64,000 nucleotides of DNA from Bacteroidaceae bacterium (GTDB lineage: Bacteria; Bacteroidota; Bacteroidia; Bacteroidales; Bacteroidaceae), in contig JAFNXM010000005.1 of NCBI GenBank assembly GCA_017383485.1, positions 98,907 through 162,906 on the forward strand, in the 5' to 3' direction. Numbering within the stretch: the first letter of the stretch is position 1; every line of letters begins with the position of its first letter. Below are positions 1 through 64,000 of this stretch, piece by piece. The notes below the pieces were generated by a model. The model was not told where the DNA came from. It saw only the letters and a list, made by a program, of their open reading frames with translations, and did no database searches. A program made the translations under genes and the position numbers.

Positions 1-1503
1 GTCGGCAAGTTCTGTTTTCAAGGCACCAACGAGATCAAACAATTCGACAGGAAGCAATCTATAGCTATCGTTACCACCTGCACTCGTTGGATGAGATGTA
101 GCCCATCCTACGAAACCATTATTTGTTTCCTGACCATCGGCACTATATCCATGGTCTTTGTCGAAGAGATAGAAGATATCTTGTGAATCAGCAATCTTGC
201 CAATTTCAAAGTTCACTGGCGATACACTTGTAGAAGCTGAATTATTTCCCAATTGGAAGAACTTACCGTTACCAGACATGATGTTATAGTACTCACCATT
301 CTTGGTAATCTTGAAGAGATAGCCTGCTTTATCTGTTGCCAAATCTCCATCAGCAACACTGTTTCTCGCACGCACCTTCCAATTGTTTAATTCTTGACTA
401 ACAATGTTTCCACGGCCAACGTTATTCAAGATATACCACTTATCAAGAACGAGTTCTGTTGTAGCTGCTCCAATAGAAGAAATCTTCATACGGTTCAATG
501 AAAGAACAGGCACATCAACTGAAGCATTAGTTGCTTCCTCTACCAACCAAGTTGTACCTTCGTTGTCACCGCTACCGTGGTGCCAAGGTCCAATACTACC
601 GCTTTGGTCGTCTATACAACTATAAGCAGTGGTAACATCTGCATTATTACTGAATACTACACCAGGACGATATCCAGCAGGTGAAACAAACCATTCACCC
701 TCAGTACCCAGTTCACAGTTACTACCAAGCACCTTACCTGATGCTACATTGTGCATTACGACTTTGCCATCTGCACCATTGGTAAAGTACCAATAGCAAT
801 TATTATTAGCAGTTTCTATTTGTTGTGGTTTTGCTTGACTTTCGTCATATGCCAAGAATTTTTTAGAACGCACGCTCTTGATAGTATAAAGGCGCACTGC
901 TTCTGTTGACACCTCGGGCAACATTTCGCGATTTGCATTCATCGCAGCCTCATTAGTTGTTGCACCTGTTGAAATGATAACTTCTCTAGGTGAAGCTTGA
1001 GTACGACGAGTCACCCAACCAATTTGATATTCGCTGAGGTCAGCAGTCAAACCTGTGAGGTCAACTTCCAAATAGTGATAACCATAAGGACTAGGTGTTC
1101 CGCTCCACTGTGAGTGCCAATACCAATCGTTTACACCTTCACCATCCTGTTGTGATGTAGCTCCGTCACAGAGTTCTGCTATAGAACCTTCACCAATATG
1201 AGTAGCATTACTACTGAATTTATCTTCAGTAAGTGTCACTTGATTACCATCCTTGTCATAAAGATAGAATTCTGCAATAGCAACGCAGGGGAAACCTGCT
1301 GGTTTTTCATTGTTGCTGGTCTTCATGAAAGTGATACGAAGTTTAGTGTCACCTTCAGGTAAGGTCAATTTACCAGAAGTCCATGTAAACTGAGTACCTT
1401 CTTGTGTAGTGAGCAAACCCTCACTAATGCGCAATGAATTTTGCGCAAATGCTGTAGCTACGCACATGCAGAACAGCACTAAAAGAGAAGTAATTTTTCT
1501 CAT
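1..1503 (-). CDS. Secreted multidomain protein, 3' end outside window
   Basis: The frame is open from the ATG at 1503 down to base 1 (501 codons, no stop), so the C-terminus is missing. The product begins with a signal peptide (MRKITSLLVLFCMCVATAFA, cleavage before QNS). Residues ~22-165 look like a beta-sandwich of the discoidin/F5-8C kind (lines such as LRISEGLL, YHYLEVDLTGL). From ~210 two beta-trefoil-like modules follow, starting at YTIKSVRSKKFLAYD and at WYILNNVGRGN; the same module type recurs in the GH20, GH33 and GH84 enzymes of this window. No catalytic domain is visible in the part present; a glycosidase could lie in the missing C-terminus. The function is therefore unknown. It is likely exported, and it has its own promoter at about 1639-1668. 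Confidence 0.85.
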   Translation of the reverse strand, partial: MRKITSLLVLFCMCVATAFAQNSLRISEGLLTTQEGTQFTWTSGKLTLPEGDTKLRITFMKTSNNEKPAGFPCVAIAEFYLYDKDGNQVTLTEDKFSSNATHIGEGSIAELCDGATSQQDGEGVNDWYWHSQWSGTPSPYGYHYLEVDLTGLTADLSEYQIGWVTRRTQASPREVIISTGATTNEAAMNANREMLPEVSTEAVRLYTIKSVRSKKFLAYDESQAKPQQIETANNNCYWYFTNGADGKVVMHNVASGKVLGSNCELGTEGEWFVSPAGYRPGVVFSNNADVTTAYSCIDDQSGSIGPWHHGSGDNEGTTWLVEEATNASVDVPVLSLNRMKISSIGAATTELVLDKWYILNNVGRGNIVSQELNNWKVRARNSVADGDLATDKAGYLFKITKNGEYYNIMSGNGKFFQLGNNSASTSVSPVNFEIGKIADSQDIFYLFDKDHGYSADGQETNNGFVGWATSHPTSAGGNDSYRLLPVELFDLVGALKTELAD

Positions 1504-1638
1504 AGATTTTAATTTAGATATAATTTTGGATTAGGATATATTTGCTGCTTGGTATATAGCAAAAGAGTACACCGCATGAATTACCACCATCTCGATTGTA
1601 GGAGAGGTAGCATACATACGGAGATACTTTAGACGGGG

Positions 1639-1668
1639 CAAATTTAATGCTTTCGACTGATATACAAA
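1639..1668 (-). promoter_or_regulatory. Bacteroidetes-type promoter for the gene at 1-1503
   Basis: On the minus strand a -33 element TTTG (1668-1665) and a -7 element TAAATTTG (1646-1639) are separated by 18 bp, close to the Bacteroidetes consensus TTTG-N19-TAnnTTTG. The implied leader is about 130 nt. Confidence 0.6.
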
Positions 1669-1758
1669 GGGAATAGAGAGAAAAATGTGCTAAAAAACGA
1701 CGAAGGGAGGAAATTAGACGATGAATTAGGGGGGTGGGGTGACAAAATGAAGGATGAG

Positions 1759-2027
1759 TCTCCACGTATCGCGGGTATCACACGGAGGTTTTGGGCACAC
1801 GAATTTTATGTCTCACGCAAATCTATGGGATCTATGGAATTTGTTTTAAAAAGATACATGTGATACACGTGATACGTGGAGATTTACATACCCCCTCCGC
1901 ACCTTTGGTGCTCGTCCCCCTGACTCAGGTGGACATTGCGGGATGTCCCGAATGGCCGCACGAGCGAAGCAAGTGCCTTCTGCGATTTCTGCGTGAATTT
2001 AAGAAGATTCCATAGATTTGCGTGAGA
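1759..2027. repeat. Nested inverted repeats (TCTCACGCAAATC family and a second pair)
   Basis: Two inverted-repeat pairs occupy this stretch. Pair 1: 1759-1781 against 1860-1882, 21 of 23 positions complementary. Pair 2: TCTCACGCAAATCTATGG at 1811-1828 against its exact complement at 2010-2027 (18 bp, perfect). The pairs interleave, so only one can form fully at a time. The 13-nt core TCTCACGCAAATC reappears in another inverted repeat at 28965-29035. No convincing gene is visible between 1504 and 2202; the rest is GC-rich simple sequence at about 1890-1990 and the dispersed element at 2073-2158. Confidence 0.7.
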
Positions 2028-2072
2028 TATTTTTCTATGGGTTTTTGTGTGGGCCTGAAAAAGGGGGGGATG

Positions 2073-2158
2073 AAAAAAAGGTTAGACCTTGTTGAAATTT
2101 CGCGACGCCTCGTTAAAATTTTGCGCCGCCTCGTTCAAACAAGGTCTAACCTTTTTTT
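2073..2158 (+). repeat. Dispersed element copy A (2 units, 21-bp perfect inverted repeat)
   Basis: A perfect 21-bp inverted repeat (2073-2093 against 2138-2158) containing GGTTAGACC/GGTCTAACC encloses a 44-nt loop made of two tandem 21-22-nt units (first AAATTTCGCGACGCCTCGT, second AAATTTTGCGCCGCCTCGT). Arms end in A and T runs, so the structure could terminate transcription in both directions. It sits 44 bp beyond the stop of the GH20 gene. Confidence 0.9.
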
Positions 2159-2202
2159 ATGAGAGTAAATGATGGTGTATCCTACACCAGAGAGTAAGCC
2201 GT

Positions 2203-5200
2203 TTATTTCACATGCTTTTCGCCACGATCGTTGATATATACGCCGTGAGCGGGAGTGGTGATTTGGCGGCCGCCGAGGTCGTAGAGCTTGGTGTCGCCTG
2301 CCTGGCCATTAGTCAGGACTTGGTCGAGGCCTGTCACTACCTCTTCGGTCTTTTCAAAGGTCCATGTGCTGGCGCCCCAGAATGGTTTCATCAGGATGTA
2401 GCCCCACACGTCGGCATTGACGTACCATGAATTTCCGCCCTTGCCGTCGATGATGCAGATACCAGTCTTGCCGTCCAGGGTACGCTCTTCGAGGGTCCAG
2501 TCGTAGGGCTTACCCAAACGTACCATTTGGTCGGTAGCATCGCTCGAGATATATGCTGCGGTTTGTGTGGCCTTGTTGATCAGGACGACTGTCGCGTCGT
2601 TGTTTTTCACTACTTGCCACAGCTGTGTATCGTCGTTGTTTTTGGTCTTAGGCTCTACCTGGTTGGACGAGGTGTTGGCTGTAGCATAGTATTGGCTGAA
2701 CCATACGTTGTGGATGCGGTAGTAGTGGCCCGGATCGAAGCTATCTGCTACGCCTGTGCGCTCCATGCCGAGGAATTGGTTGTACTTTTCGACATATTCC
2801 TTGTAGGTCTTTTCGCTCACGCCACCCTTTTCAACCAGTGCCTTGGCAGGTGTGATGATGTCGTTCTTCAGGAAGTCCAAAGCAGACTCAGAGGGTTGTC
2901 CCATTTCGCCAGGTTTAGCGGTGGTGAGGAGGAGTTCGCATTTGTCCACGAGTCCCTTCAACCATGCGGTGAAGTCTTGCACTTCGACGATGCGCCATGT
3001 GCCGGGATAGCATAGTGCTGCGACGTCCTTGGCATGTACTTTGCCCGAGAGTTCGCCGTGCATACGCTTCACGTTGCCTGTCACATTTTTGTTGTAGCCA
3101 GCAACGGCAGAGATAGTCACTACGCCAGGGATATAAGTATAGTCGCCAGTAGCAACAGTAGCCTTGTCCACGCGGATAGGTGTGGCATTTTGTTCAACCA
3201 AAGTCACGGCGCTGTTGATGCTTGGCATTTGCAGAGCGAGGCCGTTGCATACGTTGCGCAGAGTGTATCCGCCGTTGGCCGCTTCGAAGGTCCAGAGCTC
3301 TTCGGGTTCTACTTGAGGTGTGTAGTGGAAACGTACGTTGGTGCCGTCGGCATAGACTGTCGAGCCAGCATATTGTTGCTTGTAGTAAGTCGCTGCTGAT
3401 ACGATTTGGTAAGTCTTGCCTGCTTGTGGCTGAACGATCTCGGCCGACTTGAACTGGCTGATAGCGCTGGACAGAGTACTTGCTGCACTGGCATCGCCTT
3501 CGGCTTTGTTCAGGGCTTCCTGCAATGCATCGTACATTTCTGCTGAAGGATAACCTACGCCGCCGCGTACGCTCTCGGTCAACAGTGTGCGCGCTTCGTC
3601 GAGGTCGGCTTCCAAAGCGGTCTTCTTGTCGGGCAAGATGTAGTGGGTAGCGTAGACATAACCCAGGGCGTCGAGGATCTCGTCGTGAGATTGCAGACGC
3701 GCATAGAAGTCGTCCCAATTTTTCTTGCTGGCTGGTAACCATCCTGTCTCAGACAATGCCAAAAGACGGGGCAAGAGTTGGTATTCCAATTCGTAGGCAT
3801 CGTTGGTAGTCTCAGTCCACATATTACCTTGAACGCCGAGGCAATAGTCTTCCTTGCCGCCAAGTGCGCCGAGTGGATTGATGTTGTACACTTCCTCGAT
3901 AGTATTATAGAAGCCGTCGCCCCATCCACCGTAATAAGGCTCGTCGATCTTGTGCTCAGAGAGGGGCACTTGCATAAAGTCGAGATAAAGTTGGTGATAA
4001 GGCACGATGATGCTCTTCAGTCCGAAGCTGGCAGCCTTAGCACTCAGGTCAAGGCTATTCCATGCCATGACGGCGGGCTTCACAGTATTCTTGCTGCTCC
4101 AGTGTGCCAGCAATTCGTCCCAAACGACGATGTCCTTGCCATGCTTCTCCTTGAGGTAAGTACCAAGCAACTCTACGAGCCAAGATTGCAACTCGTGTAC
4201 GCCAGCCAGGCCTTCCTCCTGCACACGACGCAAGCAGTCGGCATTGTTTGCCCATTGCTCGGTAGGACATTCATCACCACCGAGGTGAATATATTGGTGA
4301 GGGAAGATTTTTGCTACATTGTCCAACACACACTTCAGGAAGTCGATGACCTCGTCCTTACCGATGTTGAGCACGTCGTGAGAGATACCGCCGTCGATGC
4401 GTACGCTATATTGCTTGTTGGGGTCGCAACTGAATTCGGGGTAAGATGTCACTGCTGCAACCATATGGCCGGGCAGGTCGATCTCAGGCATAATTTCGAT
4501 ATGGCGTTCTGCAGCATAAGCTACGATTTCCTTCAGGTCTTCTTGCGAGTACCACATGCCGCGGCCATACTCAGTATCGTCGTAGAAAGCAGCACCGTCG
4601 CCAGGATTGCTGAACGAACCGCTACGGATTGCGCCGACTTCTGTCAATTTGGGGTATTCGGGGATTTCGATACGCCAGCCTTGGTCGTCGGTCAAGTGCC
4701 AGTGGAAACGGTTCATCTTATAGAATGCCATGATGTCAAGGATGCGTTTCACTTCCTCCTTGTCAAAATAGTGGCGGGCAATATCCAACATATAGCCGCG
4801 GTGACCCAGTGCGGGCTGGTCGGCGATATTGACGTAGGGCACGGTCCAGCGTGTGTCGGCTGTGCCTTGTGAGAAGTATTCGCGGGGGAGGAGTTGCTTC
4901 AAGGTCTGCATGGCGTAGAAGAAGCCAGCATCTGTCGCAGCGGTGATGCCGATGCCTTGCTCGTCGACTACGAGAGTGTAGGCCTCAGCGCCGAGAGATT
5001 TGTCTTCGCTCAAATGAATCACGCCCGCAGTGCGGTTAGCAGTAGTAGCGCTTACAGCCAAAGTGCGGCCCGAAGCCTTTTGCCATTGCGTAGCAAAGCC
5101 TTCGACGTGCTTGCGAACGTTTTCGCTGGTATAAGTGATAGTGGTGAGCGAAGTGAAATCCTTTTGTCCGTCCTTGGTTACGGTCAAGTTGGCGGGATAA

Positions 5201-5742
5201 GGCACCAATGAGATGCTGCCCAGAGCACCAAATTCTGCTTCGCTTTGGAATTTCACAGGGTCGTTCTGGTCGCCCTTGTCCCAAAAGCCTACGCCACGAT
5301 TTTCAGCAGGTCCGCCCCACAGGTTCATTGATACTGCAGAGTTGCCTACGGGTTGGATTTCGTAGTAGCCGGAATAAGTGGAATTGGTGGTCTTCACGAT
5401 TTTGAATCGCGTAGTTCCTGAAGCCGCGCTGCTGGCTTTTACCATCGTGTTCTTGGCAGAATTGGCAGCACAAAGGCGCAGACCCAATTTGTTGGTGAAG
5501 GTGTAACCGTCGGCGTCGTTGCCTTCGATTCTCCACAACTGTCCGTCGGCAGCCGTAGCGGCGCTGGTGCTGATTTGCGCATTGTTGGTCGTAGCGGTAA
5601 AGGCATTGCCGCCATTCATGAAGCGAATCATGTAATAGACCACATTGTCGCTCGTACTAACTGTGGGAAAAGTTTGCGCCCACGCTGTGAAAAATGAAAA
5701 CAGCGAGACGAGCAGTGAAAATGCTAAGATACGGTGTTTCAT
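2203..5742 (-). CDS. Secreted GH20 beta-N-acetylhexosaminidase with accessory domains
   Basis: 1179 aa. The signal peptide is residues 1-22. Residues ~30-165 form a beta-trefoil-like domain (QLWRIEGNDADGY). A GH20 N-terminal domain follows (~175-300, PYPANLTV) and then the GH20 barrel (~310-680), with HWHLTDDQGWR and the catalytic Asp-Glu pair at D490-E491 in HLGGDECPTEQW. Further trefoil-like and helical segments fill ~700-1130, and the protein ends in a 'YDLGGRQI...HGVYINDRGEKHVK' tail resembling a type IX sorting signal. GH20 enzymes release terminal GlcNAc/GalNAc from glycans by substrate-assisted catalysis, which fits mucin or N-glycan trimming outside the cell. It starts 53 bp after the nucleotidyltransferase/aminotransferase gene and may share its transcript, although the functional link is unclear. 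Confidence 0.93.
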   Translation of the reverse strand: MKHRILAFSLLVSLFSFFTAWAQTFPTVSTSDNVVYYMIRFMNGGNAFTATTNNAQISTSAATAADGQLWRIEGNDADGYTFTNKLGLRLCAANSAKNTMVKASSAASGTTRFKIVKTTNSTYSGYYEIQPVGNSAVSMNLWGGPAENRGVGFWDKGDQNDPVKFQSEAEFGALGSISLVPYPANLTVTKDGQKDFTSLTTITYTSENVRKHVEGFATQWQKASGRTLAVSATTANRTAGVIHLSEDKSLGAEAYTLVVDEQGIGITAATDAGFFYAMQTLKQLLPREYFSQGTADTRWTVPYVNIADQPALGHRGYMLDIARHYFDKEEVKRILDIMAFYKMNRFHWHLTDDQGWRIEIPEYPKLTEVGAIRSGSFSNPGDGAAFYDDTEYGRGMWYSQEDLKEIVAYAAERHIEIMPEIDLPGHMVAAVTSYPEFSCDPNKQYSVRIDGGISHDVLNIGKDEVIDFLKCVLDNVAKIFPHQYIHLGGDECPTEQWANNADCLRRVQEEGLAGVHELQSWLVELLGTYLKEKHGKDIVVWDELLAHWSSKNTVKPAVMAWNSLDLSAKAASFGLKSIIVPYHQLYLDFMQVPLSEHKIDEPYYGGWGDGFYNTIEEVYNINPLGALGGKEDYCLGVQGNMWTETTNDAYELEYQLLPRLLALSETGWLPASKKNWDDFYARLQSHDEILDALGYVYATHYILPDKKTALEADLDEARTLLTESVRGGVGYPSAEMYDALQEALNKAEGDASAASTLSSAISQFKSAEIVQPQAGKTYQIVSAATYYKQQYAGSTVYADGTNVRFHYTPQVEPEELWTFEAANGGYTLRNVCNGLALQMPSINSAVTLVEQNATPIRVDKATVATGDYTYIPGVVTISAVAGYNKNVTGNVKRMHGELSGKVHAKDVAALCYPGTWRIVEVQDFTAWLKGLVDKCELLLTTAKPGEMGQPSESALDFLKNDIITPAKALVEKGGVSEKTYKEYVEKYNQFLGMERTGVADSFDPGHYYRIHNVWFSQYYATANTSSNQVEPKTKNNDDTQLWQVVKNNDATVVLINKATQTAAYISSDATDQMVRLGKPYDWTLEERTLDGKTGICIIDGKGGNSWYVNADVWGYILMKPFWGASTWTFEKTEEVVTGLDQVLTNGQAGDTKLYDLGGRQITTPAHGVYINDRGEKHVK

Positions 5743-5795
5743 AATATAAAGATTAGGTTAATGATTTTAGGTGTATGTTGTCGTAGCAGTATTAT

Positions 5796-7616
5796 TTATC
5801 CCTTGGTGATACGTCGCAGCGCTTCAACCAGGCGGCTATTGTCTTGACGGTTGCGGATAGCGATGCGGATGTACTGCCTGCCGCAGAAAGCCTTCTTGGT
5901 AGAGCAGTCCTTGATGAGGAGGTTTTCCTCGTTGAGCAGGTGTAGGGTCAAGTCGGCCGAATTCATTGGCGCGAGGACTTCGCACAGGAAATAGTTGGCC
6001 TGTGAGGGGATGACGCGCAGGAAGGGGATGGTGCTGAGTTCGTCGAAGAAATGACGGCGCTCGGCTTGGAATTTCTCGCAGGCCAGGCGGTAGTCCACTT
6101 CGTACTTGGAGAAAATCTGCATGTAGAATTCGGCAAACGAGTTGATGTTCCATATTGCTACGTCGCGCTTGATCTTTGCGATGAGTGCCTTGTCTGCTGA
6201 CGCCAGGATGCCGAGGCGTAGGCCGGGCACGCCGAAGCTTTTCGAAATACTCTTCATCACGAGCATGTGGGGATAGGCTTCGAGCATCGCATTATTGAGC
6301 AAAGTGTTGCCTTCGTAACCCTCGCTGAAATCTACAAACGACTCGTCGACAATCAGGCGTATATTGCGCTCGCCTGTCCATTGTGCCAGGCGCAGCAGGT
6401 CTGCGTGAGGGATAAAATTGCCCGAGGGATTGTCTGGGTTGACTACGAGCAGGGTGTTGATGGCCTTGTCTGCGAAATACGCCATCAAGTCGTCGGCTGT
6501 ATAGGTGAAGTCTGCATTCTGCGGCACGAAGGTTTCTACCTGTTCGGGGCGACAGCGGTTGGGATATTCCTCGAATGTGGGACAGGTCACGCCGATGCGT
6601 CCCTGTTCGCCCTCCATCAGGCTCTTGATCAGTTCGGCTGCGCCATTGCCGGGTACGATGTATTCGCGATTCACGCCGAAGCATTTGCCCGCCAACAGAG
6701 AATTGACGTACATACCCGAGGGGTATTCGGTCAGCAGCGTATTAAAGTTGGCGCGCATCTCGTCCATCATTCTGCCCGAGGGGTAGTAGGGATTGACTAA
6801 GTAGCAAAAATCCAACATGCCGGGGAAGCGCCAATAGCCGCCGTAGCGTGCCATGTATTTCTGCTTACGCTCTGCACCTTCGGCAAAGAGGGCTTCGGCG
6901 ATATCCAGGTCTTGCTGGTCGTCGATCTCATACCATTTTTCGGTGGTGATGGGCAGTGCTTTCAGTTCGCTCTTGTCGAGGAAAGTGATCACGCGTAGCA
7001 CCTGTTCGTAGTACTCGTTGTTGCCCAAAGCCTTGCTGTAGGCTTCGAGGAAGGGCACATATTTTTGCTGAGAGAACTCGCGCGAAAATTTATAGATATT
7101 GACCGTCTTGTGATAGAAGTCCACCTCGCTATACTTGAAGGCCTTTTTGGGCACGAAGTTTACGATATTATTGTCGTCGTCTATGCGCACCATCGTGCCA
7201 TCCATCCAAGTTTGATATTTGGCTACGAGCGCCAGATTGGGCAGAGGATCATTGAGGATCAGGTCCAGCATGCTATCGTCGAAGATAAGGTCGCTTTCGA
7301 CGAGCAGAGTGTCATCTTCTTGCAACTGTTCCTTTGCCAGTGCCAGCGAATAGATATTATTCGTCTTGTCGTACACCGGATTTTCGATGTATTCGATCTT
7401 CAGTCGGTCGTCAAATCTATTGCCAATGTATCGGCGCAGTTTTTCGCCTTCGTAACCCACGACGATGACGACACGGCGCAGATTGTGGCGCGAGAGTTGG
7501 TCGAGCATGCGGTCGATCAGTGGCGTGCCGTTCACACGTACCATACATTTGGTGTTGTCTTTGGTCAGGTCGCCGAGGCGTTTGCCCATACCTGCGGCAA
7601 GGATGATGGCTTGCAT
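5796..7616 (-). CDS. LicC-like nucleotidyltransferase fused to class I aminotransferase
   Basis: 606 aa, two enzymes in one chain. Residues 1-~235 are a sugar-phosphate/choline-phosphate type nucleotidyltransferase (MQAIILAAGMGKRLGDLT, with KCMVRVNG and VESDLIF). Residues ~255-606 are a PLP-dependent fold-type I aminotransferase of the HisC/CobD group: GNGAAELIKSL, NPDNPSGNF, DESFVDFS and the probable Schiff-base lysine in SKSFGVPGLRLG. LicC-type enzymes make CDP-activated head groups; related fusions are known in phosphonate and phosphocholine pathways. I infer that it makes and activates an amino-containing head group (aminoethylphosphonate, ethanolamine or a similar compound) for transfer to a surface glycan. 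The downstream LicD domain of the adjacent 7676-9205 gene is the obvious partner. The substrate cannot be read from the sequence. Confidence 0.85.
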   Translation of the reverse strand: MQAIILAAGMGKRLGDLTKDNTKCMVRVNGTPLIDRMLDQLSRHNLRRVVIVVGYEGEKLRRYIGNRFDDRLKIEYIENPVYDKTNNIYSLALAKEQLQEDDTLLVESDLIFDDSMLDLILNDPLPNLALVAKYQTWMDGTMVRIDDDNNIVNFVPKKAFKYSEVDFYHKTVNIYKFSREFSQQKYVPFLEAYSKALGNNEYYEQVLRVITFLDKSELKALPITTEKWYEIDDQQDLDIAEALFAEGAERKQKYMARYGGYWRFPGMLDFCYLVNPYYPSGRMMDEMRANFNTLLTEYPSGMYVNSLLAGKCFGVNREYIVPGNGAAELIKSLMEGEQGRIGVTCPTFEEYPNRCRPEQVETFVPQNADFTYTADDLMAYFADKAINTLLVVNPDNPSGNFIPHADLLRLAQWTGERNIRLIVDESFVDFSEGYEGNTLLNNAMLEAYPHMLVMKSISKSFGVPGLRLGILASADKALIAKIKRDVAIWNINSFAEFYMQIFSKYEVDYRLACEKFQAERRHFFDELSTIPFLRVIPSQANYFLCEVLAPMNSADLTLHLLNEENLLIKDCSTKKAFCGRQYIRIAIRNRQDNSRLVEALRRITKG

Positions 7617-7675
7617 ATCTTGAGGTTTTGTTTGATGTATATATTAATATGGTGTAGCCCGAAGGCATGTGGTCG

Positions 7676-9205
7676 TCAATCCAGCTGAGTCTTGAAGAAA
7701 ATAGCGTGACCCGTGCGGTGCTCCTCGGGAGGTAGCGCCATATAGTCGCGGAACAGGTCCTTCAGGTATTGATCTACGTTGGCGGGGGCTTTGAATCGTT
7801 CGCCCTCGAATTCGATTTCGGTCAAGGGGAATACAGTGGCGCGCAAGTGTCTGTTGCCATTGCCGCTATTGTCCAGGGTGTTGGAGTAGTATTTGTCCTT
7901 TCGGCAGAACCATCCGCCGACTTTCCACAAGGTGGCAAAGAGGGCGCGCTTCATGCCGAAGTAAAATAGTTCGGCGGTAGAGCGCAGACTGTAGTAGTGC
8001 TGAGCGTGTAGAATCGCATTGGCACGGCAGTAACCACGGGCTACTTTGCGTGAAAATTTTGCGCCGAACGATGGCCATGCGGTCATGGGGAAGATGTCGA
8101 CAAACAGACCCTTTTCGTAGGAGAGGGAGAAGTCGTCGCCTGCTTCTACGATCAGTGAATTGTTGTCGCGGACTTTGTAGACCGGCATGCGCATTTGTGG
8201 CTCCGTCTCGGGGCATTGCAGTGACAGATGCTTGGGCAGTTCGCGGCAGGCTTCGACCAATCGTGGCAGGTCCTCGACGGGTACGCAGATGTCTATGTCG
8301 TCGTCCCAAGGAATAAAACCGCCGTGACGCACTGCGCCGAGTAGGGTGCCGCTGTCCAACCAATAGGGAATATTGTGGCGGTCGCAGAGCGTGGTGATTT
8401 CGCGCAAGATGTCCACCAGTTTGAGTTGCATCTGGCGCAAGTGTTTCTGATTGTGCTCTGCCAGGTTTTGTTTGAAATTGCCTTGTGGTTGTATCTTCTT
8501 AGAGCTATCAGCCGCAGAAAGGTCAAGCCATTGGCAGAAAATAGGTAGGTCTTCGGGCGAGGTGAGCTTCTTGTTTTTCTCTTCGCCGTCTACCAAATGA
8601 ATCGCGATGTTGGGTAGGTATTTTGCCACTACGCCGCAGTCGTCGGTCGCCTGGAATTGTGGGTCCTGCATAGCCAGTTCGAAGGCCTGTGCCAGGACTT
8701 CGCGGCGGAACGCCTGAGGTGTTTGCATACTGCGCAGGGTCGATCGCACCAGGGTGCCTTGTAACAGGTCGGCATCGGCGCGGACGATGGTGTCGGTCAC
8801 GGGTTGTGCCACTGCCACGGCGCTGTGTTGTTCCAAGGCCTTACACACGCGGTCCACGATGGCATCTGATACCAACGGGCGAGCGGCGTCGTGCAACAGA
8901 AGGTTGACTACCCTGTCGGCATAAGCGCGCAGTGCTGCTTGAGTGGAGTCTGTGCGCTCGGCGCCGCCACACAGGATGTGCTTCACCTTGTGCCAGCCGC
9001 CGCGTGTCATCATTTCTTGCACTCTGTCCACATAGTCGGGATGCACCACTACGGCGATTTCGGCGATATGCTCGTTGCGGTCGAACGTGGCAACGGCGTG
9101 TTCCAGCACGGTCTTGTCCCCGAGCATCAAGAACTGCTTGGGTTCGGGTGCGCCAAAGCGTTTGCCGACGCCTCCGGCCAGAACTACTGCGACATTGGGA
9201 GTCAT
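7676..9205 (-). CDS. IspD/TarI-like cytidylyltransferase fused to LicD-family transferase
   Basis: 509 aa. Residues 1-~228 are an IspD/TarI cytidylyltransferase: LAGGVGKRFGAPEPKQF (CTP loop), HDAARP at 105-110, QTPQAF, and KLTSPEDL near its end. After a short linker (~230-255), residues ~258-509 are a LicD/fukutin-family transferase with LDSGTLLGAVRHGGF and the metal-binding DDDID at 301-305. IspD makes CDP-methylerythritol, whereas TarI and human ISPD make CDP-ribitol for a LicD-like transferase. The fusion makes me favour a CDP-polyol (ribitol- or glycerol-phosphate-like) donor used by the attached transferase over isoprenoid synthesis, but this is inference. It is first in the minus-strand group; the next gene begins 59 bp after its stop. 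Confidence 0.87.
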   Translation of the reverse strand: MTPNVAVVLAGGVGKRFGAPEPKQFLMLGDKTVLEHAVATFDRNEHIAEIAVVVHPDYVDRVQEMMTRGGWHKVKHILCGGAERTDSTQAALRAYADRVVNLLLHDAARPLVSDAIVDRVCKALEQHSAVAVAQPVTDTIVRADADLLQGTLVRSTLRSMQTPQAFRREVLAQAFELAMQDPQFQATDDCGVVAKYLPNIAIHLVDGEEKNKKLTSPEDLPIFCQWLDLSAADSSKKIQPQGNFKQNLAEHNQKHLRQMQLKLVDILREITTLCDRHNIPYWLDSGTLLGAVRHGGFIPWDDDIDICVPVEDLPRLVEACRELPKHLSLQCPETEPQMRMPVYKVRDNNSLIVEAGDDFSLSYEKGLFVDIFPMTAWPSFGAKFSRKVARGYCRANAILHAQHYYSLRSTAELFYFGMKRALFATLWKVGGWFCRKDKYYSNTLDNSGNGNRHLRATVFPLTEIEFEGERFKAPANVDQYLKDLFRDYMALPPEEHRTGHAIFFKTQLD

Positions 9206-9414
9206 ATTTTATAGGGTTTTATTTCGTGATAAAAAGTCAAAGTGTGATGGCGATGCCATGCTTTCGTTTTGCTTGACCGCCCTTGCTGTTTTTAGTTTCA
9301 CGCCTTGGTTTTTCAATTCCAAGCCATGGATTTTTATGCTCAAAGCGTGTAATAAAAATTTCGCGACGTCTCGTTGAAAAAAAGTCTAACCTTTTTAAAA
9401 AAGGTCTAAGCTTT
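9206..9414. other. Intergenic region between folK and the IspD-LicD gene
   Basis: About 209 bp. It holds a short CTTGG/CCAAG inverted pair (about 9303-9323) and dispersed element copy B at its right end. I see no clear TAnnTTTG box for the IspD-LicD gene. Confidence 0.4.
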
Positions 9415-9416
9415 TT
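9354..9416 (+). repeat. Dispersed element copy B (1 unit)
   Basis: One unit with a single change (AAATTTCGCGACGTCTCGT), followed by two A/T-tract modules around GTCTAACC and GGTCTAAGC. It abuts and overlaps the folK stop codon at 9415-9417, so it forms the 3' end of the folK operon transcript. Confidence 0.8.
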
Positions 9417-9912
9417 AAAATTCCTCGGCGACTTTTTTCAATCCCTCCAAATCTATTTTTTCGAGCAACTCTTCCACCGTCTCTTTGTCGGGATACAGTC
9501 GTAATTTGGGAGCGACATCGCACAAGGGGCAAAGCACAAATGCACGCTCGCTGGTACGTGGGTGGGGCAGGGTCAGACGTGGTTCGTCCATCACTACACC
9601 CTCCATCCATAGCAGGTCGATGTCTATCGTGCGGTCGGCATATTGTCCGTCGACGCTCTTGTGCCGGCGGCCCAGTTCGCGCTCGATTTCCTGCGTCACG
9701 TCGAGGATTTTCTCTGGCGTCAGGTCTGTGCGACACGCGACGGCGGCATTCAGAAACAAATGCTTGGACTCAAATCCCACAGGCGCCGTTTCGTAGAGCG
9801 CAGACCTGGCTTCGATGCGGCCTACCCGTTCATCAATCATCTCGATTGCACGACGCAGGTTCTCTTTGCGTTCGCCAGTATTTGCACCCAGTGCCAGATA
9901 GAGCATCTTCAT
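9415..9912 (-). CDS. folK: 2-amino-4-hydroxy-6-hydroxymethyldihydropteridine pyrophosphokinase
   Basis: 165 aa, normal HPPK length. It transfers pyrophosphate from ATP to 6-hydroxymethyl-dihydropterin in cytoplasmic folate synthesis. Family marks are LALGANTGER at the start, ETAPVGF, the signature run DGQYADRTIDIDLLW with the Mg2+-binding aspartates, and LPHPR. It is the last gene of the minus-strand run ftsX–DUF3098–uppP–truB–queA–folK and starts 21 bp after the queA stop. The second Met (residue 3) is an alternative start. Confidence 0.95.
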   Translation of the reverse strand: MKMLYLALGANTGERKENLRRAIEMIDERVGRIEARSALYETAPVGFESKHLFLNAAVACRTDLTPEKILDVTQEIERELGRRHKSVDGQYADRTIDIDLLWMEGVVMDEPRLTLPHPRTSERAFVLCPLCDVAPKLRLYPDKETVEELLEKIDLEGLKKVAEEF

Positions 9913-9933
9913 CCTATGCCGTTTCTTCGAGGA

Positions 9934-10986
9934 TTAGTCTACGATCAAGAGGGCGTCGCCGTAGGGGCCGAATTGGTAGTCGCCGTCGAGCGCTTCCTGA
10001 TAAGCCTTCATCGTGAAGTCGTAGTCGCCAAACGCTGCGGTGAGCATGAGCAACGTAGAGTAGGGCAGGTGGAAGTTGACGAGCATAGCATCAGCCACGG
10101 AGAAGTCGTATGGAGGGAAGATGAACTTGTTGGTCCAGCCTTCGAATTCCTTGATGCGGCAGTCGGCGCTCACGCTCGCTTCCAGTGCACGCTGTACGGT
10201 CGTACCGATGGCTACGATCTTGTGGCCGTTGTCCTTTGCTGTGTTGACAATACGGCAGCACTCAGCATCCACGAACATTTGCTCGGAGTCCATTTTGTGT
10301 TTGGTCAAATCCTCGACGTCTGTGTTGCGGAAGTTGCCCAAACCGCAGTGCAAAGTGACATAAGCAAAGTTGATACCCTTAATTTCCATGCGCTTCATGA
10401 TTTGTTTGGAGAAGTGCAAACCTGCTGTAGGGGCAGTCACTGCGCCGATGTGCTTGGCAAAGATGCATTGGAAATCTTCCAGGTCTTGTTCTTCCGACTC
10501 ACGACCGATGAAGCGAGGGATAGGCGCTTCGCCCAAAGCATAGAGCGACTGTACAAATTCTTCGTGCTCGCCGTCGTACAGGAAGCGCAGTGTGCGGCCA
10601 CGGCTGGTAGTATTGTCGATCACTTCGGCTACGATAGAATTGTCTTCGCCAAAGTAAAGTTTGTTGCCGATACGAATCTTTCGTGCTGGGTCTACGAGTA
10701 CGTCCCACAGACGGAGTTCGCGGTTTAGTTCGCGTAGCAAGAATACCTCGATGCGTGCTCCAGTCTTCTCCTTGTTACCATAAAGGCGTGCGGGGAATAC
10801 CTTTGTGTCGTTGAACACGAATACATCTTCTTCGTCGAAGTAGTCCAAAATATCCTTGAACATCTTGTGTTCGATTTCGCCAGTCTTGCGGTGCAACACC
10901 ATCATTTTGCATTCGTCGCGATGGGGGGCTGGATACTTTGCGATTTTCTCTTCGGGAAGTTTGAACTTGAATTGTGAAAGTTTCAT
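9934..10986 (-). CDS. queA: S-adenosylmethionine:tRNA ribosyltransferase-isomerase
   Basis: 350 aa from the Met of [16 protein letters not shown]; a longer in-frame extension to 11070 is not family-like. QueA uses SAM as ribosyl donor to convert preQ1-tRNA to epoxyqueuosine-tRNA. Typical segments are [50 protein letters not shown]-like [11 protein letters not shown], and [26 protein letters not shown] box (11118-11111) upstream suggests its own promoter in addition to read-through from truB. Confidence 0.95.
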
Positions 10987-11110
10987 ATCGTATATTTTTT
11001 TCTGATTGTCGGGTATAATATATATAATAAGGTGTGGGTGTGAGCAGGTCTTGGCTCGTGTGTAAGGCACAAAGTGTAGACTGCAACATACTACCCCCTC
11101 TGCGCATTGG

Positions 11111-11118
11111 CAAAGATA
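11111..11118 (-). promoter_or_regulatory. -7 box of a probable queA promoter
   Basis: TATCTTTG on the minus strand matches TAnnTTTG in the 141-bp truB-queA gap. I see no matching -33 TTTG at the expected distance. Confidence 0.35.
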
Positions 11119-11127
11119 AAATGTGCA

Positions 11128-11847
11128 CTAAGTGCGAGGTGTGGGCTCGGTTTCAACTTCGATTTGCTGCAACCAAAACTCAAATTGCTCCAGGGTCAGA
11201 CAGTCTTGTATCGTGTATTCACCGACGCGTGTGCGGCGTAGGGCTGTCAGGTGCGCACCGCTTTGTAGTGCCTGGCCGATGTCGCGAGCCAGAGCGCGGA
11301 TGTAGGTGCCTTTCGAGCAGACTACGCGAATGGTGATTTGCATCTTTTCCAGATCGTGGGCGATCAGACTGATTTCGTCGATGCGTAGGGGTTTGGCACG
11401 TAGTTCAACGTCTTCGCCTTTGCGCGCCAGGTCGTAGGCACGTTTGCCCTGCACTTTGCAAGCCGAGAAGGCGGGTGGCACCTGCATGATTTCGCCTACG
11501 AAAGTCTGCAATACGCGCTCGATTTCCTCGAGGGTAATATGTGCGGTGGGATAGGTAGCGTCTACTTCGTGTTCGAGGTCAAAACTTGGCGTCGTAGCAC
11601 CCAGTTGCAAGGTGGCTTCGTATTCTTTCACGCCCGTTTGCAATCGTTCGATATCCTTAGTAGCGCGGCCTGTACAAATCACCATCACGCCAGTAGCCAG
11701 GGGGTCCAATGTGCCTGCATGGCCTACCTTGATTTTACGTCCGCGCATCTTTTGGGTGATGAGCCAACGCACCTTTGCCACCAGGCCAAAGGAAGTGATG
11801 CCATAGGCCTTGTCAAAAGTCAAAATCTGTCCGTCCAGAAAGTTCAT
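11128..11847 (-). CDS. truB: tRNA pseudouridine(55) synthase
   Basis: 239 aa, catalytic core plus a very short C-terminal part, as in other Bacteroidetes. It isomerises U55 of the tRNA T-loop. The catalytic aspartate is D48 in HAGTLDPLATG; other TruB segments are DKAYGITSF, KEYEATLQLG, PPAFSACKVQGKRAYDLAR, and CSKGTYIRALARDIG. It lies 32 bp after uppP in the conserved run. Confidence 0.95.
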   Translation of the reverse strand: MNFLDGQILTFDKAYGITSFGLVAKVRWLITQKMRGRKIKVGHAGTLDPLATGVMVICTGRATKDIERLQTGVKEYEATLQLGATTPSFDLEHEVDATYPTAHITLEEIERVLQTFVGEIMQVPPAFSACKVQGKRAYDLARKGEDVELRAKPLRIDEISLIAHDLEKMQITIRVVCSKGTYIRALARDIGQALQSGAHLTALRRTRVGEYTIQDCLTLEQFEFWLQQIEVETEPTPRT

Positions 11848-11879
11848 CGTGAATCTATTTTTGTACGAGGATAGGGGCT

Positions 11880-12725
11880 TTACATAATTTCCAACTTAAT
11901 GCCGCAAAGCATCAAGACCAAGATCAAACCACCTGCGATGATGCGGTACCAACCAAAGGCAACGAAGCCATATTTTGAGACAAAGTTGATGAAGAACTTA
12001 ATCGCCAGCATCGCTACGATAAAGGCTACGACGTTGCCAATAATCAGCGTGCTCAGATTGTCCATGATCAGTGCTGTGCCGCCAGTCGAAAGGAGTTTGT
12101 ATATCTTGTAAACTGTAGCGCCAAACATAGTTGGTACGGCCAGGAAGAAGGAAAATTCTGCCGCAGCCTTACGTGTGAGACCCTGAGACATACCACCGAT
12201 GATCGTAGCCATTGAGCGCGACACACCAGGTATCATCGAGATACACTGAAACAAACCAATCATGAACGAACGCTTAGGCGTCATTTCGGTTTGCTCACTG
12301 CCCTTGTTGAACAGGCGGTCGCTGAAGAGCATAAAGATACCACCTACGACCAGCATCACTGCTACTACGGTCACGCTCTCGAGCATAGCATCGATGGCGT
12401 CGCTGAAGAGTAGGCCGAATACGGCGGCGGGTACGAAGGCGATGAAGAGTTTCCAATAGAAGTCGAACTTGTGCAGCAAGCGTCCCACGGCATTTGCGCC
12501 CTCGGGGGCAGGTGTGTTGTTCAACTGAAAGAAGCGTTTCCAGTAGAGTACCAATACGGAGAGAATGGCGCCGAACTGTATGATAAAGGTGAAGGCTTTG
12601 ACAAAGTCTGTACTCTCTACGCCCAACAAACCCTGGGTGATGATCATGTGGCCAGTGGATGATACGGGCAGGAATTCGGTCAATCCCTCGACGATGGCGA
12701 TAATTACGGTTTCTAACCAAGTCAT
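11880..12725 (-). CDS. uppP: Undecaprenyl-diphosphatase
   Basis: 281 aa polytopic inner-membrane protein of the BacA/UppP family. It dephosphorylates undecaprenyl pyrophosphate so the lipid carrier of peptidoglycan and O-antigen synthesis can be reused. The motif [14 protein letters not shown] (residues 13-26) and the second signature [11 protein letters not shown] are intact, and about eight hydrophobic segments are visible. The start lies 13 bp after the DUF3098 stop, so the two are translated from one message. Confidence 0.95.
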
Positions 12726-12738
12726 ATTCCGCTAAGTT

Positions 12739-13002
12739 TTATTGTTTTTCTACGACGTCTGTTGTATTCTCGCCCTTGTCCTTTGGTTTGCGAATGATAG
12801 CATACGCAATAAATAAATAGCCAAAGAAGCATACCACGGGGGCTACCTTGATGCGGCGTGCGCTAAAGATTTCGGGATTAAACTCAGTCTCGGTAGTACC
12901 GCTGCCAGACATCAAAATCAGTCCCAAAATGACAATGGCCATACCTACAGCCAGGAGGATGAAATTCATCTTGTCAAATGCGAAAACTCGTTTTTGTTTC
13001 AT
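12739..13002 (-). CDS. DUF3098 small two-helix membrane protein
   Basis: 87 aa with two predicted transmembrane helices (about 12-32, LLAVGMAIVILGLILM, and 52-70, VVCFFGYLFIAYAII) and the family segment FNPEIFSARRIKVAP between them. Proteins of this family regularly lie between ftsX and uppP in Bacteroidetes. The conserved position suggests a cell-envelope role, but the function is not known to me. Confidence 0.85.
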   Translation of the reverse strand: MKQKRVFAFDKMNFILLAVGMAIVILGLILMSGSGTTETEFNPEIFSARRIKVAPVVCFFGYLFIAYAIIRKPKDKGENTTDVVEKQ

Positions 13003-13035
13003 GTCAAATATGAATTGTGATAGGTTTGTATTCTG

Positions 13036-13908
13036 TTAGTTGAGGAAAAGGTCGTTGCTGCGCATACGCAGGTAGTGATTGACCGAGAAGAATGCGCACA
13101 GCAGTGTCAGCACCAAGCCGCACACCAGCACGCTGCCCATGGTGAAGAGTGTCACATCGTTGGTCAGCAGCATCGCGATGTAGGTGTCTGTCTGCGACAT
13201 GTACCAAATGCCTATACCGAGCAGTACATTGGCCATCGTAGCCGAGATGAAACCGATCCAGAAGGCTTGTCTCATGAACGGACGGCGGATGAAGCCCCAA
13301 CGTGCTCCGACCAATCGCATCGAGTGTATCAGGAAGCGACGCGAATAGATACTCATGCGCATCGTATTGTGGATTAAGGCGAAAGTGATAAACGCCAACA
13401 GCGCAGCCACACTGAGCAAGATGGTACCAACCACGGGTATCGTCTTGTTGAGGTTGTCGATTTCTTCGATAGGATAAATCACGTCGGCCACCCATGCGTT
13501 CTTCTTGATTTCGGGTGCTATCTTGTTGATACTATCCCCATTGGTGTACTCGCCGTGCAGGCGCAATTCGAGTTCGGCCAATATGGGATTGTCGTCGATG
13601 AATTCGCCAGGATTCATCTCCATGCTTTCATAGATTTCCTTGGCGCCCTCTTCTTTCGAGATGTACTTCATTTCCTTGACATACGCCTTGTTTTTCAACT
13701 CATTTTTCAAGGATTGCAGATCCTTGGCAGGGATGCTGTCCTTCAGCAGTACAGCCACGGGCATTTCCGAGCGTACCTGATTGCTGAAGTTGCCTGCGAG
13801 GGTTACAAAAAAGATGGCTCCGCCGAGCAGGATCAATACCAAAGTAGTACTGATGCACGTCATGATCGTATTATAGCTGCCACCGATTCTTTTTTTCTTT
13901 TTCGCCAT
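13036..13908 (-). CDS. ftsX: Cell division protein FtsX
   Basis: 290 aa from MAKKKKRIGG. An upstream in-frame Met (13974) would add 22 residues across the promoter and is rejected. The topology is FtsX-like: one helix at ~18-42, a ~120-residue extracytoplasmic domain, then three helices at ~165-285. FtsX with FtsE forms the ABC-type complex that activates septal peptidoglycan hydrolases; ftsE is not in this window. It is the first gene of the folK-ftsX operon; 33 bp separate it from DUF3098. A strong palindrome occupies its 5' leader. Confidence 0.9.
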   Translation of the reverse strand: MAKKKKRIGGSYNTIMTCISTTLVLILLGGAIFFVTLAGNFSNQVRSEMPVAVLLKDSIPAKDLQSLKNELKNKAYVKEMKYISKEEGAKEIYESMEMNPGEFIDDNPILAELELRLHGEYTNGDSINKIAPEIKKNAWVADVIYPIEEIDNLNKTIPVVGTILLSVAALLAFITFALIHNTMRMSIYSRRFLIHSMRLVGARWGFIRRPFMRQAFWIGFISATMANVLLGIGIWYMSQTDTYIAMLLTNDVTLFTMGSVLVCGLVLTLLCAFFSVNHYLRMRSNDLFLN

Positions 13909-13938
13909 AATTATGAGGTTCTTTTTATGATTTCTACG

Positions 13939-13979
13939 GTACGAAGTGGATACAATCCACCTAAATTCGTACAAAGTTA
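13939..13979 (-). promoter_or_regulatory. ftsX promoter -7 box with a palindrome at the transcript start
   Basis: TAACTTTG (13979-13972) matches the -7 consensus. Immediately downstream lies a nested palindrome: GTACGAA (13939-13945) with TTCGTAC (13966-13972), and GTGGAT (13946-13951) with ATCCAC (13955-13960) around a 3-nt loop. As DNA it could be an operator; as RNA it would form a hairpin at the 5' end of the message. Confidence 0.55.
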
Positions 13980-14138
13980 CAAAAGATTGCGAATTTTTAT
14001 GCCTTCTCCTGGCTTTTTAACACAGTTTTTATGCATTTTTCCCCGTTTTCCATCATTTTTGCCTCCAAATTTGCCGGTTCGGTGCTGTGTTGAAATGCGG
14101 CAGTCGATAGGGGATAAAAAGTGGTAGTTTTAGGGCGG

Positions 14139-14267
14139 AAAAATTTTGCGACGCCTCGTTGAAATTTCGCGACGCCTCGTTGAAATTTCGCGACGGCTCG
14201 TGAAAATTTTGCGACGGCTCGTGAAAAAAAGGTCTAATGTTTTTTCAACGAGGTCTAAGCTTTTTTT
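14139..14267 (+). repeat. Dispersed element copy C (4 units, divergent promoter region)
   Basis: Four tandem 21-bp units (two ending GCCTCGT, two ending GGCTCGT), then A/T-tract modules around GGTCTAATG and GGTCTAAGC. Preceded by GTTTTAGGGC, as in copy E. It sits between the divergent ftsX and CoA-transferase genes, where no transcript ends. It accounts for most of the 610-bp gap 13909-14518; no gene is visible there. Confidence 0.9.
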
Positions 14268-14438
14268 GACGGGGTTAAATCATGGGATTTTTAGGCGTAT
14301 CGTGTGGTGATTTTTTCGCCCTTTCGCAATTTGTGAAAGTGATGCTCTGTCGCCCCGATCTATTCCCTTTTTTTAGACAAAAAACAGGGTGGCTTCGTTG
14401 ATTTGTTCGATTTTGTAGGCGAAACGGCTTAAAAAACG

Positions 14439-14477
14439 TAATTTTGCATGATTTTCCGTAGGAAAAATATATTTTTG
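14439..14477 (+). promoter_or_regulatory. Promoter boxes for the CoA-transferase operon
   Basis: Two TAnnTTTG matches, TAATTTTG at 14439-14446 and TATTTTTG at 14470-14477, precede the ATG at 14519 by 72 and 41 nt. Either may be used. Confidence 0.4.
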
Positions 14478-14518
14478 CACAAATATTCGACAAACACAGA
14501 AAAAATTAGACACTAAAC

Positions 14519-16021
14519 ATGAATATTCCCGAAATCACAGCAGCCGAAGCCGCATCGCAGATAGAGCATGGCGCCTTGATTGGCGTAGGCGGCTTTGGAC
14601 CCGCAGGATCTCCCAAATATATCATTCCACAATTGGCACAGCGTGCGCGACAGGAGCATGCCGCTGGCCGACCCTTCAAGGTGAGCGTCGTGACTGGCGC
14701 TTCGATTGGTGCAAGTTGCGACGGCGAACTGGCAGAAGCAGATGCCATCGACCGCAGATTTCCCTTCAGTGTCAACGCGCAACTGCGTCAGGCATTCAAC
14801 TCGGGACGTGTGCGCTACAACGACTTGAACCTGTCGGACAATGCCTCGCACCTGCGCCAGGGCGTGACGGGACAAATCGACTGGGGTATCATCGAGGCCT
14901 GCGATGTGCAAGAGATACATGGCCGCGTGCGTATCTATCTGACAGCAGGGATAGGTATCGCGCCCACGATCTGCCGCCTGGCAAAAAATGGCGTATTCAT
15001 CGAACTCAACGCCTGGCACTCCACACGCCTGATCGGTATGCACGACATCTACGAAATAGAGGCGCCGTGGTTTCGCTCACCTGTGCGTATCACACAGCCT
15101 GTCGAACATATCGGTATGCCCTATATCGAGACGACGCCCGACCGCATCCGTGGCATCGTTTATACGAATGCGCCCGACGAAGCCCGCGAGATGTTGCCCG
15201 CTACGCCGGCTACGCTACAAATAGGTCAGAACCTGGCCGACTTCCTCGTGTGGAATATGAAACAAGGCTACATCTTCAAGGACCGATTGACCCTGCAAAG
15301 TGGTGTGGGTAGTGCGGCGAATGCTGTGGTCGGCGCCCTGGGTAGCCAACCCGACGTGCCCAACTTCAATATCTACACCGAGGTGCTGCAAGAAGAACCC
15401 TTGCGCTTGATCAGAGAAGGGCGCATCACTGCAGCATCTACCGGCGCACTGACCATCAGTAGCACGCATCTCAAGGACCTTTACGAAAATATCGATCAAT
15501 ACCGCGGACGTTTGCTGTTGCGCCCTTCGGAGATATCAAACTGCCCCGAAATCATCGCGCGTCTTGGTATCTGTAGCATCAACACTGCTATCGAGGTGGA
15601 CATCTACGGCCACGTGAATTCGACAAAGATCTGCGGATCGAAGATGATGAATGGTGTGGGTGGTTCGGCAGACTTCACTTGCAACGCGATGCTGGCTACT
15701 TTCACCTGCGCCTCGACCACAAAGGACGGCCGCATTAGTTCGATCGTCCCCTTCTGCTCTCATGTGGACCACACCGAACACTATGTCGACGCCATCGTGA
15801 CAGAATACGGCGTGGCAGACCTGCGCAACAAATGTGCGACGGAGCGTGCCGAGGCGATCATTGCCATAGCGCACCCCGACTACCGCCCTATCCTGCGCGA
15901 GTACCTTCGCATCGCACAACAAGGCGGCGGACACACACCACACGCCTTGTCCAAAGCATTTGCCATGCACGAGGCATTTATGAAGAAGGGCGACATGCGA
16001 CTCACTACTTTCGAAGATTAA
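14519..16021 (+). CDS. Acetyl-CoA hydrolase/succinyl-CoA:acetate CoA-transferase
   Basis: 500 aa, full length for the Cat1/AarC family. It moves CoA between acyl-CoA and acetate or succinate in fermentative acid metabolism, in the cytoplasm. The N-terminal half carries GVGGFGPAGSPK and TGASIGASCDGEL. The catalytic glutamate is expected in NIYTEVLQE (~residue 286), and GSGGSADF-like GVGGSADFTCNA and YGVADLRNK follow in the C-terminal half. It heads a plus-strand group; the GH3-family gene begins 45 bp later. Whether it acts mainly on succinate, propionate or butyrate cannot be told. Confidence 0.9.
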   Translation: MNIPEITAAEAASQIEHGALIGVGGFGPAGSPKYIIPQLAQRARQEHAAGRPFKVSVVTGASIGASCDGELAEADAIDRRFPFSVNAQLRQAFNSGRVRYNDLNLSDNASHLRQGVTGQIDWGIIEACDVQEIHGRVRIYLTAGIGIAPTICRLAKNGVFIELNAWHSTRLIGMHDIYEIEAPWFRSPVRITQPVEHIGMPYIETTPDRIRGIVYTNAPDEAREMLPATPATLQIGQNLADFLVWNMKQGYIFKDRLTLQSGVGSAANAVVGALGSQPDVPNFNIYTEVLQEEPLRLIREGRITAASTGALTISSTHLKDLYENIDQYRGRLLLRPSEISNCPEIIARLGICSINTAIEVDIYGHVNSTKICGSKMMNGVGGSADFTCNAMLATFTCASTTKDGRISSIVPFCSHVDHTEHYVDAIVTEYGVADLRNKCATERAEAIIAIAHPDYRPILREYLRIAQQGGGHTPHALSKAFAMHEAFMKKGDMRLTTFED

Positions 16022-16066
16022 CGAGGTGAATACCTTTTCCAAAAACAATAAATACAGAACACACAA

Positions 16067-17584
16067 ATGAGCTTGACGAAATTAGGCCGACCACTGTTCA
16101 AAGGCAGAATCGGCGCTATCGAAAAATATACCAACGGAGCGGAGGAAATCCAACGCGCCGTGTTGGCAAGACTACTCCGCTCGGCAGAAAATACCGAGTG
16201 GGGCCGCTTGTTTGGCTTTGCACAGATGAAAGGTTACGAGGACTATGCGCAAAAAGTTCCCATCAACACCTACGAAGAGTTGAAGGCGTACATCGACCGA
16301 ATGCGACAGGGCGAAGAGAATGTACTCTGGCCTGGCGCAGTGAAATGGTACGCCAAATCTTCCGGCACAACCAACGACAAGAGTAAGTTCATCCCCGTCA
16401 GCCAAGAGGGCTTGAAGAATATACACTACGCCGGCGGAAAAGACGCCGTAGCCCTGTATCTGCACAATCACCCGGAATCCAAACTCTTCAACGGCAAGGC
16501 ACTAATCCTCGGCGGCAGTCATGCACCAAACTACAATCTGCCGAAATCACTCGTTGGGGATTTGTCCGCGATCCTGATAGAAAATATACATCCCCTGGTC
16601 AATTTGCTACGAGTACCCCAGAAGCGTGTAGCACTCCTGGCAGACTTTGAAGAAAAGCGCAATCGCATCGCAGAAATCGCCGTCAAAAAGGACGTGACCA
16701 ACTTGAGCGGTGTGCCATCCTGGATGTTGTCGGTGATTAACCGCGTGTTGGAAATTTCAGGCAAGACCTATTTGGACGAAGTATGGCCCAATTTGGAAGT
16801 TTTCTTCCACGGCGGCGTAGCCTTCACCCCCTATCGCGAACAATACAAAGCCTTGATTCGCTCGCCCCGTATGAATTATATGGAAACCTACAATGCGTCG
16901 GAAGGATTCTTTGGCTTGCAGAGCGACCCCAACGATCCGGCGATGCTACTCATGCTGGACTACGACGTCTTCTACGAGTTTATCCCACTGGACGAATTGG
17001 ACAGCGAACGTCCCAACGTCGTGCCCATCTGGGGCGTTGAGGTCGGCAAAAACTACGCCATGCTCATCACCACATCCTGTGGTTTGTGGCGATACCAAAT
17101 CGGCGACACCGTACGCTTCACCTCGACGGCGCCATATAAGTTCGTCATCAGCGGACGCACCAAGAGTTTCATCAATGCCTTCGGCGAGGAATTGATCGTA
17201 GACAACGCTGAGCAGGGACTGCGTATAGCTTGCGAACAAACAGGCGCCGTAGTCAGCGAATATACCGCCGCACCCGTCTTCATGGATGCCGCTGGCAAGT
17301 GCCGACATCAGTGGGTGATCGAATTTGATAAGGCACCAGCTTCAGTAGATGAATTTGCGCAGATATTGGATCAAGCCTTGCAGGGTCTGAACTCAGACTA
17401 CGAAGCGAAAAGATATAAGGATCTGACACTGCAAGCACTGGAAATCGTTCCAGCCCGTGCGGGACTTTTCACAGAGTGGATGAAACTGCGTGGGAAGTTA
17501 GGCGGACAGCACAAAGTGCCTCGTCTATCCAACAACAGAGAACTGATCGAGCAACTGCTATCTTTGAATGCTCAAACGAAATAA
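16067..17584 (+). CDS. GH3 auxin-responsive promoter family acyl-adenylating enzyme
   Basis: 505 aa. The family shares the ANL fold and adenylates carboxylates, sometimes joining them to amino acids. Visible motifs are WYAKSSGTTNDKSKFIP (ATP loop, ~100-115), YNASEGFFG (~265) and IGDTVRFTSTAPYKFVISGRTKSFINAFGEEL (hinge region, split here as IGDTVRFT and SGRTKSFINAFGEEL). Such genes are common in Bacteroidetes, but their substrate is not established. It follows the CoA-transferase and lies 4 bp before the next lipoprotein gene, so the three are probably cotranscribed. Confidence 0.85.
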   Translation: MSLTKLGRPLFKGRIGAIEKYTNGAEEIQRAVLARLLRSAENTEWGRLFGFAQMKGYEDYAQKVPINTYEELKAYIDRMRQGEENVLWPGAVKWYAKSSGTTNDKSKFIPVSQEGLKNIHYAGGKDAVALYLHNHPESKLFNGKALILGGSHAPNYNLPKSLVGDLSAILIENIHPLVNLLRVPQKRVALLADFEEKRNRIAEIAVKKDVTNLSGVPSWMLSVINRVLEISGKTYLDEVWPNLEVFFHGGVAFTPYREQYKALIRSPRMNYMETYNASEGFFGLQSDPNDPAMLLMLDYDVFYEFIPLDELDSERPNVVPIWGVEVGKNYAMLITTSCGLWRYQIGDTVRFTSTAPYKFVISGRTKSFINAFGEELIVDNAEQGLRIACEQTGAVVSEYTAAPVFMDAAGKCRHQWVIEFDKAPASVDEFAQILDQALQGLNSDYEAKRYKDLTLQALEIVPARAGLFTEWMKLRGKLGGQHKVPRLSNNRELIEQLLSLNAQTK

Positions 17585-17588
17585 GTTT

Positions 17589-19508
17589 ATGAAAAAAATA
17601 CTCTTCACCTTTTCTCTCCTTTGTCTGATCTTCGCCTGCGCCAATCCTGGCTCGGGCCCCGATGGCGGTCCCTACGACGAAACACCTCCCCGTATCGTAG
17701 AAATGCGTCCGGCCTTGGGACAAATCAATGCGAAGCAGAAGAAAGTGGAAATCGCCTTCGATGAATATATCAAGGTGGAAAATGCTGTAGAGAAGGTTAT
17801 CGTCTCTCCGCCCCAAATCGAAGTGCCGGAAATCAAAGTCCTGGGCAAACGCATATCAATCAATCTGAGCGACACACTCAAGCCTGTGACGACGTATACT
17901 ATTGACTTTTCCGACGCTATTACGGATGTGACCGAGGGCAACCCACTTGGTAACTTTACCTACTACTTCTCGACCGGCGAGCAGTTGGATACGATGGAGG
18001 TGGCAGGACATGTGCTCAACGCTGCCGACTTGGAGCCCGTAAAAGGTATATTGGTGGGATTGCACAGCGACTCGACGGACAGCATCTTCAACACCAAGCC
18101 CTTCGAACGTGTAGCCCGCACCAATGGCGACGGCAGATTTTCTATAAAAGGCGTAGCGCAGGGCAAATACCGTATATTTGCCTTGCAAGATATGGACGGC
18201 GATTTCAAACGTGCCGCCGGCGAACGTGTCGCTTTCTCTCGCGAGGAAATTATTCCCTCTTCTTACCCCGCCACGAGGTATGACACGGTGTGGCGCGACA
18301 CTATTACCATCGATTCGATCCGTGCTATTCCCTACACGCACTATACGCCCGACGACGTGGTGCTCCTGGCTTTCAACGAGGTCAATACGAAGCGTTATTT
18401 CCTGAAGACGCAGCGCGATGTGCCCGAGTGGTGGCGTGCGTACTTCACAGCACCTTCGACCGTTATCCCTACGATCAAGGGAATCAACTTCGACGAGCGT
18501 GACGCCTTTATCGAACAGCGTTCGCCGGGCAATGATACTATTACTTATTGGCTCCGTTCGTTCGAGGATTTTTCCAATCCCGACACGCTGCAATTCACCT
18601 ATACGTACGAAACGTACGACGACTCGCTGGCGCAATGCAGGATGCAGACGGACACGCTCCAGTTGGTGCCAAAATTGACCCTGGCACGCCGCAACAAGAT
18701 GCAGGCCGAGGAACTGGAGAAGTGGGAGAAAAAGCGCGAACGCCGTCACAAACGCGGCGATTACTCAGAGGAAACGCCTCCTGTGGAGCACCTGAAATTC
18801 GTCGGTCCGTCGCCCAATCGCATCACGCCCGAACAGAATATTTCCTTTGGCTTTGCCGAACCTATCACACGTCTCGACACCGCTGCCTTTCACCTGTATC
18901 TGCACGTCGACACGCTGATGCAGGAGGCAGAATTCGAGTTGGAAAAGTCCGAAAGCGACTTCCTCGGTTACACCATACGCGGCGAGTGGCGCAATGGTCA
19001 GAAGTACACACTCATGATCGACTCGGCGGCTGTACAGGGCCTTTATGGCAAGACCAACGACAACCTTCGCTTCGAATTCTCCGTACCCAAGATCGAGGAC
19101 TTCGGTTCGCTGTTCTTCGTGCTCAACGGATCGGATTCCACAGCCGTCGTGCAATTGATGGAGGGCGAGAAGAAGGTGAGCCGACAAGTACCTGCGCCCA
19201 ATGGTCGTGCCGATTTCTTCTACCTGAAGCCCGGCAAATATTACGTGCGTATGTTCTGCGACCGCAATGCCAACGGCAAGTGGGATACAGGCAACTATGA
19301 CAAGGGTTTGATGCCCGAGGAAGTTTATTATTACCCCTCTGCGCTGGAGGTCAGGGCTAATTGGGACATCGAGCAGACTTGGAACGTACACGCTCTGCCT
19401 TTGACTCAGCAAAAACCATCCGAGCTTATCAAGCAGAAGGGTGACAAAAAGAATACGCCGCGTAATAAAAATGCGGAAAGATTAAAGCAATTGGGGCGCG
19501 ATAAATAA
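17589..19508 (+). CDS. Ig-like domain lipoprotein (Big_5 type)
   Basis: 639 aa from MKKILFTFSLLCLIFACANPG; the lipobox LIFAC marks a lipoprotein. Residues ~35-130 form an Ig-like domain (PPRIVEMRPALGQ, TYTIDFSDAITD, FTYYFSTG) followed by a prealbumin-like fold (~140-200, VAGHVLNAADLEPVKGILVGL, shown as VAGHVLNAADLEPVKG). A basic coiled segment lies at ~375-400. The C-terminal ~60 residues are rich in Lys and Arg. It begins 4 bp after the GH3-family stop. Members of this group occur across Bacteroidetes, with no known function; envelope location is inferred. Confidence 0.8.
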   Translation: MKKILFTFSLLCLIFACANPGSGPDGGPYDETPPRIVEMRPALGQINAKQKKVEIAFDEYIKVENAVEKVIVSPPQIEVPEIKVLGKRISINLSDTLKPVTTYTIDFSDAITDVTEGNPLGNFTYYFSTGEQLDTMEVAGHVLNAADLEPVKGILVGLHSDSTDSIFNTKPFERVARTNGDGRFSIKGVAQGKYRIFALQDMDGDFKRAAGERVAFSREEIIPSSYPATRYDTVWRDTITIDSIRAIPYTHYTPDDVVLLAFNEVNTKRYFLKTQRDVPEWWRAYFTAPSTVIPTIKGINFDERDAFIEQRSPGNDTITYWLRSFEDFSNPDTLQFTYTYETYDDSLAQCRMQTDTLQLVPKLTLARRNKMQAEELEKWEKKRERRHKRGDYSEETPPVEHLKFVGPSPNRITPEQNISFGFAEPITRLDTAAFHLYLHVDTLMQEAEFELEKSESDFLGYTIRGEWRNGQKYTLMIDSAAVQGLYGKTNDNLRFEFSVPKIEDFGSLFFVLNGSDSTAVVQLMEGEKKVSRQVPAPNGRADFFYLKPGKYYVRMFCDRNANGKWDTGNYDKGLMPEEVYYYPSALEVRANWDIEQTWNVHALPLTQQKPSELIKQKGDKKNTPRNKNAERLKQLGRDK

Positions 19509-19533
19509 TGTCTGAAAAACAATCCAAGACTTC

Positions 19534-19642
19534 GTTGAAATTCCGCGACGCCTCGTTGAAATTTCGCGACGGCTCGTAAAAATTTCGCGACGCCTCGTTA
19601 AAAAAAGGTCTAATGTTTTTTGAAAAAGGTTAGACTTTTTTT
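19534..19642 (+). repeat. Dispersed element copy D (3 units)
   Basis: Three tandem units spaced by 21 bp (the first CCGCGACGCCTCGT, the second with GGCTCGT), then modules GGTCTAATG and GGTTAGAC between A and T runs. It lies 25 bp after the lipoprotein stop and ends 22 bp before the pdxB start. Confidence 0.88.
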
Positions 19643-19664
19643 CAACCACCCCTTTTCCCCGATT

Positions 19665-20708
19665 ATGCGTATCATTATTGATGACAAAATACCCTTTATC
19701 CGCGAGGCCGCAGCCCAATTGGGCGAAGCGGTATATCTGAGCGGCAGTGCTATCAGCGCCGCCGACGTGCGTGATGCCGACGCCCTGATCGTGCGCACCC
19801 GTACCCGCTGCGACGAAGCCCTGTTGCAGGGTAGCCGCGTCCAGATGGTGGCGACAGCGACTATTGGCTACGACCACATCGATACGGCCTATATGCAACG
19901 CGCCGGCGTGGCGTGGACCAATTGTCCCGGTTGCAACGCCGACAGTGTGGCGCAATACGTACAGAGTACCTTGATTTTGCTCGCAGATGCCGGACACGTC
20001 GACCTGGCTGGCATGACGGTGGGCATCGTCGGCGTGGGGCACGTCGGCAGCAGTGTCGAGCGCATGCTCAGACGTATGGGATGCCGCATTTTGCGCCACG
20101 ATCCGCCCAGGCAAGCACGCGGTGAAGAAGGTTTTGTTGATCTTGAAGAAATACAAAAACACTGCGACGTCATCACCCTGCACACCCCGCTCACTCGCGA
20201 AGGCGCACACGCCACGTTCCACATGATCGACGAGCAGTTCTTTGATGCCCTGCACCGCAGCCCAGTGCTGATCAATGCGGCACGAGGCGAAGTGGTGGAC
20301 GAGGCGGCGCTGAAAACGGCTCTGAAAACGGGAAAAATCCGCACGGCGGTGATTGATACGTGGGAACATGAACCCTGTGTGGATCGCGAACTACTCTCCG
20401 CCGTCTTCCTGGGCACCCCGCACATCGCAGGCTACTCTGCCGACGGCAAGGCCAACGGCACACGCATGGCACTCCAGGCCGTAGCACGACACTTCGGTAC
20501 CTCGTTCTCCGCTCCCGTACTGCCGCCCGCACTCCCCGACGGCTACGCCTATTATCCCCAGTGCTATTCGCCCCAGCATCCCTATGCCGAACTATTGCGT
20601 CACTATGACCCACGCCGAGACAGCGATGCCCTGCGCGCACATCCCGAGGACTTCGAACGACTGCGCGGCGACTATCCACTGCGCAGGGAGATGCCGCAAC
20701 AAGAGTAG
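19665..20708 (+). CDS. pdxB: 4-phosphoerythronate dehydrogenase
   Basis: 347 aa from MRIIIDDKIPFIRE; an in-frame Met 45 nt upstream lies within the preceding repeat. It oxidises 4-phosphoerythronate in pyridoxal-phosphate synthesis, using NAD. The 2-hydroxyacid dehydrogenase marks are VATATIGYDHID, the nucleotide loop GIVGVGHVGSSVERM, the arginine region NAARGEVVDE, the glutamate region DTWEHEP and the histidine in GTPHIAGYSADGK. The C-terminal domain is short compared with the enterobacterial enzyme, as usual in Bacteroidetes. Confidence 0.9.
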   Translation: MRIIIDDKIPFIREAAAQLGEAVYLSGSAISAADVRDADALIVRTRTRCDEALLQGSRVQMVATATIGYDHIDTAYMQRAGVAWTNCPGCNADSVAQYVQSTLILLADAGHVDLAGMTVGIVGVGHVGSSVERMLRRMGCRILRHDPPRQARGEEGFVDLEEIQKHCDVITLHTPLTREGAHATFHMIDEQFFDALHRSPVLINAARGEVVDEAALKTALKTGKIRTAVIDTWEHEPCVDRELLSAVFLGTPHIAGYSADGKANGTRMALQAVARHFGTSFSAPVLPPALPDGYAYYPQCYSPQHPYAELLRHYDPRRDSDALRAHPEDFERLRGDYPLRREMPQQE

Positions 20709-20732
20709 GTATAATATATTATAGAATATGTA

Positions 20733-20801
20733 TAGGCGAAGAAAACCTCTTCGCCATAAACCACAAAAAGCGCCGCGAGGAAATTTCGCGACGCTTTTTT
20801 T
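20733..20801. terminator. Convergent terminators, the second a degenerate dispersed element (copy K)
   Basis: A GGCGAAGA/CTCTTCGCC-type hairpin (about 20737-20755) is followed by GCGCCGCG against CGCGACGC (20770-20794, one mismatch) flanked by A5 and T7. The loop AGGAAATTT and right arm CGCGACGC match the unit of the dispersed family. It lies between the convergent pdxB and sialidase genes and can act both ways. Confidence 0.7.
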
Positions 20802-20822
20802 ATTGCAGGTATTGGATACTGT

Positions 20823-23800
20823 TTACTTCACCAATACTTTTTTACCATTCATGATATATACGCCCGCTGCAGCAGGTTGTGCTACGCGGCGGCCCTGGAT
20901 GTCGTAGATGTAGCCATTGCCTTGTGTTTCGGTAGCGAAGGGTACGTCCATGATGCCTACTTGCACATCGTCGCCCGAGATATCGTCTGCACCGTCGGTC
21001 AACCATTTGAGCGAGAAGCGAACGAAACGCATTTCGTAACCGTCTACGAGACCATCCTCTTCGTAGTAGCAACCGATCGTGCCGTCGGGCAATACGGTCA
21101 ATGAAGAGTAAGCCGATCCCTTAGGACAGATGCTCTTCTTCACAGGCCAAGTCTTACCTTCGTCTGTACTGAGGAATACGCTGACATTGCGACGCGAAGT
21201 AGCGTTGGGGATAGAGTGAAGCAAGCGATTCTTATTGCTACCACCGCTGATGGTAGTCAGGCGAATCATATCACCATTGCAATTGGGCTCTTGCAGTTGG
21301 CTCCATGTACCGCGAGCACTCCACGAGAGGCCGTTGTCTGCCGATGTCGCATAATATCTGCTACCGCCGTGACGCGATGATACGAGCAAGGCGCCGTTGG
21401 CCAACTCTACGATCTTCGATTCGTCGGCGTCGAGCAACGCTGATACGTTGCCCATCGTCCAGGTCTTACCATGGTCGGTCGAACTGATAACGTGTGCGCC
21501 AAATTCGCCGTGTGCTGTCGACGAAGTCTTGCGTACAGGCGCCACAGCCATGAGTGTGCCGTCCTGCTTTTGCATAAATGCGCCCGAGCTAACGAAGAGC
21601 GAATAGAACTGCTTACGCACGGGGTCAGAACATGTAGCGCCGTAGATCTGAGAAGTGATATCGACGGGCGCATCCCAAGTCAAACCATTGTCGTGACTAA
21701 TGATGCATTTAATGAGAGGAGGATTGGTAGGCGTGCCCGAGAAGAAGCCGACCTTCGATGTAACGAGTACGACAATATCTCCGGTGACGCGGTCGGTCAC
21801 AACGGCGGGGTCGCCGTGGCCGTAGTCGCCGCCGAGCGCCGCAGTACCAGCTATTACGACGGGTTCGGTCCATGTGGCACCATTGTCCTTGCTGACGCGA
21901 GCTACAACGTCGATATTGTTGGGCAAGTCACCATTTGAACCAAAACGGCGGTCGGTCACTGCGACAAGCCATCCGTTGTTGGCAGTCGTAATCGCCGGGA
22001 TGCGGTAATAACGCGAACCATACGAGCCAAGATGTTCCACTGTGCTTGCCGAGAGGAAGACTGTCGCCTTATTATCAGGGTTGCCGTTCTTCACAGGCAT
22101 GACTTCGCCATTCAAAGTATAAGTCTTGATTTCAGCATCCAAGGTTTCACCCTCTTCAGCATCTTCGCTAATATCTGCTACGAGCCAGTAATAATTTGCA
22201 GCCCCATTCTTCAGAGCCACAGGAGTAGTGAACTTTACATCAAATGCGCCGTCCTGTGCAGGCACCGCTTCACCCAGTAGTGTCGCGCCCTGCTTGCCAG
22301 CGTAGTATTCAAAGGTATCGTTCACTTGATACACCTTCACTTTCTTTGCAGCGTTGCTATTGAGCGAGCCGGTCAGACCTTGTATCGACTTTTCGCCGGT
22401 CAGACCTTCCACATCAAATCCCATGCGCAACATAGCGTAGTCGTTTGCACCGATACCCACTGCCATTGCTGCGTGCTGCACGTTCATATTCTTCACGGTG
22501 ATTTCCTGTGCCAATTCGTCGGCGGTCAGTTCCTGGAAAGCCCAGAGTGATGCACCATTGTCGGCGGCAGCCCAAGTCACGATCACGACATTGTCCTGCT
22601 GAGCGTGGATAGGTTGTGCACTGGCGTCGGATTTGATGGTATAAGCACCGGCAATTTGCGCCGCGCCGTTCCATGGTGTGAGGGTGTAGTTGTATGCTGG
22701 TTCGCTCACCAGACCTGCGTTGGCGTGGTTCTTGTCTTGTGTCTTCGACATGTACTTGCCGCCGTAGTTCTTGATAGCTACTTTGCCGTTGCTACCCTTT
22801 TCGAAGCACCAGATCATTTGTGGATCCAACTTCACGTCGGCGTAGGTCAACGCGCCGTCGCCATTGGTCTTGATTGCCTTGCCTGCGCAGTAAGCATTGG
22901 AAGCCGCAGAGACAATATAATACCACGTTTCGTTGCCAGGCGTAGAGTATTTTACCTCAGCTCCTACGATTTCTTCGTAAGCCACATTGATCGTCTTGCC
23001 CGAGATAGTGATTGTAGCGCTCTTGCCGCCTTGTTGTGGCGCCGAGAACTGAGATGCTGTCACCGTAGTGCCTTTGGGGAAGAAGAAGTATCCACCGTTG
23101 TAGACTGCTTCCAAACCCAAGTTGGCAGTATTGCTGCAGGAAACCTTAGTATCCGAACCTATTTCACTAGCAGCCGCAGCGCCAGTCATATTTACTGTAT
23201 AGATATCGTATTTGTCCAACGTAGCGGTGGGCACACGATAGATGTTGCTCGTAGCCGACGAGGTGCTGTAGAGACCAACGTAGGGCTGTTCGCTACCACC
23301 CGAAGCATAGGCCGACCAACGTCCGACCTGCATATTGCTATTCGAGCCAGTGATGGAAATAGCCGAAGTCGCAGTGCGCGCAGCCGTACCATTAGCGTTG
23401 AGATGGTGACCATTGAGTGCCTGAACATTGAAGTTTGTACCACCAGGTGTGATGTATACGAAAGAAGTTACGGGATTGTTGCTATCGAGCGCCGCATACT
23501 TCAACGGATAGTGGTTGGTCGCATTTTGGCGGAACTCAGCGTTGACCGTATGTATATAGTTTTTGCCTGCATTGATAGCACTTGTCATGTCGGCCATAGA
23601 CCCACTGAGCACCTTCACTTGATACCAGCCCGCCTTGATTTCGCTTGGTGTCGAGATAGCGCCTTCTACGACCTCCTCGACCTTGGGTTCTTCTGTTGCC
23701 AATACGATTTTGTACTGACATCCCGCATCATCGCGGTCCATACCGTCTTGCTTTGTGCTCCAGTTGTAAACCTTCCATCCCAGTCCGCTTTGGGTTTGGT

Positions 23801-25673
23801 TCAATTGCACCGTACCGCTGCTGATGATGAAAGTACCAGGGCTGTTGCTATAACTGAGTTTCCATCCCTGGCTGGGCACCGAGGCTGAAGTAGAGATAGC
23901 CGCGTTGTAAGCAGCCGAAGGATTCAGATACGAATGGTCTGCTCTGTTGATAATATTCCAAGAGCCATCTGTGCGCGCTTCAAACTTCCAGTGCGATTTG
24001 GCGTAGTTGTTTTCAGTTTCGCCCAGGACTTGTGCTCCGGCACCTTGAGATGCGAGATAGCGAGCGCCGCGGTTGGGGGTGTAGAGTTGATACCACACCT
24101 CGTTGGTCGCCGTGCTGGTTTGAGGCAAGTTGATATTTTGCAACAGGGCATTGACCTGTGCTGTAAGTTCAGTACCCATTTGCTCAAATTGCGCCGCTGT
24201 ACCACCATTTACCAAGAGGTCGTACGCTGCATCCAGTTTGTCCTTCAAAGGCGCCAAAGCCTCGGCGTTGTATTCGCCTACACCATTGCCTTCGGGCAGA
24301 GTGGCTACTTGGAAGATAGCCTTAGCCAAAGTCGTGCGCATCTCGAAGCGATCGTAGTTGGCTTGCGCTTGTGCGTCGGTCAGTGCGACAATAGCAGGAT
24401 CATTGAGGGCTGCTGCGATCTTCTGAGCCACCTTGACGTAGCCCATACCATAGAGGTAGTTGCCAGTGAAGTATTTGCTATTGGGCACGTTGCCGCTGAC
24501 GAAGTCGGTGTAGAGGTCGACGTATTCCACCTGACTGTCGGCATCGGCGATGGCTTTGATTTTAGCATTGAAGGGCACCACGCGGCCAGTGTTGGTAGTC
24601 GCGTTGGAATGGGGTTGGATGCCGAGCAGATAGATCTTGGCCGCGGGGGCAGCAGCCTTGACCTTGTTGACCACAGCCTTGTAGTTGGTCTCTGTGGCAG
24701 TGAGGTCTGCCGAACCCGTCACTTCGCTCACGCCAATATGCAAGCAGATGCGCGAAGGCATGCCCTTGCCGCTGAGATTGTTCAGGATGAGTGGAATCTC
24801 GTTGCTAGTGATGTCGAGACCTGGGCCAGGGAATCCCCAGCCTGTGCCACGGCTTTTCACCTTGTCGCTTTGCAGGAGTTCGTGCCATTCGCCGCCGTGT
24901 ATCATTTCGTCGCCGATGATCAGGACGTCGTCGCTCTGTACGGGCAACATGCTGAAACATGTGGCGCGCATAGCGTAGGCTGCATTGCCGATGCCGCCGT
25001 GTTGTTGTGCCGAAACGGCGTTGTCGGGATAGGCACAGGGTGAACCGACATACTGGGCAATCTTGCTGGCCCACACCTGGTAACCCGATGCTTTCAGGTG
25101 AAGTCCGTCGAAGGTGTGGGTCTGATTTTGTGTCAGGCTGAGCAAGTCGTCCCACAGGTCGATGTAGGTCAGGCCGCGTTCGTTGCAGAATGCCTTGAGC
25201 GCAGCGTTGGTTTCCTTTTCTACCTCCAAGGTGCGCAGACCGTTGGTACTGGGCAGAATGCTTTGGATATAGATCTGTGTTGCAGGCGATACCTTTTGCA
25301 GATAGTCCACCATGAACTTTGTGTTTTGCAATACGTGTGCGGCGTTGTTGATGCCGTCGGTGCCGAGGTCGTTGGTACCGATCATCATAAACACCTTGGC
25401 GGGTTTGCCCGCTGCTACGGCGTCGATATTGGCCAGTGCTTCGTCTGTCACTGCGCCCGATACGCCACGGTTCATCACGTTGGGGTTGCTGCTGAAGGTC
25501 TCCCACCATTCGTTCATATTGGTGATGCTGTTGCCGATGAACACGATGCTTTTGTCGTTGGTCGAAAGCACCTTGAACGCATCATATCTGTGATTGCGGA
25601 AGGGCAAGTCTGCCTTGAGCATAGGCAGGCTCAACAGGAAGCAACTCAGAAACAATAATAATTTCTTTTGCAT
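20823..25673 (-). CDS. Giant secreted SGNH esterase–sialidase (GH33)
   Basis: 1616 aa from MQKKLLLFLSCFLLSLPMLK (signal peptide); a 49-residue upstream extension looks non-coding. Domain order: an SGNH hydrolase with intact blocks FIGNSIT, GVSGAVTDE, GTNDLG and DGLHL (~38-220); a second SGNH-like domain that has lost them (IIGDEMIHGG, HIGVSEVTG; ~250-430); several beta-trefoil-like modules (~500-1050); a beta-sandwich (~1080-1180); and a GH33 propeller (~1190-1545) with YRIPAI and Asp boxes SKDNGATW, SHDNGLTW, STDHGKTW, SADNGLSW and STDEGKTW. It ends in a YDIQGRRV...GVYIMNGKKVLVK tail. I infer one chain that deacetylates and then cleaves O-acetylated sialic acids; the esterase substrate is unproven. 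It is divergent from the GH84 gene. Confidence 0.92.
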   Translation of the reverse strand: MQKKLLLFLSCFLLSLPMLKADLPFRNHRYDAFKVLSTNDKSIVFIGNSITNMNEWWETFSSNPNVMNRGVSGAVTDEALANIDAVAAGKPAKVFMMIGTNDLGTDGINNAAHVLQNTKFMVDYLQKVSPATQIYIQSILPSTNGLRTLEVEKETNAALKAFCNERGLTYIDLWDDLLSLTQNQTHTFDGLHLKASGYQVWASKIAQYVGSPCAYPDNAVSAQQHGGIGNAAYAMRATCFSMLPVQSDDVLIIGDEMIHGGEWHELLQSDKVKSRGTGWGFPGPGLDITSNEIPLILNNLSGKGMPSRICLHIGVSEVTGSADLTATETNYKAVVNKVKAAAPAAKIYLLGIQPHSNATTNTGRVVPFNAKIKAIADADSQVEYVDLYTDFVSGNVPNSKYFTGNYLYGMGYVKVAQKIAAALNDPAIVALTDAQAQANYDRFEMRTTLAKAIFQVATLPEGNGVGEYNAEALAPLKDKLDAAYDLLVNGGTAAQFEQMGTELTAQVNALLQNINLPQTSTATNEVWYQLYTPNRGARYLASQGAGAQVLGETENNYAKSHWKFEARTDGSWNIINRADHSYLNPSAAYNAAISTSASVPSQGWKLSYSNSPGTFIISSGTVQLNQTQSGLGWKVYNWSTKQDGMDRDDAGCQYKIVLATEEPKVEEVVEGAISTPSEIKAGWYQVKVLSGSMADMTSAINAGKNYIHTVNAEFRQNATNHYPLKYAALDSNNPVTSFVYITPGGTNFNVQALNGHHLNANGTAARTATSAISITGSNSNMQVGRWSAYASGGSEQPYVGLYSTSSATSNIYRVPTATLDKYDIYTVNMTGAAAASEIGSDTKVSCSNTANLGLEAVYNGGYFFFPKGTTVTASQFSAPQQGGKSATITISGKTINVAYEEIVGAEVKYSTPGNETWYYIVSAASNAYCAGKAIKTNGDGALTYADVKLDPQMIWCFEKGSNGKVAIKNYGGKYMSKTQDKNHANAGLVSEPAYNYTLTPWNGAAQIAGAYTIKSDASAQPIHAQQDNVVIVTWAAADNGASLWAFQELTADELAQEITVKNMNVQHAAMAVGIGANDYAMLRMGFDVEGLTGEKSIQGLTGSLNSNAAKKVKVYQVNDTFEYYAGKQGATLLGEAVPAQDGAFDVKFTTPVALKNGAANYYWLVADISEDAEEGETLDAEIKTYTLNGEVMPVKNGNPDNKATVFLSASTVEHLGSYGSRYYRIPAITTANNGWLVAVTDRRFGSNGDLPNNIDVVARVSKDNGATWTEPVVIAGTAALGGDYGHGDPAVVTDRVTGDIVVLVTSKVGFFSGTPTNPPLIKCIISHDNGLTWDAPVDITSQIYGATCSDPVRKQFYSLFVSSGAFMQKQDGTLMAVAPVRKTSSTAHGEFGAHVISSTDHGKTWTMGNVSALLDADESKIVELANGALLVSSRHGGSRYYATSADNGLSWSARGTWSQLQEPNCNGDMIRLTTISGGSNKNRLLHSIPNATSRRNVSVFLSTDEGKTWPVKKSICPKGSAYSSLTVLPDGTIGCYYEEDGLVDGYEMRFVRFSLKWLTDGADDISGDDVQVGIMDVPFATETQGNGYIYDIQGRRVAQPAAAGVYIMNGKKVLVK

Positions 25674-25801
25674 AAAGTTGGGATTTAGGTTAGTATATAA
25701 TATTTCGGGTGTAAAGATAAAAAAAACATGAGACACTCGATAGTTTGAAAACGAATAAAAACAAAAAAAGCAGAACTTGTCATTTTTTTGCTCTCGTTTT
25801 A

Positions 25802-25901
25802 GGGCCTGAAAAAAACTCAAGGCCTTTTTTAAAAAACATTAGACCTTTTTTTAACGAGGCGTCGCGAAATTTTAACGAGGCGTCGCGAAATTTTCAGGCC
25901 C
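25802..25901 (-). repeat. Dispersed element copy E (2 units, inverted orientation)
   Basis: The only clear copy in reverse orientation. An 11-bp perfect outer inverted repeat GGGCCTGAAAA (25802-25812) / TTTTCAGGCCC (25891-25901) encloses A/T modules and two units reading ACGAGGCGTCGCGAAATTT. It occupies the divergent sialidase/GH84 promoter region (25674-26021, 348 bp), where no gene is visible. Confidence 0.9.
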
Positions 25902-25991
25902 TTTTATGGCTTGTTTTTGAGGCGAGGCTTATTTTCGACAAAATAAGACTAAAAAATCTTAATCTTATTCGCAGATTCTGTTTTTTCTGAT

Positions 25992-25999
25992 TACCTTTG
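25992..25999 (+). promoter_or_regulatory. -7 box of the GH84 promoter
   Basis: TACCTTTG matches TAnnTTTG, 22 nt upstream of the ATG at 26022, implying a leader of about 15-18 nt. Confidence 0.5.
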
Positions 26000-26021
26000 T
26001 GCCAAACCTTAATATACAAAT

Positions 26022-28928
26022 ATGAAGATCAAGTACATTCTTTCAACTATGGCGCTGGCAGCTACGACTGCTGCTATGGCGCAACAAGTGACTATTTCGC
26101 CTATCCCACAGAGCGTGGCATGGGGCGACAAGGCGTATGATAGCGCCAGTGCTACCTATACCCTGCAAGGCGCCGACCAAGCCGATGCCGATGCCGTAAG
26201 AGCACTCAAGGCTAAGTGTCAAGTGACCGATGGCGCAGGTGCCGTGACCATCGTGATGGGTGAACGCGGCGATGCAGCAGTGGCTGAATATGCTGGCGAA
26301 ATCCCTGAAAAGGCAGAAGGCTACTTGCTGAAAGTGGAACCGGGCAAGGTGGTGATCGCTGGACACGACGGCGCAGGTACATTCTACGGCGTGCAGTCGT
26401 TCCTGCAAGTGGCAGCACAGCCACAGGTGATGAGCGTCACTATCAAGGACTGGCCAGACATCGTAGAACGTGGCGTGGTGGAAGGATTCTATGGCAACAA
26501 CTGGAGCCAAACGGACCGCATACGCCAATTCCAATTCTATGGCGCCAACAAGATGAACGTCTACATCTACGGCCCCAAGGATGACCCCTATCACCGTGGA
26601 CGCTGGCGCGAAAACTATCCCACAGCGCAGGCAGAAAAGATGCGCGAATTGGCACGCGTGGCTAAGGAAAACAAGGTGAAGTTTGTCTGGGCGGTACACC
26701 CCGGTAACGATATCAAATGGAATGCTGCCGACGAACAAAATGTGGTGAACAAACTCGAAAGCATGTACGCACTGGGCATACGCTCGTTTGCCGTATTCTT
26801 CGACGATATCTCGGGAGAAGGCACCAGCGGTATCAAGCAAGCACAACTGATGAACTATGTGACCGACAATTTCGTGAGAAAGCACGACGACGTCGACCCA
26901 CTCATCATCTGCCCCACCGAATACAACCGTGGCTGGAGTGGCAACACCTATCACTTCGAATTGCGCGACAATATGTACGAAGAGGTGCGCATCATGTGGA
27001 CCGGCAACAGCGTGGTCGACTTCATCAACAAATCAGACTTGCAATGGATCAACCCACGTATCGGTCGCAAGGCCTACATATGGTTGAACTATCCAGTGAC
27101 CGACTACTGCGGACGCCACCTGCTGATGGGACCCACATTCGGCGACGACCTTGATATCGAGGATATGGTGTCGGGCTACACTTCCAACCCTATGGAATAT
27201 GCCGAAGCATCTATGTTGTCACTCTACAGCGTGGCAGACTATACATGGAACATGGGCGCCTACGATAGCGACGCTTCGTGGGAACGCGCTATCAAGTATC
27301 TGATGCCCGAGCGCGCCGAGGCCTTCCGCCTGTTCTGCCAGCACAACGTGGACCTGGGTGTCAACACACACGGCTTGCGCCGCACCAACGAATCGACCGA
27401 ATTCAAGGGCGTAGCCACACGATTCAACAACGGCATAGCCAAGGGATACGACGCTTCGCTCGTGGCGGAAATGAAGGCACAGTTTGACCTGATGGTCGAT
27501 GCTGCCGACGTGCTCCTGGCCAATACCGACCAACCCGAACTGACCGCCGAAATCACACCATGGGTGCAAGTGATGCGCCACACCGGTGTGCGCGGACAAG
27601 CACTGATGGAGATGTACACCTGCCTGAACGACAAGAATCCCGAAGCCTTCGTCGAAGCCTATCTGACCTACTTGGAAAATACACGAGCACAGGACAAGGT
27701 GATGTCGCGCGACTTCGACGGCTCGATCATGCGCGTCAATCCTATCGTGGCAGAGGTCGTGGTGCAACCTTTCATCAAGCAACACTTGGGCAACTTGATC
27801 GCCGAATATCGCCAAAACTATGACTACCGCCTCGACGTATTCCCCGCCGAACTCTTGGAAAAGGGTGAATACTATATCAAATACCAAGGCAAGTATCTGA
27901 CCAATACCAACGATGGCGGCACAGGCGGCAATCCAACCTTCCAAGCCAATATCGACGATGTGAACCCCACACGCCAGCACTGGACTATCCAGGTGGATAT
28001 GGAGACTGGTCGCTACAAGATCATCAACGCTAAGGACAGCCGCTATCTGAATGAATTGGGCAACTTCACCGCCAACAATTCGACCAACCCCTACGAAGCG
28101 GCATGGCACACCTACAACCTGTATCGCCTGAACGGTAAGTACGCCATCCAAAATGGTGGTAGCGCAGGCAATAAGTTCTGGACAGCCAACTCTACTCGTA
28201 TCTCGCAAGATTCACAAACTACACTCAACACCGACCGCTTCATCTTCGAAATCGTACCTGTGAGCGGCGAGGTGGCTCACCCTGTGATCGAGGCTGGCAA
28301 GGAATACGTCATCCGCGACGAGAGCGGCAAATATCTGACCAACCCTAATCCTAATGGCTCGGGCAGTTACCCACAATTCCGCATACTCAACGTCGTGCAA
28401 AAGCAAAACCAATTGTGGAAGTTCACTATCGACCCTGTCAAGAAGCGCTACAAACTCGTTTCAGCCAAGGACAACAGATACGTCAACGAACTGGGTGACT
28501 TCGGTGTCAATGCCTTCTACAACGACTGGAATACTTACAACTTGACAGAAATGGGCGGCCTCTTCTCTATCCAAAATGCTGAATCTGCAGGTACAAACTA
28601 CTGGGTGGTGAACAACGGACGCATCGAACCCAAGAATGTCGAACGTGCCGAAGCCTTCCAGTTTAATATTACGACCTACGAGGAAGCGACAGACTTGCAA
28701 CAAGTCCTGCGCGACAACGGCGACATCCACTGCTACATCGACGGCGACAACCTCTGCGTAGAATCTGCAGAACCCGTGCAAAGCATCACTATCCGCAGCG
28801 TGGACGGCAAGACACTGCGCACCGTACAATCAGCACCTCAAATCTCATTGTTCGGACTCCAGGGCAGCATCTACTTGGCTACCGTACAAACCGCTACGGC
28901 TACCAAGACGCTGAAGTTGGCTAAGTGA
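26022..28928 (+). CDS. Secreted GH84 beta-N-acetylglucosaminidase
   Basis: 968 aa, signal peptide MKIKYILSTMALAATTAAMA. A GH84 N-terminal alpha/beta domain (~22-145) precedes the catalytic barrel (~146-440): RGVVEGFYGNNWS, GANKMNVYIYGPKDDPYHR, and the paired aspartates in FAVFFDDISGEG that define GH84 chemistry. A helical domain follows, then two beta-trefoil-like modules (~610-750 and ~765-880; GEYYIKYQGKYLTN, KEYVIRDESGKYLTN). The C-terminus (ITIRSVDGKTL...GSIYLATV..KTLKLAK) looks like a type IX sorting domain. Family members remove terminal GlcNAc from glycoproteins or cleave hyaluronan-like chains. It sits between two sialidases, which fits stepwise host-glycan removal. Confidence 0.93.
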   Translation: MKIKYILSTMALAATTAAMAQQVTISPIPQSVAWGDKAYDSASATYTLQGADQADADAVRALKAKCQVTDGAGAVTIVMGERGDAAVAEYAGEIPEKAEGYLLKVEPGKVVIAGHDGAGTFYGVQSFLQVAAQPQVMSVTIKDWPDIVERGVVEGFYGNNWSQTDRIRQFQFYGANKMNVYIYGPKDDPYHRGRWRENYPTAQAEKMRELARVAKENKVKFVWAVHPGNDIKWNAADEQNVVNKLESMYALGIRSFAVFFDDISGEGTSGIKQAQLMNYVTDNFVRKHDDVDPLIICPTEYNRGWSGNTYHFELRDNMYEEVRIMWTGNSVVDFINKSDLQWINPRIGRKAYIWLNYPVTDYCGRHLLMGPTFGDDLDIEDMVSGYTSNPMEYAEASMLSLYSVADYTWNMGAYDSDASWERAIKYLMPERAEAFRLFCQHNVDLGVNTHGLRRTNESTEFKGVATRFNNGIAKGYDASLVAEMKAQFDLMVDAADVLLANTDQPELTAEITPWVQVMRHTGVRGQALMEMYTCLNDKNPEAFVEAYLTYLENTRAQDKVMSRDFDGSIMRVNPIVAEVVVQPFIKQHLGNLIAEYRQNYDYRLDVFPAELLEKGEYYIKYQGKYLTNTNDGGTGGNPTFQANIDDVNPTRQHWTIQVDMETGRYKIINAKDSRYLNELGNFTANNSTNPYEAAWHTYNLYRLNGKYAIQNGGSAGNKFWTANSTRISQDSQTTLNTDRFIFEIVPVSGEVAHPVIEAGKEYVIRDESGKYLTNPNPNGSGSYPQFRILNVVQKQNQLWKFTIDPVKKRYKLVSAKDNRYVNELGDFGVNAFYNDWNTYNLTEMGGLFSIQNAESAGTNYWVVNNGRIEPKNVERAEAFQFNITTYEEATDLQQVLRDNGDIHCYIDGDNLCVESAEPVQSITIRSVDGKTLRTVQSAPQISLFGLQGSIYLATVQTATATKTLKLAK

Positions 28929-29148
28929 TCCTGAATAAAAGAGGTCTCACGCCTGAATAAGTAGTCTCACGCAAATCCAAGAATCTAAGAATCTTTTTTA
29001 GAATAATTTTTATAGATTCCCCAGATTTGCGTGAGGTTTTTAGAAATCCCTTCAGGACTACATTTACCAGAGTCTTTCGACTCAATATTTTTATAGTATT
29101 TATAGGTCCTTAACCCCTTGCCTTTAACCTTTAATTCTTTTCAAAAAC
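28929..29148. repeat. GH84–sialidase gap with TCTCACGCAAATC inverted repeat
   Basis: TCTCACGCAAATC (28965-28977) pairs with GATTTGCGTGAG (29024-29035), the same core as the repeat near 1811-2027; a partial third copy (GGTCTCACGC) begins at 28953. An AAGAATCT/AGATTC inner pair would extend the hairpin. Near 29107-29140 a TTAACC/TTTAACC-rich stretch precedes the sialidase start. Confidence 0.65.
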
Positions 29149-30336
29149 ATGAAAAAAATCCTTACTGCATTTCTCTTGACGCTCTCGGCGTCGACTATGG
29201 CGCAAACTGTGCTGTTTCACACGGGCGACGCTACTGGCTATCCCTATCGCATCCCTGCCATCACGACGACGGCACAGGGCAAGGTGGTGGCGCTGACTGA
29301 CATCCGTCCCTGTGGCGGCGATATCGGTTATGGTCGTGTGGACATCCTGGGTCGTACCAGCCTGGACGGCGGCGCGACTTGGGGCAATGTGCAAAATGTA
29401 TTGGTCGGTACGGGTTCGGGCCCCGAGACTGGATATGGCGACGCTTGCCTGGTGGCTGATAGCAAACGCGAAGAATTGCTGTTGGTCTGCGTGTCGGGCG
29501 ACGTGCCCTATTGGAATTCGCGCGTGGAAAAGAGTCAACGCTTCGTGGCGACTTGGGGCAAATGGAACAAGAAGACACAGCAGTGGGAATGGCAGAAGCC
29601 GGTGGACCAAACGGCGCATGTGTACAAGGAACTGCTGGGAGGACGCATCAATGGTTTGTTTATGGGCAGCGGACGCATCTGTCAGAGCACCAAGGTCAAG
29701 GTGGGCAAGTACTATCGCCTGTATGCTGCGCTCTGTACGCACCGCGGCAACTTCGTGCTCTATTCGGACAACTTCGGTCGCTCGTGGAATGTCCTGGGTA
29801 GCGCTACCGAATCGTGTGCGCCAAAGGGTGACGAACCTAAGTGCGAGGAATTGCCCGACGGCAGTGTGTTGCTCAGTTCGCGTAAGCACGGAGGCCGCTA
29901 CTTCAACGTGTTCCGCTTCACCAATGCCGAACGCGCCGAAGGCGTTTGGGGTCATCCCGTCGACTCGCACCTGGCTCCCGGTGGCATCAAGAACGAGGGC
30001 ACGCCCTGCAACGGCGAAATCATGATCGTCCGTGCCGTGGTCGATGGCAAGCGTGGCACCTACGCACTGCAAAGTGTACCCGCAGGTCCTGGCCGCCGCG
30101 ATGTGTCGATCTATTGGAAGAAGTTGGAAAAGCCCTGCGACTACAACACGCCCCTACGCTTTGCCTCAAACTGGCAAGGCGTCTATCAGGTGAGCCACAC
30201 TTCGTCGGCCTACTCCACCATGACCCTGTTGCCCGACGGCCGCATCGGTTTCTATTGGGAAGAAGGCGAGCGCCCTGGCGGATACGACATGGCGTTCAAA
30301 GCCATCTCGGTGGAGGAAATCGTGAAGGGGAAATAA
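29149..30336 (+). CDS. Secreted GH33 sialidase
   Basis: 395 aa: signal peptide (MKKILTAFLLTLSASTMA) and a single six-bladed propeller, without the carbohydrate-binding domain or C-terminal tail seen on the larger enzyme. The arginine motif is YPYRIPAI (~28-35); Asp boxes TSLDGGATW and YSDNFGRSW are clear and others weak. The probable catalytic tyrosine lies in HTSSAYSTM near the end, with the acid/base Asp in the TDIRPCGGDIG region. It hydrolyses terminal sialic acids, probably in the periplasm or at the surface. A short hairpin terminator follows at 30363-30392. Confidence 0.92.
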   Translation: MKKILTAFLLTLSASTMAQTVLFHTGDATGYPYRIPAITTTAQGKVVALTDIRPCGGDIGYGRVDILGRTSLDGGATWGNVQNVLVGTGSGPETGYGDACLVADSKREELLLVCVSGDVPYWNSRVEKSQRFVATWGKWNKKTQQWEWQKPVDQTAHVYKELLGGRINGLFMGSGRICQSTKVKVGKYYRLYAALCTHRGNFVLYSDNFGRSWNVLGSATESCAPKGDEPKCEELPDGSVLLSSRKHGGRYFNVFRFTNAERAEGVWGHPVDSHLAPGGIKNEGTPCNGEIMIVRAVVDGKRGTYALQSVPAGPGRRDVSIYWKKLEKPCDYNTPLRFASNWQGVYQVSHTSSAYSTMTLLPDGRIGFYWEEGERPGGYDMAFKAISVEEIVKGK

Positions 30337-30362
30337 ACAGGAATAATACTTGATATGATAGA

Positions 30363-30400
30363 GTAGGAGGGTAGCGAAGAGCGCCTTCCTACTTTCTCTT
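30363..30400 (+). terminator. Hairpin terminator after the GH33 sialidase
   Basis: GTAGGAGGG and CCTTCCTAC arms around an ~11-nt loop, followed by a T-rich stretch (TTTCTCTTTTT). Confidence 0.6.
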
Positions 30401-30443
30401 TTTAGTATAAATCAACCAAAGATTTTATTCCTCAAGAGGGGCT

Positions 30444-30531
30444 GAAAACTTCGCGACGCCTCGTTGAAAACTTCGCGACGCCTCGTGAAAAAAAGGTCTA
30501 ATGTTTTTTGAAAAAGGTCTAACCTTTTTTT
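30444..30531 (+). repeat. Dispersed element copy F (2 units)
   Basis: Two 22-bp units (AAAACTTCGCGACGCCTCGT) then modules GGTCTAATG and GGTCTAACC between A and T runs. It lies between the convergent sialidase and aminopeptidase genes. Confidence 0.9.
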
Positions 30532-30598
30532 CTTTACTTAAAATAGGCTGACAAAAAGCCTTACGAAACGCGTTGCAAAAAGTCGGGCTTTGACAACA

Positions 30599-30637
30599 GA
30601 AAAAGGTTGAGTGCCACGCGGGCGCCCAACCTTTTCT
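30599..30637. terminator. Bidirectional terminator
   Basis: AGAAAAAGGTTG-GTGCC pairs with GGCGCCCAACCTTTTCT (one bulge) around ACGCGG. It lies 36 bp beyond the aminopeptidase stop and faces the sialidase gene. Confidence 0.65.
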
Positions 30638-30672
30638 ATGAAATTCTGGTTTTTTTCAGTCAAATGTACTCA

Positions 30673-32526
30673 TTACGCTTCGATCATTCTTGTCGCTTCG
30701 ATGAGCCAGCGCTTTTCCATCTCGTCGTCAAGCAGCGGCAACAATCTATCGCACACCATGGTGTGATAGTCGTTGAGCCATGCCACCTCGGCGGCTGAGA
30801 GTTGGTCCAGATAGACGGGGCGCAGGTCGAAGGGGCAGAGCGTGAGTGTCTCGAAGCGGAAGAAGCGGCCGAAGGGCGTCTCCTCGGCAGGCAAGGCTAG
30901 GAGCAGATTCTCCAGGCGTACGCCAAATTGTCCCGCTACGTAGATGCCGGGCTCGTTGGATACGATCATACCGGCGCGGAAGGGGAGCAGTGTGCCCGGC
31001 GTCATATTCTTGCGAATCTGATGCGGACCTTCGTGCACGCCCAGGTTGGCACCTACGCCATGTCCCGTACCGTGTCCGAAGTCATAACCCTCGAGCCACA
31101 TCTGATAGCGGGCTGCTGTGTCCAACTGCAGACCTGTGATGCCCTCGGGGTAGCGGCCCATCGCCAGGGATATATGTGCTTTCAACACCAGCGTATAGGC
31201 TTTGCGCTCCTCCTCGGTCAGGCGACCCAGGGCGACGGTGCGTGTCAAGTCCGTCGTAGCGTCTTCGTACTGTGCGCCCGAGTCGAGCAACAACAATCCG
31301 CGGGCTTCCAGCACGGCGGCGCTGTCGGCCTCGGCTTCGTAGTGTACGATGGCGCCATTGGGACCGTATGCAGCGATTGTGCCGAAGCTGAGCGAACAAT
31401 ATCTATCGCCCTCGGCACGCAGTGCGGTCAAGACTTCATCAGCATTGACTTCGGTGAAATTACCCTCTGCCACATGCTCGTCCAGTCGGCTCAAAAATCT
31501 GACCATCGCTACGCCATCGCGCTCCATAGCACGGCGGAAACCAGCAATCTCGGCTTCATTTTTCACAGCACGCAGGGCAGGGATGGGCGAGTCGGCGAAG
31601 GCGTATTCCACATCGTTGGCTTCGCAGAAGGAGATCACGCCGCAGTTCATCGCTTTGGTAAAGTAGACCTTGATATCATAGTCCTCCTTTCTGGTCAGAA
31701 GCATTTGCTTCCACGCATCATAGGGCATCACGCTTACAGCGGCTTCGCTCAGATGTCGGCTGGCTTCTGGCGTCAGTTTCTTCTGGTCTACAAATAGCGT
31801 AGCGCCTTTCTCCTCGACCAGTAGGTAACTGACAAAGTACGGATTGTACTGTATATCATCGCCGCGCAGGTTCAATAGCCATGCTATCTCGGACAGATCG
31901 CTCAGCAGGAATGCACGCGAGTTGTGGCTGATCTTGCCTATTTCACAGCGCACCCGATTCATTTTCTCGCTCACCTCGACACCAGCGTCGCAGATGTGCT
32001 GCAGGCGAATAGTACCGTCGGGCAGGGCCGGGCGATCCAACCATAGTGTGTCGAAGGGGTCGCTCTCGGTCGCCTCGAAGTGGAGCATGCCGTTCAGGGC
32101 AGAGACACTTTCCAACAAGTCCAGGGATGTGATCTCGCCCACGTAACCCACGGTCAGCGGTTCGGCGCCGATTTCCTTCATCAACCAATAGTTGGGCGGC
32201 AAGACGCCGTCTTCACCTTCGCGCATCAGTGTGAATGGCGAGCCAGCCAATTGCTGTTCGGCCTGCAGGAAGTAGCGTGAATCCGTCCACAGGGCTGCGC
32301 TCTTCAGAGTGACGAGTGCCAGGCCCGCGCTACCGGTAAATCCGGTCAACCATTGACGCACTTTCCAACGCTCGGGCAGATATTCGCTACCGTGTGGGTC
32401 GGCGGTGGGTACGATCAAGGCGGCGTAGCCACGTTCCAGCATCCACTGGCGCAGCAGTCCGACACGCTCCACCGCAGGATGCACCGCAGCAGCCGTCTCT
32501 TTATTCAAATCTTGTAAATCCGTCAT
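30673..32526 (-). CDS. Xaa-Pro aminopeptidase (M24B, long form)
   Basis: 617 aa, the three-domain form: two creatinase-like N-terminal domains (~15-160 and ~165-330) and a C-terminal pita-bread M24 domain (~335-560), followed by a short helical tail. It removes N-terminal residues before proline, probably in the cytoplasm, since no signal peptide is present. Dinuclear metal ligands are all visible: D in LLLLDSGAQYEDATTDLT (two aspartates; shown as LDSGAQY and TTDLTRT), H in GHGTGHGVG, E in NEPGIY and E in VRLENL. It is monocistronic apart from the YqaE gene 57 bp beyond its start. Confidence 0.92.
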   Translation of the reverse strand: MTDLQDLNKETAAAVHPAVERVGLLRQWMLERGYAALIVPTADPHGSEYLPERWKVRQWLTGFTGSAGLALVTLKSAALWTDSRYFLQAEQQLAGSPFTLMREGEDGVLPPNYWLMKEIGAEPLTVGYVGEITSLDLLESVSALNGMLHFEATESDPFDTLWLDRPALPDGTIRLQHICDAGVEVSEKMNRVRCEIGKISHNSRAFLLSDLSEIAWLLNLRGDDIQYNPYFVSYLLVEEKGATLFVDQKKLTPEASRHLSEAAVSVMPYDAWKQMLLTRKEDYDIKVYFTKAMNCGVISFCEANDVEYAFADSPIPALRAVKNEAEIAGFRRAMERDGVAMVRFLSRLDEHVAEGNFTEVNADEVLTALRAEGDRYCSLSFGTIAAYGPNGAIVHYEAEADSAAVLEARGLLLLDSGAQYEDATTDLTRTVALGRLTEEERKAYTLVLKAHISLAMGRYPEGITGLQLDTAARYQMWLEGYDFGHGTGHGVGANLGVHEGPHQIRKNMTPGTLLPFRAGMIVSNEPGIYVAGQFGVRLENLLLALPAEETPFGRFFRFETLTLCPFDLRPVYLDQLSAAEVAWLNDYHTMVCDRLLPLLDDEMEKRWLIEATRMIEA

Positions 32527-32583
32527 GTTCGTTTCTTTTTCCTTTCTCTTGTTTATTCTGTAAGTGGGAATTTCCCCTGCAGA

Positions 32584-32736
32584 TTACTCCTTGTTCAAAA
32601 TTACCAAGGCACCGATGACACCGGGTACCCATCCCAGAGCGGTGAGAATAAAGATAATCAAAAAAGAACCACAGCCCTTGTCTACAACTGCAAGGGGAGG
32701 AAAAATAATAGCAAGGATAACTCTAAGTAAAGACAT
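32584..32736 (-). CDS. YqaE/Pmp3 family small membrane protein
   Basis: 50 aa, start chosen at MSLLRVILAIIFPPLAV because this begins the conserved family core; an upstream in-frame Met would cross the promoter. Two transmembrane helices, IFPPLAV...GCGSFLIIFILTALGW and VPGVIGALVIL, match the UPF0057 family (usual length ~50-55). Homologues in yeast and plants affect membrane potential and salt tolerance; in bacteria the role is unclear. Confidence 0.88.
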   Translation of the reverse strand: MSLLRVILAIIFPPLAVVDKGCGSFLIIFILTALGWVPGVIGALVILNKE

Positions 32737-33060
32737 ATTTCTATATATATAAGTGTGTGTAAAAATCAAATTGCGCACTGTCGCAACGCATTTGCAAATA
32801 TAAACATTTTTTGTCACCTGCTGTAGTATCGTCTGTGCCTTTTGTGGAAAAATCTGCATTTCGTTCCTGTCGTTTCTACCAAGACCTCGTGATATTTTGC
32901 CCTGTTGTGGTGGGAAAATGGTCTTTCCTTTGTGAATTTTGAGAAAAGTTAAAAAAATATTGCACTTTTGTGTTACAAATCGCACCTTGCTGCGTTATAC
33001 AGATAGAAAGCGCTCGAGAAAGTCCGCTACCATAAGTTAAACATCAACCTTTCCCAAAAG
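32737..33060. promoter_or_regulatory. Divergent promoter region yqaE / sigma factor
   Basis: 324 bp without a gene. TATATTTG on the minus strand (32802-32795) is a plausible yqaE -7 box, giving a ~50-nt leader. On the plus strand CACTTTTG near 32963 is a weak candidate for the sigma gene. No dispersed element is present here. Confidence 0.4.
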
Positions 33061-33669
33061 ATGCAACACAACGAATCCGACATGCACCGCAACGACATAT
33101 CGCCACACCACGGCGATATGTTGGGGGAAGGGTTTGTCTCGGGACAAGCAAGTAATACTTCGCGCGAAAAAACATTCACCAACGTGTTCCAGCGTCTGAA
33201 TCGGCGCCTGCTACATCTGGCCCGCGGGATACTGGGCAACGAGATGGAGGCAGAAGATGCCGTGCAGGAGTCCTTCTGCAGGATGTGGGAGCGCCGAGAG
33301 CAAATGGGCAGCGAAGGCGAAGTGGCTGCGATGATCACCACCACCGTAAAAAATGTCAGCATCGACACCCTGCGCCGACAGTCGCACACTGGGACGATAG
33401 ATATCGACGAGGTGGCAGAAACCCCAAGCACCGCCGAGGCAGAAACCAACGAAGCCGAAGAGCGATTCCGCCGCATCGAGGCTCTGATCGAAAGCGAACT
33501 TTCGCCTACAGCACGCCACGTGCTCAGACGCCGAGAATATGATGGTGCAGACTTTGACACAATAGCGCAGGAATTAAACCTACAACCCACAGCAGTCAGG
33601 ATGCATCTGTCGCGAGCGAGACAAAAAATAATGAATGCTTATTTAGAACTACAACGCCATGAAACCTAA
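33061..33669 (+). CDS. ECF-type RNA polymerase sigma factor
   Basis: 202 aa, normal size. Sigma region 2 spans ~38-105 (FTNVFQRLNRRLLHLA, AEDAVQESFCRMW) and region 4 ~140-200 (ESELSPTARHVLRRRE, FDTIAQELNLQPTAVRMHL). An acidic linker (TAEAETNEAEE) joins them. The N-terminal ~35 residues are His/Asn-rich and not conserved; a later start is possible. It is followed, with an 11-nt overlap, by a single-pass membrane protein that is probably its partner. Confidence 0.9.
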   Translation: MQHNESDMHRNDISPHHGDMLGEGFVSGQASNTSREKTFTNVFQRLNRRLLHLARGILGNEMEAEDAVQESFCRMWERREQMGSEGEVAAMITTTVKNVSIDTLRRQSHTGTIDIDEVAETPSTAEAETNEAEERFRRIEALIESELSPTARHVLRRREYDGADFDTIAQELNLQPTAVRMHLSRARQKIMNAYLELQRHET

Positions 33670-34297
33670 TCCCCAAGATACCCGACCAACGCCCCCCTTG
33701 ACGGCGCAACAAGCACGCAAGGTGGCGGATCGCTACATGCAGGGACTCACCTCGGTGGCCGAGGAACAGGCCTTGGCGCAATTCCTCAAGACACCGGCTG
33801 GTGCAGATGCCGAATTTGACGCCCTGCGCGCCGTCTTCGCTTATCTGGATATGGGCAGATTGATGCATGCCAAGGCCTCTACGCCAGTCCAGACCACTTC
33901 CGCAAAAGTAGCCGACACCAAGAGTACACCACAGAGGACTCAGGATGTTTTATCCCAATCGCAGAGCGCATCACACAAACCCCTGAGCGCATCACATAAA
34001 CCTCAGGCCGCACGCCATCTGACCTTGTCGCCACGACTATTGAAGTCAGCTGCTGCCATCGCCGCATTGGTCGTAGGCGGATGGATGTGTTGGGAATTTC
34101 TCCCTACTTTGCAGCAACGATCCCTCGATACAGAGAATATGGCAATAGCCTATGTGGGCGGTAAGCCTATCACCGATGCTGCCACAGTAGACCGTATGCT
34201 GCAGGAGTCACTGCAAATGGTGAGCGAGTCCGAGGAAGTGGACATCGTGCAAGAGCAATTGAGCGATATGTTTAACACATTAGATGAAGAAGAATAA
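33659..34297 (+). CDS. Putative anti-sigma-like single-pass membrane protein
   Basis: 212 aa. The N-terminal ~65 residues (TAQQARKVADRYMQGLTSVAEEQ) resemble the cytoplasmic region of anti-sigma factors, with a Ser/Thr/Gln-rich linker (~80-125; SASHKPLSASHKPQ is an internal repeat), one transmembrane helix (~130-148, SAAAIAALVVGGWMCW) and an acidic C-terminal part. It overlaps the sigma gene by 11 nt and the next gene by one base (TAATG), which implies coupled translation. I see no zinc-binding HxxxCxxC motif, so the anti-sigma role rests on context. Confidence 0.7.
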   Translation: MKPNPQDTRPTPPLTAQQARKVADRYMQGLTSVAEEQALAQFLKTPAGADAEFDALRAVFAYLDMGRLMHAKASTPVQTTSAKVADTKSTPQRTQDVLSQSQSASHKPLSASHKPQAARHLTLSPRLLKSAAAIAALVVGGWMCWEFLPTLQQRSLDTENMAIAYVGGKPITDAATVDRMLQESLQMVSESEEVDIVQEQLSDMFNTLDEEE

Positions 34298-34749
34298 TGA
34301 AACGCCTATTACTACTGACAGCAATATACCTGAGCGTGCTCTGCTGTGCAATGGGTCAGCAACAATTGCACGTGGGCAAGTATTTCGGGCAAAATACAGG
34401 CATCGCCGACCGTCCATCTACCACCGAAATCATCGTGTCGGGCACCGAGGTCAAAAAATATGGATTGAAATATTATCACAGCCTGACCTTCGAGGCTACT
34501 GCGACTGAGATCGACGACGTGAGCCGCCTGGTCGAAAAGGACTTGGCTACGGCAACGGGAAAGCAACTGAGGCGTCTGGGTGGACGCATCGTTGTAGCAT
34601 TTTGCCAGGTGGGCACCAAGAACGGCATACACCAATATCTGTTGTTCAAAAATGCCCAGCCGCAGAAACAAGACGGCGCCAAGTTGACCATTATATACAT
34701 GGAGGGACCAGCCTCCGCCGAAAAGTTGCGCAAGCATTTGAGATTTTGA
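34297..34749 (+). CDS. Small exported protein (DUF6108-like)
   Basis: 150 aa with a signal peptide (MKRLLLLTAIYLSVLCCAMG). The mature part is a small alpha/beta domain with VSGTEVKKYGLKYYHSLTF and LTIIYMEGPAS. Its start codon shares a base with the stop of the preceding gene. Proteins like it occur in sigma-factor modules of Bacteroides and Prevotella, so it is probably a target or modulator of the module; its activity is unknown. Confidence 0.7.
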   Translation: MKRLLLLTAIYLSVLCCAMGQQQLHVGKYFGQNTGIADRPSTTEIIVSGTEVKKYGLKYYHSLTFEATATEIDDVSRLVEKDLATATGKQLRRLGGRIVVAFCQVGTKNGIHQYLLFKNAQPQKQDGAKLTIIYMEGPASAEKLRKHLRF

Positions 34750-34793
34750 AAACTACCCTAACCCTAATGTCAAACACTAAAAATAGAATAGAT

Positions 34794-35717
34794 ATGAAAC
34801 CACGTTATTTCAATAACACACCAAGCCTGCGCAGTGCGATGCTACTCCTGCTCTCTGCGACATGTATTTCGCTCAGTGCGACAGCAGTCAGCGATACTTT
34901 GGTTACAGTGAAAAATGCGCACGAAGTGACGGTGAAAGCCGATAGCACTAACGTAGAAATCAATATCAAAGGCGCGGGCAATGATCCGACCTACGCCTAC
35001 CACTTCCGGCGCTCCACCGACAAGGCCGTAGTAGACGAAGTGAGCGAAGGTGGCGGCGGTTGGGATTTCGGCATCGGTCTGGTCGGACAAACCATCAGCA
35101 CCAAGTCGACCAAGATCAAGGTCGAGAGCAAAAATGCGCTGTGCATCGGCGGTGTAGGCTTTGGCTTCGTTTCCACCCCCGGCGCACAGGGTGGCGTGAA
35201 CGTTGATATGGGCGAATCTCTTGAGATCTATTGGGACATGCTGCACATCCGCCACCGACTGCGCAACCGCAAGCATAGCATCGAATACGGTCTCGGTCTG
35301 GATTGGCGAAACTATCGCTTGACGGGCCATGAGCGTTTTGAAAAGACCCCTGACGGCATCATCGTTTCGCCTTACCCCGCAGGTGCGACGCACGACTATT
35401 CGCGCATCCGAACCTTTGCCGTGACCTTCCCTCTGCGTTATCGTTATGCGTGGACCAAGCACTGGGACTTCTCTGTCGGAGCCATGCTCAACATCAATGC
35501 GCGCAACAGGATGAAGACGGTGTATAATCTGGAATACGAAAGGGTGAAGGACGAGCAGCGCAATATTCATGGCAACCGCGTGACGGTAGATTTTATGGGC
35601 ACGTTGAACTATCACTGGCTGTCGCTTTTTGTGAAATACTCGCCCTGCCGCGTGCTCGACCGCGACTTTGCCCCAGCCTTCACCCCCTTGTCTGTGGGTA
35701 TCGGTATCGGACTTTAG
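34794..35717 (+). CDS. Outer-membrane beta-barrel-like protein of the sigma module
   Basis: 307 aa from MKPRYFNNTP; a Met 27 nt upstream (34767) is equally possible. The N-terminus has a hydrophobic export signal (AMLLLLSATCISLSATAVS). A segment repeating VTVKNAHEVTVKADSTNVEI precedes ~200 residues of alternating amphipathic strands (HSIEYGLGLDWRNYRL, YAWTKHWDFSVGAML) ending in GIGIGL, as in PorT-like barrels. It ends the four-gene sigma module; envelope stress sensing or repair is a reasonable guess. Confidence 0.75.
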   Translation: MKPRYFNNTPSLRSAMLLLLSATCISLSATAVSDTLVTVKNAHEVTVKADSTNVEINIKGAGNDPTYAYHFRRSTDKAVVDEVSEGGGGWDFGIGLVGQTISTKSTKIKVESKNALCIGGVGFGFVSTPGAQGGVNVDMGESLEIYWDMLHIRHRLRNRKHSIEYGLGLDWRNYRLTGHERFEKTPDGIIVSPYPAGATHDYSRIRTFAVTFPLRYRYAWTKHWDFSVGAMLNINARNRMKTVYNLEYERVKDEQRNIHGNRVTVDFMGTLNYHWLSLFVKYSPCRVLDRDFAPAFTPLSVGIGIGL

Positions 35718-35766
35718 TCGAACTTTCTCAGACATAAAAAATCCTCGGCTTTGAGGACAAAAAATT

Positions 35767-35846
35767 ACCTTAGACCTTTTTTAAATTTCGCGACGCCTCG
35801 TTAAAATTTCGCGACGCCTCGTGAAAAAAAGGTCTAAGGTTTTTTT
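35767..35846 (+). repeat. Dispersed element copy G (2 units, perfect arms)
   Basis: ACCTTAGACCTTTTTT (35767-35782) pairs perfectly with AAAAAAGGTCTAAGGT (35825-35840), enclosing two units. Arms differ from copy A yet remain complementary. It lies 50 bp after the beta-barrel gene; the rest of the 306-bp gap holds only the promoter at 35947-35975. Confidence 0.92.
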
Positions 35847-35946
35847 CGGCGCCCCTTTGACGATTTCCAAAGATGAGGTTCGTCTATGAAAAACAGGCTT
35901 ATTTTATTCAAAAATTCCCTTTGGTCGATTCAGGCAAAACTCGTTT

Positions 35947-35975
35947 TTTGTACAGAAATATTTTTAGTAATTTTG
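35947..35975 (+). promoter_or_regulatory. Promoter of the beta-helix protein gene
   Basis: TTTG (35947-35950) and TAATTTTG (35968-35975), spaced by 17 bp, precede the ATG at 36024 by 48 nt. Confidence 0.45.
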
Positions 35976-36023
35976 CAAGGTGAGCAAGTGTGTCTTTGCT
36001 AAATAATAAAAATTCTCCGAACG

Positions 36024-38201
36024 ATGCGATACAGGATTCTACTCCTACTTGCCTATCTAATGATAGGACTGCCCATATCAGCACAGCGCGTGGCACAAAT
36101 TTTCTGCAGCGACGGCGTTTGTCTGACCGTCCCCACCGAGGTGATAGACTCACTGCGCCTGTCCACGGACGGGCAGTGCGTGCGCTTTGTCATCAGTGGC
36201 ACAGCGCACGAATTGGATGCAGCGGTGGTGGACAGTGTGACCTTTGGCACGGGGCAAAGCGAAGTGTGCGTCACCTATACTGCCCACGGCCCGAGAGTAG
36301 TCAACCCCTATGCCTTTCGTGGGGTCGATGCGGCGATGCAGGATGGCGTAGTGCGCGTGATCAACAATCGGAGCGACGAACTGACTTATCGCCTGTCGGG
36401 AAGCGGAGTGGGTGGATTCAAACTCTACAGTAGCAAGAAGCAGACCTTGGTGCTGGACAACTTGAACTTGACGGCGAAATGCGGCGCGGCGATCAATATT
36501 CAGAGCAAAAAGAAAACGACTATCGAACTACCCGCCGGGACGAAAAACTCCCTGATCGACGTCGCAGTATATACCATGGAGGGCGAAGAGGATCAAAAGG
36601 CGACACTCTTTGCCGAGGGACAATTGGTCTTCCAAGGCGAGGGCGATTTGGCAGTCCAGGGCCTCTATAAACACGCCGTATGTAGCGACGATTATCTCAG
36701 CATAGAGGGCGGCAATATCACGGTGTCGCAAGCCGTGGGCGACGGTCTGCATACGAATGACTACTTTCAGATGACAGCAGGTCGGGTGACTGTGTCAGGC
36801 ACTCAGGGCGACTGTATCGATGGCGGCGAGGGCTATGTGAAAATCGGCGGAGGCTACCTCAATCTGACGGCCTCGGCGGCAGACACCAAAGCGCTGAAGT
36901 GCGACAGCGTGATGTCGATCAGCGGCGGCGAAATAGAAGTGACTCTGAAAGGCGAACAAACGAAAGGACTGAAGAGCGGCAGGACGATGTCGCTGACTGG
37001 CGGCCGACTGCATTTCACCTGCTCGGGCGGCGTCGTTGTGACAGACGGAGATCCCTCCTACTGCTCGGCAATCAAAAGCGACGGACACATCCTGGTCGAC
37101 GGTGCGTATATAGATATTGTACACTCGGGCACAGCAGGCAAAGGTCTCTCGGCAGATAGTACGCTGACCGTCATCTCGGGCGAAGTAAATATCGCGCTGA
37201 GCGGCGCAGGCGGCACCTATACCAACGCATCGAATACTAGCGACAAATATACGGCGACAGGACTCAAGGCGGACGGCGATATGCATCTGCTGGGCGGCAC
37301 ACTGACCCTGAGCGCAAGCGGTAGCGGAGGCAAGTGCGTTTCAGCAGACGGCGCACTGACCATCGGCGATGCTGAACATTCGCCCGTAATCAATGCCTCG
37401 ACCACAGGCAGCCAGGTGGGCGGCACAACCAGCGGCGGCAGCACTGGCGGACGTCCTGGAGGTGGATGGCCAGGCGGTGGTGGCGGAAAGCCAGGCAGTA
37501 GCCAATCTGGTTCGGGAGGTAATCCCAAATGCATCAAAGCAGACGGCAATGTATTTATAGAAAACGGCGAAATCACGGTAAGTACTGTGAGCGAAGGCGG
37601 AGAAGGTATTGAGAGCAAAAAGATACTGACCGTGAACGGCGGGACTATTGTCGGTACAACTTACGATGATGTGTTGCAGGCTTCAAATGGTATCGTGATT
37701 GGTGGCGGTAACATTTATGCCTATGCCTCAAACAATGACGGCATAGATGCTAATGGTACGATCACGATCACTGGCGGCGTGATCTTTAGCACAGGTACCA
37801 ACCAACCAGAAGAAGGCTTCGATTGCGATCAGAATACTTTCAAAATCACAGGCGGTTTGCTTGTGGGCATGGGCGGAGCGACCAGTACGCCGTCATCCAG
37901 TGCTTGTACGCAGCGCACAGTAGTTTATTCTGGCAGCGTGACGCAAAATACGCGTTTGTCGGTGTGCAATTCGTCGGATGGCTCATGCATTTTCAGCGTC
38001 GTAGCACCTCGTACACTCAACTCAATGACAATGCTATTCTCTTCGCCGGACCTGAAGGCCTCCACAGGATATACGATCTACACGGCAGGTTCTTATTCAG
38101 GCGGCACTACGTTTCAGGGGCTCAGTTGGGGAGGTTCTTACACCCCCGGTACATCCAAGAAAACTTTCACTACTTCGTCGATGGTCACTACCGTTAGATA
38201 A
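36024..38201 (+). CDS. Secreted Cthe_2159-like beta-helix (carbohydrate-binding) protein
   Basis: 725 aa with signal peptide MRYRILLLLAYLMIGLPISA. The bulk is a right-handed beta-helix with repeated GGxI/L turns (IEGGNITVS, MTAGRVTVSG, IGGGYLNLTA, ISGGEIEVTL, LTGGRLHF, VNGGTIVG, IGGGNIYAYA, ITGGVIFSTG). This matches the polysaccharide-binding Cthe_2159 family (older DUF4353). At ~470-495 a loop GRPGGGWPGGGGGKPG interrupts the helix, as is common in the family. Residues ~22-75 form a separate N-terminal strand domain. Acidic-polysaccharide binding is expected from the family. A terminator follows at 38252-38312. Confidence 0.82.
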   Translation: MRYRILLLLAYLMIGLPISAQRVAQIFCSDGVCLTVPTEVIDSLRLSTDGQCVRFVISGTAHELDAAVVDSVTFGTGQSEVCVTYTAHGPRVVNPYAFRGVDAAMQDGVVRVINNRSDELTYRLSGSGVGGFKLYSSKKQTLVLDNLNLTAKCGAAINIQSKKKTTIELPAGTKNSLIDVAVYTMEGEEDQKATLFAEGQLVFQGEGDLAVQGLYKHAVCSDDYLSIEGGNITVSQAVGDGLHTNDYFQMTAGRVTVSGTQGDCIDGGEGYVKIGGGYLNLTASAADTKALKCDSVMSISGGEIEVTLKGEQTKGLKSGRTMSLTGGRLHFTCSGGVVVTDGDPSYCSAIKSDGHILVDGAYIDIVHSGTAGKGLSADSTLTVISGEVNIALSGAGGTYTNASNTSDKYTATGLKADGDMHLLGGTLTLSASGSGGKCVSADGALTIGDAEHSPVINASTTGSQVGGTTSGGSTGGRPGGGWPGGGGGKPGSSQSGSGGNPKCIKADGNVFIENGEITVSTVSEGGEGIESKKILTVNGGTIVGTTYDDVLQASNGIVIGGGNIYAYASNNDGIDANGTITITGGVIFSTGTNQPEEGFDCDQNTFKITGGLLVGMGGATSTPSSSACTQRTVVYSGSVTQNTRLSVCNSSDGSCIFSVVAPRTLNSMTMLFSSPDLKASTGYTIYTAGSYSGGTTFQGLSWGGSYTPGTSKKTFTTSSMVTTVR

Positions 38202-38251
38202 AACCGACAAATAGGCTTCATATCTTTTGACTATAGGGTCAATATGAAAAT

Positions 38252-38312
38252 CGCCAAGGGTTGCTTTTGCGCAAATCTAAACAAATGCGCGAAAGAACTC
38301 TTGGCGGTTTTT
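38252..38312 (+). terminator. Terminator after the beta-helix gene
   Basis: CGCCAAG (38252-38258) pairs with CTTGGCG (38300-38306), with inner GCGC pairs, followed by a T run. Confidence 0.65.
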
Positions 38313-38355
38313 CTTTGCTACGTAGCAGCAAAACTTGGTATCCTGTCCGCTATAA

Positions 38356-38386
38356 TTTGCAGATTCACAAATAATGTGTACCTTTG
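38356..38386 (+). promoter_or_regulatory. Consensus promoter, nearly leaderless gene
   Basis: TTTG (38356-38359), 19 bp, TACCTTTG (38379-38386): an exact Bacteroidetes promoter. Initiation about 5-7 nt after the box would leave only 3-5 nt before the ATG at 38396. Confidence 0.75.
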
Positions 38387-38395
38387 CGAGATATT

Positions 38396-39682
38396 ATGCG
38401 CGTACTTCTCGTAAATACTTCCGAACACACTGGCGGCGCTGCCATAGCGGCAAGTCGTCTGATGAAGGCTCTACATTCGCAAGGTGTAGAGGCGGAAATG
38501 CTCGTCAGTAAGCGCGAGAGCGAAAATCCCAAAGTGCACGCGCTACCCGGCAAACTGTTGCAAAAAATACGCTTCGTGGCCGAGCGCCTGGGCATAGTGT
38601 GGGCAAATCGTGGTAGCAGGAAAAATCTGTTTGCCATTGATCCCGCGACACATGGTGCCGACATCACACGACTGCCCCAATTCCAGCAAGCCGACATCGT
38701 GCATCTGCATTGGTTCAATCAGGGCATGTTGTCGCTGGGCGATATGCAGAAAATCCTGAAAAGCGGCAAACCTGTCGTATGGACCATGCACGACATGTGG
38801 CCCGTGACCGGCGTATGTCACCAAGCTGGTGCGTGCGAACGATGGCAGACCGGCTGCGGACATTGCCCATTGTTGCATGGCGGAGGTGGTGCAAAGGACC
38901 TTTCCACCAAGACCTACGAAAGAAAGCGCAAAACCTACGGCACAGCACCCATGACCTTTGTAGCATGCAGCGACTGGCTGGCAGACATTGCTCGCCGCGC
39001 ACCGCTACTGAAGGGACGCCCCGTGCACAGCATCCCCAACCCCATCGACACAGCCTTCTTTGTTTCACAAGACAAGGTCAAGGCTCGTCAAGCGTTGGGC
39101 TTGCCTTTGGACAAAAAGATCTTGCTCTTTGTCGCCTACAAAGCCACTGATCCCAACAAGGGTATACAATATTTGCGTCAAGCCTTGGAGCAATTGCACG
39201 AAAGCGACGGCGCGTGGACAGAACAGTTGGCCCTGGTGCCCGTGGGCAAGGAAGCGAGCACACTGCAAGGCACCTTCCCCTGCGCACTCTTTCCCCAGGA
39301 ATATGTGAGCAGTGAGGAAACGATGCGCAGGCTTTACGATGCGGCCGATGTGCTACTGATGCCGACGCTGATGGACAACCTGCCGAACACAGTGGTAGAG
39401 GCCATGGCCTGCTCGACGCCCTGTGTGGCGTTCAATGTGGGAGGTTTACCACAAATGATCACACCTGGTGTAGACGGCTATTTGGCGCGCTACAAGGATG
39501 CTTCGGATTTGGCGCAAGGCATCAAGGCAGTTCTATCCTCGCCCAACTATCCCGAAATGGCACGGGCGGCGCGTGAAAAGGCGGTCAGTACTTATTCCGA
39601 AGCTGCCGTAGCACAGCGCTTCATTGCCCTTTATAAAGATCTCCTGAAGCCTACAAAAGAGGGAGGAGAGCAAATCAAATAA
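38396..39682 (+). CDS. Glycosyltransferase family 4
   Basis: 428 aa from MRVLLVNTSEHTGGAA, chosen because upstream in-frame codons overlap the promoter. The GT-B fold is clear: N-terminal Rossmann domain with TGGAAIAASRLMKALH and DIVHLHWFNQG, then a C-terminal donor-binding domain with PTLMDNLPNTVVEAMACSTP, the E-x7-E region, and GVDGYLARYKD. It transfers a sugar from a nucleotide donor, presumably in capsule, O-antigen or exopolysaccharide synthesis at the cytoplasmic membrane. The GT2 gene begins 42 bp later. Confidence 0.9.
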   Translation: MRVLLVNTSEHTGGAAIAASRLMKALHSQGVEAEMLVSKRESENPKVHALPGKLLQKIRFVAERLGIVWANRGSRKNLFAIDPATHGADITRLPQFQQADIVHLHWFNQGMLSLGDMQKILKSGKPVVWTMHDMWPVTGVCHQAGACERWQTGCGHCPLLHGGGGAKDLSTKTYERKRKTYGTAPMTFVACSDWLADIARRAPLLKGRPVHSIPNPIDTAFFVSQDKVKARQALGLPLDKKILLFVAYKATDPNKGIQYLRQALEQLHESDGAWTEQLALVPVGKEASTLQGTFPCALFPQEYVSSEETMRRLYDAADVLLMPTLMDNLPNTVVEAMACSTPCVAFNVGGLPQMITPGVDGYLARYKDASDLAQGIKAVLSSPNYPEMARAAREKAVSTYSEAAVAQRFIALYKDLLKPTKEGGEQIK

Positions 39683-39724
39683 GCAATATATAACCACTAA
39701 ATACAAAAAAGTTTAACAATAAAA

Positions 39725-40531
39725 ATGTCAGAACCTCCGCTTAAAATCTCGGTCGCCACTGTGACGTACAATGCCGCCGAGTTGATCGAAAAAACCATCG
39801 CTAGTGTCGAAGCACAAGACTATCCGTACGTAGAACACGTGATCGTGGATGGCAATTCTCAGGATAGCACGCTCGAGTCCGTTCATCACTATCAAGAGCG
39901 CAACAGCGTGGCTCAAGTGCGTCACGAAATCGTGTGCCTGAGTGAACCCGACGAGGGATTGTACGACGCGATGAACAAAGCCCTGGACTTGGCGACAGGC
40001 GAATACGTCCTGTTCTTGAACGCAGGCGACACCTTTCACGCCGCAGATACTTTGTCGAAGATAGCAGCCGTTGCTTTGCAAGAAAAAGACGGCGGCAAAA
40101 CAAAAAAATATCCCGCCGTGATCTATGGAGATACTGACTTGGTCGACGCCGAGGGCCACTTCGTGCGACGCCGCAGACTCTCGCCACCATCACGTCTGAC
40201 CTGGCGCTCGTTCCGCCAAGGGATGCTGGTGTGCCATCAAGCCTTTTTCGCACAAACCGAAATGGCGCGCGTCGCACGCTACGACCTGCGCTACCGATTC
40301 AGTGCCGACTTTGACTGGTGCGTACGTATCCTGCGCGAGGCAGCACGTCAAAAATTGGCGATATCAAATGCACGCATCACGGTGGCGGACTATCTGAACG
40401 AAGGGATGACTACACGCAACCACAAGGCTTCGCTCCGTGAACGCTTTGCGATTATGGTGAAGCACTATGGTTTGATCTCTACCCTGCTCTTCCACCTTTG
40501 GTTTGCTGTACGTGGGGTGGTAAAGAAATAA
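39725..40531 (+). CDS. Glycosyltransferase family 2
   Basis: 268 aa with the GT-A fold: ISVATVTYNAAELIEKTIAS, HVIVDGNSQDST, SEPDEGLYDAMNKAL, and the acceptor-side FSADFDWCVRILREA. The DxD-like motif lies in IYGDTDLVD. It is the second of two adjacent transferases, likely acting in one surface-glycan pathway. The C-terminal hydrophobic stretch LISTLLFHLWFAVRG may associate with the membrane. Confidence 0.9.
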   Translation: MSEPPLKISVATVTYNAAELIEKTIASVEAQDYPYVEHVIVDGNSQDSTLESVHHYQERNSVAQVRHEIVCLSEPDEGLYDAMNKALDLATGEYVLFLNAGDTFHAADTLSKIAAVALQEKDGGKTKKYPAVIYGDTDLVDAEGHFVRRRRLSPPSRLTWRSFRQGMLVCHQAFFAQTEMARVARYDLRYRFSADFDWCVRILREAARQKLAISNARITVADYLNEGMTTRNHKASLRERFAIMVKHYGLISTLLFHLWFAVRGVVKK

Positions 40532-40645
40532 CGTTGAATGTTGAACGATGAACGATTAAGGTTGAACGTTGAACGAAGTTGGTCTGATTTTCCTCATCCC
40601 CCCTTAACCCTTAACCTTTAACCCTTAATCCCCTCCTCCCTTTTT
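40532..40645. repeat. Short tandem-like repeats GTTGAACG and TTAACCC
   Basis: GTTGAAYGTTGAACGATGAACG-type iterations (40531-40577, unit about GTTGAACG) are followed by CCCTTAACCCTTAACC (about 40601-40629). Such sequence often marks intergenic regions of Bacteroidetes; a similar TTAACC stretch precedes the gene at 29149. No gene here. Confidence 0.6.
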
Positions 40646-41095
40646 ATGGAAAAATTGTACCAGAAATACTCTGCCCGATGCGCTCGCCAGGAGTGCTGTC
40701 GTCAGGACCTGTGGCAAAGTATGCAAAGGGCGGGCGTGTCCGGCGCCGATGCTGAAAAAGTGCTGGACAGGTTGGAAGACGAAGGGTTTGTCTCGGCCGA
40801 ACGCTATGCTCGCGCCTTTGCCCTGGACAAGGTGCGCTATGACAAATGGGGCAGGGTGAAGATACGACAAGCCCTCTACCTGAAACGCATCGACGCGGCA
40901 TATATCGACGCCGCCTTGGCGGAAATCCCCGAACAGGAGTATCGCGAAATCCTCGGTGCGCTGTTGCAAAAGAAGCAGGGGCAAGTGAAAGCAGATACGC
41001 CCTACGAAGAACGGCAAAAGGTGGCGCGCTACGTCATCGGCAAGGGGTTTGAACCACATCTGGTCTTCGAAATGCTCGACCTGGATGAATTTTGA
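40646..41095 (+). CDS. recX: Regulatory protein RecX
   Basis: 149 aa of three-helix repeats: [13 protein letters not shown], the [22 protein letters not shown] signature (shown as [11 protein letters not shown]), and [17 protein letters not shown]. RecX binds RecA filaments and limits strand exchange; recA itself is not in this window. It precedes uvrA, another DNA-repair gene, by 98 bp. Confidence 0.88.
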
Positions 41096-41193
41096 GAAAA
41101 TGAGTGATTGGGCGCAGGATGTGTGATAAATATGCCATCAGACCACGCCCAAGAAATATATAGTAAATGCAGTTTTTAACCACTCGAGACACA

Positions 41194-44016
41194 ATGAGAA
41201 AAAACGCAGAGCAAGTCAATAATGAAACTATCCAAATAAAAGGTGCCCGTGTCAATAATCTGAAAAATATTGACCTGGAACTGCCGCGCGACCAGTTTAT
41301 CGTCGTCACAGGCCTTTCCGGTTCGGGTAAGTCTTCTTTGGCCTTCGACACCCTTTATGCCGAAGGACAGCGCCGTTATGTCGAAAGCCTTTCAGCCTAT
41401 GCACGCCAATTTCTGGGACGTATGCATAAACCAGAGTGCGACTATATCAAAGGTTTGCCGCCGGCTATTGCTATCGAGCAGAAGGTTTCTTCGCGCAACC
41501 CTCGCTCTACCGTCGGCACATCAACGGAGATTTATGACTACCTGCGCCTACTTTTCGCTCGTGCCGGACACACCTACTCACCCGTCAGCGGACAGGAGGT
41601 GCGCCGCAATACCCCCGAGGATGTGGTCAACTGCGTGTTGAACTATTCCCCAGGCACCCGCTTCACAGTCCTTGCTCCCGTAATAATTGGCGAAGGTCGA
41701 GATTTGGCGGGCCAACTGGAAATGTATATGAAGGCAGGCCTTTCGCGTGTCGATATGGGAGGAGAAATCGTGCACATCCAGGATGTGTCACACGACACGG
41801 CGGATACTTTGTATTTGCTCATCGACCGCATGTCCGTGGATAGTAGCCGTGATGCCATTTCCCGCCTGACAGACTCCGTCGAGACCGCCTTTTTCGAAGG
41901 AGGCGGCGAATGCTTGATACGCATCTACCCCTCGAATGTCCTGCACCGCTTCTCCGTGCGATTCGAAGCCGACGGCATCACTTTCTCTCCGCCCGACGAC
42001 AATATGTTCTCCTTCAATTCGCCAATAGGTGCTTGTCCCAAGTGCGAAGGCTTCGGCCGCGTGATGGGCATCGACGAACAGTTGGTCATCCCCAATAGCG
42101 CCTTGAGCGTATACGAGGGGGCCGTGGCTTGCTGGAGGGGAGAAAAGATGGGAGAATGGAGAGAGGAATTCTGTCGCCGAGCACAGCGCAACGGCTTTCC
42201 TATCTTCGAGCCCTATTACAACCTGACGCGTGCACAAAAGGATATCTTGTGGCACGGCGACCAATTCGAAAAGACCCTGCCCAAGGAAGAACAGGTACAC
42301 ATCGACGCCTTCTTCCGCATGCTCGAAGGCAATCTGTATAAAATACAATACCGCGTGATGCTGGCACGTTATCGTGGCAAAACGATATGCCCCGAATGTC
42401 GCGGCGGCCGTTTGAAAAAAGAAGCAGAGTACGTCAAAGTGGGCGGCAAGAGCATCACTGATCTGGTGCGCATGCCGGTGAGTGAATTGCAGACGTTCTT
42501 CGCTACACTCAGCCTGAGCGAACACGACGCACAGGTAGCCGAACGTCTGTTGCAGGAAATACGTTCGCGCCTCGACTTCTTGGTTAATGTCGGCTTGGGC
42601 TACCTGACGCTCGACCGCCTCAGCAATTCGCTCTCCGGAGGCGAGAGTCAGCGCATCAATCTTGCTACTTCTTTAGGCAGTTCGTTGGTCGGTTCGCTCT
42701 ACATCCTGGACGAGCCCAGCATCGGTTTGCATTCGCGCGACACAGACCGCCTCATTCGTGTGCTGCATCAATTGCGCGACCTCGGCAATACGGTCATTGT
42801 GGTCGAGCACGACGAGGATATCATGCGTGCCGCCGACTATTTGGTAGATATCGGTCCAGAGGCTGGTGCACACGGCGGAGAAGTGGTATGGCAAGGCGCC
42901 AGCGAATCCATTCCTCAGGCAGTAGAGGCAGGAGCGCACACCCATTCGCACACGCTGGCTTACCTGGCAGGCACAGACCAAATCCCTGTGCCCACGATGC
43001 GCCGTGCGTGGAACAATTATATACGTGTGCGTGGCGCCAGGGCTAACAACCTGAAGGGCGTCGACGTGGATTTTCCGCTCAACGTCTTCTCTGTTGTCAC
43101 AGGCGTCTCGGGCAGTGGCAAGAGCACCTTGGTGCGCGATATCCTGTACCTCGCCTTGAAGCGCCACTTCGACGAGGTGGCCGACCGCCCCGGTGAACAT
43201 ATTGCGCTCGAAGGCGACCTGTCGCAAATCTCCGGCGTAGAGTTTGTCGACCAAAACCCTATCGGCCGCTCATCCCGCTCCAACCCCGCCACATATATCA
43301 AGGCGTACGACGAAATACGCAAGTTGATGGCAGACCAACCGCTGTCGAAGCAAATGGGCTACACCCCGGCGTATTTCAGCTTCAATGCGCCCGGCGGACG
43401 ATGCGAGGAGTGTAAAGGCGAAGGCACTGTGAAGGTAGAAATGCAGTTTATGGCCGACCTGGTCCTGGAGTGCGAAGCTTGCGGTGGTAAGCGCTTCAAA
43501 TCAGATGTATTGGAGGTGAAATTCCAAGGCAAGAATATCTACGACATCCTGGATATGACCGTGGACGAGAGCATCGAATTTTTCACAAATCACGGCCAGG
43601 AGAAAATAGCCAAGCGTTTGCGTCCCCTGCAGGACGTGGGCTTGGGATATATCAAGTTGGGACAATCGTCAAGTACGCTCTCGGGCGGTGAAAACCAGCG
43701 CGTGAAGTTGGCCTACTACCTGTCGCGCGAATCAGCCGACCCCCTCTTGTTCATCTTCGACGAACCCACGACGGGTCTGCACTTCCACGACATCCGCCGC
43801 CTGATGCAGAGTTTCAATGCCCTGGTAGAGCGTGGTCACACCGTACTGGTCATCGAGCACAACCTGGACGTCGTGAAATGCGCCGACCATGTGATCGACC
43901 TGGGTCCAGAGGGCGGCCGCGAAGGTGGACACCTGGTCATCGCAGGTACACCCGAAGAGGTGGTGAAGGCAGGCCGAGGCTACACGGCACGCTATCTGAA
44001 GGAAAAATTGCAGTAA
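41194..44016 (+). CDS. uvrA: Excinuclease ABC subunit A
   Basis: 940 aa from [18 protein letters not shown]; an ATG 27 nt upstream is an alternative. UvrA dimers find bulky DNA damage and load UvrB. Two ABC ATPase halves are complete: Walker [12 protein letters not shown] (N) and [11 protein letters not shown] (C), signatures LSGGESQR and LSGGENQR, Walker [12 protein letters not shown] and [11 protein letters not shown]. Zinc-binding CxxC pairs are seen at [17 protein letters not shown] and [16 protein letters not shown]. It lies downstream of recX and ends 77 bp before dispersed copy H. Confidence 0.95.
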
Positions 44017-44093
44017 AAATGGCCTAAAAGCAAGGACAAAATCCCTTCGAATCAAAGCCTGAGAGATAAGGCTTAAATTGTAAAAATAAAAAA

Positions 44094-44171
44094 CCTACTC
44101 CTTTTTTAAATTTCGCGACGCCTCGTGAAAAAAAGGAGTAGGCTTTTTTGAAAAAGGTCTAACCTTTTTTT
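44094..44171 (+). repeat. Dispersed element copy H (1 unit, compensated arms)
   Basis: CCTACTCCTTTTTT (44094-44107) pairs with AAAAAAGGAGTAGG (44129-44142) around one unit. Here the usual GGTCTAA has become GGAGTAGG on one arm and CCTACTCC on the other, so pairing is kept by double changes. A second module with GGTCTAACC follows. The remaining part of the 438-bp uvrA-transporter gap holds the promoter and leader listed separately. Confidence 0.92.
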
Positions 44172-44328
44172 ATCCCCCATTTTTATCTTTGTGCTGAGAA
44201 AAGTGATATGAGGCGAGAAAAGTGATGCAAATTTCGTGGAAATGGCACATTTTTTACAACTCCACTGCTACTTTATGCGTAAATGTATGCGATTTTTTAC
44301 AGCAGAGGGCATAATCTGAAATTTGTCC

Positions 44329-44454
44329 TTGCCCTATATGGAAAAAAATCATACATTTGCCCCGTCAAAGGGTGTATCGTCTCGGCAAGGGGTGGTCGCC
44401 CGGGGACAAAATAAAGGTGAAAACCTGGTAGAACAGTAAGAAAACAAACGCAAT
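44329..44454 (+). promoter_or_regulatory. Promoter and structured leader of the AspT-type transporter
   Basis: TTG (44329-44331), 20 bp, TACATTTG (44352-44359) form a likely promoter, giving a ~90-nt leader. The leader can fold GTCTCGG (44379-44385) against CCGGGGAC (44400-44407) and AGGT-GAAA-ACCT (44415-44426, a GNRA tetraloop hairpin) just before the ATG at 44455. I do not recognise a known riboswitch class. Confidence 0.45.
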
Positions 44455-46116
44455 ATGAATTGGTTGACAGAAACCCTGCTGACGCCTTCGCCCATTCAGG
44501 CGGTGATCGTGATCTGCTTGATCTGTGCGATTGGTCTGTCTCTGAGTAAATTCAAATTCAGGGGTATCAGTCTTGGGGTGACTTACGTATTCTTTATAGG
44601 TATCTTGGCTGGCGCTTTGGGGCTAAACATTGATCCCAAGATGTTGGGCTATGCTGAAAGTTTCGGCTTGATCCTGTTCGTCTATATCCTGGGGCTGCAG
44701 GTCGGACCGGGCTTTGTGAGCACCTTTCGGCAGGGTGGCACGATATTGAATGTATTGGCGCTGGCGGTCGTCTTGATCGGTACGCTGATAGCCCTGTTTA
44801 TCGCATGGATGGGCTGGGTGCCTATCGGCGATATGATGGGTGTGCTGTGCGGAGCGACGACCAATACACCCGCACTGGGTGCTGCGCAGCAGACGCTGAA
44901 ACAACTGGGCGAGCCCTCGACGGGGGCAGCGCTGAGTTGTGCGGTGACGTATCCCCTGGGTATGCTGGGCGTGATATTGTCGCTGATCCTGATGCGCGTA
45001 TGGCTGGTGCGTCGTGGCAAGAATCTGACCCCCGCAGAGACAGATGCCAATGAAGCGCACATCACCTCCTTTGAGGTGTGCAACCCCGCCGTGTTTGGCA
45101 AATCACTCTACTCGGTGGCTGGACTGGACGAATCGAAATTCGTCGTCAGTCGTCTGTGGCGTGGCGGCAAAGTGATATTGCCCACATCAGAGACTGTGGT
45201 GGAACAAGGTGACCGCGTGTTGGTCATCACACAGCAGAAGTGGGTGGAACAGTTGACCGTCCTCTTTGGCAAACATGACGACACGGACTGGAATGACAAG
45301 AATGTGGACTGGAATGCATTGGACTCAAAATTGGTGTCGCAACGTATCCAGGTGACACGTCCTGAGATAAATGGTAAACATCTGGGTTCGCTGCACCTGC
45401 GCAATCGCTATGGTGTGAATGTGAGTCGTGTGCAGCGTGCGGGACTACAACTCGTGGCTACCTCGTCTCTGACCCTGCGCATGGGAGACCGTGTGACCGT
45501 GGTCGGCGAGGCGGAAAGTATCGAAAAGGTGACGCAGGAATTGGGTAATGCGGTGAAGAATTTGAACGAGCCCAATATGGTGACCATCTTCATCGGTATC
45601 GTGCTGGGTCTGCTCCTGGGTTGTTTACCCTTTGACCTGGGATTGAGTTATCCAGTACGCCTCGGTTTGGCTGGCGGCCCTATTGTAATGGGTATTTTGA
45701 TTGGTGCCTTTGGCCCGAGATTTCATATGGTAGCTTACACCACAACCTCAGCCAATCTGATGCTACGTTCGCTGGGCCTTTCGATGTACCTGGCGTGTCT
45801 GGGATTGGATGCCGGACGCGACTTCCTGGACACCGTGATGCGTCCCGAAGCTCTGGCGTGGATAGGTTATGGCGTACTCATCACCATGCTACCCATATTG
45901 ATCGTGGGAGCAGTGGCCGTGGTGTGGATGAAAAAGAGTTTTGCCGCCACAGCAGGTATGCTATGCGGCGCAATGGCCAACCCAATCGCGCTGAATTATG
46001 TCAATGATACGATACCAGGCAACAAAGCCTCGGTGGCTTATGCTTCGGTGTATCCGCTGGCGATGTTCCTGCGTGTCATCTTGGCACAGATCATCGTGAT
46101 GCTATGGTTTGCATAG
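44455..46116 (+). CDS. AspT/YidE-type transporter with two RCK_C domains
   Basis: 553 aa. Two five-to-six-helix membrane halves (~15-180 and ~375-553) each contain an Asp-Al_Ex repeat (GAIGLNIDPKML-like ILAGALGLNIDPKML; LCGATTNTPALGAAQ and LCGAMANPIALNYV). Between them lie two RCK_C (TrkA-C) domains (~200-275, GGKVILPTSETVVEQGDRV; ~285-365, SLTLRMGDRVTVVG). The family exchanges aspartate/alanine or related acids, but members are mostly uncharacterised. RCK_C domains in K+ and amino-acid transport can bind c-di-AMP. The next gene, 75 bp on, encodes a predicted c-di-AMP phosphodiesterase. Confidence 0.87.
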   Translation: MNWLTETLLTPSPIQAVIVICLICAIGLSLSKFKFRGISLGVTYVFFIGILAGALGLNIDPKMLGYAESFGLILFVYILGLQVGPGFVSTFRQGGTILNVLALAVVLIGTLIALFIAWMGWVPIGDMMGVLCGATTNTPALGAAQQTLKQLGEPSTGAALSCAVTYPLGMLGVILSLILMRVWLVRRGKNLTPAETDANEAHITSFEVCNPAVFGKSLYSVAGLDESKFVVSRLWRGGKVILPTSETVVEQGDRVLVITQQKWVEQLTVLFGKHDDTDWNDKNVDWNALDSKLVSQRIQVTRPEINGKHLGSLHLRNRYGVNVSRVQRAGLQLVATSSLTLRMGDRVTVVGEAESIEKVTQELGNAVKNLNEPNMVTIFIGIVLGLLLGCLPFDLGLSYPVRLGLAGGPIVMGILIGAFGPRFHMVAYTTTSANLMLRSLGLSMYLACLGLDAGRDFLDTVMRPEALAWIGYGVLITMLPILIVGAVAVVWMKKSFAATAGMLCGAMANPIALNYVNDTIPGNKASVAYASVYPLAMFLRVILAQIIVMLWFA

Positions 46117-46191
46117 CGCACCTATTATAATATACTCCTGAAAACGTAAAAAAATGCCTCTGTCACCAGAGCGTAGAAAATATATACAATT

Positions 46192-48315
46192 ATGACACAT
46201 CGTAGAAAGTCAACTCTGCTGAAAGGTAGGAATAAAGTCGTAGCCTACGTTACCCCGCTTTTGGCAGTCCTATTGTTGGTGTGGTTTCTGCCCCGAGAAG
46301 GGAAATTTGCTTACCTTTACGAGGAAGGCCGCCCATGGCGCTACTCGCAATTGATAGCCCCCTATGACTTTACTGTATACAAGACTGAGGCAGAAATGCT
46401 GGCCGAAAAAGACAGTGTGAAGAAAAACTTCACACCCTACTATCGATTGGATACAGTCAAGAGAAACGAGCAAATCGGTCTGATGCTCAAAAATGCATAC
46501 ACTACCCCAGGCGTCAACAATGCCGACTTGGCGTTGCTGAGAGAGCTCTTGCTTCAAGCCTATGCCGGTGGCGTCATAGATGGCGAGACTTACAACAATC
46601 TGTGGACCAAGAATTGCAAACAAATCGTAGTCCTGGATGGTGCACGCGAAACCGTGCGTCCAATTGCCGAACTGGAAACACCAGAAAGCGCTTACAAAAA
46701 GTTGGTAATGTACAATACCAACGGCGTGAGTGATGCCTTTATGAAAAAATATCAGTTGGAAAACTACCTGATAGGCAATCTGGAGGCAGACACCGATAGG
46801 ACGAGCGTAGAATTGCAAAGAGCCTTGGCAATATCCGACTCGAGCACTCGAGTACAGACTGGGCAACTGATTGTGAATCGTGGACAAATAGTGACGGCAC
46901 AGCATGTGAAAGTGCTCGACTCTATGAAACGCGAGAGCGAGCGTAGACTTGATCCACTGGAAGGTTACTGGGTAATCTTACTGGGCCAGTTCGTTTTTAT
47001 TGCCATAGTAATAGCTTTGTTCTACTACTACTTGCGCTTGTTCCGTCGCGATTACTTGTGCTCACCACATCACTTGCTGTTGGCCTATAGTCTGATCACG
47101 CTCTTCCCGCTGGTGACCTATTTGATGGTAGATCATCAGTTCTCCAACGTCTATCTACTCCCCTTTGCCATGATAGCCATCTTTATTCGCGTCTTCCTCG
47201 ATTCGCGTACAGCATTCGTAGCAATGGTGATCTCAGCTGTGCTTTCGTCGCTCGTATTATACACCGCCTACGACTTCCTGCTACTGCAGATCGTAGTCGC
47301 CATGGTGGCCATTTATTCTTTGCGCGAGTTGACCGAACGCTCTCAGATCATGAAGACAGCAGCCCTCGTTACGATCACAGGACTCCTGGTCAATTATGCA
47401 TATAGTTTTGCACAGGGCATAGAGTTTCAGGCTTTGGACTTGCAGCGTATTATATATATATGTCTAAGTGGCTTGCTGTTGCTTTTTGCTTACCCCTTGA
47501 TGTATATTATTGAGAAGGTGTTTGGCTTTACTTCCAGCGTGACGCTCGTAGAATTGACCAATATCAATCACCCCATATTGCGCAGGATGTCTAAGGAAGC
47601 GCAGGGTACATTCAATCACTCGATGCAGGTGGCCAACCTTGCCGCAGAAGTGGCAGACAAGATTGGCGCTAAACCACAGTTGGTCAGAACGGGTGCTTTG
47701 TATCATGATATAGGAAAAATCAGTAATCCCGCTTTCTTTACAGAAAACCAAAGCGGCGTAAACCCTCATGATCAATTGACAGAAATAGAAAGTGCACAGA
47801 TCATCACGGCGCATGTTACCGACGGACTCAAACTTGCTGAAAAACATCACTTGCCTCAAGAAATCCGCAACTTTATTACGACACACCACGGAGCGGGTAT
47901 GGCGAAGTATTTCTATATACAGCACGTCAACAAATATCCTTCTGACGAAGAGGATAAGGCTCTTTTCTCCTATCCCGGACCCAATCCTTTCACTCGCGAA
48001 CAAGCGGTGCTCATGATGTGTGATGCTGTCGAGGCGGCCTCGCGTAGTCTGAAAGAATATACAGAAGAAAGCATCGCCAATTTGGTCAACAAAATTATCG
48101 ACGGACAATTGGCCGACGGACACTTTAAGGAATGTCCCATTACGTTCAAGGATATTGCAGATGCTAAACAAGTGTTGATAGACAGCCTTAAGACAATTTA
48201 TCACACTCGTATCTCGTATCCCGAACTCAACGGCAAACCGCAAGAACCCGTAGCAAAATCTCGCCAGGGACTATTCGGCGGTGGATTGCCTGGGACCTGG
48301 AGGAGACAACCTTAA
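46192..48315 (+). CDS. 7TM-HD family phosphodiesterase (PgpH-like)
   Basis: 707 aa: one helix (~15-35), an extracytoplasmic 7TMR-HDED domain (~50-255), seven helices (~265-455), then a cytoplasmic HD domain (~480-660) with NHSMQVANLA, LYHDIGKI, ITAHVTDGLKLAEKH, TTHHGAG and MMCDAVEAASRSL. Listeria PgpH, of this architecture, hydrolyses c-di-AMP, so I predict the same reaction here. It likely shares a transcript with the upstream RCK_C transporter. Confidence 0.88.
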   Translation: MTHRRKSTLLKGRNKVVAYVTPLLAVLLLVWFLPREGKFAYLYEEGRPWRYSQLIAPYDFTVYKTEAEMLAEKDSVKKNFTPYYRLDTVKRNEQIGLMLKNAYTTPGVNNADLALLRELLLQAYAGGVIDGETYNNLWTKNCKQIVVLDGARETVRPIAELETPESAYKKLVMYNTNGVSDAFMKKYQLENYLIGNLEADTDRTSVELQRALAISDSSTRVQTGQLIVNRGQIVTAQHVKVLDSMKRESERRLDPLEGYWVILLGQFVFIAIVIALFYYYLRLFRRDYLCSPHHLLLAYSLITLFPLVTYLMVDHQFSNVYLLPFAMIAIFIRVFLDSRTAFVAMVISAVLSSLVLYTAYDFLLLQIVVAMVAIYSLRELTERSQIMKTAALVTITGLLVNYAYSFAQGIEFQALDLQRIIYICLSGLLLLFAYPLMYIIEKVFGFTSSVTLVELTNINHPILRRMSKEAQGTFNHSMQVANLAAEVADKIGAKPQLVRTGALYHDIGKISNPAFFTENQSGVNPHDQLTEIESAQIITAHVTDGLKLAEKHHLPQEIRNFITTHHGAGMAKYFYIQHVNKYPSDEEDKALFSYPGPNPFTREQAVLMMCDAVEAASRSLKEYTEESIANLVNKIIDGQLADGHFKECPITFKDIADAKQVLIDSLKTIYHTRISYPELNGKPQEPVAKSRQGLFGGGLPGTWRRQP

Positions 48316-48396
48316 TCATTTGTCTCATTCCTCAAGGGTGCTAAAAAAATCAACCTAATATATATCCAATAGAAATAATAATAAAATAAATACGAT

Positions 48397-49815
48397 ATGA
48401 CTGAACAATTATTTTCCACATTGCCCTACAAAGTTGCCGATATGTCATTAGCAGACTTCGGTAGAAAAGAGATAGAAATCGCCGAAAGCGAAATGCCAGG
48501 ACTGATGGCGTTGCGCGAAAAGTACGGCAAAGAAAAACCCCTCAAGGGTGCTCGCATCATGGGGTCTTTGCACACGACTATTCAAACTGCTGTTCTCGTA
48601 GAAACACTACGCGAACTGGGTGCAGAGGTACGTTGGTGCTCTTGCAACATCTACTCTACACAAGACCATGCTGCGGCAGCGTTGGCACAAGCCGGCGTCC
48701 CCGTCTTTGCATGGAAGGGCGAGTCGCTCGCAGACTACTGGTGGTGCACACTGCAAGCTATGAATTTCGGCGACGGTCTTTGGCCCAACCTTATTGTCGA
48801 CGATGGCGGCGATGCTACCCTGATGATTCACCTCGGCGTTCAGGCAGAAAAGGATGCTGCCGTATTGGATACACCATCGGGCAGTGGTGATGAGCAGGAA
48901 TTGAAAAACATCCTGAAAGCTGTGCTTGCTGAAAACAAAACTATATGGCAAGAAATGGCTGCTGGTATGAAGGGTGTGAGCGAAGAAACAACGACTGGTG
49001 TACACCGTCTGTATCGTATGATGGAAAATGGTGAATTGCTCTTCCCTGCCTTCAACGTGAACGACTCAGTAACCAAGTCTAAGTTTGACAATCTCTACGG
49101 CTGCCGCGAATCTTTGGCTGATGGTATCAAGCGCGCTACTGATGTGATGATAGCAGGCAAGGTGTGCGTCGTAGCGGGTTACGGCGAAGTGGGCAAGGGC
49201 TGTGCGCAAAGTATGCGTTCGTATGGTGCTCGCGTTATTGTGACAGAGATCGACCCCATTTGCGCTTTGCAAGCAGCGATGGAGGGTTATGAAGTCTTGA
49301 CTATGGAAGAGGCTGCACCTCTTGGCAATATCTTTGTGACTACAACAGGTAATATCGATGTCATCACCACAGATCACATGAAGGCGATGCCAGACCAAGC
49401 TATCGTTTGCAATATTGGTCACTTCGACAGCGAGATACAAGTTGATGCCTTGAAGAAGTTGCCAGATGTTGTTGTTACTAATATCAAGCCTCAGGTGGAT
49501 AGTTATCTCTTCCCCGACGGACATCGCATCACTTTGCTGGCAGATGGTCGTTTGGTCAACTTGGGTTGTGCTACAGGTCACCCCTCGTTTGTGATGTCAA
49601 ACTCTTTCACTAATCAGACTTTGGCTCAGATGGAACTTTGGGCAAAGGACTACGAAGTTGGTGTGTATCGTTTGCCAAAGAGTTTGGATGAAGAAGTGGC
49701 GCGCTTGCACTTGGAACGTATCGGCGTACATTTGACAAAATTGTCGCCAGCCCAAGCTGATTATATCGGTGTGCCAGTTGAGGGACCCTATAAGCCCGAA
49801 CATTATCGTTATTAA
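48397..49815 (+). CDS. ahcY: Adenosylhomocysteinase
   Basis: 472 aa, the long bacterial form. It splits S-adenosylhomocysteine to adenosine and homocysteine with bound NAD. Clear marks: [13 protein letters not shown], the lysine/aspartate region [13 protein letters not shown], the NAD loop [33 protein letters not shown] and the C-terminal KPEHYRY. YfhO-like gene begins 20 bp after it. Confidence 0.96.
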
Positions 49816-49835
49816 AAACCTTTTTCCTCGAAATA

Positions 49836-52541
49836 ATGAAATTTTCTGTAAAGGATATACTCTCGCGCACATACGCCGACGTCCTGGTTGTAGTAGCCTT
49901 CCTGTTGATAGGTTTCTTCTACTTCCAGACGCCAATAGTCGGCGATATGGTGCTCGGTGGTCACGACAATGATCAACCAGTCGGCGTCAATCAGGATGTG
50001 ATCCAGCACCGCGAAGCAACAGGCGAAACTGCGCGCTGGACCAACTCTATCTTCGGCGGTATGCCGACGTATCAGATTTCGCCTTCGTACGAGTCTACCG
50101 ACACGCTGTCTTGGCTATCCAAGGCGTATGGTTTGGGTACTTCGGGCGTGCTCAATTATGTGTTCCTCTACCTCATTGGCTTTTATATTTTGATGAGGGT
50201 ATTGCGCTTCCGCCCCCTGACCTCCGCGTTTGGAGCCATAGCCTGGGCGTTCTCGTCCTACTTCTTCATCATCATTGCCGCCGGACACATTTGGAAGGTC
50301 CTTACTCTCGGTTTCGTTCCCCCAACGATAGCGGGTCTCATCCTTTGCTATCGTGGCAAATACCTTTGGGGTGCTTTCGTCACCGCCTTCTTTGCCGCGC
50401 TGCAAATTCTGTCCAACCACATCCAGATGTCCTACTATTTCGGCTTCGTCATGCTTTCGCTCATCGTGGCCTTTGGTGTAGGTGCTTTCTGTAAGTGTGG
50501 TAAGAAATGCAAAGCGGAAGAGGCTGCGCAGCCCAATGCTGGTGAGGACGAAGATACACAGGGCTTCCTGCCCCGCGTAGATGGTAAGCGCTGGCTCCGT
50601 GGTACTGCAGTCTTTGTCTTGGCTGGTATGATGGGCCTTTTGGCCAATCTGCCCAACCTCTACCACACCTATACCTATAGTAAGGAGTCAATGCGCGGCA
50701 AGTCGGAATTGACCAAAACGACCAAGGTGGCTGGCGAAAATGTCCAGGCGCCAAAGGACGGACTGGACTATGATTACATCACAGCCTGGAGTTATGGTGT
50801 AGACGAAACGCTGACGCTGATGATACCCGACTTCTGTGGTGGCGGATCAAGCGAAAGTCTCGCAGCGATGGACGCTACGCAAGATAATACCCAGTATCAA
50901 GACATCATGTATACCACTTGCACCGCATTTGGTATGAGCACAGAGGATGCATCTCCGATCACCTCGGCCTATTGGGGCAGACAGCCCATGACAGTCGGTC
51001 CGGTGTATGTCGGAGCTATCGTCTTCTTCCTGTTCGTGCTGGGCTGCTTCATCGTACGCGGACCATTGAAATGGGGTCTCCTGGCAGCAACGCTCATCTC
51101 CTTCATCTTCGCCTGGGGATACGACGTGCCAGCAATCACACGCTTCTTGATAGAATATTTGCCTCTTTATAACAAATTCCGCACCGTATCCTCGGCGCTC
51201 GTTATGGCGGAATTCACGATACCCCTGCTGGCCATGTTGGCGCTGGCACAGATCTTGCGCAAGCGCGACTTGTTCCACGAGCGCAAGAACCAGATCTACT
51301 TCATCACATCCTTTGTGCTGACTGCAGGTGTGTGCTTCATCCTGTGGGCAATGCCAAGCCTCGTGGGCGATTTGCTTACTGTCAAGGACAATAACTTTAT
51401 CAATCAATACATCGCCCCCAATGCTCAAATGCTCGGCTATACCGTTGCCGACTACAAGGCGGCGCTCACTTCGGCACGCCACGACGTCCTGGCTTCATCG
51501 GCCTGCACATCGTTCCTGCTCATCCTGTTGGCGGCTGCACTCATCCTGGTCTACACCCGCGTACGTGCTGTCAAGGGGTGGATGCTCGTTGCCGTGTTGG
51601 GCGTAGTGACTATGCTTGATATGTGGGCAGAAAACAAACGTTATCTGAACGACGACAATTTCACCGATGCCTCTCACCACGAAGCCATGGTGCAAAAGAC
51701 ACCTGCCGACGAGATGATTCTGGCAGACACAGCGCTGCACTATCGTGTCGTAGATCCCAATTCGATTGGCAATAATGCCTTGGCTGCGCACCACAAGACC
51801 ATTGGCGGTTATCACGCGGCCAAGTTGCGTCGCTACAACGACCTGATGGAAAACCATATCTATCCCGAATTGGGCGAAATGGTGGCGAGAATTAACGCCG
51901 TGGCTGACTATCTGAAAGAAGCAGGTATGACTGTGAATACGCCCGAAGGTCGCGTGTTGATGCAGGAATACCTTCTGGCAGACAGCACCCTGGCTACGCC
52001 TGTGCTGGATATGCTCAATGCAAAATATATCATAGTGGGCCGAGGTGCTTATGCTGTGCAAAATCTTTCGGCATGCGGCAATGCATGGTTTGTAGACCGT
52101 CTTGATTTCGTCAAGGGTGCAGATGCCGAAATCGCTGCTTTGAATGGCCTGGATACCCACACGGCTGCTGTGGCCGACGAGACATTCCGTGCTCAATTGG
52201 ATGGCACTGCGCTTGGTCAGGGTACGGCTCGCCTCACAGACATGGTGCCCGACGAAATGCGATATGCTGTGCAGAGTGAAAAGGGTGGGGTACTGGTCTT
52301 CTCGGAAGTCTATTATCCCGGATGGACCGCCACTGTGGATGGCCAGGAAGTGGAATTGGGCCGTGTCAACTACGCCCTGCGCGCCCTGCGTGTGCCAGCC
52401 GGTCAGCACGAAGTCGTCTTGACCTTCCGCCCCAAGACTTTGACCCTGACCAACGGCGTGGCTTATGCCATGATTGCTGGCATGTTGCTCCTGCTCGTTG
52501 CAGCTATTGTCCTGGGTGTGAAGCAATGCAGAAAGGATTAG
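49836..52541 (+). CDS. YfhO-like polytopic membrane protein
   Basis: 901 aa with about thirteen hydrophobic helices: one at ~15-33, a membrane block ~95-215 (YVFLYLIGFYILMRVL, FGAIAWAFSSYFFII), further helices through ~590, then a ~250-residue extracytoplasmic part and a last helix at ~870-893. The segment GVLVFSEVYYPGWTATVDG is the YfhO hallmark. The family is GT-C-like and YfhO of Gram-positives glycosylates lipoteichoic acid; in Bacteroidetes the substrate is unknown. Confidence 0.83.
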   Translation: MKFSVKDILSRTYADVLVVVAFLLIGFFYFQTPIVGDMVLGGHDNDQPVGVNQDVIQHREATGETARWTNSIFGGMPTYQISPSYESTDTLSWLSKAYGLGTSGVLNYVFLYLIGFYILMRVLRFRPLTSAFGAIAWAFSSYFFIIIAAGHIWKVLTLGFVPPTIAGLILCYRGKYLWGAFVTAFFAALQILSNHIQMSYYFGFVMLSLIVAFGVGAFCKCGKKCKAEEAAQPNAGEDEDTQGFLPRVDGKRWLRGTAVFVLAGMMGLLANLPNLYHTYTYSKESMRGKSELTKTTKVAGENVQAPKDGLDYDYITAWSYGVDETLTLMIPDFCGGGSSESLAAMDATQDNTQYQDIMYTTCTAFGMSTEDASPITSAYWGRQPMTVGPVYVGAIVFFLFVLGCFIVRGPLKWGLLAATLISFIFAWGYDVPAITRFLIEYLPLYNKFRTVSSALVMAEFTIPLLAMLALAQILRKRDLFHERKNQIYFITSFVLTAGVCFILWAMPSLVGDLLTVKDNNFINQYIAPNAQMLGYTVADYKAALTSARHDVLASSACTSFLLILLAAALILVYTRVRAVKGWMLVAVLGVVTMLDMWAENKRYLNDDNFTDASHHEAMVQKTPADEMILADTALHYRVVDPNSIGNNALAAHHKTIGGYHAAKLRRYNDLMENHIYPELGEMVARINAVADYLKEAGMTVNTPEGRVLMQEYLLADSTLATPVLDMLNAKYIIVGRGAYAVQNLSACGNAWFVDRLDFVKGADAEIAALNGLDTHTAAVADETFRAQLDGTALGQGTARLTDMVPDEMRYAVQSEKGGVLVFSEVYYPGWTATVDGQEVELGRVNYALRALRVPAGQHEVVLTFRPKTLTLTNGVAYAMIAGMLLLLVAAIVLGVKQCRKD

Positions 52542-52573
52542 ACCCGCGCTGATAGCGTGAAATGATATATAAG

Positions 52574-52611
52574 AAGTGGTGCAGTTGCTTGGGCAATTGC
52601 GCCACTTTTTT
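52574..52611 (+). terminator. Terminator after the YfhO-like gene
   Basis: AAGTGGTGCAGTTGC (52574-52588) pairs with GCAATTGCGCCACTT (52593-52607), one mismatch, followed by a T run. Confidence 0.8.
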
Positions 52612-52671
52612 CATAAATAGGCGGTGGTGAAAGGGGGCTATTGCACCACCTGTGAGCCACCCTCGTTTTAG

Positions 52672-52788
52672 GACTCGAAAAAAAGTAAGACCTTTTTTGA
52701 ATTTCGCGACGCCTCGTTAAAATTTCGCGACGCCTCGTTAAAAAAAGGTTAAGGCTTTTTTGAAAAAGGTCTAACCTTTTTTCGAGTC
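52672..52788 (+). repeat. Dispersed element copy I (2 units, 12-bp outer arms)
   Basis: Outer arms GACTCGAAAAAA (52672-52683) and TTTTTTCGAGTC (52777-52788) are perfectly complementary; inside lie two 21-bp units and modules GGTTAAGGC and GGTCTAACC. GTTTTAGG precedes it as in copies C and E. In the 465-bp gap 52542-53006 the rest is AT-rich with the promoter at 52959. Confidence 0.92.
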
Positions 52789-52958
52789 ACCAGCATCGCG
52801 TGTTTTCGTCAAATGATCTGTGCAAAAAAAGTACTCATGGGGCGAAAAGGGCAAAAAAAGTAGGTCGTTTTTGCTAATCTTCTAATTTGTACATAATTAT
52901 TAACAGACGAAAGGCGTATGAATGTCGATTTTTTTTCGCCAATTTGAAGATTTTTTCG

Positions 52959-52966
52959 TAACTTTG
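52959..52966 (+). promoter_or_regulatory. -7 box for the PCMD lipoprotein gene
   Basis: TAACTTTG matches TAnnTTTG and lies 41 nt upstream of the ATG at 53007. The nearest upstream TTTG (52943-52946) is only 12 bp away, too close for a standard -33 element. Confidence 0.45.
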
Positions 52967-53006
52967 TCCCGATTTTTTGCACAAATTCAACAAAAGTGTA
53001 TCATAA

Positions 53007-54143
53007 ATGAAGCATTTTTTACCCCTTGCGTTCTTGGGTGCAGCACTGACTTTTTCTTCATGCATCCAGGACGAACCACTCAATGCTGAGTGCGATATCA
53101 CAGGCATCGACTCCTTGTGGCTCAGCAATCACAAAGCGATGATCATTGGCGACCCTATTGTGACCAATACCACCGTATCGGTGACATTGAAGAAGGGCTC
53201 TGATCGCACACAATTAGACCCCAAATTTTATTTGACTCCCGGCGCACAGATTTTTATTACTGGCGAGGGCACTCCTGCCAATGGTGTTGTGCGCGACTTC
53301 ACTGCTCCACAACTCTATACCGTACGTTCTGAGGACGGCAATTGGTCCAAGGACTACACCGTCTCCTTCAATTATCCACGTCCTATATCAGTGTGCAGTT
53401 TTGAGCACTATGCGCTCGACGCCAGTGGTAAGTTCTATCAATGGTACGAAGTGGACGCCAGCGACGAGCAGAATCCGCGTCGCGACTATTGGGCTACAGG
53501 GAATGCAGGCTTTGCTATGTCGGGAATGGCTCAGACTCCCGAGGGCTATCCCACTACGCCAAATCCACTCGGTGTGCGAGGCAACTGCGTATGTCTGCGC
53601 ACCAGCGATACAGGTGCTTTCGGCGCCAGCACGCGTATGCCTATTGCTGCAGGAAATATATTCATCGGCGAATTCAAAACTTCGCAGGCGATGCTCTTCC
53701 CACGCAAAGCTACACGCATGGGCTTGCAATTGGTCGGTGGCGAACCCGTGATGCTGATAGGCTATTATAAATATACACCAGGCGAAGTGTTCTATGACAA
53801 AAACAAAGAAGTGGTCGAAGGACGCCGCGATAAGTGCGATGTCTATGCCGTATTGTACGAAGTAGATCCCGCTAAGTTCGTTCCGCTCAACGGCGACGAT
53901 GTCTTGACTAGTAATCGCATCGTGTCGGTAGCACGCTTCGAAAATCCTGAAGAGCCCAAAGAATGGACTAAGTTTGAACTCCCATTCGTCATGAAGGAAG
54001 GAAAAACTTTCGATCGCGAACGTATGGACAACGATGGTTATGCTATTACCGTCGTAGCTTCGTCCAGTCGCGACGGACAAGTATTCGAAGGCGCTATCGG
54101 TAGTGAACTTTTTATCGACGAATTGGAGATTGTTTGGAAGTAA
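53007..54143 (+). CDS. PCMD domain lipoprotein
   Basis: 378 aa. The lipobox FSSC follows a short signal (MKHFLPLAFLGAALTFSSC). Residues ~25-130 form an Ig-like DUF (AMIIGDPIVTNTTVSVTLKKG, shown from VSVTLKKG; YTVSFNYPRP), and ~135-378 the PCMD jelly-roll (NVCVCLRTSDTGAFG-like CVCLRTSDTGAFG, IGEFKT, WTKFELPF, LFIDELEIVWK). PCMD stands for putative carbohydrate metabolism domain, and surface glycan binding is suspected but not shown. It heads a group of four exported proteins. Confidence 0.85.
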   Translation: MKHFLPLAFLGAALTFSSCIQDEPLNAECDITGIDSLWLSNHKAMIIGDPIVTNTTVSVTLKKGSDRTQLDPKFYLTPGAQIFITGEGTPANGVVRDFTAPQLYTVRSEDGNWSKDYTVSFNYPRPISVCSFEHYALDASGKFYQWYEVDASDEQNPRRDYWATGNAGFAMSGMAQTPEGYPTTPNPLGVRGNCVCLRTSDTGAFGASTRMPIAAGNIFIGEFKTSQAMLFPRKATRMGLQLVGGEPVMLIGYYKYTPGEVFYDKNKEVVEGRRDKCDVYAVLYEVDPAKFVPLNGDDVLTSNRIVSVARFENPEEPKEWTKFELPFVMKEGKTFDRERMDNDGYAITVVASSSRDGQVFEGAIGSELFIDELEIVWK

Positions 54144-54250
54144 TATACTCGGCCGTCTAATGAATGATTATCTACAAAGATGATTAAGGGTACTTTGAAT
54201 TTCTCGTTCCTTATTCAAATCAAATCGTTCCTCGTTACAAAAAAATAATT

Positions 54251-55072
54251 ATGAAAAAGATATATACACTGATCATTTTGCTCGCTTCCTTTACCTCAGT
54301 CTTCGCACAGAGCGGAAGCCACACAGATGATACCGACGAAAACTTGCTGCGTGCTGCTGTGCGCGGCTGGCACGTTCGTGTAGGTGCAGGATTCAACCTC
54401 GGCGGCACATCGCCCCTGCCCCTGCCCGCAGAAATCCGCGCTATCGACGGATTTAATCCAGGATTGCACATCGCTCTCGAGGGCGCAATGCAAAAACAAT
54501 TTGGTGCCACACCATGGGGTATTCAGTTGGGCGTACGACTCGAATCAAAAGGGATGAGTACCGACGCTACAGTGAAAAACTACTACATGGAAGCCAAAGA
54601 AGCCGACGGCGGCGAGATCAAAGGCGCCTTCACCGGTCACGTCAAAACCAATGTGAACAACAGATATTTGACCTTCCCCGTACTGGGTGTATACAAAATC
54701 AACGAGCGCTGGAGCGTGTCGGCAGGACCCTACCTCTCGTGGATGTTCAACGGCTCATTCTCGGGCGAAGCCTACGGCAACGAAATCAAAAACGAATTGG
54801 GCGAAAGCATTGGTGTAGACGCCTACATCCGAGATCAGAATCCTACGGGCGAAAAGACTGAGGTGACCAGCGCGACCTATGACTTCTCGGGAAATCTCCG
54901 TAAGTTCCACTACGGTGTGCAAGTCGGCGGAGAATTTAAAGCCTACAAACACCTCTCGGCATTTGTCAATCTGCAATGGGGATTAAATGGTATTTTCCCT
55001 TCTGACTTCAGCAGTGTTACTTTCTCGCTCTATCCTGTCTACGGCACTTTGGGCTTTAACTATTTGTTCTAA
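54251..55072 (+). CDS. PorT-like outer-membrane beta-barrel protein
   Basis: 273 aa with signal peptide MKKIYTLIILLASFTSVFA. The mature chain consists of amphipathic strands typical of eight-to-ten-stranded barrels (WHVRVGAGFNLGG, WGIQLGVRLESKG, WSVSAGPYLSWMF, FHYGVQVGGEFKAY, GTLGFNYLF with terminal Phe). The terminal aromatic residue fits BAM-mediated insertion. It stands between the PCMD lipoprotein and the calycin-like protein, 107 bp after the former, probably in one locus. Confidence 0.83.
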   Translation: MKKIYTLIILLASFTSVFAQSGSHTDDTDENLLRAAVRGWHVRVGAGFNLGGTSPLPLPAEIRAIDGFNPGLHIALEGAMQKQFGATPWGIQLGVRLESKGMSTDATVKNYYMEAKEADGGEIKGAFTGHVKTNVNNRYLTFPVLGVYKINERWSVSAGPYLSWMFNGSFSGEAYGNEIKNELGESIGVDAYIRDQNPTGEKTEVTSATYDFSGNLRKFHYGVQVGGEFKAYKHLSAFVNLQWGLNGIFPSDFSSVTFSLYPVYGTLGFNYLF

Positions 55073-55152
55073 TATAATATAAATATAAGTCCACCTAACG
55101 GAAATAATAACTAACCAGAAAAAAATAAAACAACCAAAAACAATAAAAGCTT

Positions 55153-56223
55153 ATGAAAAAAATTCTACTCTCTCTTATTGCAGTAGCATTGTTTAGCGCT
55201 TCGGCTGTAGCACAAACCGTGACAGACGTTGCAGGCGACTATCAAGGAAAACTCTACATCAGCTTGGGCGAACCAATCAACGCAGAAACTGAATTTATCG
55301 ACGGCGAAAAGGTATCACTCGTTGCCAACGAAGACGGTACCGTTGACTTCAAGCTCAAAAACTTCGCTTTCGCAGATATGACTCTTGGCGATATCGAAGT
55401 AAATCACTTGCATTTGATATTCAAAGGCAACTTTGCTAAATTTAGCGACGTTGAGCCAGTAAACCTCGTATTCAACCAAGGCACAGATGCTGAAATTCAT
55501 GCAACAGCCCTCATCAACGAACAAGAAAGCTACATCCGTGGCGAACGTATCGTTGTGGATTTGCCCGTAATGTGGACTAACGTGCCAGGAATGGACGAGC
55601 CCATGCCAATCTACGTACTCTTCGACGGAAAGAAAGTAGCACAAGCTGCAGAAATCGGCGTGAAGAATATCGCAGGCGGTTACGAAGGTCAACTCTTCAT
55701 CGCTTTGGGTGAAGAAATCACTGACGAAACTGAAGCAATCGACGGACAAAAGGTAGAACTCTCTGCTGCTGGCGAAGATGCTGTGAACTTCAAGTTACCA
55801 AACTTCGCATTCGGCGATATGACTCTTGGCGATATTGAAATTACAAGCATCAAGGTAAACTTTAACGGTACAGCAACTTCATTTGAAGAAAGAGAACCCG
55901 TAAAACTCGTATTCAACGAAGGTACAGAACAGGAACTCCACGCAATAGCTCTGCTCGATGTCAACTACAGCAGCATCTGGGGCGAATCTCTCGACGTACT
56001 CTTGAATGTAATGTGGACCAATGTGCCAGGCGGCGGCGAAATTCCTATCAATGTGCGCTTCATCGGTGTGAAGACTATTACTGGCATCAACAACGTGACT
56101 ATTGCTCGTCCTGCAACTCAAGGCGTATATAGCATAGATGGTCGTTACGTAGGCAAGGAATTAGACCAAAACCTCATACGCGGTATCTATATCGTAGGTG
56201 GCCAAAAGGTACTGAAGAAATAA
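55153..56223 (+). CDS. Secreted protein with two calycin-like domains
   Basis: 356 aa, signal peptide MKKILLSLIAVALFSASAVA. Two homologous domains (~22-155 and ~168-300) share MTLGDIE, VKLVFN/VNLVFN, and VMWTNVPG; the repeat is internal duplication. Both look like the calycin/lipocalin-like fold common in Bacteroidetes exported proteins. A 50-residue C-terminal tail (GVYSIDGRYVGKEL...GIYIVGGQKVLKK) matches the tails of the glycosidases. Ligand unknown. Confidence 0.82.
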   Translation: MKKILLSLIAVALFSASAVAQTVTDVAGDYQGKLYISLGEPINAETEFIDGEKVSLVANEDGTVDFKLKNFAFADMTLGDIEVNHLHLIFKGNFAKFSDVEPVNLVFNQGTDAEIHATALINEQESYIRGERIVVDLPVMWTNVPGMDEPMPIYVLFDGKKVAQAAEIGVKNIAGGYEGQLFIALGEEITDETEAIDGQKVELSAAGEDAVNFKLPNFAFGDMTLGDIEITSIKVNFNGTATSFEEREPVKLVFNEGTEQELHAIALLDVNYSSIWGESLDVLLNVMWTNVPGGGEIPINVRFIGVKTITGINNVTIARPATQGVYSIDGRYVGKELDQNLIRGIYIVGGQKVLKK

Positions 56224-56229
56224 TAACGG

Positions 56230-56385
56230 AAAGCGAGTGTTATCCCTTCTATAAGGCAAAGCGGACCAGCACTTCTGCTTTGCGGATTAAGGAAAAAATG
56301 TCTCATATTATAGGAACTTTCTCATAGATCAAAGGATTTTTCTACAACAATAGACATCACAAGGGTTCACACTCGCTTTTTTTGT
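56230..56385 (+). ncRNA. Candidate structured RNA or long 3' UTR ending in a terminator
   Basis: AAAGCGAGTGT..CCCTT (56230-56248) pairs with AAGGG..CACACTCGCTTT (56361-56379) with two mismatches, and GCAAAGC (56256-56262) pairs with GCTTTGC (56277-56283) inside. A T run follows the closing arm, so the outer stem could be a terminator with a ~110-nt internal insert. It lies in the 187-bp gap before the next gene. Whether it is an independent RNA is not known. Confidence 0.4.
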
Positions 56386-56410
56386 TTTTCATCTCCAATA
56401 AAAAGAATTT

Positions 56411-58669
56411 ATGAAAAGATTATTCACATTTGCTCTAGCTTTGATGACCGCTTTCGGTCTTTCGGCGCAAGGTATCTACCAGTTTGCCGACCCAAGCTTT
56501 GAACAATACACAGGAAACGATACCGAGCCAGGAAATGGTTGGAATTCGTTCAATTCTGCCACTGGTGGTATGGCTGGTATGGGTAAGGGTAGTTCGCCCA
56601 AACCCTCGAGTGTTTCGCCCGGTGCTAATGGTACAGGACGTGCAGTTAAGATTTATTCAAAAAGTATTTTAGGTAAGAAAGCTAATGGTAACTTGACTAC
56701 CGGTATGATTAATATGGGTAGCATGACGCCAGCGGATGCGAGCAACCACAACTACACTAAGCGCGACGATGCTACACATAGTTTGCGCTTTGCCGGACGT
56801 CCTGATGCTGTGACCTTCTATGCGAAATTCAAGAGCGGAGGTTCGCCCAACGGTCGTGGACAGTTTATCCTGCACGGCGACGTGGATTTCCGCGATCCTG
56901 AAGTGAGCGATCAAGCATCTTACCGCATCGGTAAAGCTTCAGCTTTGGTCAACGCATCAAGCGATTGGGTGAAGTATGAAGCCAAGTTCTCGTATGATCA
57001 AGCTCAAGGCAATGTGCAATACCTCCTCGCTACGTTTACCACTAATCCCACTCCCGGTGGTAGTGCAGGCGACGAATTGATCGTAGACGAAATCTACTTC
57101 ATCTACTATCACGCTTTGACTGCACTTTCTTACAATGGCAAGTCGTTGAATCCTTCGGAAAGTGGTGGTAGCTTTGACCTCTCAGCAGAAGAGTATAGCG
57201 AATCAAAACTGTCATATACGGTCAAGGGCGCAGGGGCTACTGTCGAAAAGTCTTTCAATAAGTCTACTGGCGTTTTGACCTTGACTGTGAAGGGTAGCTA
57301 CTACGCTTCAAATGCAAACAGCAAGACCGTATATACATTGCAGTTTGCTAAGTCGGAAAATCCCGACCCAGATCCTAATCCAGAACCTGATCCCGATCCC
57401 AACCCCGGTACTGAAGTGAAACCTTTGGGCGCTCCCGTATCAACATTGACTGAGCTGAAGAATAGCGTGACTTATGCGCTCTACAATCCAGCTTATACTG
57501 CGTATGCGAAGTATGCTCCTGCTTATTCGACTTCTTATGTTTGGACCGCTGGTATGAAGGGTGATGATACTTCTCATGCTTTGGCTTCGCAGACCTATGC
57601 GGAACCTTTCGACCCCGCGGCGAAGAGTGATGCGTGGATGGTAGTGACATTCAACGGCAAGTATTATATATATAATATGGAGGCGAAGAAGTTCCTCACT
57701 ACGCCCGATCCTAATAGCACCACTGCTGGTCGCGAGATCACCTTCTCATCTACTCCTGTCGGTATGACGGCTGTCGAATTGTCCAACTCATCTTTTGCCC
57801 TCACTGCAGGAGGTGGCGACTACAACTATATGTGTGCTGCACCTCAGCTGACCAATTCTCCACTCAGCATTTGGGATACGCAAGATGCTGGTTCGGCTTG
57901 GCAATTTATGGTCAACCCCAATGTTGAAGCAGACCTCAGCGTGTTGGCGCTGATCGACGCTTCGATCAAACCAGACGTAGATGTGAACGTAGAACCACAG
58001 GGCGGCATCATCACAAACCTTGATGAAATTCGCGACGACAAGACTTATACGATCTACAATCCTACGTTCAAGGCCTACGCTATCTATGACGAAGTCTATG
58101 CTAGTTCGGTGTCTTACGTCTGGGCAGCAGAAATGATTGGCGATGCAGGACATCCTCTCTACACCCAAAACTATTCGAAGCCTCTCGATACGACTGCAGA
58201 GGGTTCAAGCTGGATGATTGTGCCATTCGATGGTAAATTTTATTTCTACAACGTTGGTGCAGATAAATTCCTCAGTGTGCCCGAATACAATGGCGAGACT
58301 AAGCCTGTGACACTCACCGAAAGCGTGACTTCACTCTTCATCGAGGATATGGGAGCTGGTAACTTCGCCATCACACAGCACGGCGGCACTAAGGAATACC
58401 TCTGCGCGGCGCCACAAAACTACATCGCGCCACTTTCTATTTGGGAAAAGACTGACGCAGGTGCTGCATGGCAATTGCGCGAGAACCCCAACGTGGCAGC
58501 GCAAAGCGACATATTGGAACGCATCTACCCCACAGCTATACAGGGCGTACAAACCGAAGCTGTGCGCAAGGGCGTCTACACCATCAGCGGCGTGTATTTG
58601 GGTGCCAAGGCAACCAACTTGCCCGCAGGTGTATATATCATTGATGGCAAGAAAGTGCTGGTGAAATGA
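56411..58669 (+). CDS. Secreted protein: PCMD-like domain plus two trefoil-like modules
   Basis: 752 aa, signal peptide MKRLFTFALALMTAFGLSA. Residues ~20-225 resemble a PCMD jelly roll (YQFADPSFEQYTGND, AVTFYAKFKSGGSP, LIVDEIYFIYY). A strand domain (~230-315) and a rigid linker DPDPNPEPDPDPNPG (~320-335) follow. Two related modules (~345-515 and ~530-705) each start with an L-x-E-I/L-x-D/N-V/K-TY-x-I/L-YNP pattern and end SIW..TDAG-AWQ. The C-terminus GVYTISGVYLG...GVYIIDGKKVLVK is the common tail. No catalytic site is seen; a surface adhesin or glycan-binding role is inferred. Confidence 0.8.
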   Translation: MKRLFTFALALMTAFGLSAQGIYQFADPSFEQYTGNDTEPGNGWNSFNSATGGMAGMGKGSSPKPSSVSPGANGTGRAVKIYSKSILGKKANGNLTTGMINMGSMTPADASNHNYTKRDDATHSLRFAGRPDAVTFYAKFKSGGSPNGRGQFILHGDVDFRDPEVSDQASYRIGKASALVNASSDWVKYEAKFSYDQAQGNVQYLLATFTTNPTPGGSAGDELIVDEIYFIYYHALTALSYNGKSLNPSESGGSFDLSAEEYSESKLSYTVKGAGATVEKSFNKSTGVLTLTVKGSYYASNANSKTVYTLQFAKSENPDPDPNPEPDPDPNPGTEVKPLGAPVSTLTELKNSVTYALYNPAYTAYAKYAPAYSTSYVWTAGMKGDDTSHALASQTYAEPFDPAAKSDAWMVVTFNGKYYIYNMEAKKFLTTPDPNSTTAGREITFSSTPVGMTAVELSNSSFALTAGGGDYNYMCAAPQLTNSPLSIWDTQDAGSAWQFMVNPNVEADLSVLALIDASIKPDVDVNVEPQGGIITNLDEIRDDKTYTIYNPTFKAYAIYDEVYASSVSYVWAAEMIGDAGHPLYTQNYSKPLDTTAEGSSWMIVPFDGKFYFYNVGADKFLSVPEYNGETKPVTLTESVTSLFIEDMGAGNFAITQHGGTKEYLCAAPQNYIAPLSIWEKTDAGAAWQLRENPNVAAQSDILERIYPTAIQGVQTEAVRKGVYTISGVYLGAKATNLPAGVYIIDGKKVLVK

Positions 58670-58702
58670 TCTCGGTAGAATTATCACGGATAACTCTATA
58701 AA

Positions 58703-58732
58703 ATGGGCATCCCTCGGACGAGGGGTGCCCTT
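58703..58732 (+). terminator. Terminator after the PCMD-like gene
   Basis: GGGCATCCCTCG pairs with GAGGGGTGCCC around a GAC loop, then TTTCGTTT. Confidence 0.75.
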
Positions 58733-58780
58733 TCGTTTGGACTTTGTTTAGCACGAGAATTGTTTTGCAAAGGCACATTT

Positions 58781-59135
58781 TTTGTCAAAATTTTTCGCAT
58801 TTTCGAAGAGTGAGAATCGCTTAAAATCCACCGCCAGTATCTTTGGCTGCAAATACAGCACTCTCGCGAGGTCTAAATTCGCAGTTTTTTGTACAAAAAG
58901 TCAAAAAGCCTTAGGTTTTTTAGCGAAACCTGTGAAAAAGCAGGGCAAATTTCCAATTTTCTGTGCGTCGAAAAAGATGAAAAAGTCAAGGCCTCGTGAA
59001 AATTTCGCGACGCCTCGTGAAAAAAACATTAGACCTTTTTTCAACAAAGCCTTGGCTTTTTCCAAAAAGGTCCTGTCTCGCCGAAACAACAACTTCTATT
59101 TCATCAACAGCGTTTGTCAAAATTTTTCGCATTTT
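58781..59135. repeat. 23-bp direct repeat flanking copy J
   Basis: The same 23 bases (beginning TTTGTCAAAATTTTTCGC) occur at 58781-58803 and 59113-59135, 332 bp apart in the convergent gap 58670-59192. The space between contains copy J and otherwise non-coding AT-rich sequence. Confidence 0.7.
58980..59061 (+). repeat. Dispersed element copy J (1.5 units)
   Basis: Outer arms AAAAAGTCAAGGC (58980-58992) and GCCTTGGCTTTTT (59049-59061) pair with one mismatch. Inside are a partial unit (GCCTCGTGA), one full unit and ACATTAGACC. It lies between convergent genes. Confidence 0.85.
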
Positions 59136-59161
59136 TTGTTTACTCTCAGCAACCATTAAGA

Positions 59162-59190
59162 CAAAAAAAGAGGAGCGTCTGCTCCTCTCG
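59162..59190 (-). terminator. Terminator of the acyltransferase gene
   Basis: GAGGAGC (59170-59176) pairs with GCTCCTC (59181-59187); reading on the minus strand, the hairpin is followed by T7. Confidence 0.8.
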
Positions 59191-59192
59191 AT

Positions 59193-60092
59193 TTATGCCT
59201 TGTGCTTAGCCAATTCTCGTGCCACACTTTCGCGCGTGTGCTTCCACCGCTTATGACTCCAAAGCCACAGGTGCGGTTGGCGTCGTATCATACGCTCCAA
59301 CTCCTTCATATAGAGTTGCGTCAGTTCATAGTCGGGATATTTTGCGGGTTCCTCGGTCACCAGATGCAGACGCATGTGATAGTAGCCACGACGCACGCGC
59401 TGCACGTCGGCGATATAGATAGCCGCGCCCACCTTCTTGGCAATGCGTTCGGTGCCTGTGAACACTGGGGTGTCCTGGTGCAAAAAGTCAGCCCACTCGT
59501 GTATGCTGTTGGGCAGAGGTGATTGGTCTGACACGAAACCTACGATCGAGCGCACGCCCTCGGCCTTCATCTTCAGTATTTGTCGCAGTGCTTCGTACTT
59601 CGAGATACTCTTCGAACCAAAACGTTGACGCAAGTCCAGGAATAGGCGGTCGAACGCCTTGTTCTTCAGTGGACGGTACAATTGGGCGCTGGGCACGCGG
59701 CCGTGCTCTCCCCACAACGGAATCGAGGATACCCACTCCCAGTTGCAATAGTGGCCCAGGTAGATAAAGGCAAATGGGCACTTCTCGAGCGACTCTTCCA
59801 AGCGCGGCATACCCTCGATGATCATTCTTTGCTTAATTTCCTCCTCGCTTATGGTCAGCAGTTTGATGGTCTCCACGATATAGTCGCAAAAGAAGCGGTA
59901 GAAATCGCGTTCAATGCCTCGGCGCTCTGCGGTCGTACGCTCGGGAAACGAGGCGTCGATATTTCTGCGCACCACGCCGCGGCGATAGCGCACCACGTAG
60001 TAGACGAGCACGAACAGCACGTCGGACAGTACATAGAGCAGACGCAATGGCAGATGCGAAAGCCCCTTGAGTAAAGCAATCAGTATCTTCAT
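59193..60092 (-). CDS. Lysophospholipid/lipid A biosynthesis acyltransferase
   Basis: 299 aa from MKILIALLKGLSHLPLR; the longer frame to 60212 crosses its promoter. LpxL/HtrB family: one N-terminal membrane helix (~12-32), the acyltransferase motif H-x4-E in LGHYCNWEW, RPLKNKAFDRL, SDQSPLP and FTGTERIAKK. It adds an acyl chain to a lipid A precursor or an ornithine/phospholipid-like acceptor at the inner membrane. A -7 box TACCTTTG ends six bases before the ATG, so the message is probably leaderless. Confidence 0.9.
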   Translation of the reverse strand: MKILIALLKGLSHLPLRLLYVLSDVLFVLVYYVVRYRRGVVRRNIDASFPERTTAERRGIERDFYRFFCDYIVETIKLLTISEEEIKQRMIIEGMPRLEESLEKCPFAFIYLGHYCNWEWVSSIPLWGEHGRVPSAQLYRPLKNKAFDRLFLDLRQRFGSKSISKYEALRQILKMKAEGVRSIVGFVSDQSPLPNSIHEWADFLHQDTPVFTGTERIAKKVGAAIYIADVQRVRRGYYHMRLHLVTEEPAKYPDYELTQLYMKELERMIRRQPHLWLWSHKRWKHTRESVARELAKHKA

Positions 60093-60097
60093 GCGTG

Positions 60098-60105
60098 CAA
60101 AGGTA
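60098..60105 (-). promoter_or_regulatory. -7 box directly upstream of the acyltransferase start
   Basis: TACCTTTG (60105-60098, minus strand) is five bases from the ATG at 60092, implying a leaderless transcript. No -33 TTTG is seen at the expected spacing. Confidence 0.5.
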
Positions 60106-60251
60106 GAAATATTTTTTGCACGCGCACACGTAATATTATATATATGTGCCATATTTACAGAAAATCGCGTAATATTTGCTACAAAATGACGATAATTCAC
60201 ACTTTGCCACAATTAAATACATTATAAAACCCTTAGTTTGAAAAAAATCAG

Positions 60252-60259
60252 TATATTTG
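60252..60259 (+). promoter_or_regulatory. -7 box for secDF
   Basis: TATATTTG matches TAnnTTTG, 57 nt upstream of the ATG at 60317. Confidence 0.5.
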
Positions 60260-60316
60260 CACGCCAAAAAGTATGCAAAATAGAAAATAACTAACATAAA
60301 AACACAATTAAAAACC

Positions 60317-62779
60317 ATGCAAAACAAAGGATTTGTTAAGGTCATCGCAGTGCTCCTTACCCTGATTTGCTGCTTCTACCTCTCGTTCTCATTCGTTACT
60401 AACAAGTACGAAAAGAACGCAGACGCGTATGCTACAGCTAAGATCAAGGGCGGAAAATATGCTGATGACAATGCAAAAGACAGAGCATTCAACGATTTCC
60501 GCACAGCCTATCTCGACTCAATGGGCAACGAAAAGGTGTACATGTGGAAGACCTTGAAGGAATGTCAACAATTGCAAATTGGCCTCGGTTTGGACTTGAA
60601 GGGTGGTATGAACGTCATCCTCGAAGTATCTATCCCCGACTTGCTCAGAAGCACAGCCGGCACAGACAAGACCGTACAGGCTAACGTGAAAGAAGCAGTC
60701 GCTTACGCAGACTCAGTAGCAAAAAGAAATGGTGACGACGTGCTCGACGTATTCGTAGGTCGCTACCAAGAATTGTACGGCAAGGATAAGTTGGGTGGTG
60801 CATTCGGCACAAACCTCGATGGCATCTCGGCTAATTCTACCGACGCACAGGTGAAAACAGCTTTGCTCGCTAAGATCGAATCAGCAGTAAGCAACGCTAA
60901 CGAAGTGATCCGTACACGTATCGACCGCTTCGGTGTGGCACAACCAAACATCCAAATCCTGAAGGGCCGCGGACAAATGGGTCAAATCATGGTAGAAATG
61001 CCAGGTATCAAGGAACCCGAACGCGTACGTAAGCTCCTCACAGGTAGTGCTAACCTCCAATTCTGGGAAACATACAGTGCTGCTGAAGTGAGCGGCTTGG
61101 CAGAAGTAGTAAACGGCCACTTGCAAATCCCTGGCGGCGGTTCTATCGTCGGATATACTCGTTCGAAGGAAGATACTACTGCTATCATGCAAGCTTACCA
61201 CGCTAACAAGGCTTCTCTCCCCGTAGACCTCGTATTAGCTTGGAGCGTGAAGGAAGAAAGCCAAACTATGAGAACACAAGACGGCAAGGTAGAAAATGTC
61301 GTTCTTGGTTACGCTCTCTATACCCTCAAGGCAAAGAATGGTGGTCCTTCAATGGAAGGCGACGTAATCAAGACTGCAAAGGCAGACTTTATGGAAGGCA
61401 GTAAGCCCGTCGTATCTATGACAATGACCAACCGCGCTTCTGCAGAATGGGCTAAGTTGACAGAAAGAAACGTAGGCAAGTCTGTAGCAATCGTTCTCGA
61501 TGGCTATGTATACAGCGCACCAAACGTCAACGAAAAGATTGCCGGCGGTAATTCTCAAATCTCTGGTAGCTTTACAATCGACGATACGCGCGACCTCTCT
61601 AACGTCCTCAACAGTGGACGTATGGACGTGAAGCTGACAGTAGTTCAAGAAGAAACAGTAGGTCCTTCTTTGGGTGAGGCATCTATTACAGCAGGTCTCA
61701 CAGCTTGTGTATTTGCACTCGTGCTTTTGATGATCTTCATGTGCTTGGCTTATGGTATCATCCCAGGTATGGTAGCCAACTGCGCACTCTTGCTCAACTT
61801 CTTCTTCACTTTCGGCGTGCTCACTTCATTCCAGGCCGCACTCACTATGAGTGGTATCGCCGGTATGGTGCTTTCTTTGGGTATGGCTGTCGATGCTAAC
61901 GTATTGATCTACGAACGTATCAAGGAAGAACTCAAGGCAGGTAAGAACATCAAGACCGCACTTGCTGATGGTTACGGCAACGCATTCTCTGCAATCTTCG
62001 ACTCTAACTTGACATCAATCATCACTGCTGTTATTCTTTACAACTTCGGTACAGGTCCTATCCGTGGTTTCGCATTGACTCTCGGTATTGGTATCGCAGC
62101 TTCATTCTTTACTGCAGTATGGATGACTCGTATCGTATACGAACACTTCCTCAAGAAAGACAAGTGGACTAAACTGACTTTCACCACTCCTTTGACTCGC
62201 AACTTCTTGGCTAATACTAAGGTGAAGTTCATGGAAAAGGGTAAGAAGTCTGTTATCGCATTTGGCGTATTTATGCTTATCTGCGTTGCATTCTTGGGTA
62301 TCCGTGGTTTGTCAAAGGGTATCGACTTTACAGGTGGTCGTAACTATGTTATCGAATTTGAAGACAAGAATACTAAGCCCGAAGCTGTTGAAGCTGCAGT
62401 ACAAGCTGCTGTGAAGGCAGATACTAAGGATCCAGATGCTGCGGTTAACGCTATTTCTGTCGTAACAGCAGAAAGCCGTTGCGTACGTTTGACTACTAAC
62501 TACCGCATCAACGATACAGACGAAAATATCGACGACCAAGTTGACCAATTCGTTCACAAAGCATTGAAGGATGCTGGTTTGATTAAAGCAGAATACGATG
62601 TATTCAAAGATCGTCAAAACAAGACTGGTGGTTCTATTGTATCTGCTCAAAAGGTAGGTTCTTCTGTCGCTGCAGATATGGTTAAGGGCGCTATCATCAG
62701 TGTGCTCTTTGCACTCGTAGCAATCTTCCTCTACATTTTGGTACGTTTCCGCAACGTAGCGTTCTCAATTGGGTTGTAA
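60317..62779 (+). CDS. secDF: Protein translocase SecDF fusion, C-terminally truncated
   Basis: 820 codons, ending shortly after the fused SecF half begins its second membrane helix. SecD features: helix at ~8-26, GLGLDLKGGMNVILEV, RIDRFGVAQPNIQ, and the helix pair region LGMAVDANVLIYERI with GLGEASITAGLTA-like SLGEASITAGLTA. SecF features begin at GIDFTGGRNYVIEF (~670). SecDF uses the proton gradient to pull exported proteins across the membrane; Bacteroidetes usually make a ~1000-residue fusion. The reading VRFRNVAFSIG is typical and should continue, but a stop at 62777-62779 follows a composition change. I treat the truncation as an assembly artefact. Confidence 0.93.
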   Translation: MQNKGFVKVIAVLLTLICCFYLSFSFVTNKYEKNADAYATAKIKGGKYADDNAKDRAFNDFRTAYLDSMGNEKVYMWKTLKECQQLQIGLGLDLKGGMNVILEVSIPDLLRSTAGTDKTVQANVKEAVAYADSVAKRNGDDVLDVFVGRYQELYGKDKLGGAFGTNLDGISANSTDAQVKTALLAKIESAVSNANEVIRTRIDRFGVAQPNIQILKGRGQMGQIMVEMPGIKEPERVRKLLTGSANLQFWETYSAAEVSGLAEVVNGHLQIPGGGSIVGYTRSKEDTTAIMQAYHANKASLPVDLVLAWSVKEESQTMRTQDGKVENVVLGYALYTLKAKNGGPSMEGDVIKTAKADFMEGSKPVVSMTMTNRASAEWAKLTERNVGKSVAIVLDGYVYSAPNVNEKIAGGNSQISGSFTIDDTRDLSNVLNSGRMDVKLTVVQEETVGPSLGEASITAGLTACVFALVLLMIFMCLAYGIIPGMVANCALLLNFFFTFGVLTSFQAALTMSGIAGMVLSLGMAVDANVLIYERIKEELKAGKNIKTALADGYGNAFSAIFDSNLTSIITAVILYNFGTGPIRGFALTLGIGIAASFFTAVWMTRIVYEHFLKKDKWTKLTFTTPLTRNFLANTKVKFMEKGKKSVIAFGVFMLICVAFLGIRGLSKGIDFTGGRNYVIEFEDKNTKPEAVEAAVQAAVKADTKDPDAAVNAISVVTAESRCVRLTTNYRINDTDENIDDQVDQFVHKALKDAGLIKAEYDVFKDRQNKTGGSIVSAQKVGSSVAADMVKGAIISVLFALVAIFLYILVRFRNVAFSIGL

Positions 62780-63015
62780 ATTTAACAACACAATTTGCAG
62801 AATCATGTAAAATAATGCAATTGATTTTTACAGGTATTCTTTCTACAGAAAAAAATTCTCGATACGACACTTTGGTAAACATCGCCACAATTCAAGGAAA
62901 AACAAATATCCTGTTTAGACAAAAAATGAAAGAAACTCTTGCAAGTTTTGGTGATGCTTTAGATTTGATAAAAGAACTTGAAACAATCGATTTGTCTTAT
63001 GGAAATAGAACTTAA
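62773..63015 (+). CDS. C-terminal fragment of an unidentified AT-rich gene
   Basis: The frame is open from the composition break to the stop at 63013-63015, so the N-terminus is probably lost upstream of the join. An internal ATG at 62815 gives 66 aa, but the frame continues upstream without a stop. The peptide is helical (FRQKMKETLASFGDALDLIK) and I do not recognise it. It overlaps the next gene by 17 nt. Codons are strikingly A/T-ending compared with all genes before 62770. Confidence 0.4.
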   Translation, partial: VVNLTTQFAESCKIMQLIFTGILSTEKNSRYDTLVNIATIQGKTNILFRQKMKETLASFGDALDLIKELETIDLSYGNRT

Positions 63016-63775
63016 ATTTGATAATGACGCATACAAAAAAACTTCTCATGTTCCTCAATGTGTGATTTCTGATTTTAACTTAGGTACAATGCGATTTAAG
63101 TGGGATGAAGATAATCAAGTTCGAAAAAATTATTTTTCTAAACTTTATCCAGATAAAAAAATAATTGATATTGAACTTTGTCATTCAAAAAAAATTATGG
63201 AAGTTGAAAATCAATTTGATATTGAGCAAATTCAAAAAAATCAGATTTTGGCAGACGGAATTATCACAAAAAATACAGATTATGTTCCAGTTGTTACAGT
63301 AGCAGACTGTATGAGCATTTTCATTTTTGACGATAAAAGTCTTACATTTGGAGTTTTACATTCTGGGTGGAAAGGTACAGGAATTTCAGAAGAAGCAATA
63401 AATATCATCTTGAAAAAAAATCCAGAAAGCAAACCTGAAAATTTGCATTTTATTTTAGGTCCTCACATAAAAAATTGTTGTTATCAGGTTGATAAAGAAA
63501 GAGAAGAATATTTTTCAAAAAATTTTACTCCAGACTGTATCACAAAAATTGATGAAAAAATTTATCTTTCTTTGGAAAAAGCAAATCTATTTGTTTTAGA
63601 GAAAAATGGAATACCTAAAAAAAATATTGTAAGTTTTTCTGAATGTACTTGTTGCACAAAATTAAGCGATAAAAATAACTCACCTTCAAATCAATTTAAA
63701 TATGGTTCATTTAGAAGGCAAAAAGTTTTAGAAAATGGTGAATTTCAAGTGATGGCAGCTTCAATTTCCATGTAA
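62999..63775 (+). CDS. pgeF: Laccase-domain protein (PgeF/YfiH family)
   Basis: 258 aa from MEIELKFDNDAYKK; a TTG start 21 nt upstream is possible. Family marks are VTVADCMSIFIF, HSGWKGTG with the metal/active-site His, LGPHIKNCCYQV with the Cys and C-terminal FRRQKVLENGE. E. coli YfiH (PgeF) edits peptidoglycan precursors that carry the wrong amino acid; other members are purine nucleoside deaminases. The gene is very AT-rich, unlike everything before 62770, and belongs to a different genome. It precedes argS. Confidence 0.85.
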   Translation: MEIELKFDNDAYKKTSHVPQCVISDFNLGTMRFKWDEDNQVRKNYFSKLYPDKKIIDIELCHSKKIMEVENQFDIEQIQKNQILADGIITKNTDYVPVVTVADCMSIFIFDDKSLTFGVLHSGWKGTGISEEAINIILKKNPESKPENLHFILGPHIKNCCYQVDKEREEYFSKNFTPDCITKIDEKIYLSLEKANLFVLEKNGIPKKNIVSFSECTCCTKLSDKNNSPSNQFKYGSFRRQKVLENGEFQVMAASISM

Positions 63776-63851
63776 CTTTCAACTAACTTGAAAATCTTTC
63801 CTATAATATGATATAAATATAATTGTATAAATCAATTTTGGAGAAATTTTT

Positions 63852-64000
63852 ATGTCAGATGTAAAATCTCAATGTCGCGAATTAGTTAGAGATGCCTTGA
63901 ATAAATTAATCGAACTAAAAAATCTTGAAGTAGAAAAAATTCAGGAAAATGATATTTTAACTGAAACTCCACCTGATCCTTCAATGGGTGATATTGGTGT
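63852..64000 (+). CDS. argS: Arginyl-tRNA synthetase, N-terminal part
   Basis: Only the first 49 codons are in the window. The protein begins MSDVKSQCRELVRDALNK and reaches ETPPDPSMGDIG, matching the N-terminal add-on domain of ArgS, in which a 'PP(D/N)P..GD' motif is typical. A good Shine-Dalgarno GGAGA lies at about 63840-63844, unlike the Bacteroidales genes here, which agrees with a foreign origin of this end. Confidence 0.7.
   Translation, partial: MSDVKSQCRELVRDALNKLIELKNLEVEKIQENDILTETPPDPSMGDIG

What the first reader, a model, noticed from the sequence alone, without database searches (positions are those of the whole stretch)
2073..59061. Family of dispersed intergenic elements: 21-bp CG-rich unit plus A/T-tract hairpins
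At least ten clear copies (A-J: 2073, 9354, 14139, 19534, 25802, 30444, 35767, 44094, 52672, 58980) and one degenerate copy (20765) occur, one every ~3-9 kb and only outside genes. Each has 1-4 tandem units with core AAATTTCGCGACGCCTCGT followed by one or two modules such as A6-GGTCTAACC-T6, which are themselves small palindromes. I know of no named Bacteroidales element with this layout. It could be a REP-like or MITE-like family, a nucleoid/condensin site, or a novel terminator class.
Basis: seen in the sequence. Interest (0 to 1): 0.85.

Follow-up and report, generated by a model that had tools for sequence, protein, structure and literature searches.

The report
Evenly spaced 21-bp palindromic repeat arrays
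A rumen bacterium carries, about every 7 thousand bases and between genes, small hairpin-forming arrays built from 21-base modules that, with rare exceptions, keep at least about 3.4 thousand bases away from each other.

Summary
The window has ten true copies; the eleventh (20765) is an ordinary terminator. The core occurs 235 times in the 1.68-Mb host assembly. The unit is 21 bp; the core is one of several interchangeable modules, and outer modules of a copy are often complementary. A sister genome (median 93% identity) has arrays at most mapped sites, but contents change in 21-bp steps, with one exact loop inversion and one locus with two compensatory changes. Two other species carry a related family of different sequence with the same 21-bp arm-core-arm plan; 11 of 11 tested sites are shared between them.

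New finding: arrays avoid each other. Of 72 array-region pairs within 3 kb (intergenic regions of at least 200 bp), none is occupied; beyond 4 kb about half are. By site, 0 of 94 gaps are under 3.4 kb; random placement gives 19-30. The second lineage shows this only weakly.

They are not primarily terminators (21 of 51 divergent regions hold one), nor the repeats beside the resident Y1 transposase. Best reading: BOX/REPIN-like hairpin repeats that colonised under distance-dependent exclusion and now evolve in place. Enzyme and function are unknown.

The parts
2073..2158 (+). Array A: arm module, 2 core units, complementary arm
   Evidence: RNA fold z -4.38
9356..9416 (+). Array B: 1 core unit plus 2 A/T modules; its end touches the stop of the gene called at 9415-9912 (-)
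   Evidence: fold z -2.65; [quoted passage not shown]
14139..14268 (+). Array C: 4 core units plus 2 modules, between divergent genes
   Evidence: fold z -4.25
19520..19643 (+). Array D: left arm, 3 core units, 2 modules
   Evidence: fold z -3.46; array with 1 core in the sister genome
25802..25901 (-). Array E: 2 core units plus 2 modules inside an outer inverted repeat, between divergent genes
   Evidence: fold z -2.07
30438..30531 (+). Array F: 2 core units plus 2 modules, between convergent genes
   Evidence: fold z -3.05
35765..35846 (+). Array G: arm, 2 core units, complementary arm
   Evidence: fold z -5.25
44088..44171 (+). Array H: arms with an unusual middle sequence, still complementary, around 1 core unit; one further module
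   Evidence: fold z -7.41
52672..52788 (+). Array I: nested inverted repeats around 2 core units
   Evidence: fold z -3.93; [quoted passage not shown]
58979..59062 (+). Array J: arm, 1 core unit, module, complementary arm
   Evidence: fold z -3.71
58781..59136 (+). Long form (332 bp from end repeat to end repeat) that embeds array J, bounded by 24-bp direct repeats
20765..20800 (.). Not a copy: ordinary hairpin terminator between convergent gene ends that matches part of the core

Best explanation
These are structured, non-coding interspersed repeats built from 21-bp modules (two helical turns). A complete copy is arm - core (1 to 4) - complementary arm, sometimes with more modules. Shown: modular 21-bp anatomy; intergenic placement; hairpin folding, and in part of the copies an arm complementarity specific to that copy; presence at shared sites while contents change in 21-bp steps, by loop inversion and by paired changes; related families of different sequence in two species pairs; mutual avoidance within about 3.4 kb in the host genome. 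Inferred: the repeats colonised each lineage as non-autonomous copies of an unidentified element, in a process that refuses sites near an existing copy (like transposition target immunity). They are now nearly immobile, and replication errors act in place: slippage adds or removes a 21-bp unit, and template switching within the palindrome copies one arm onto the other and flips the loop. A host role (topology, insulation) would be secondary.
For: Unit: 62 of 75 core neighbours exactly 21 apart, identity peak at lag 21. Copy-specific arm pairing: mean score 13.09 against 12.13 (sd 0.30) when arms are exchanged between copies, 10 of 5000 permutations as high. Changes within loci against the sister genome: two paired changes at L097:8834; exact inversion of a two-core loop at L127:11289; unit number differing at L094:4309, L108:2519 and L111:7598; one 21-bp module swapped at L105:18176. 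Site stability: G008 against G020, 11 of 11 tested sites have an array in both. Exclusion in G000: 0 of 72 array-region pairs within 3 kb occupied, 12 of 43 at 3-4 kb, 26 of 52 at 4-5 kb; by site 0 of 94 gaps under 3.4 kb against means of 18.6 to 29.8 by candidate set, lowest 10 to 16 in 3000 runs each. Not saturated: 29 vacant regions of at least 200 bp lie 3.4 kb or more from any array, which fits exclusion better than a need for regular spacing. Few carriers: the module pattern is abundant in 4 of 58 genomes of the genus, the A/T module and long form in G000 and G001.
Against: No transposase tied to the arrays was found; the Mu-transpos_C search was silent in the controls too, so it says nothing. 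No clean empty site or target duplication. Retention at 11 of 11 sites, with elements more alike than flanks in 11 of 11, could mean selection for a host function. Copy-specific pairing is carried by a minority: 14 of 108 copies have their own pairing in the top 5%. In the second lineage the spacing evidence is weak: the smallest of 16 gaps is 2483 bp with probability 0.004 or 0.045 by candidate set, and the overall gap CV (0.73) is no lower than the null means (0.83 or 0.74). In G000 one raw gap is 1910 bp, to a core-less array, and the sister genome has one of 1553 bp. The two spacing controls had too few members to inform.
Confidence: 0.5

Rival explanations
1. Chromosome-organising sites under selection: palindromes that extrude as cruciforms or bind a bridging or topological protein, kept a minimum distance apart because two close sites interfere or are redundant.
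For: Exclusion zone and over-dispersion in G000; nearly the same density in two lineages with different module sequences (113 arrays in 817,537 bases; 17 in 120,000); 11 of 11 tested sites kept and more alike than their flanks.
Against: 29 admissible sites are vacant. Orientation does not follow GC skew (53 of 104), and neighbours agree only slightly more than shuffled (54 of 90 against 45.9). The module pattern is not abundant in 54 of 58 genomes. Placement beside the same genes in G008 and G000 is not clearly shared: 6 gene sides both, 12 and 11 one only, 64 neither.
Confidence: 0.25
2. Bidirectional transcription terminators or insulators.
For: Hairpins with U-runs: fold z -2.07 to -7.41 in 10 of 10 window copies; convergent regions are most often occupied, 24 of 43. 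Only 15 of 107 arrays have another terminator-like hairpin close by, so at some gene ends the array could be the terminator.
Against: 21 of 51 divergent regions are occupied, where no gene ends, including copies C and E of the window. A terminator role gives no reason for a 3.4-kb exclusion zone.
Confidence: 0.1
3. Ordinary IS-derived MITE with terminal inverted repeats, moved by an IS transposase present in the cell.
For: The long form has defined ends and near-identical copies; one long-form copy, 95% like a G000 copy, lies on a G003 contig whose best long match to G000 is 66%.
Against: Arms of the short form differ between copies; the long form ends in direct, not inverted, repeats; no target duplication found; sites are mostly shared. 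The G003 copy lies at a contig end and may be an assembly chimera.
Confidence: 0.1
4. Same repeats, but the gap rule comes from selection against pairs that recombine: close copies delete or invert the genes between them and are lost.
For: Copies are alike, and the exact loop inversion shows exchange or template switching between inverted repeats at these sites.
Against: Such loss should fall off gradually with distance; the observed edge is sharp (0 of 72 pairs under 3 kb, 12 of 43 at 3-4 kb, 26 of 52 at 4-5 kb). In Pseudomonas fluorescens, REP next-neighbour distances above 200 bp did not depart from random (PMC3116915, section read).
Confidence: 0.2

Closest known systems
BOX elements of Streptococcus pneumoniae (PMC3049150; abstract and two Results sections read)
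   Same: Modular plan with end modules and a variable number of middle modules; 125 copies in one genome; over-represented between convergent genes; length varies at a site.
   Different: Modules are longer than 21 bp (recalled). The paper states TIRs and target duplications for BOX, and about half of insertions shared by all strains. The sections read describe no exclusion distance. No sequence relation was tested.
REPINs / REP-RAYT systems (PMC3116915; abstract and one section read)
   Same: Inverted unit pairs that form hairpins around a spacer; extragenic; many copies; differing between related genomes.
   Different: REPINs go with a RAYT; here the Y1 gene is flanked by other palindromes. 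REP neighbour distances above 200 bp fit a random model in the section read; here they do not.
BrickBuilt MITE of Porphyromonas gingivalis (PMC4596501; abstract, one section and part 1 of another read)
   Same: Bacteroidales; intergenic; tandem short units (23 bp) inside a repeat with inverted ends.
   Different: 19 copies, 1 to 22.8 tandem units, IS5-like 12-nt TIRs, leader and tail segments. Arms here are 21-bp modules that differ from copy to copy.
GTAG- and CGTC-tagged REPs (PMC3733652; passages read, abstract among them)
   Same: Short palindromes, often paired; CGTC type reported in Bacteroidetes and without a dedicated transposase.
   Different: Units of 20-40 bp with a terminal tag; none of the commonest modules here has GTAG, and CGTC occurs inside the reverse strand of the core, not as a tag. 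No systematic tag search was made.

Membership tests
REP / REPIN | Associated RAYT (Y1 transposase) flanked by the same repeats | tested here: not met
   The single Y1_Tnp gene found in G000 and the one in G008 are flanked by GCCCTGAAAGGGC-type palindromes, not by the 21-bp modules; the G020 gene was not read; none found in G001 (74% complete)
REP / REPIN | GTAG or CGTC tag at the foot of the palindrome | tested here: inconclusive
   No GTAG in the commonest modules; CGTC internal to the reverse-strand core; no systematic tag search
REP / REPIN | Inverted pair of units forming a hairpin around a spacer | tested here: met
   Arm-core-arm palindromes in part of the G000 copies and in G008/G020
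BOX-like modular repeat | End modules plus a variable number of tandem middle modules | tested here: met
   1 to 4 core units per array; number differs between orthologous copies
BOX element proper | Sequence homology to boxA/boxB/boxC | not tested
   No BOX sequence was compared
MITE (incl. BrickBuilt) | Conserved terminal inverted repeats shared by copies | tested here: not met
   Arms differ between copies; long-form ends are direct repeats
MITE (incl. BrickBuilt) | Target-site duplication at an empty/filled site pair | tested here: inconclusive
   Two present/absent loci between G000 and G001 differ over the whole intergenic region
Intrinsic terminator class | Located at gene ends and absent where no gene ends | tested here: not met
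   21 of 51 divergent regions of at least 100 bp occupied
Known RNA family | Rfam match in the window | tested here: not met
   0 matches at gathering score
Phage or plasmid element | Same sequence in phage, plasmid or viral collections | tested here: not met
   Copy I: no match in phages or plasmids; core and long-form end: 0 viral contigs with an exact match
Tn7/Mu-like transposon ends | Transposase with Mu-transpos_C domain in carrying genomes | tested here: inconclusive
   0 of 58 genomes, but the controls gave nothing either

The most novel reading that the evidence does not exclude
The arrays mark out the chromosome: a cellular or element-borne mechanism senses distance along DNA and keeps hairpin arrays at least about 3.4 kb apart (perhaps about 2.4 kb in a second lineage with other module sequences), so that a chromosome ruler of co-evolving palindromes exists in these bacteria, for example as anchors of topological domains.
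Probability: 0.22. Interest if true: 0.92.

Novelty: new variant of a known kind. Interest (0 to 1): 0.72.

Why it matters
In the one account of neighbour distances that I read (REPs of Pseudomonas fluorescens), such repeats were random beyond 200 bp. A family with a sharp minimum distance, the same 21-bp plan in two lineages with different sequence, and arms that change together within a locus makes two questions testable: whether such repeats spread under target immunity, and whether any serve chromosome organisation. Orthologous pairs in sister genomes also give natural records of template switching at palindromes.

Tried and rejected
Rejected: terminator class as main role (divergent placement); RAYT/REP membership; known phage or plasmid element; Rfam family; replication-polar sites (orientation against GC skew 53 of 104). 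The 20765 copy rejected as a terminator. A shared downstream gene family at long-form copies: the best ORFs at 21 loci looked unrelated by eye; no comparison was run.

Inconclusive or against: empty sites; Mu-transpos_C (controls silent); spacing controls with RAYT-type REP clusters (3 clusters) and perfect-stem terminators (10), both too few. A first, strict count put such a terminator within 300 bp of 1 of 72 arrays; a laxer one gave 15 of 107 against 1 in shuffled flanks. Shared placement between G008 and G000. Inverted-repeat density in other congeners, biased because several stretches were chosen around Y1 genes. first showed copy 25 as absent in G001; one search showed this to be a projection error. 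One search stopped with a script error: two of three G003 matches to the long-form end were read and looked unrelated, the third G003 match and the G025 one were not read.

Rows dropped before counts: of 115 core clusters, six were dropped as chance matches at 4 mismatches, leaving 109; from then on the 20781 terminator was dropped too, leaving 108. Two 4-mismatch clusters in array context were kept. In one search, 102 of 109 had a gene on both sides. By site 108 of 113 arrays count: five lie outside a called intergenic region, one of them a partner of the 1910-bp gap. Of 432 candidate modules 309 were used for the module profile.

Bias to tell: G001 loci were fetched by the core, and the G001 contigs were picked because they had core, module or long-form matches; presence in G001 is therefore somewhat favoured.
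Full report
What was checked. The core 19-mer matches 21 times in the window at up to 3 mismatches, against 0.02 expected. These fall in ten arrays plus one match at 20781, which reads as an ordinary terminator hairpin and is nearly unchanged in a sister genome. The host assembly (G000, 1.68 Mb in 39 contigs, 63.6% complete) has 235 core matches at up to 2 mismatches, with none for the reversed pattern.

Anatomy. With the window I examined 817,537 bases of G000, which hold 115 core clusters; 108 remain after dropping seven. They have 1 core unit in 53, 2 in 37, 3 in 12 and 4 in 6; same-strand neighbours start 21 bp apart in 62 of 75 cases and 42 bp in 11. The A/T modules share that 21-bp frame: seven A-rich bases, nine variable bases, five T-rich bases. 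So the core is one kind of module. Five arrays without a core were found with a module profile that gave no cluster at score 20 or more in 194,777 bases of congeners.

Palindromy. In many copies the first module is complementary to the last. Exchanging arms between copies lowers the mean pairing score from 13.09 to 12.13 (sd 0.30); 10 of 5000 permutations reach the observed value, and 14 of 108 copies rank in the top 5%. The effect is real but carried by part of the copies; copy H of the window has arms of unusual sequence that still pair. As RNA, 10 of 10 window copies fold better than the shuffle mean, z -2.07 to -7.41.

A longer form. Thirteen of 109 core arrays lie in a repeat bounded by direct repeats of about 24 bp. 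In G000 the listed end pairs are 331-334, 353 or 375 apart, that is about 332 plus none, one or two units; G001 also has 319 and 213. A second long form has four members.

Distribution. The core was found in 4 of 61 genomes: G000, G001 (99 matches), G003 (1) and G013 (1, inside a gene). In 58 genomes of the genus, the A/T module is abundant in G000 (77) and G001 (80), with 1 in G003, and the long form occurs in G000, G001 and once in G003. The G003 copy is 95% like a G000 copy, while the best long match of that contig to G000 is 66%; it lies at the contig end, so horizontal transfer and a chimeric contig both remain possible. A pattern with free positions then showed a related family in G008 (101 matches) and G020 (156), beside G000 (215) and G001 (86); the other 54 genomes have 0-3, like the controls. 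In G008/G020 a copy is typically arm-core-arm, 3 x 21 bp, and core orientation differs between copies.

Change within loci. G000 and G001 align at a median of 93% in blocks over 500 bases. Of 117 G000 arrays, 31 could be mapped to the G001 stretches; by a lenient pattern 27 have an array there. Of the other four, one (L112:10235) reads as an array by eye, one is a chance match in a gene, one is unclear and one (L129:14480) is a true absence. The other way, 27 of 66 mapped and 23 have an array; three of the rest are lone core-like matches, probably chance, and one is a true absence. The core itself is missing in G001 at 8 of 29 mapped loci; at one of these the long form is there without a core. 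Contents differ more than sites: 2 against 3 cores (L094:4309), 4 against 2 (L108:2519), 3 against 2 (L111:7598), one module replaced in frame (L105:18176), an exact inversion of the two-core loop between its arms (L127:11289), and two paired changes that keep the stem (L097:8834). Between G008 and G020 (long matches 80-88% identical), I tested 11 of the 17 G008 elements: 11 of 11 have modules at the orthologous site, and the element is more alike than its 100-bp flanks in 11 of 11. Because family members resemble one another, this may reflect homogenisation as well as selection.

Placement. By my own ORF caller (533 genes), 0 of 109 core stretches overlap a gene. Occupied intergenic regions of at least 100 bp: 57 of 212 co-directional, 24 of 43 convergent, 21 of 51 divergent. 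Divergent regions have no gene end, so termination cannot be the general role. A separate terminator-like hairpin lies close to 15 of 107 arrays, against 1 in shuffled flanks. In G008 a cruder caller put 3 of 17 arrays inside an ORF.

Spacing. With 108 core arrays there are 94 gaps, mean 7376 bp, CV 0.46, smallest 3461 bp; random placement gives CV 0.78-0.84. With core-less arrays added, 113 arrays give 99 gaps, one of them under 3.4 kb (1910 bp). By occupied site (108; five arrays outside a called intergenic region drop out, one of them a partner of that short gap), 0 of 94 gaps are under 3.4 kb; choosing sites at random gives 29.8, 24.9, 22.3 or 18.6 on average when candidate regions must be at least 100, 200, 250 or 300 bp, and never below 10 in 3000 runs each. 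Counted as pairs of an occupied site and another region of at least 200 bp (a region may be in more than one pair), 0 of 72 are occupied within 3 kb, 12 of 43 at 3-4 kb, 26 of 52 at 4-5 kb. The sister genome shows a similar edge: its smallest gaps are 1185 bp (to the ortholog of the rejected terminator), 1553 bp, then 3708 bp; as its sites are mostly orthologous it is no independent test. In G008 the smallest of 16 gaps is 2483 bp, probability 0.004 or 0.045 by candidate set, while the gap CV (0.73) is no lower than the null means (0.83 or 0.74), so the second lineage supports exclusion only weakly; a capped list for G020 has 2355 bp as its smallest gap. Vacant admissible sites exist in G000 (29 of at least 200 bp; null mean 45, lowest 27), so the pattern is exclusion rather than full regular packing. 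My two spacing controls had too few members to inform.

Mechanism. Shown: modular anatomy, hairpin folding, in-place change by unit number, loop inversion and paired change, shared sites, exclusion in G000. Inferred: slippage and template switching as the mutational causes; spread in trans by an unknown enzyme with a distance effect. The Y1 transposase is not that enzyme on present evidence: its gene is flanked by other palindromes in the two genomes read, and Y1 genes are found in 28 of 58 genomes, among them 3 of the 4 carriers. No match was found in phage, plasmid or viral collections.

Comparison. BOX elements (PMC3049150) share the end-middle(n)-end plan, and REPINs (PMC3116915) the inverted pair; in the REPIN paper next-neighbour distances above 200 bp fit the random model (section read), unlike here. 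BrickBuilt (PMC4596501) shares the order Bacteroidales and short tandem units but has IS5-like TIRs. Eight searches of the paper library listed no paper that, by title and start of abstract, describes this family; most subscription journals are not held there, so this is weak evidence of novelty.

Noticed in passing
L103:4087-4425 (G000) and L286:4498-4836 (G008): RAYT-like Y1 transposase genes embedded in arrays of GCCCTGAAAGGGC / CGGCCTGAAAGGCC palindromes: a separate REP-like system in this genus.
   Followed up: partly
L031 / G003:C48:19992-20349: Long-form copy about 95% like a G000 copy at the end of a contig whose best long match to G000 is 66%: lateral transfer or assembly chimera.
   Followed up: partly
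L285:946-1180, 11817, 12812 (G062): Another large palindromic family with AACGCTACCAC units and a GACGCGTCGCCCCCATTAG stem in a different congener.
   Followed up: no
L302:15590-16051 (G004): Dense array of about 9-bp steps around AATAACTTCGTTAACTTCG in both orientations.
   Followed up: no
L281:9776-10207 (G008): A stretch of about 430 bp around a G008 array with many partial matches in G020, perhaps parallel to the long form of G000.
   Followed up: no
window:40535-40647 against L235:14346-14408: Array present in G001 and absent in G000, but the whole intergenic stretch differs, so no insertion boundary can be read.
   Followed up: yes
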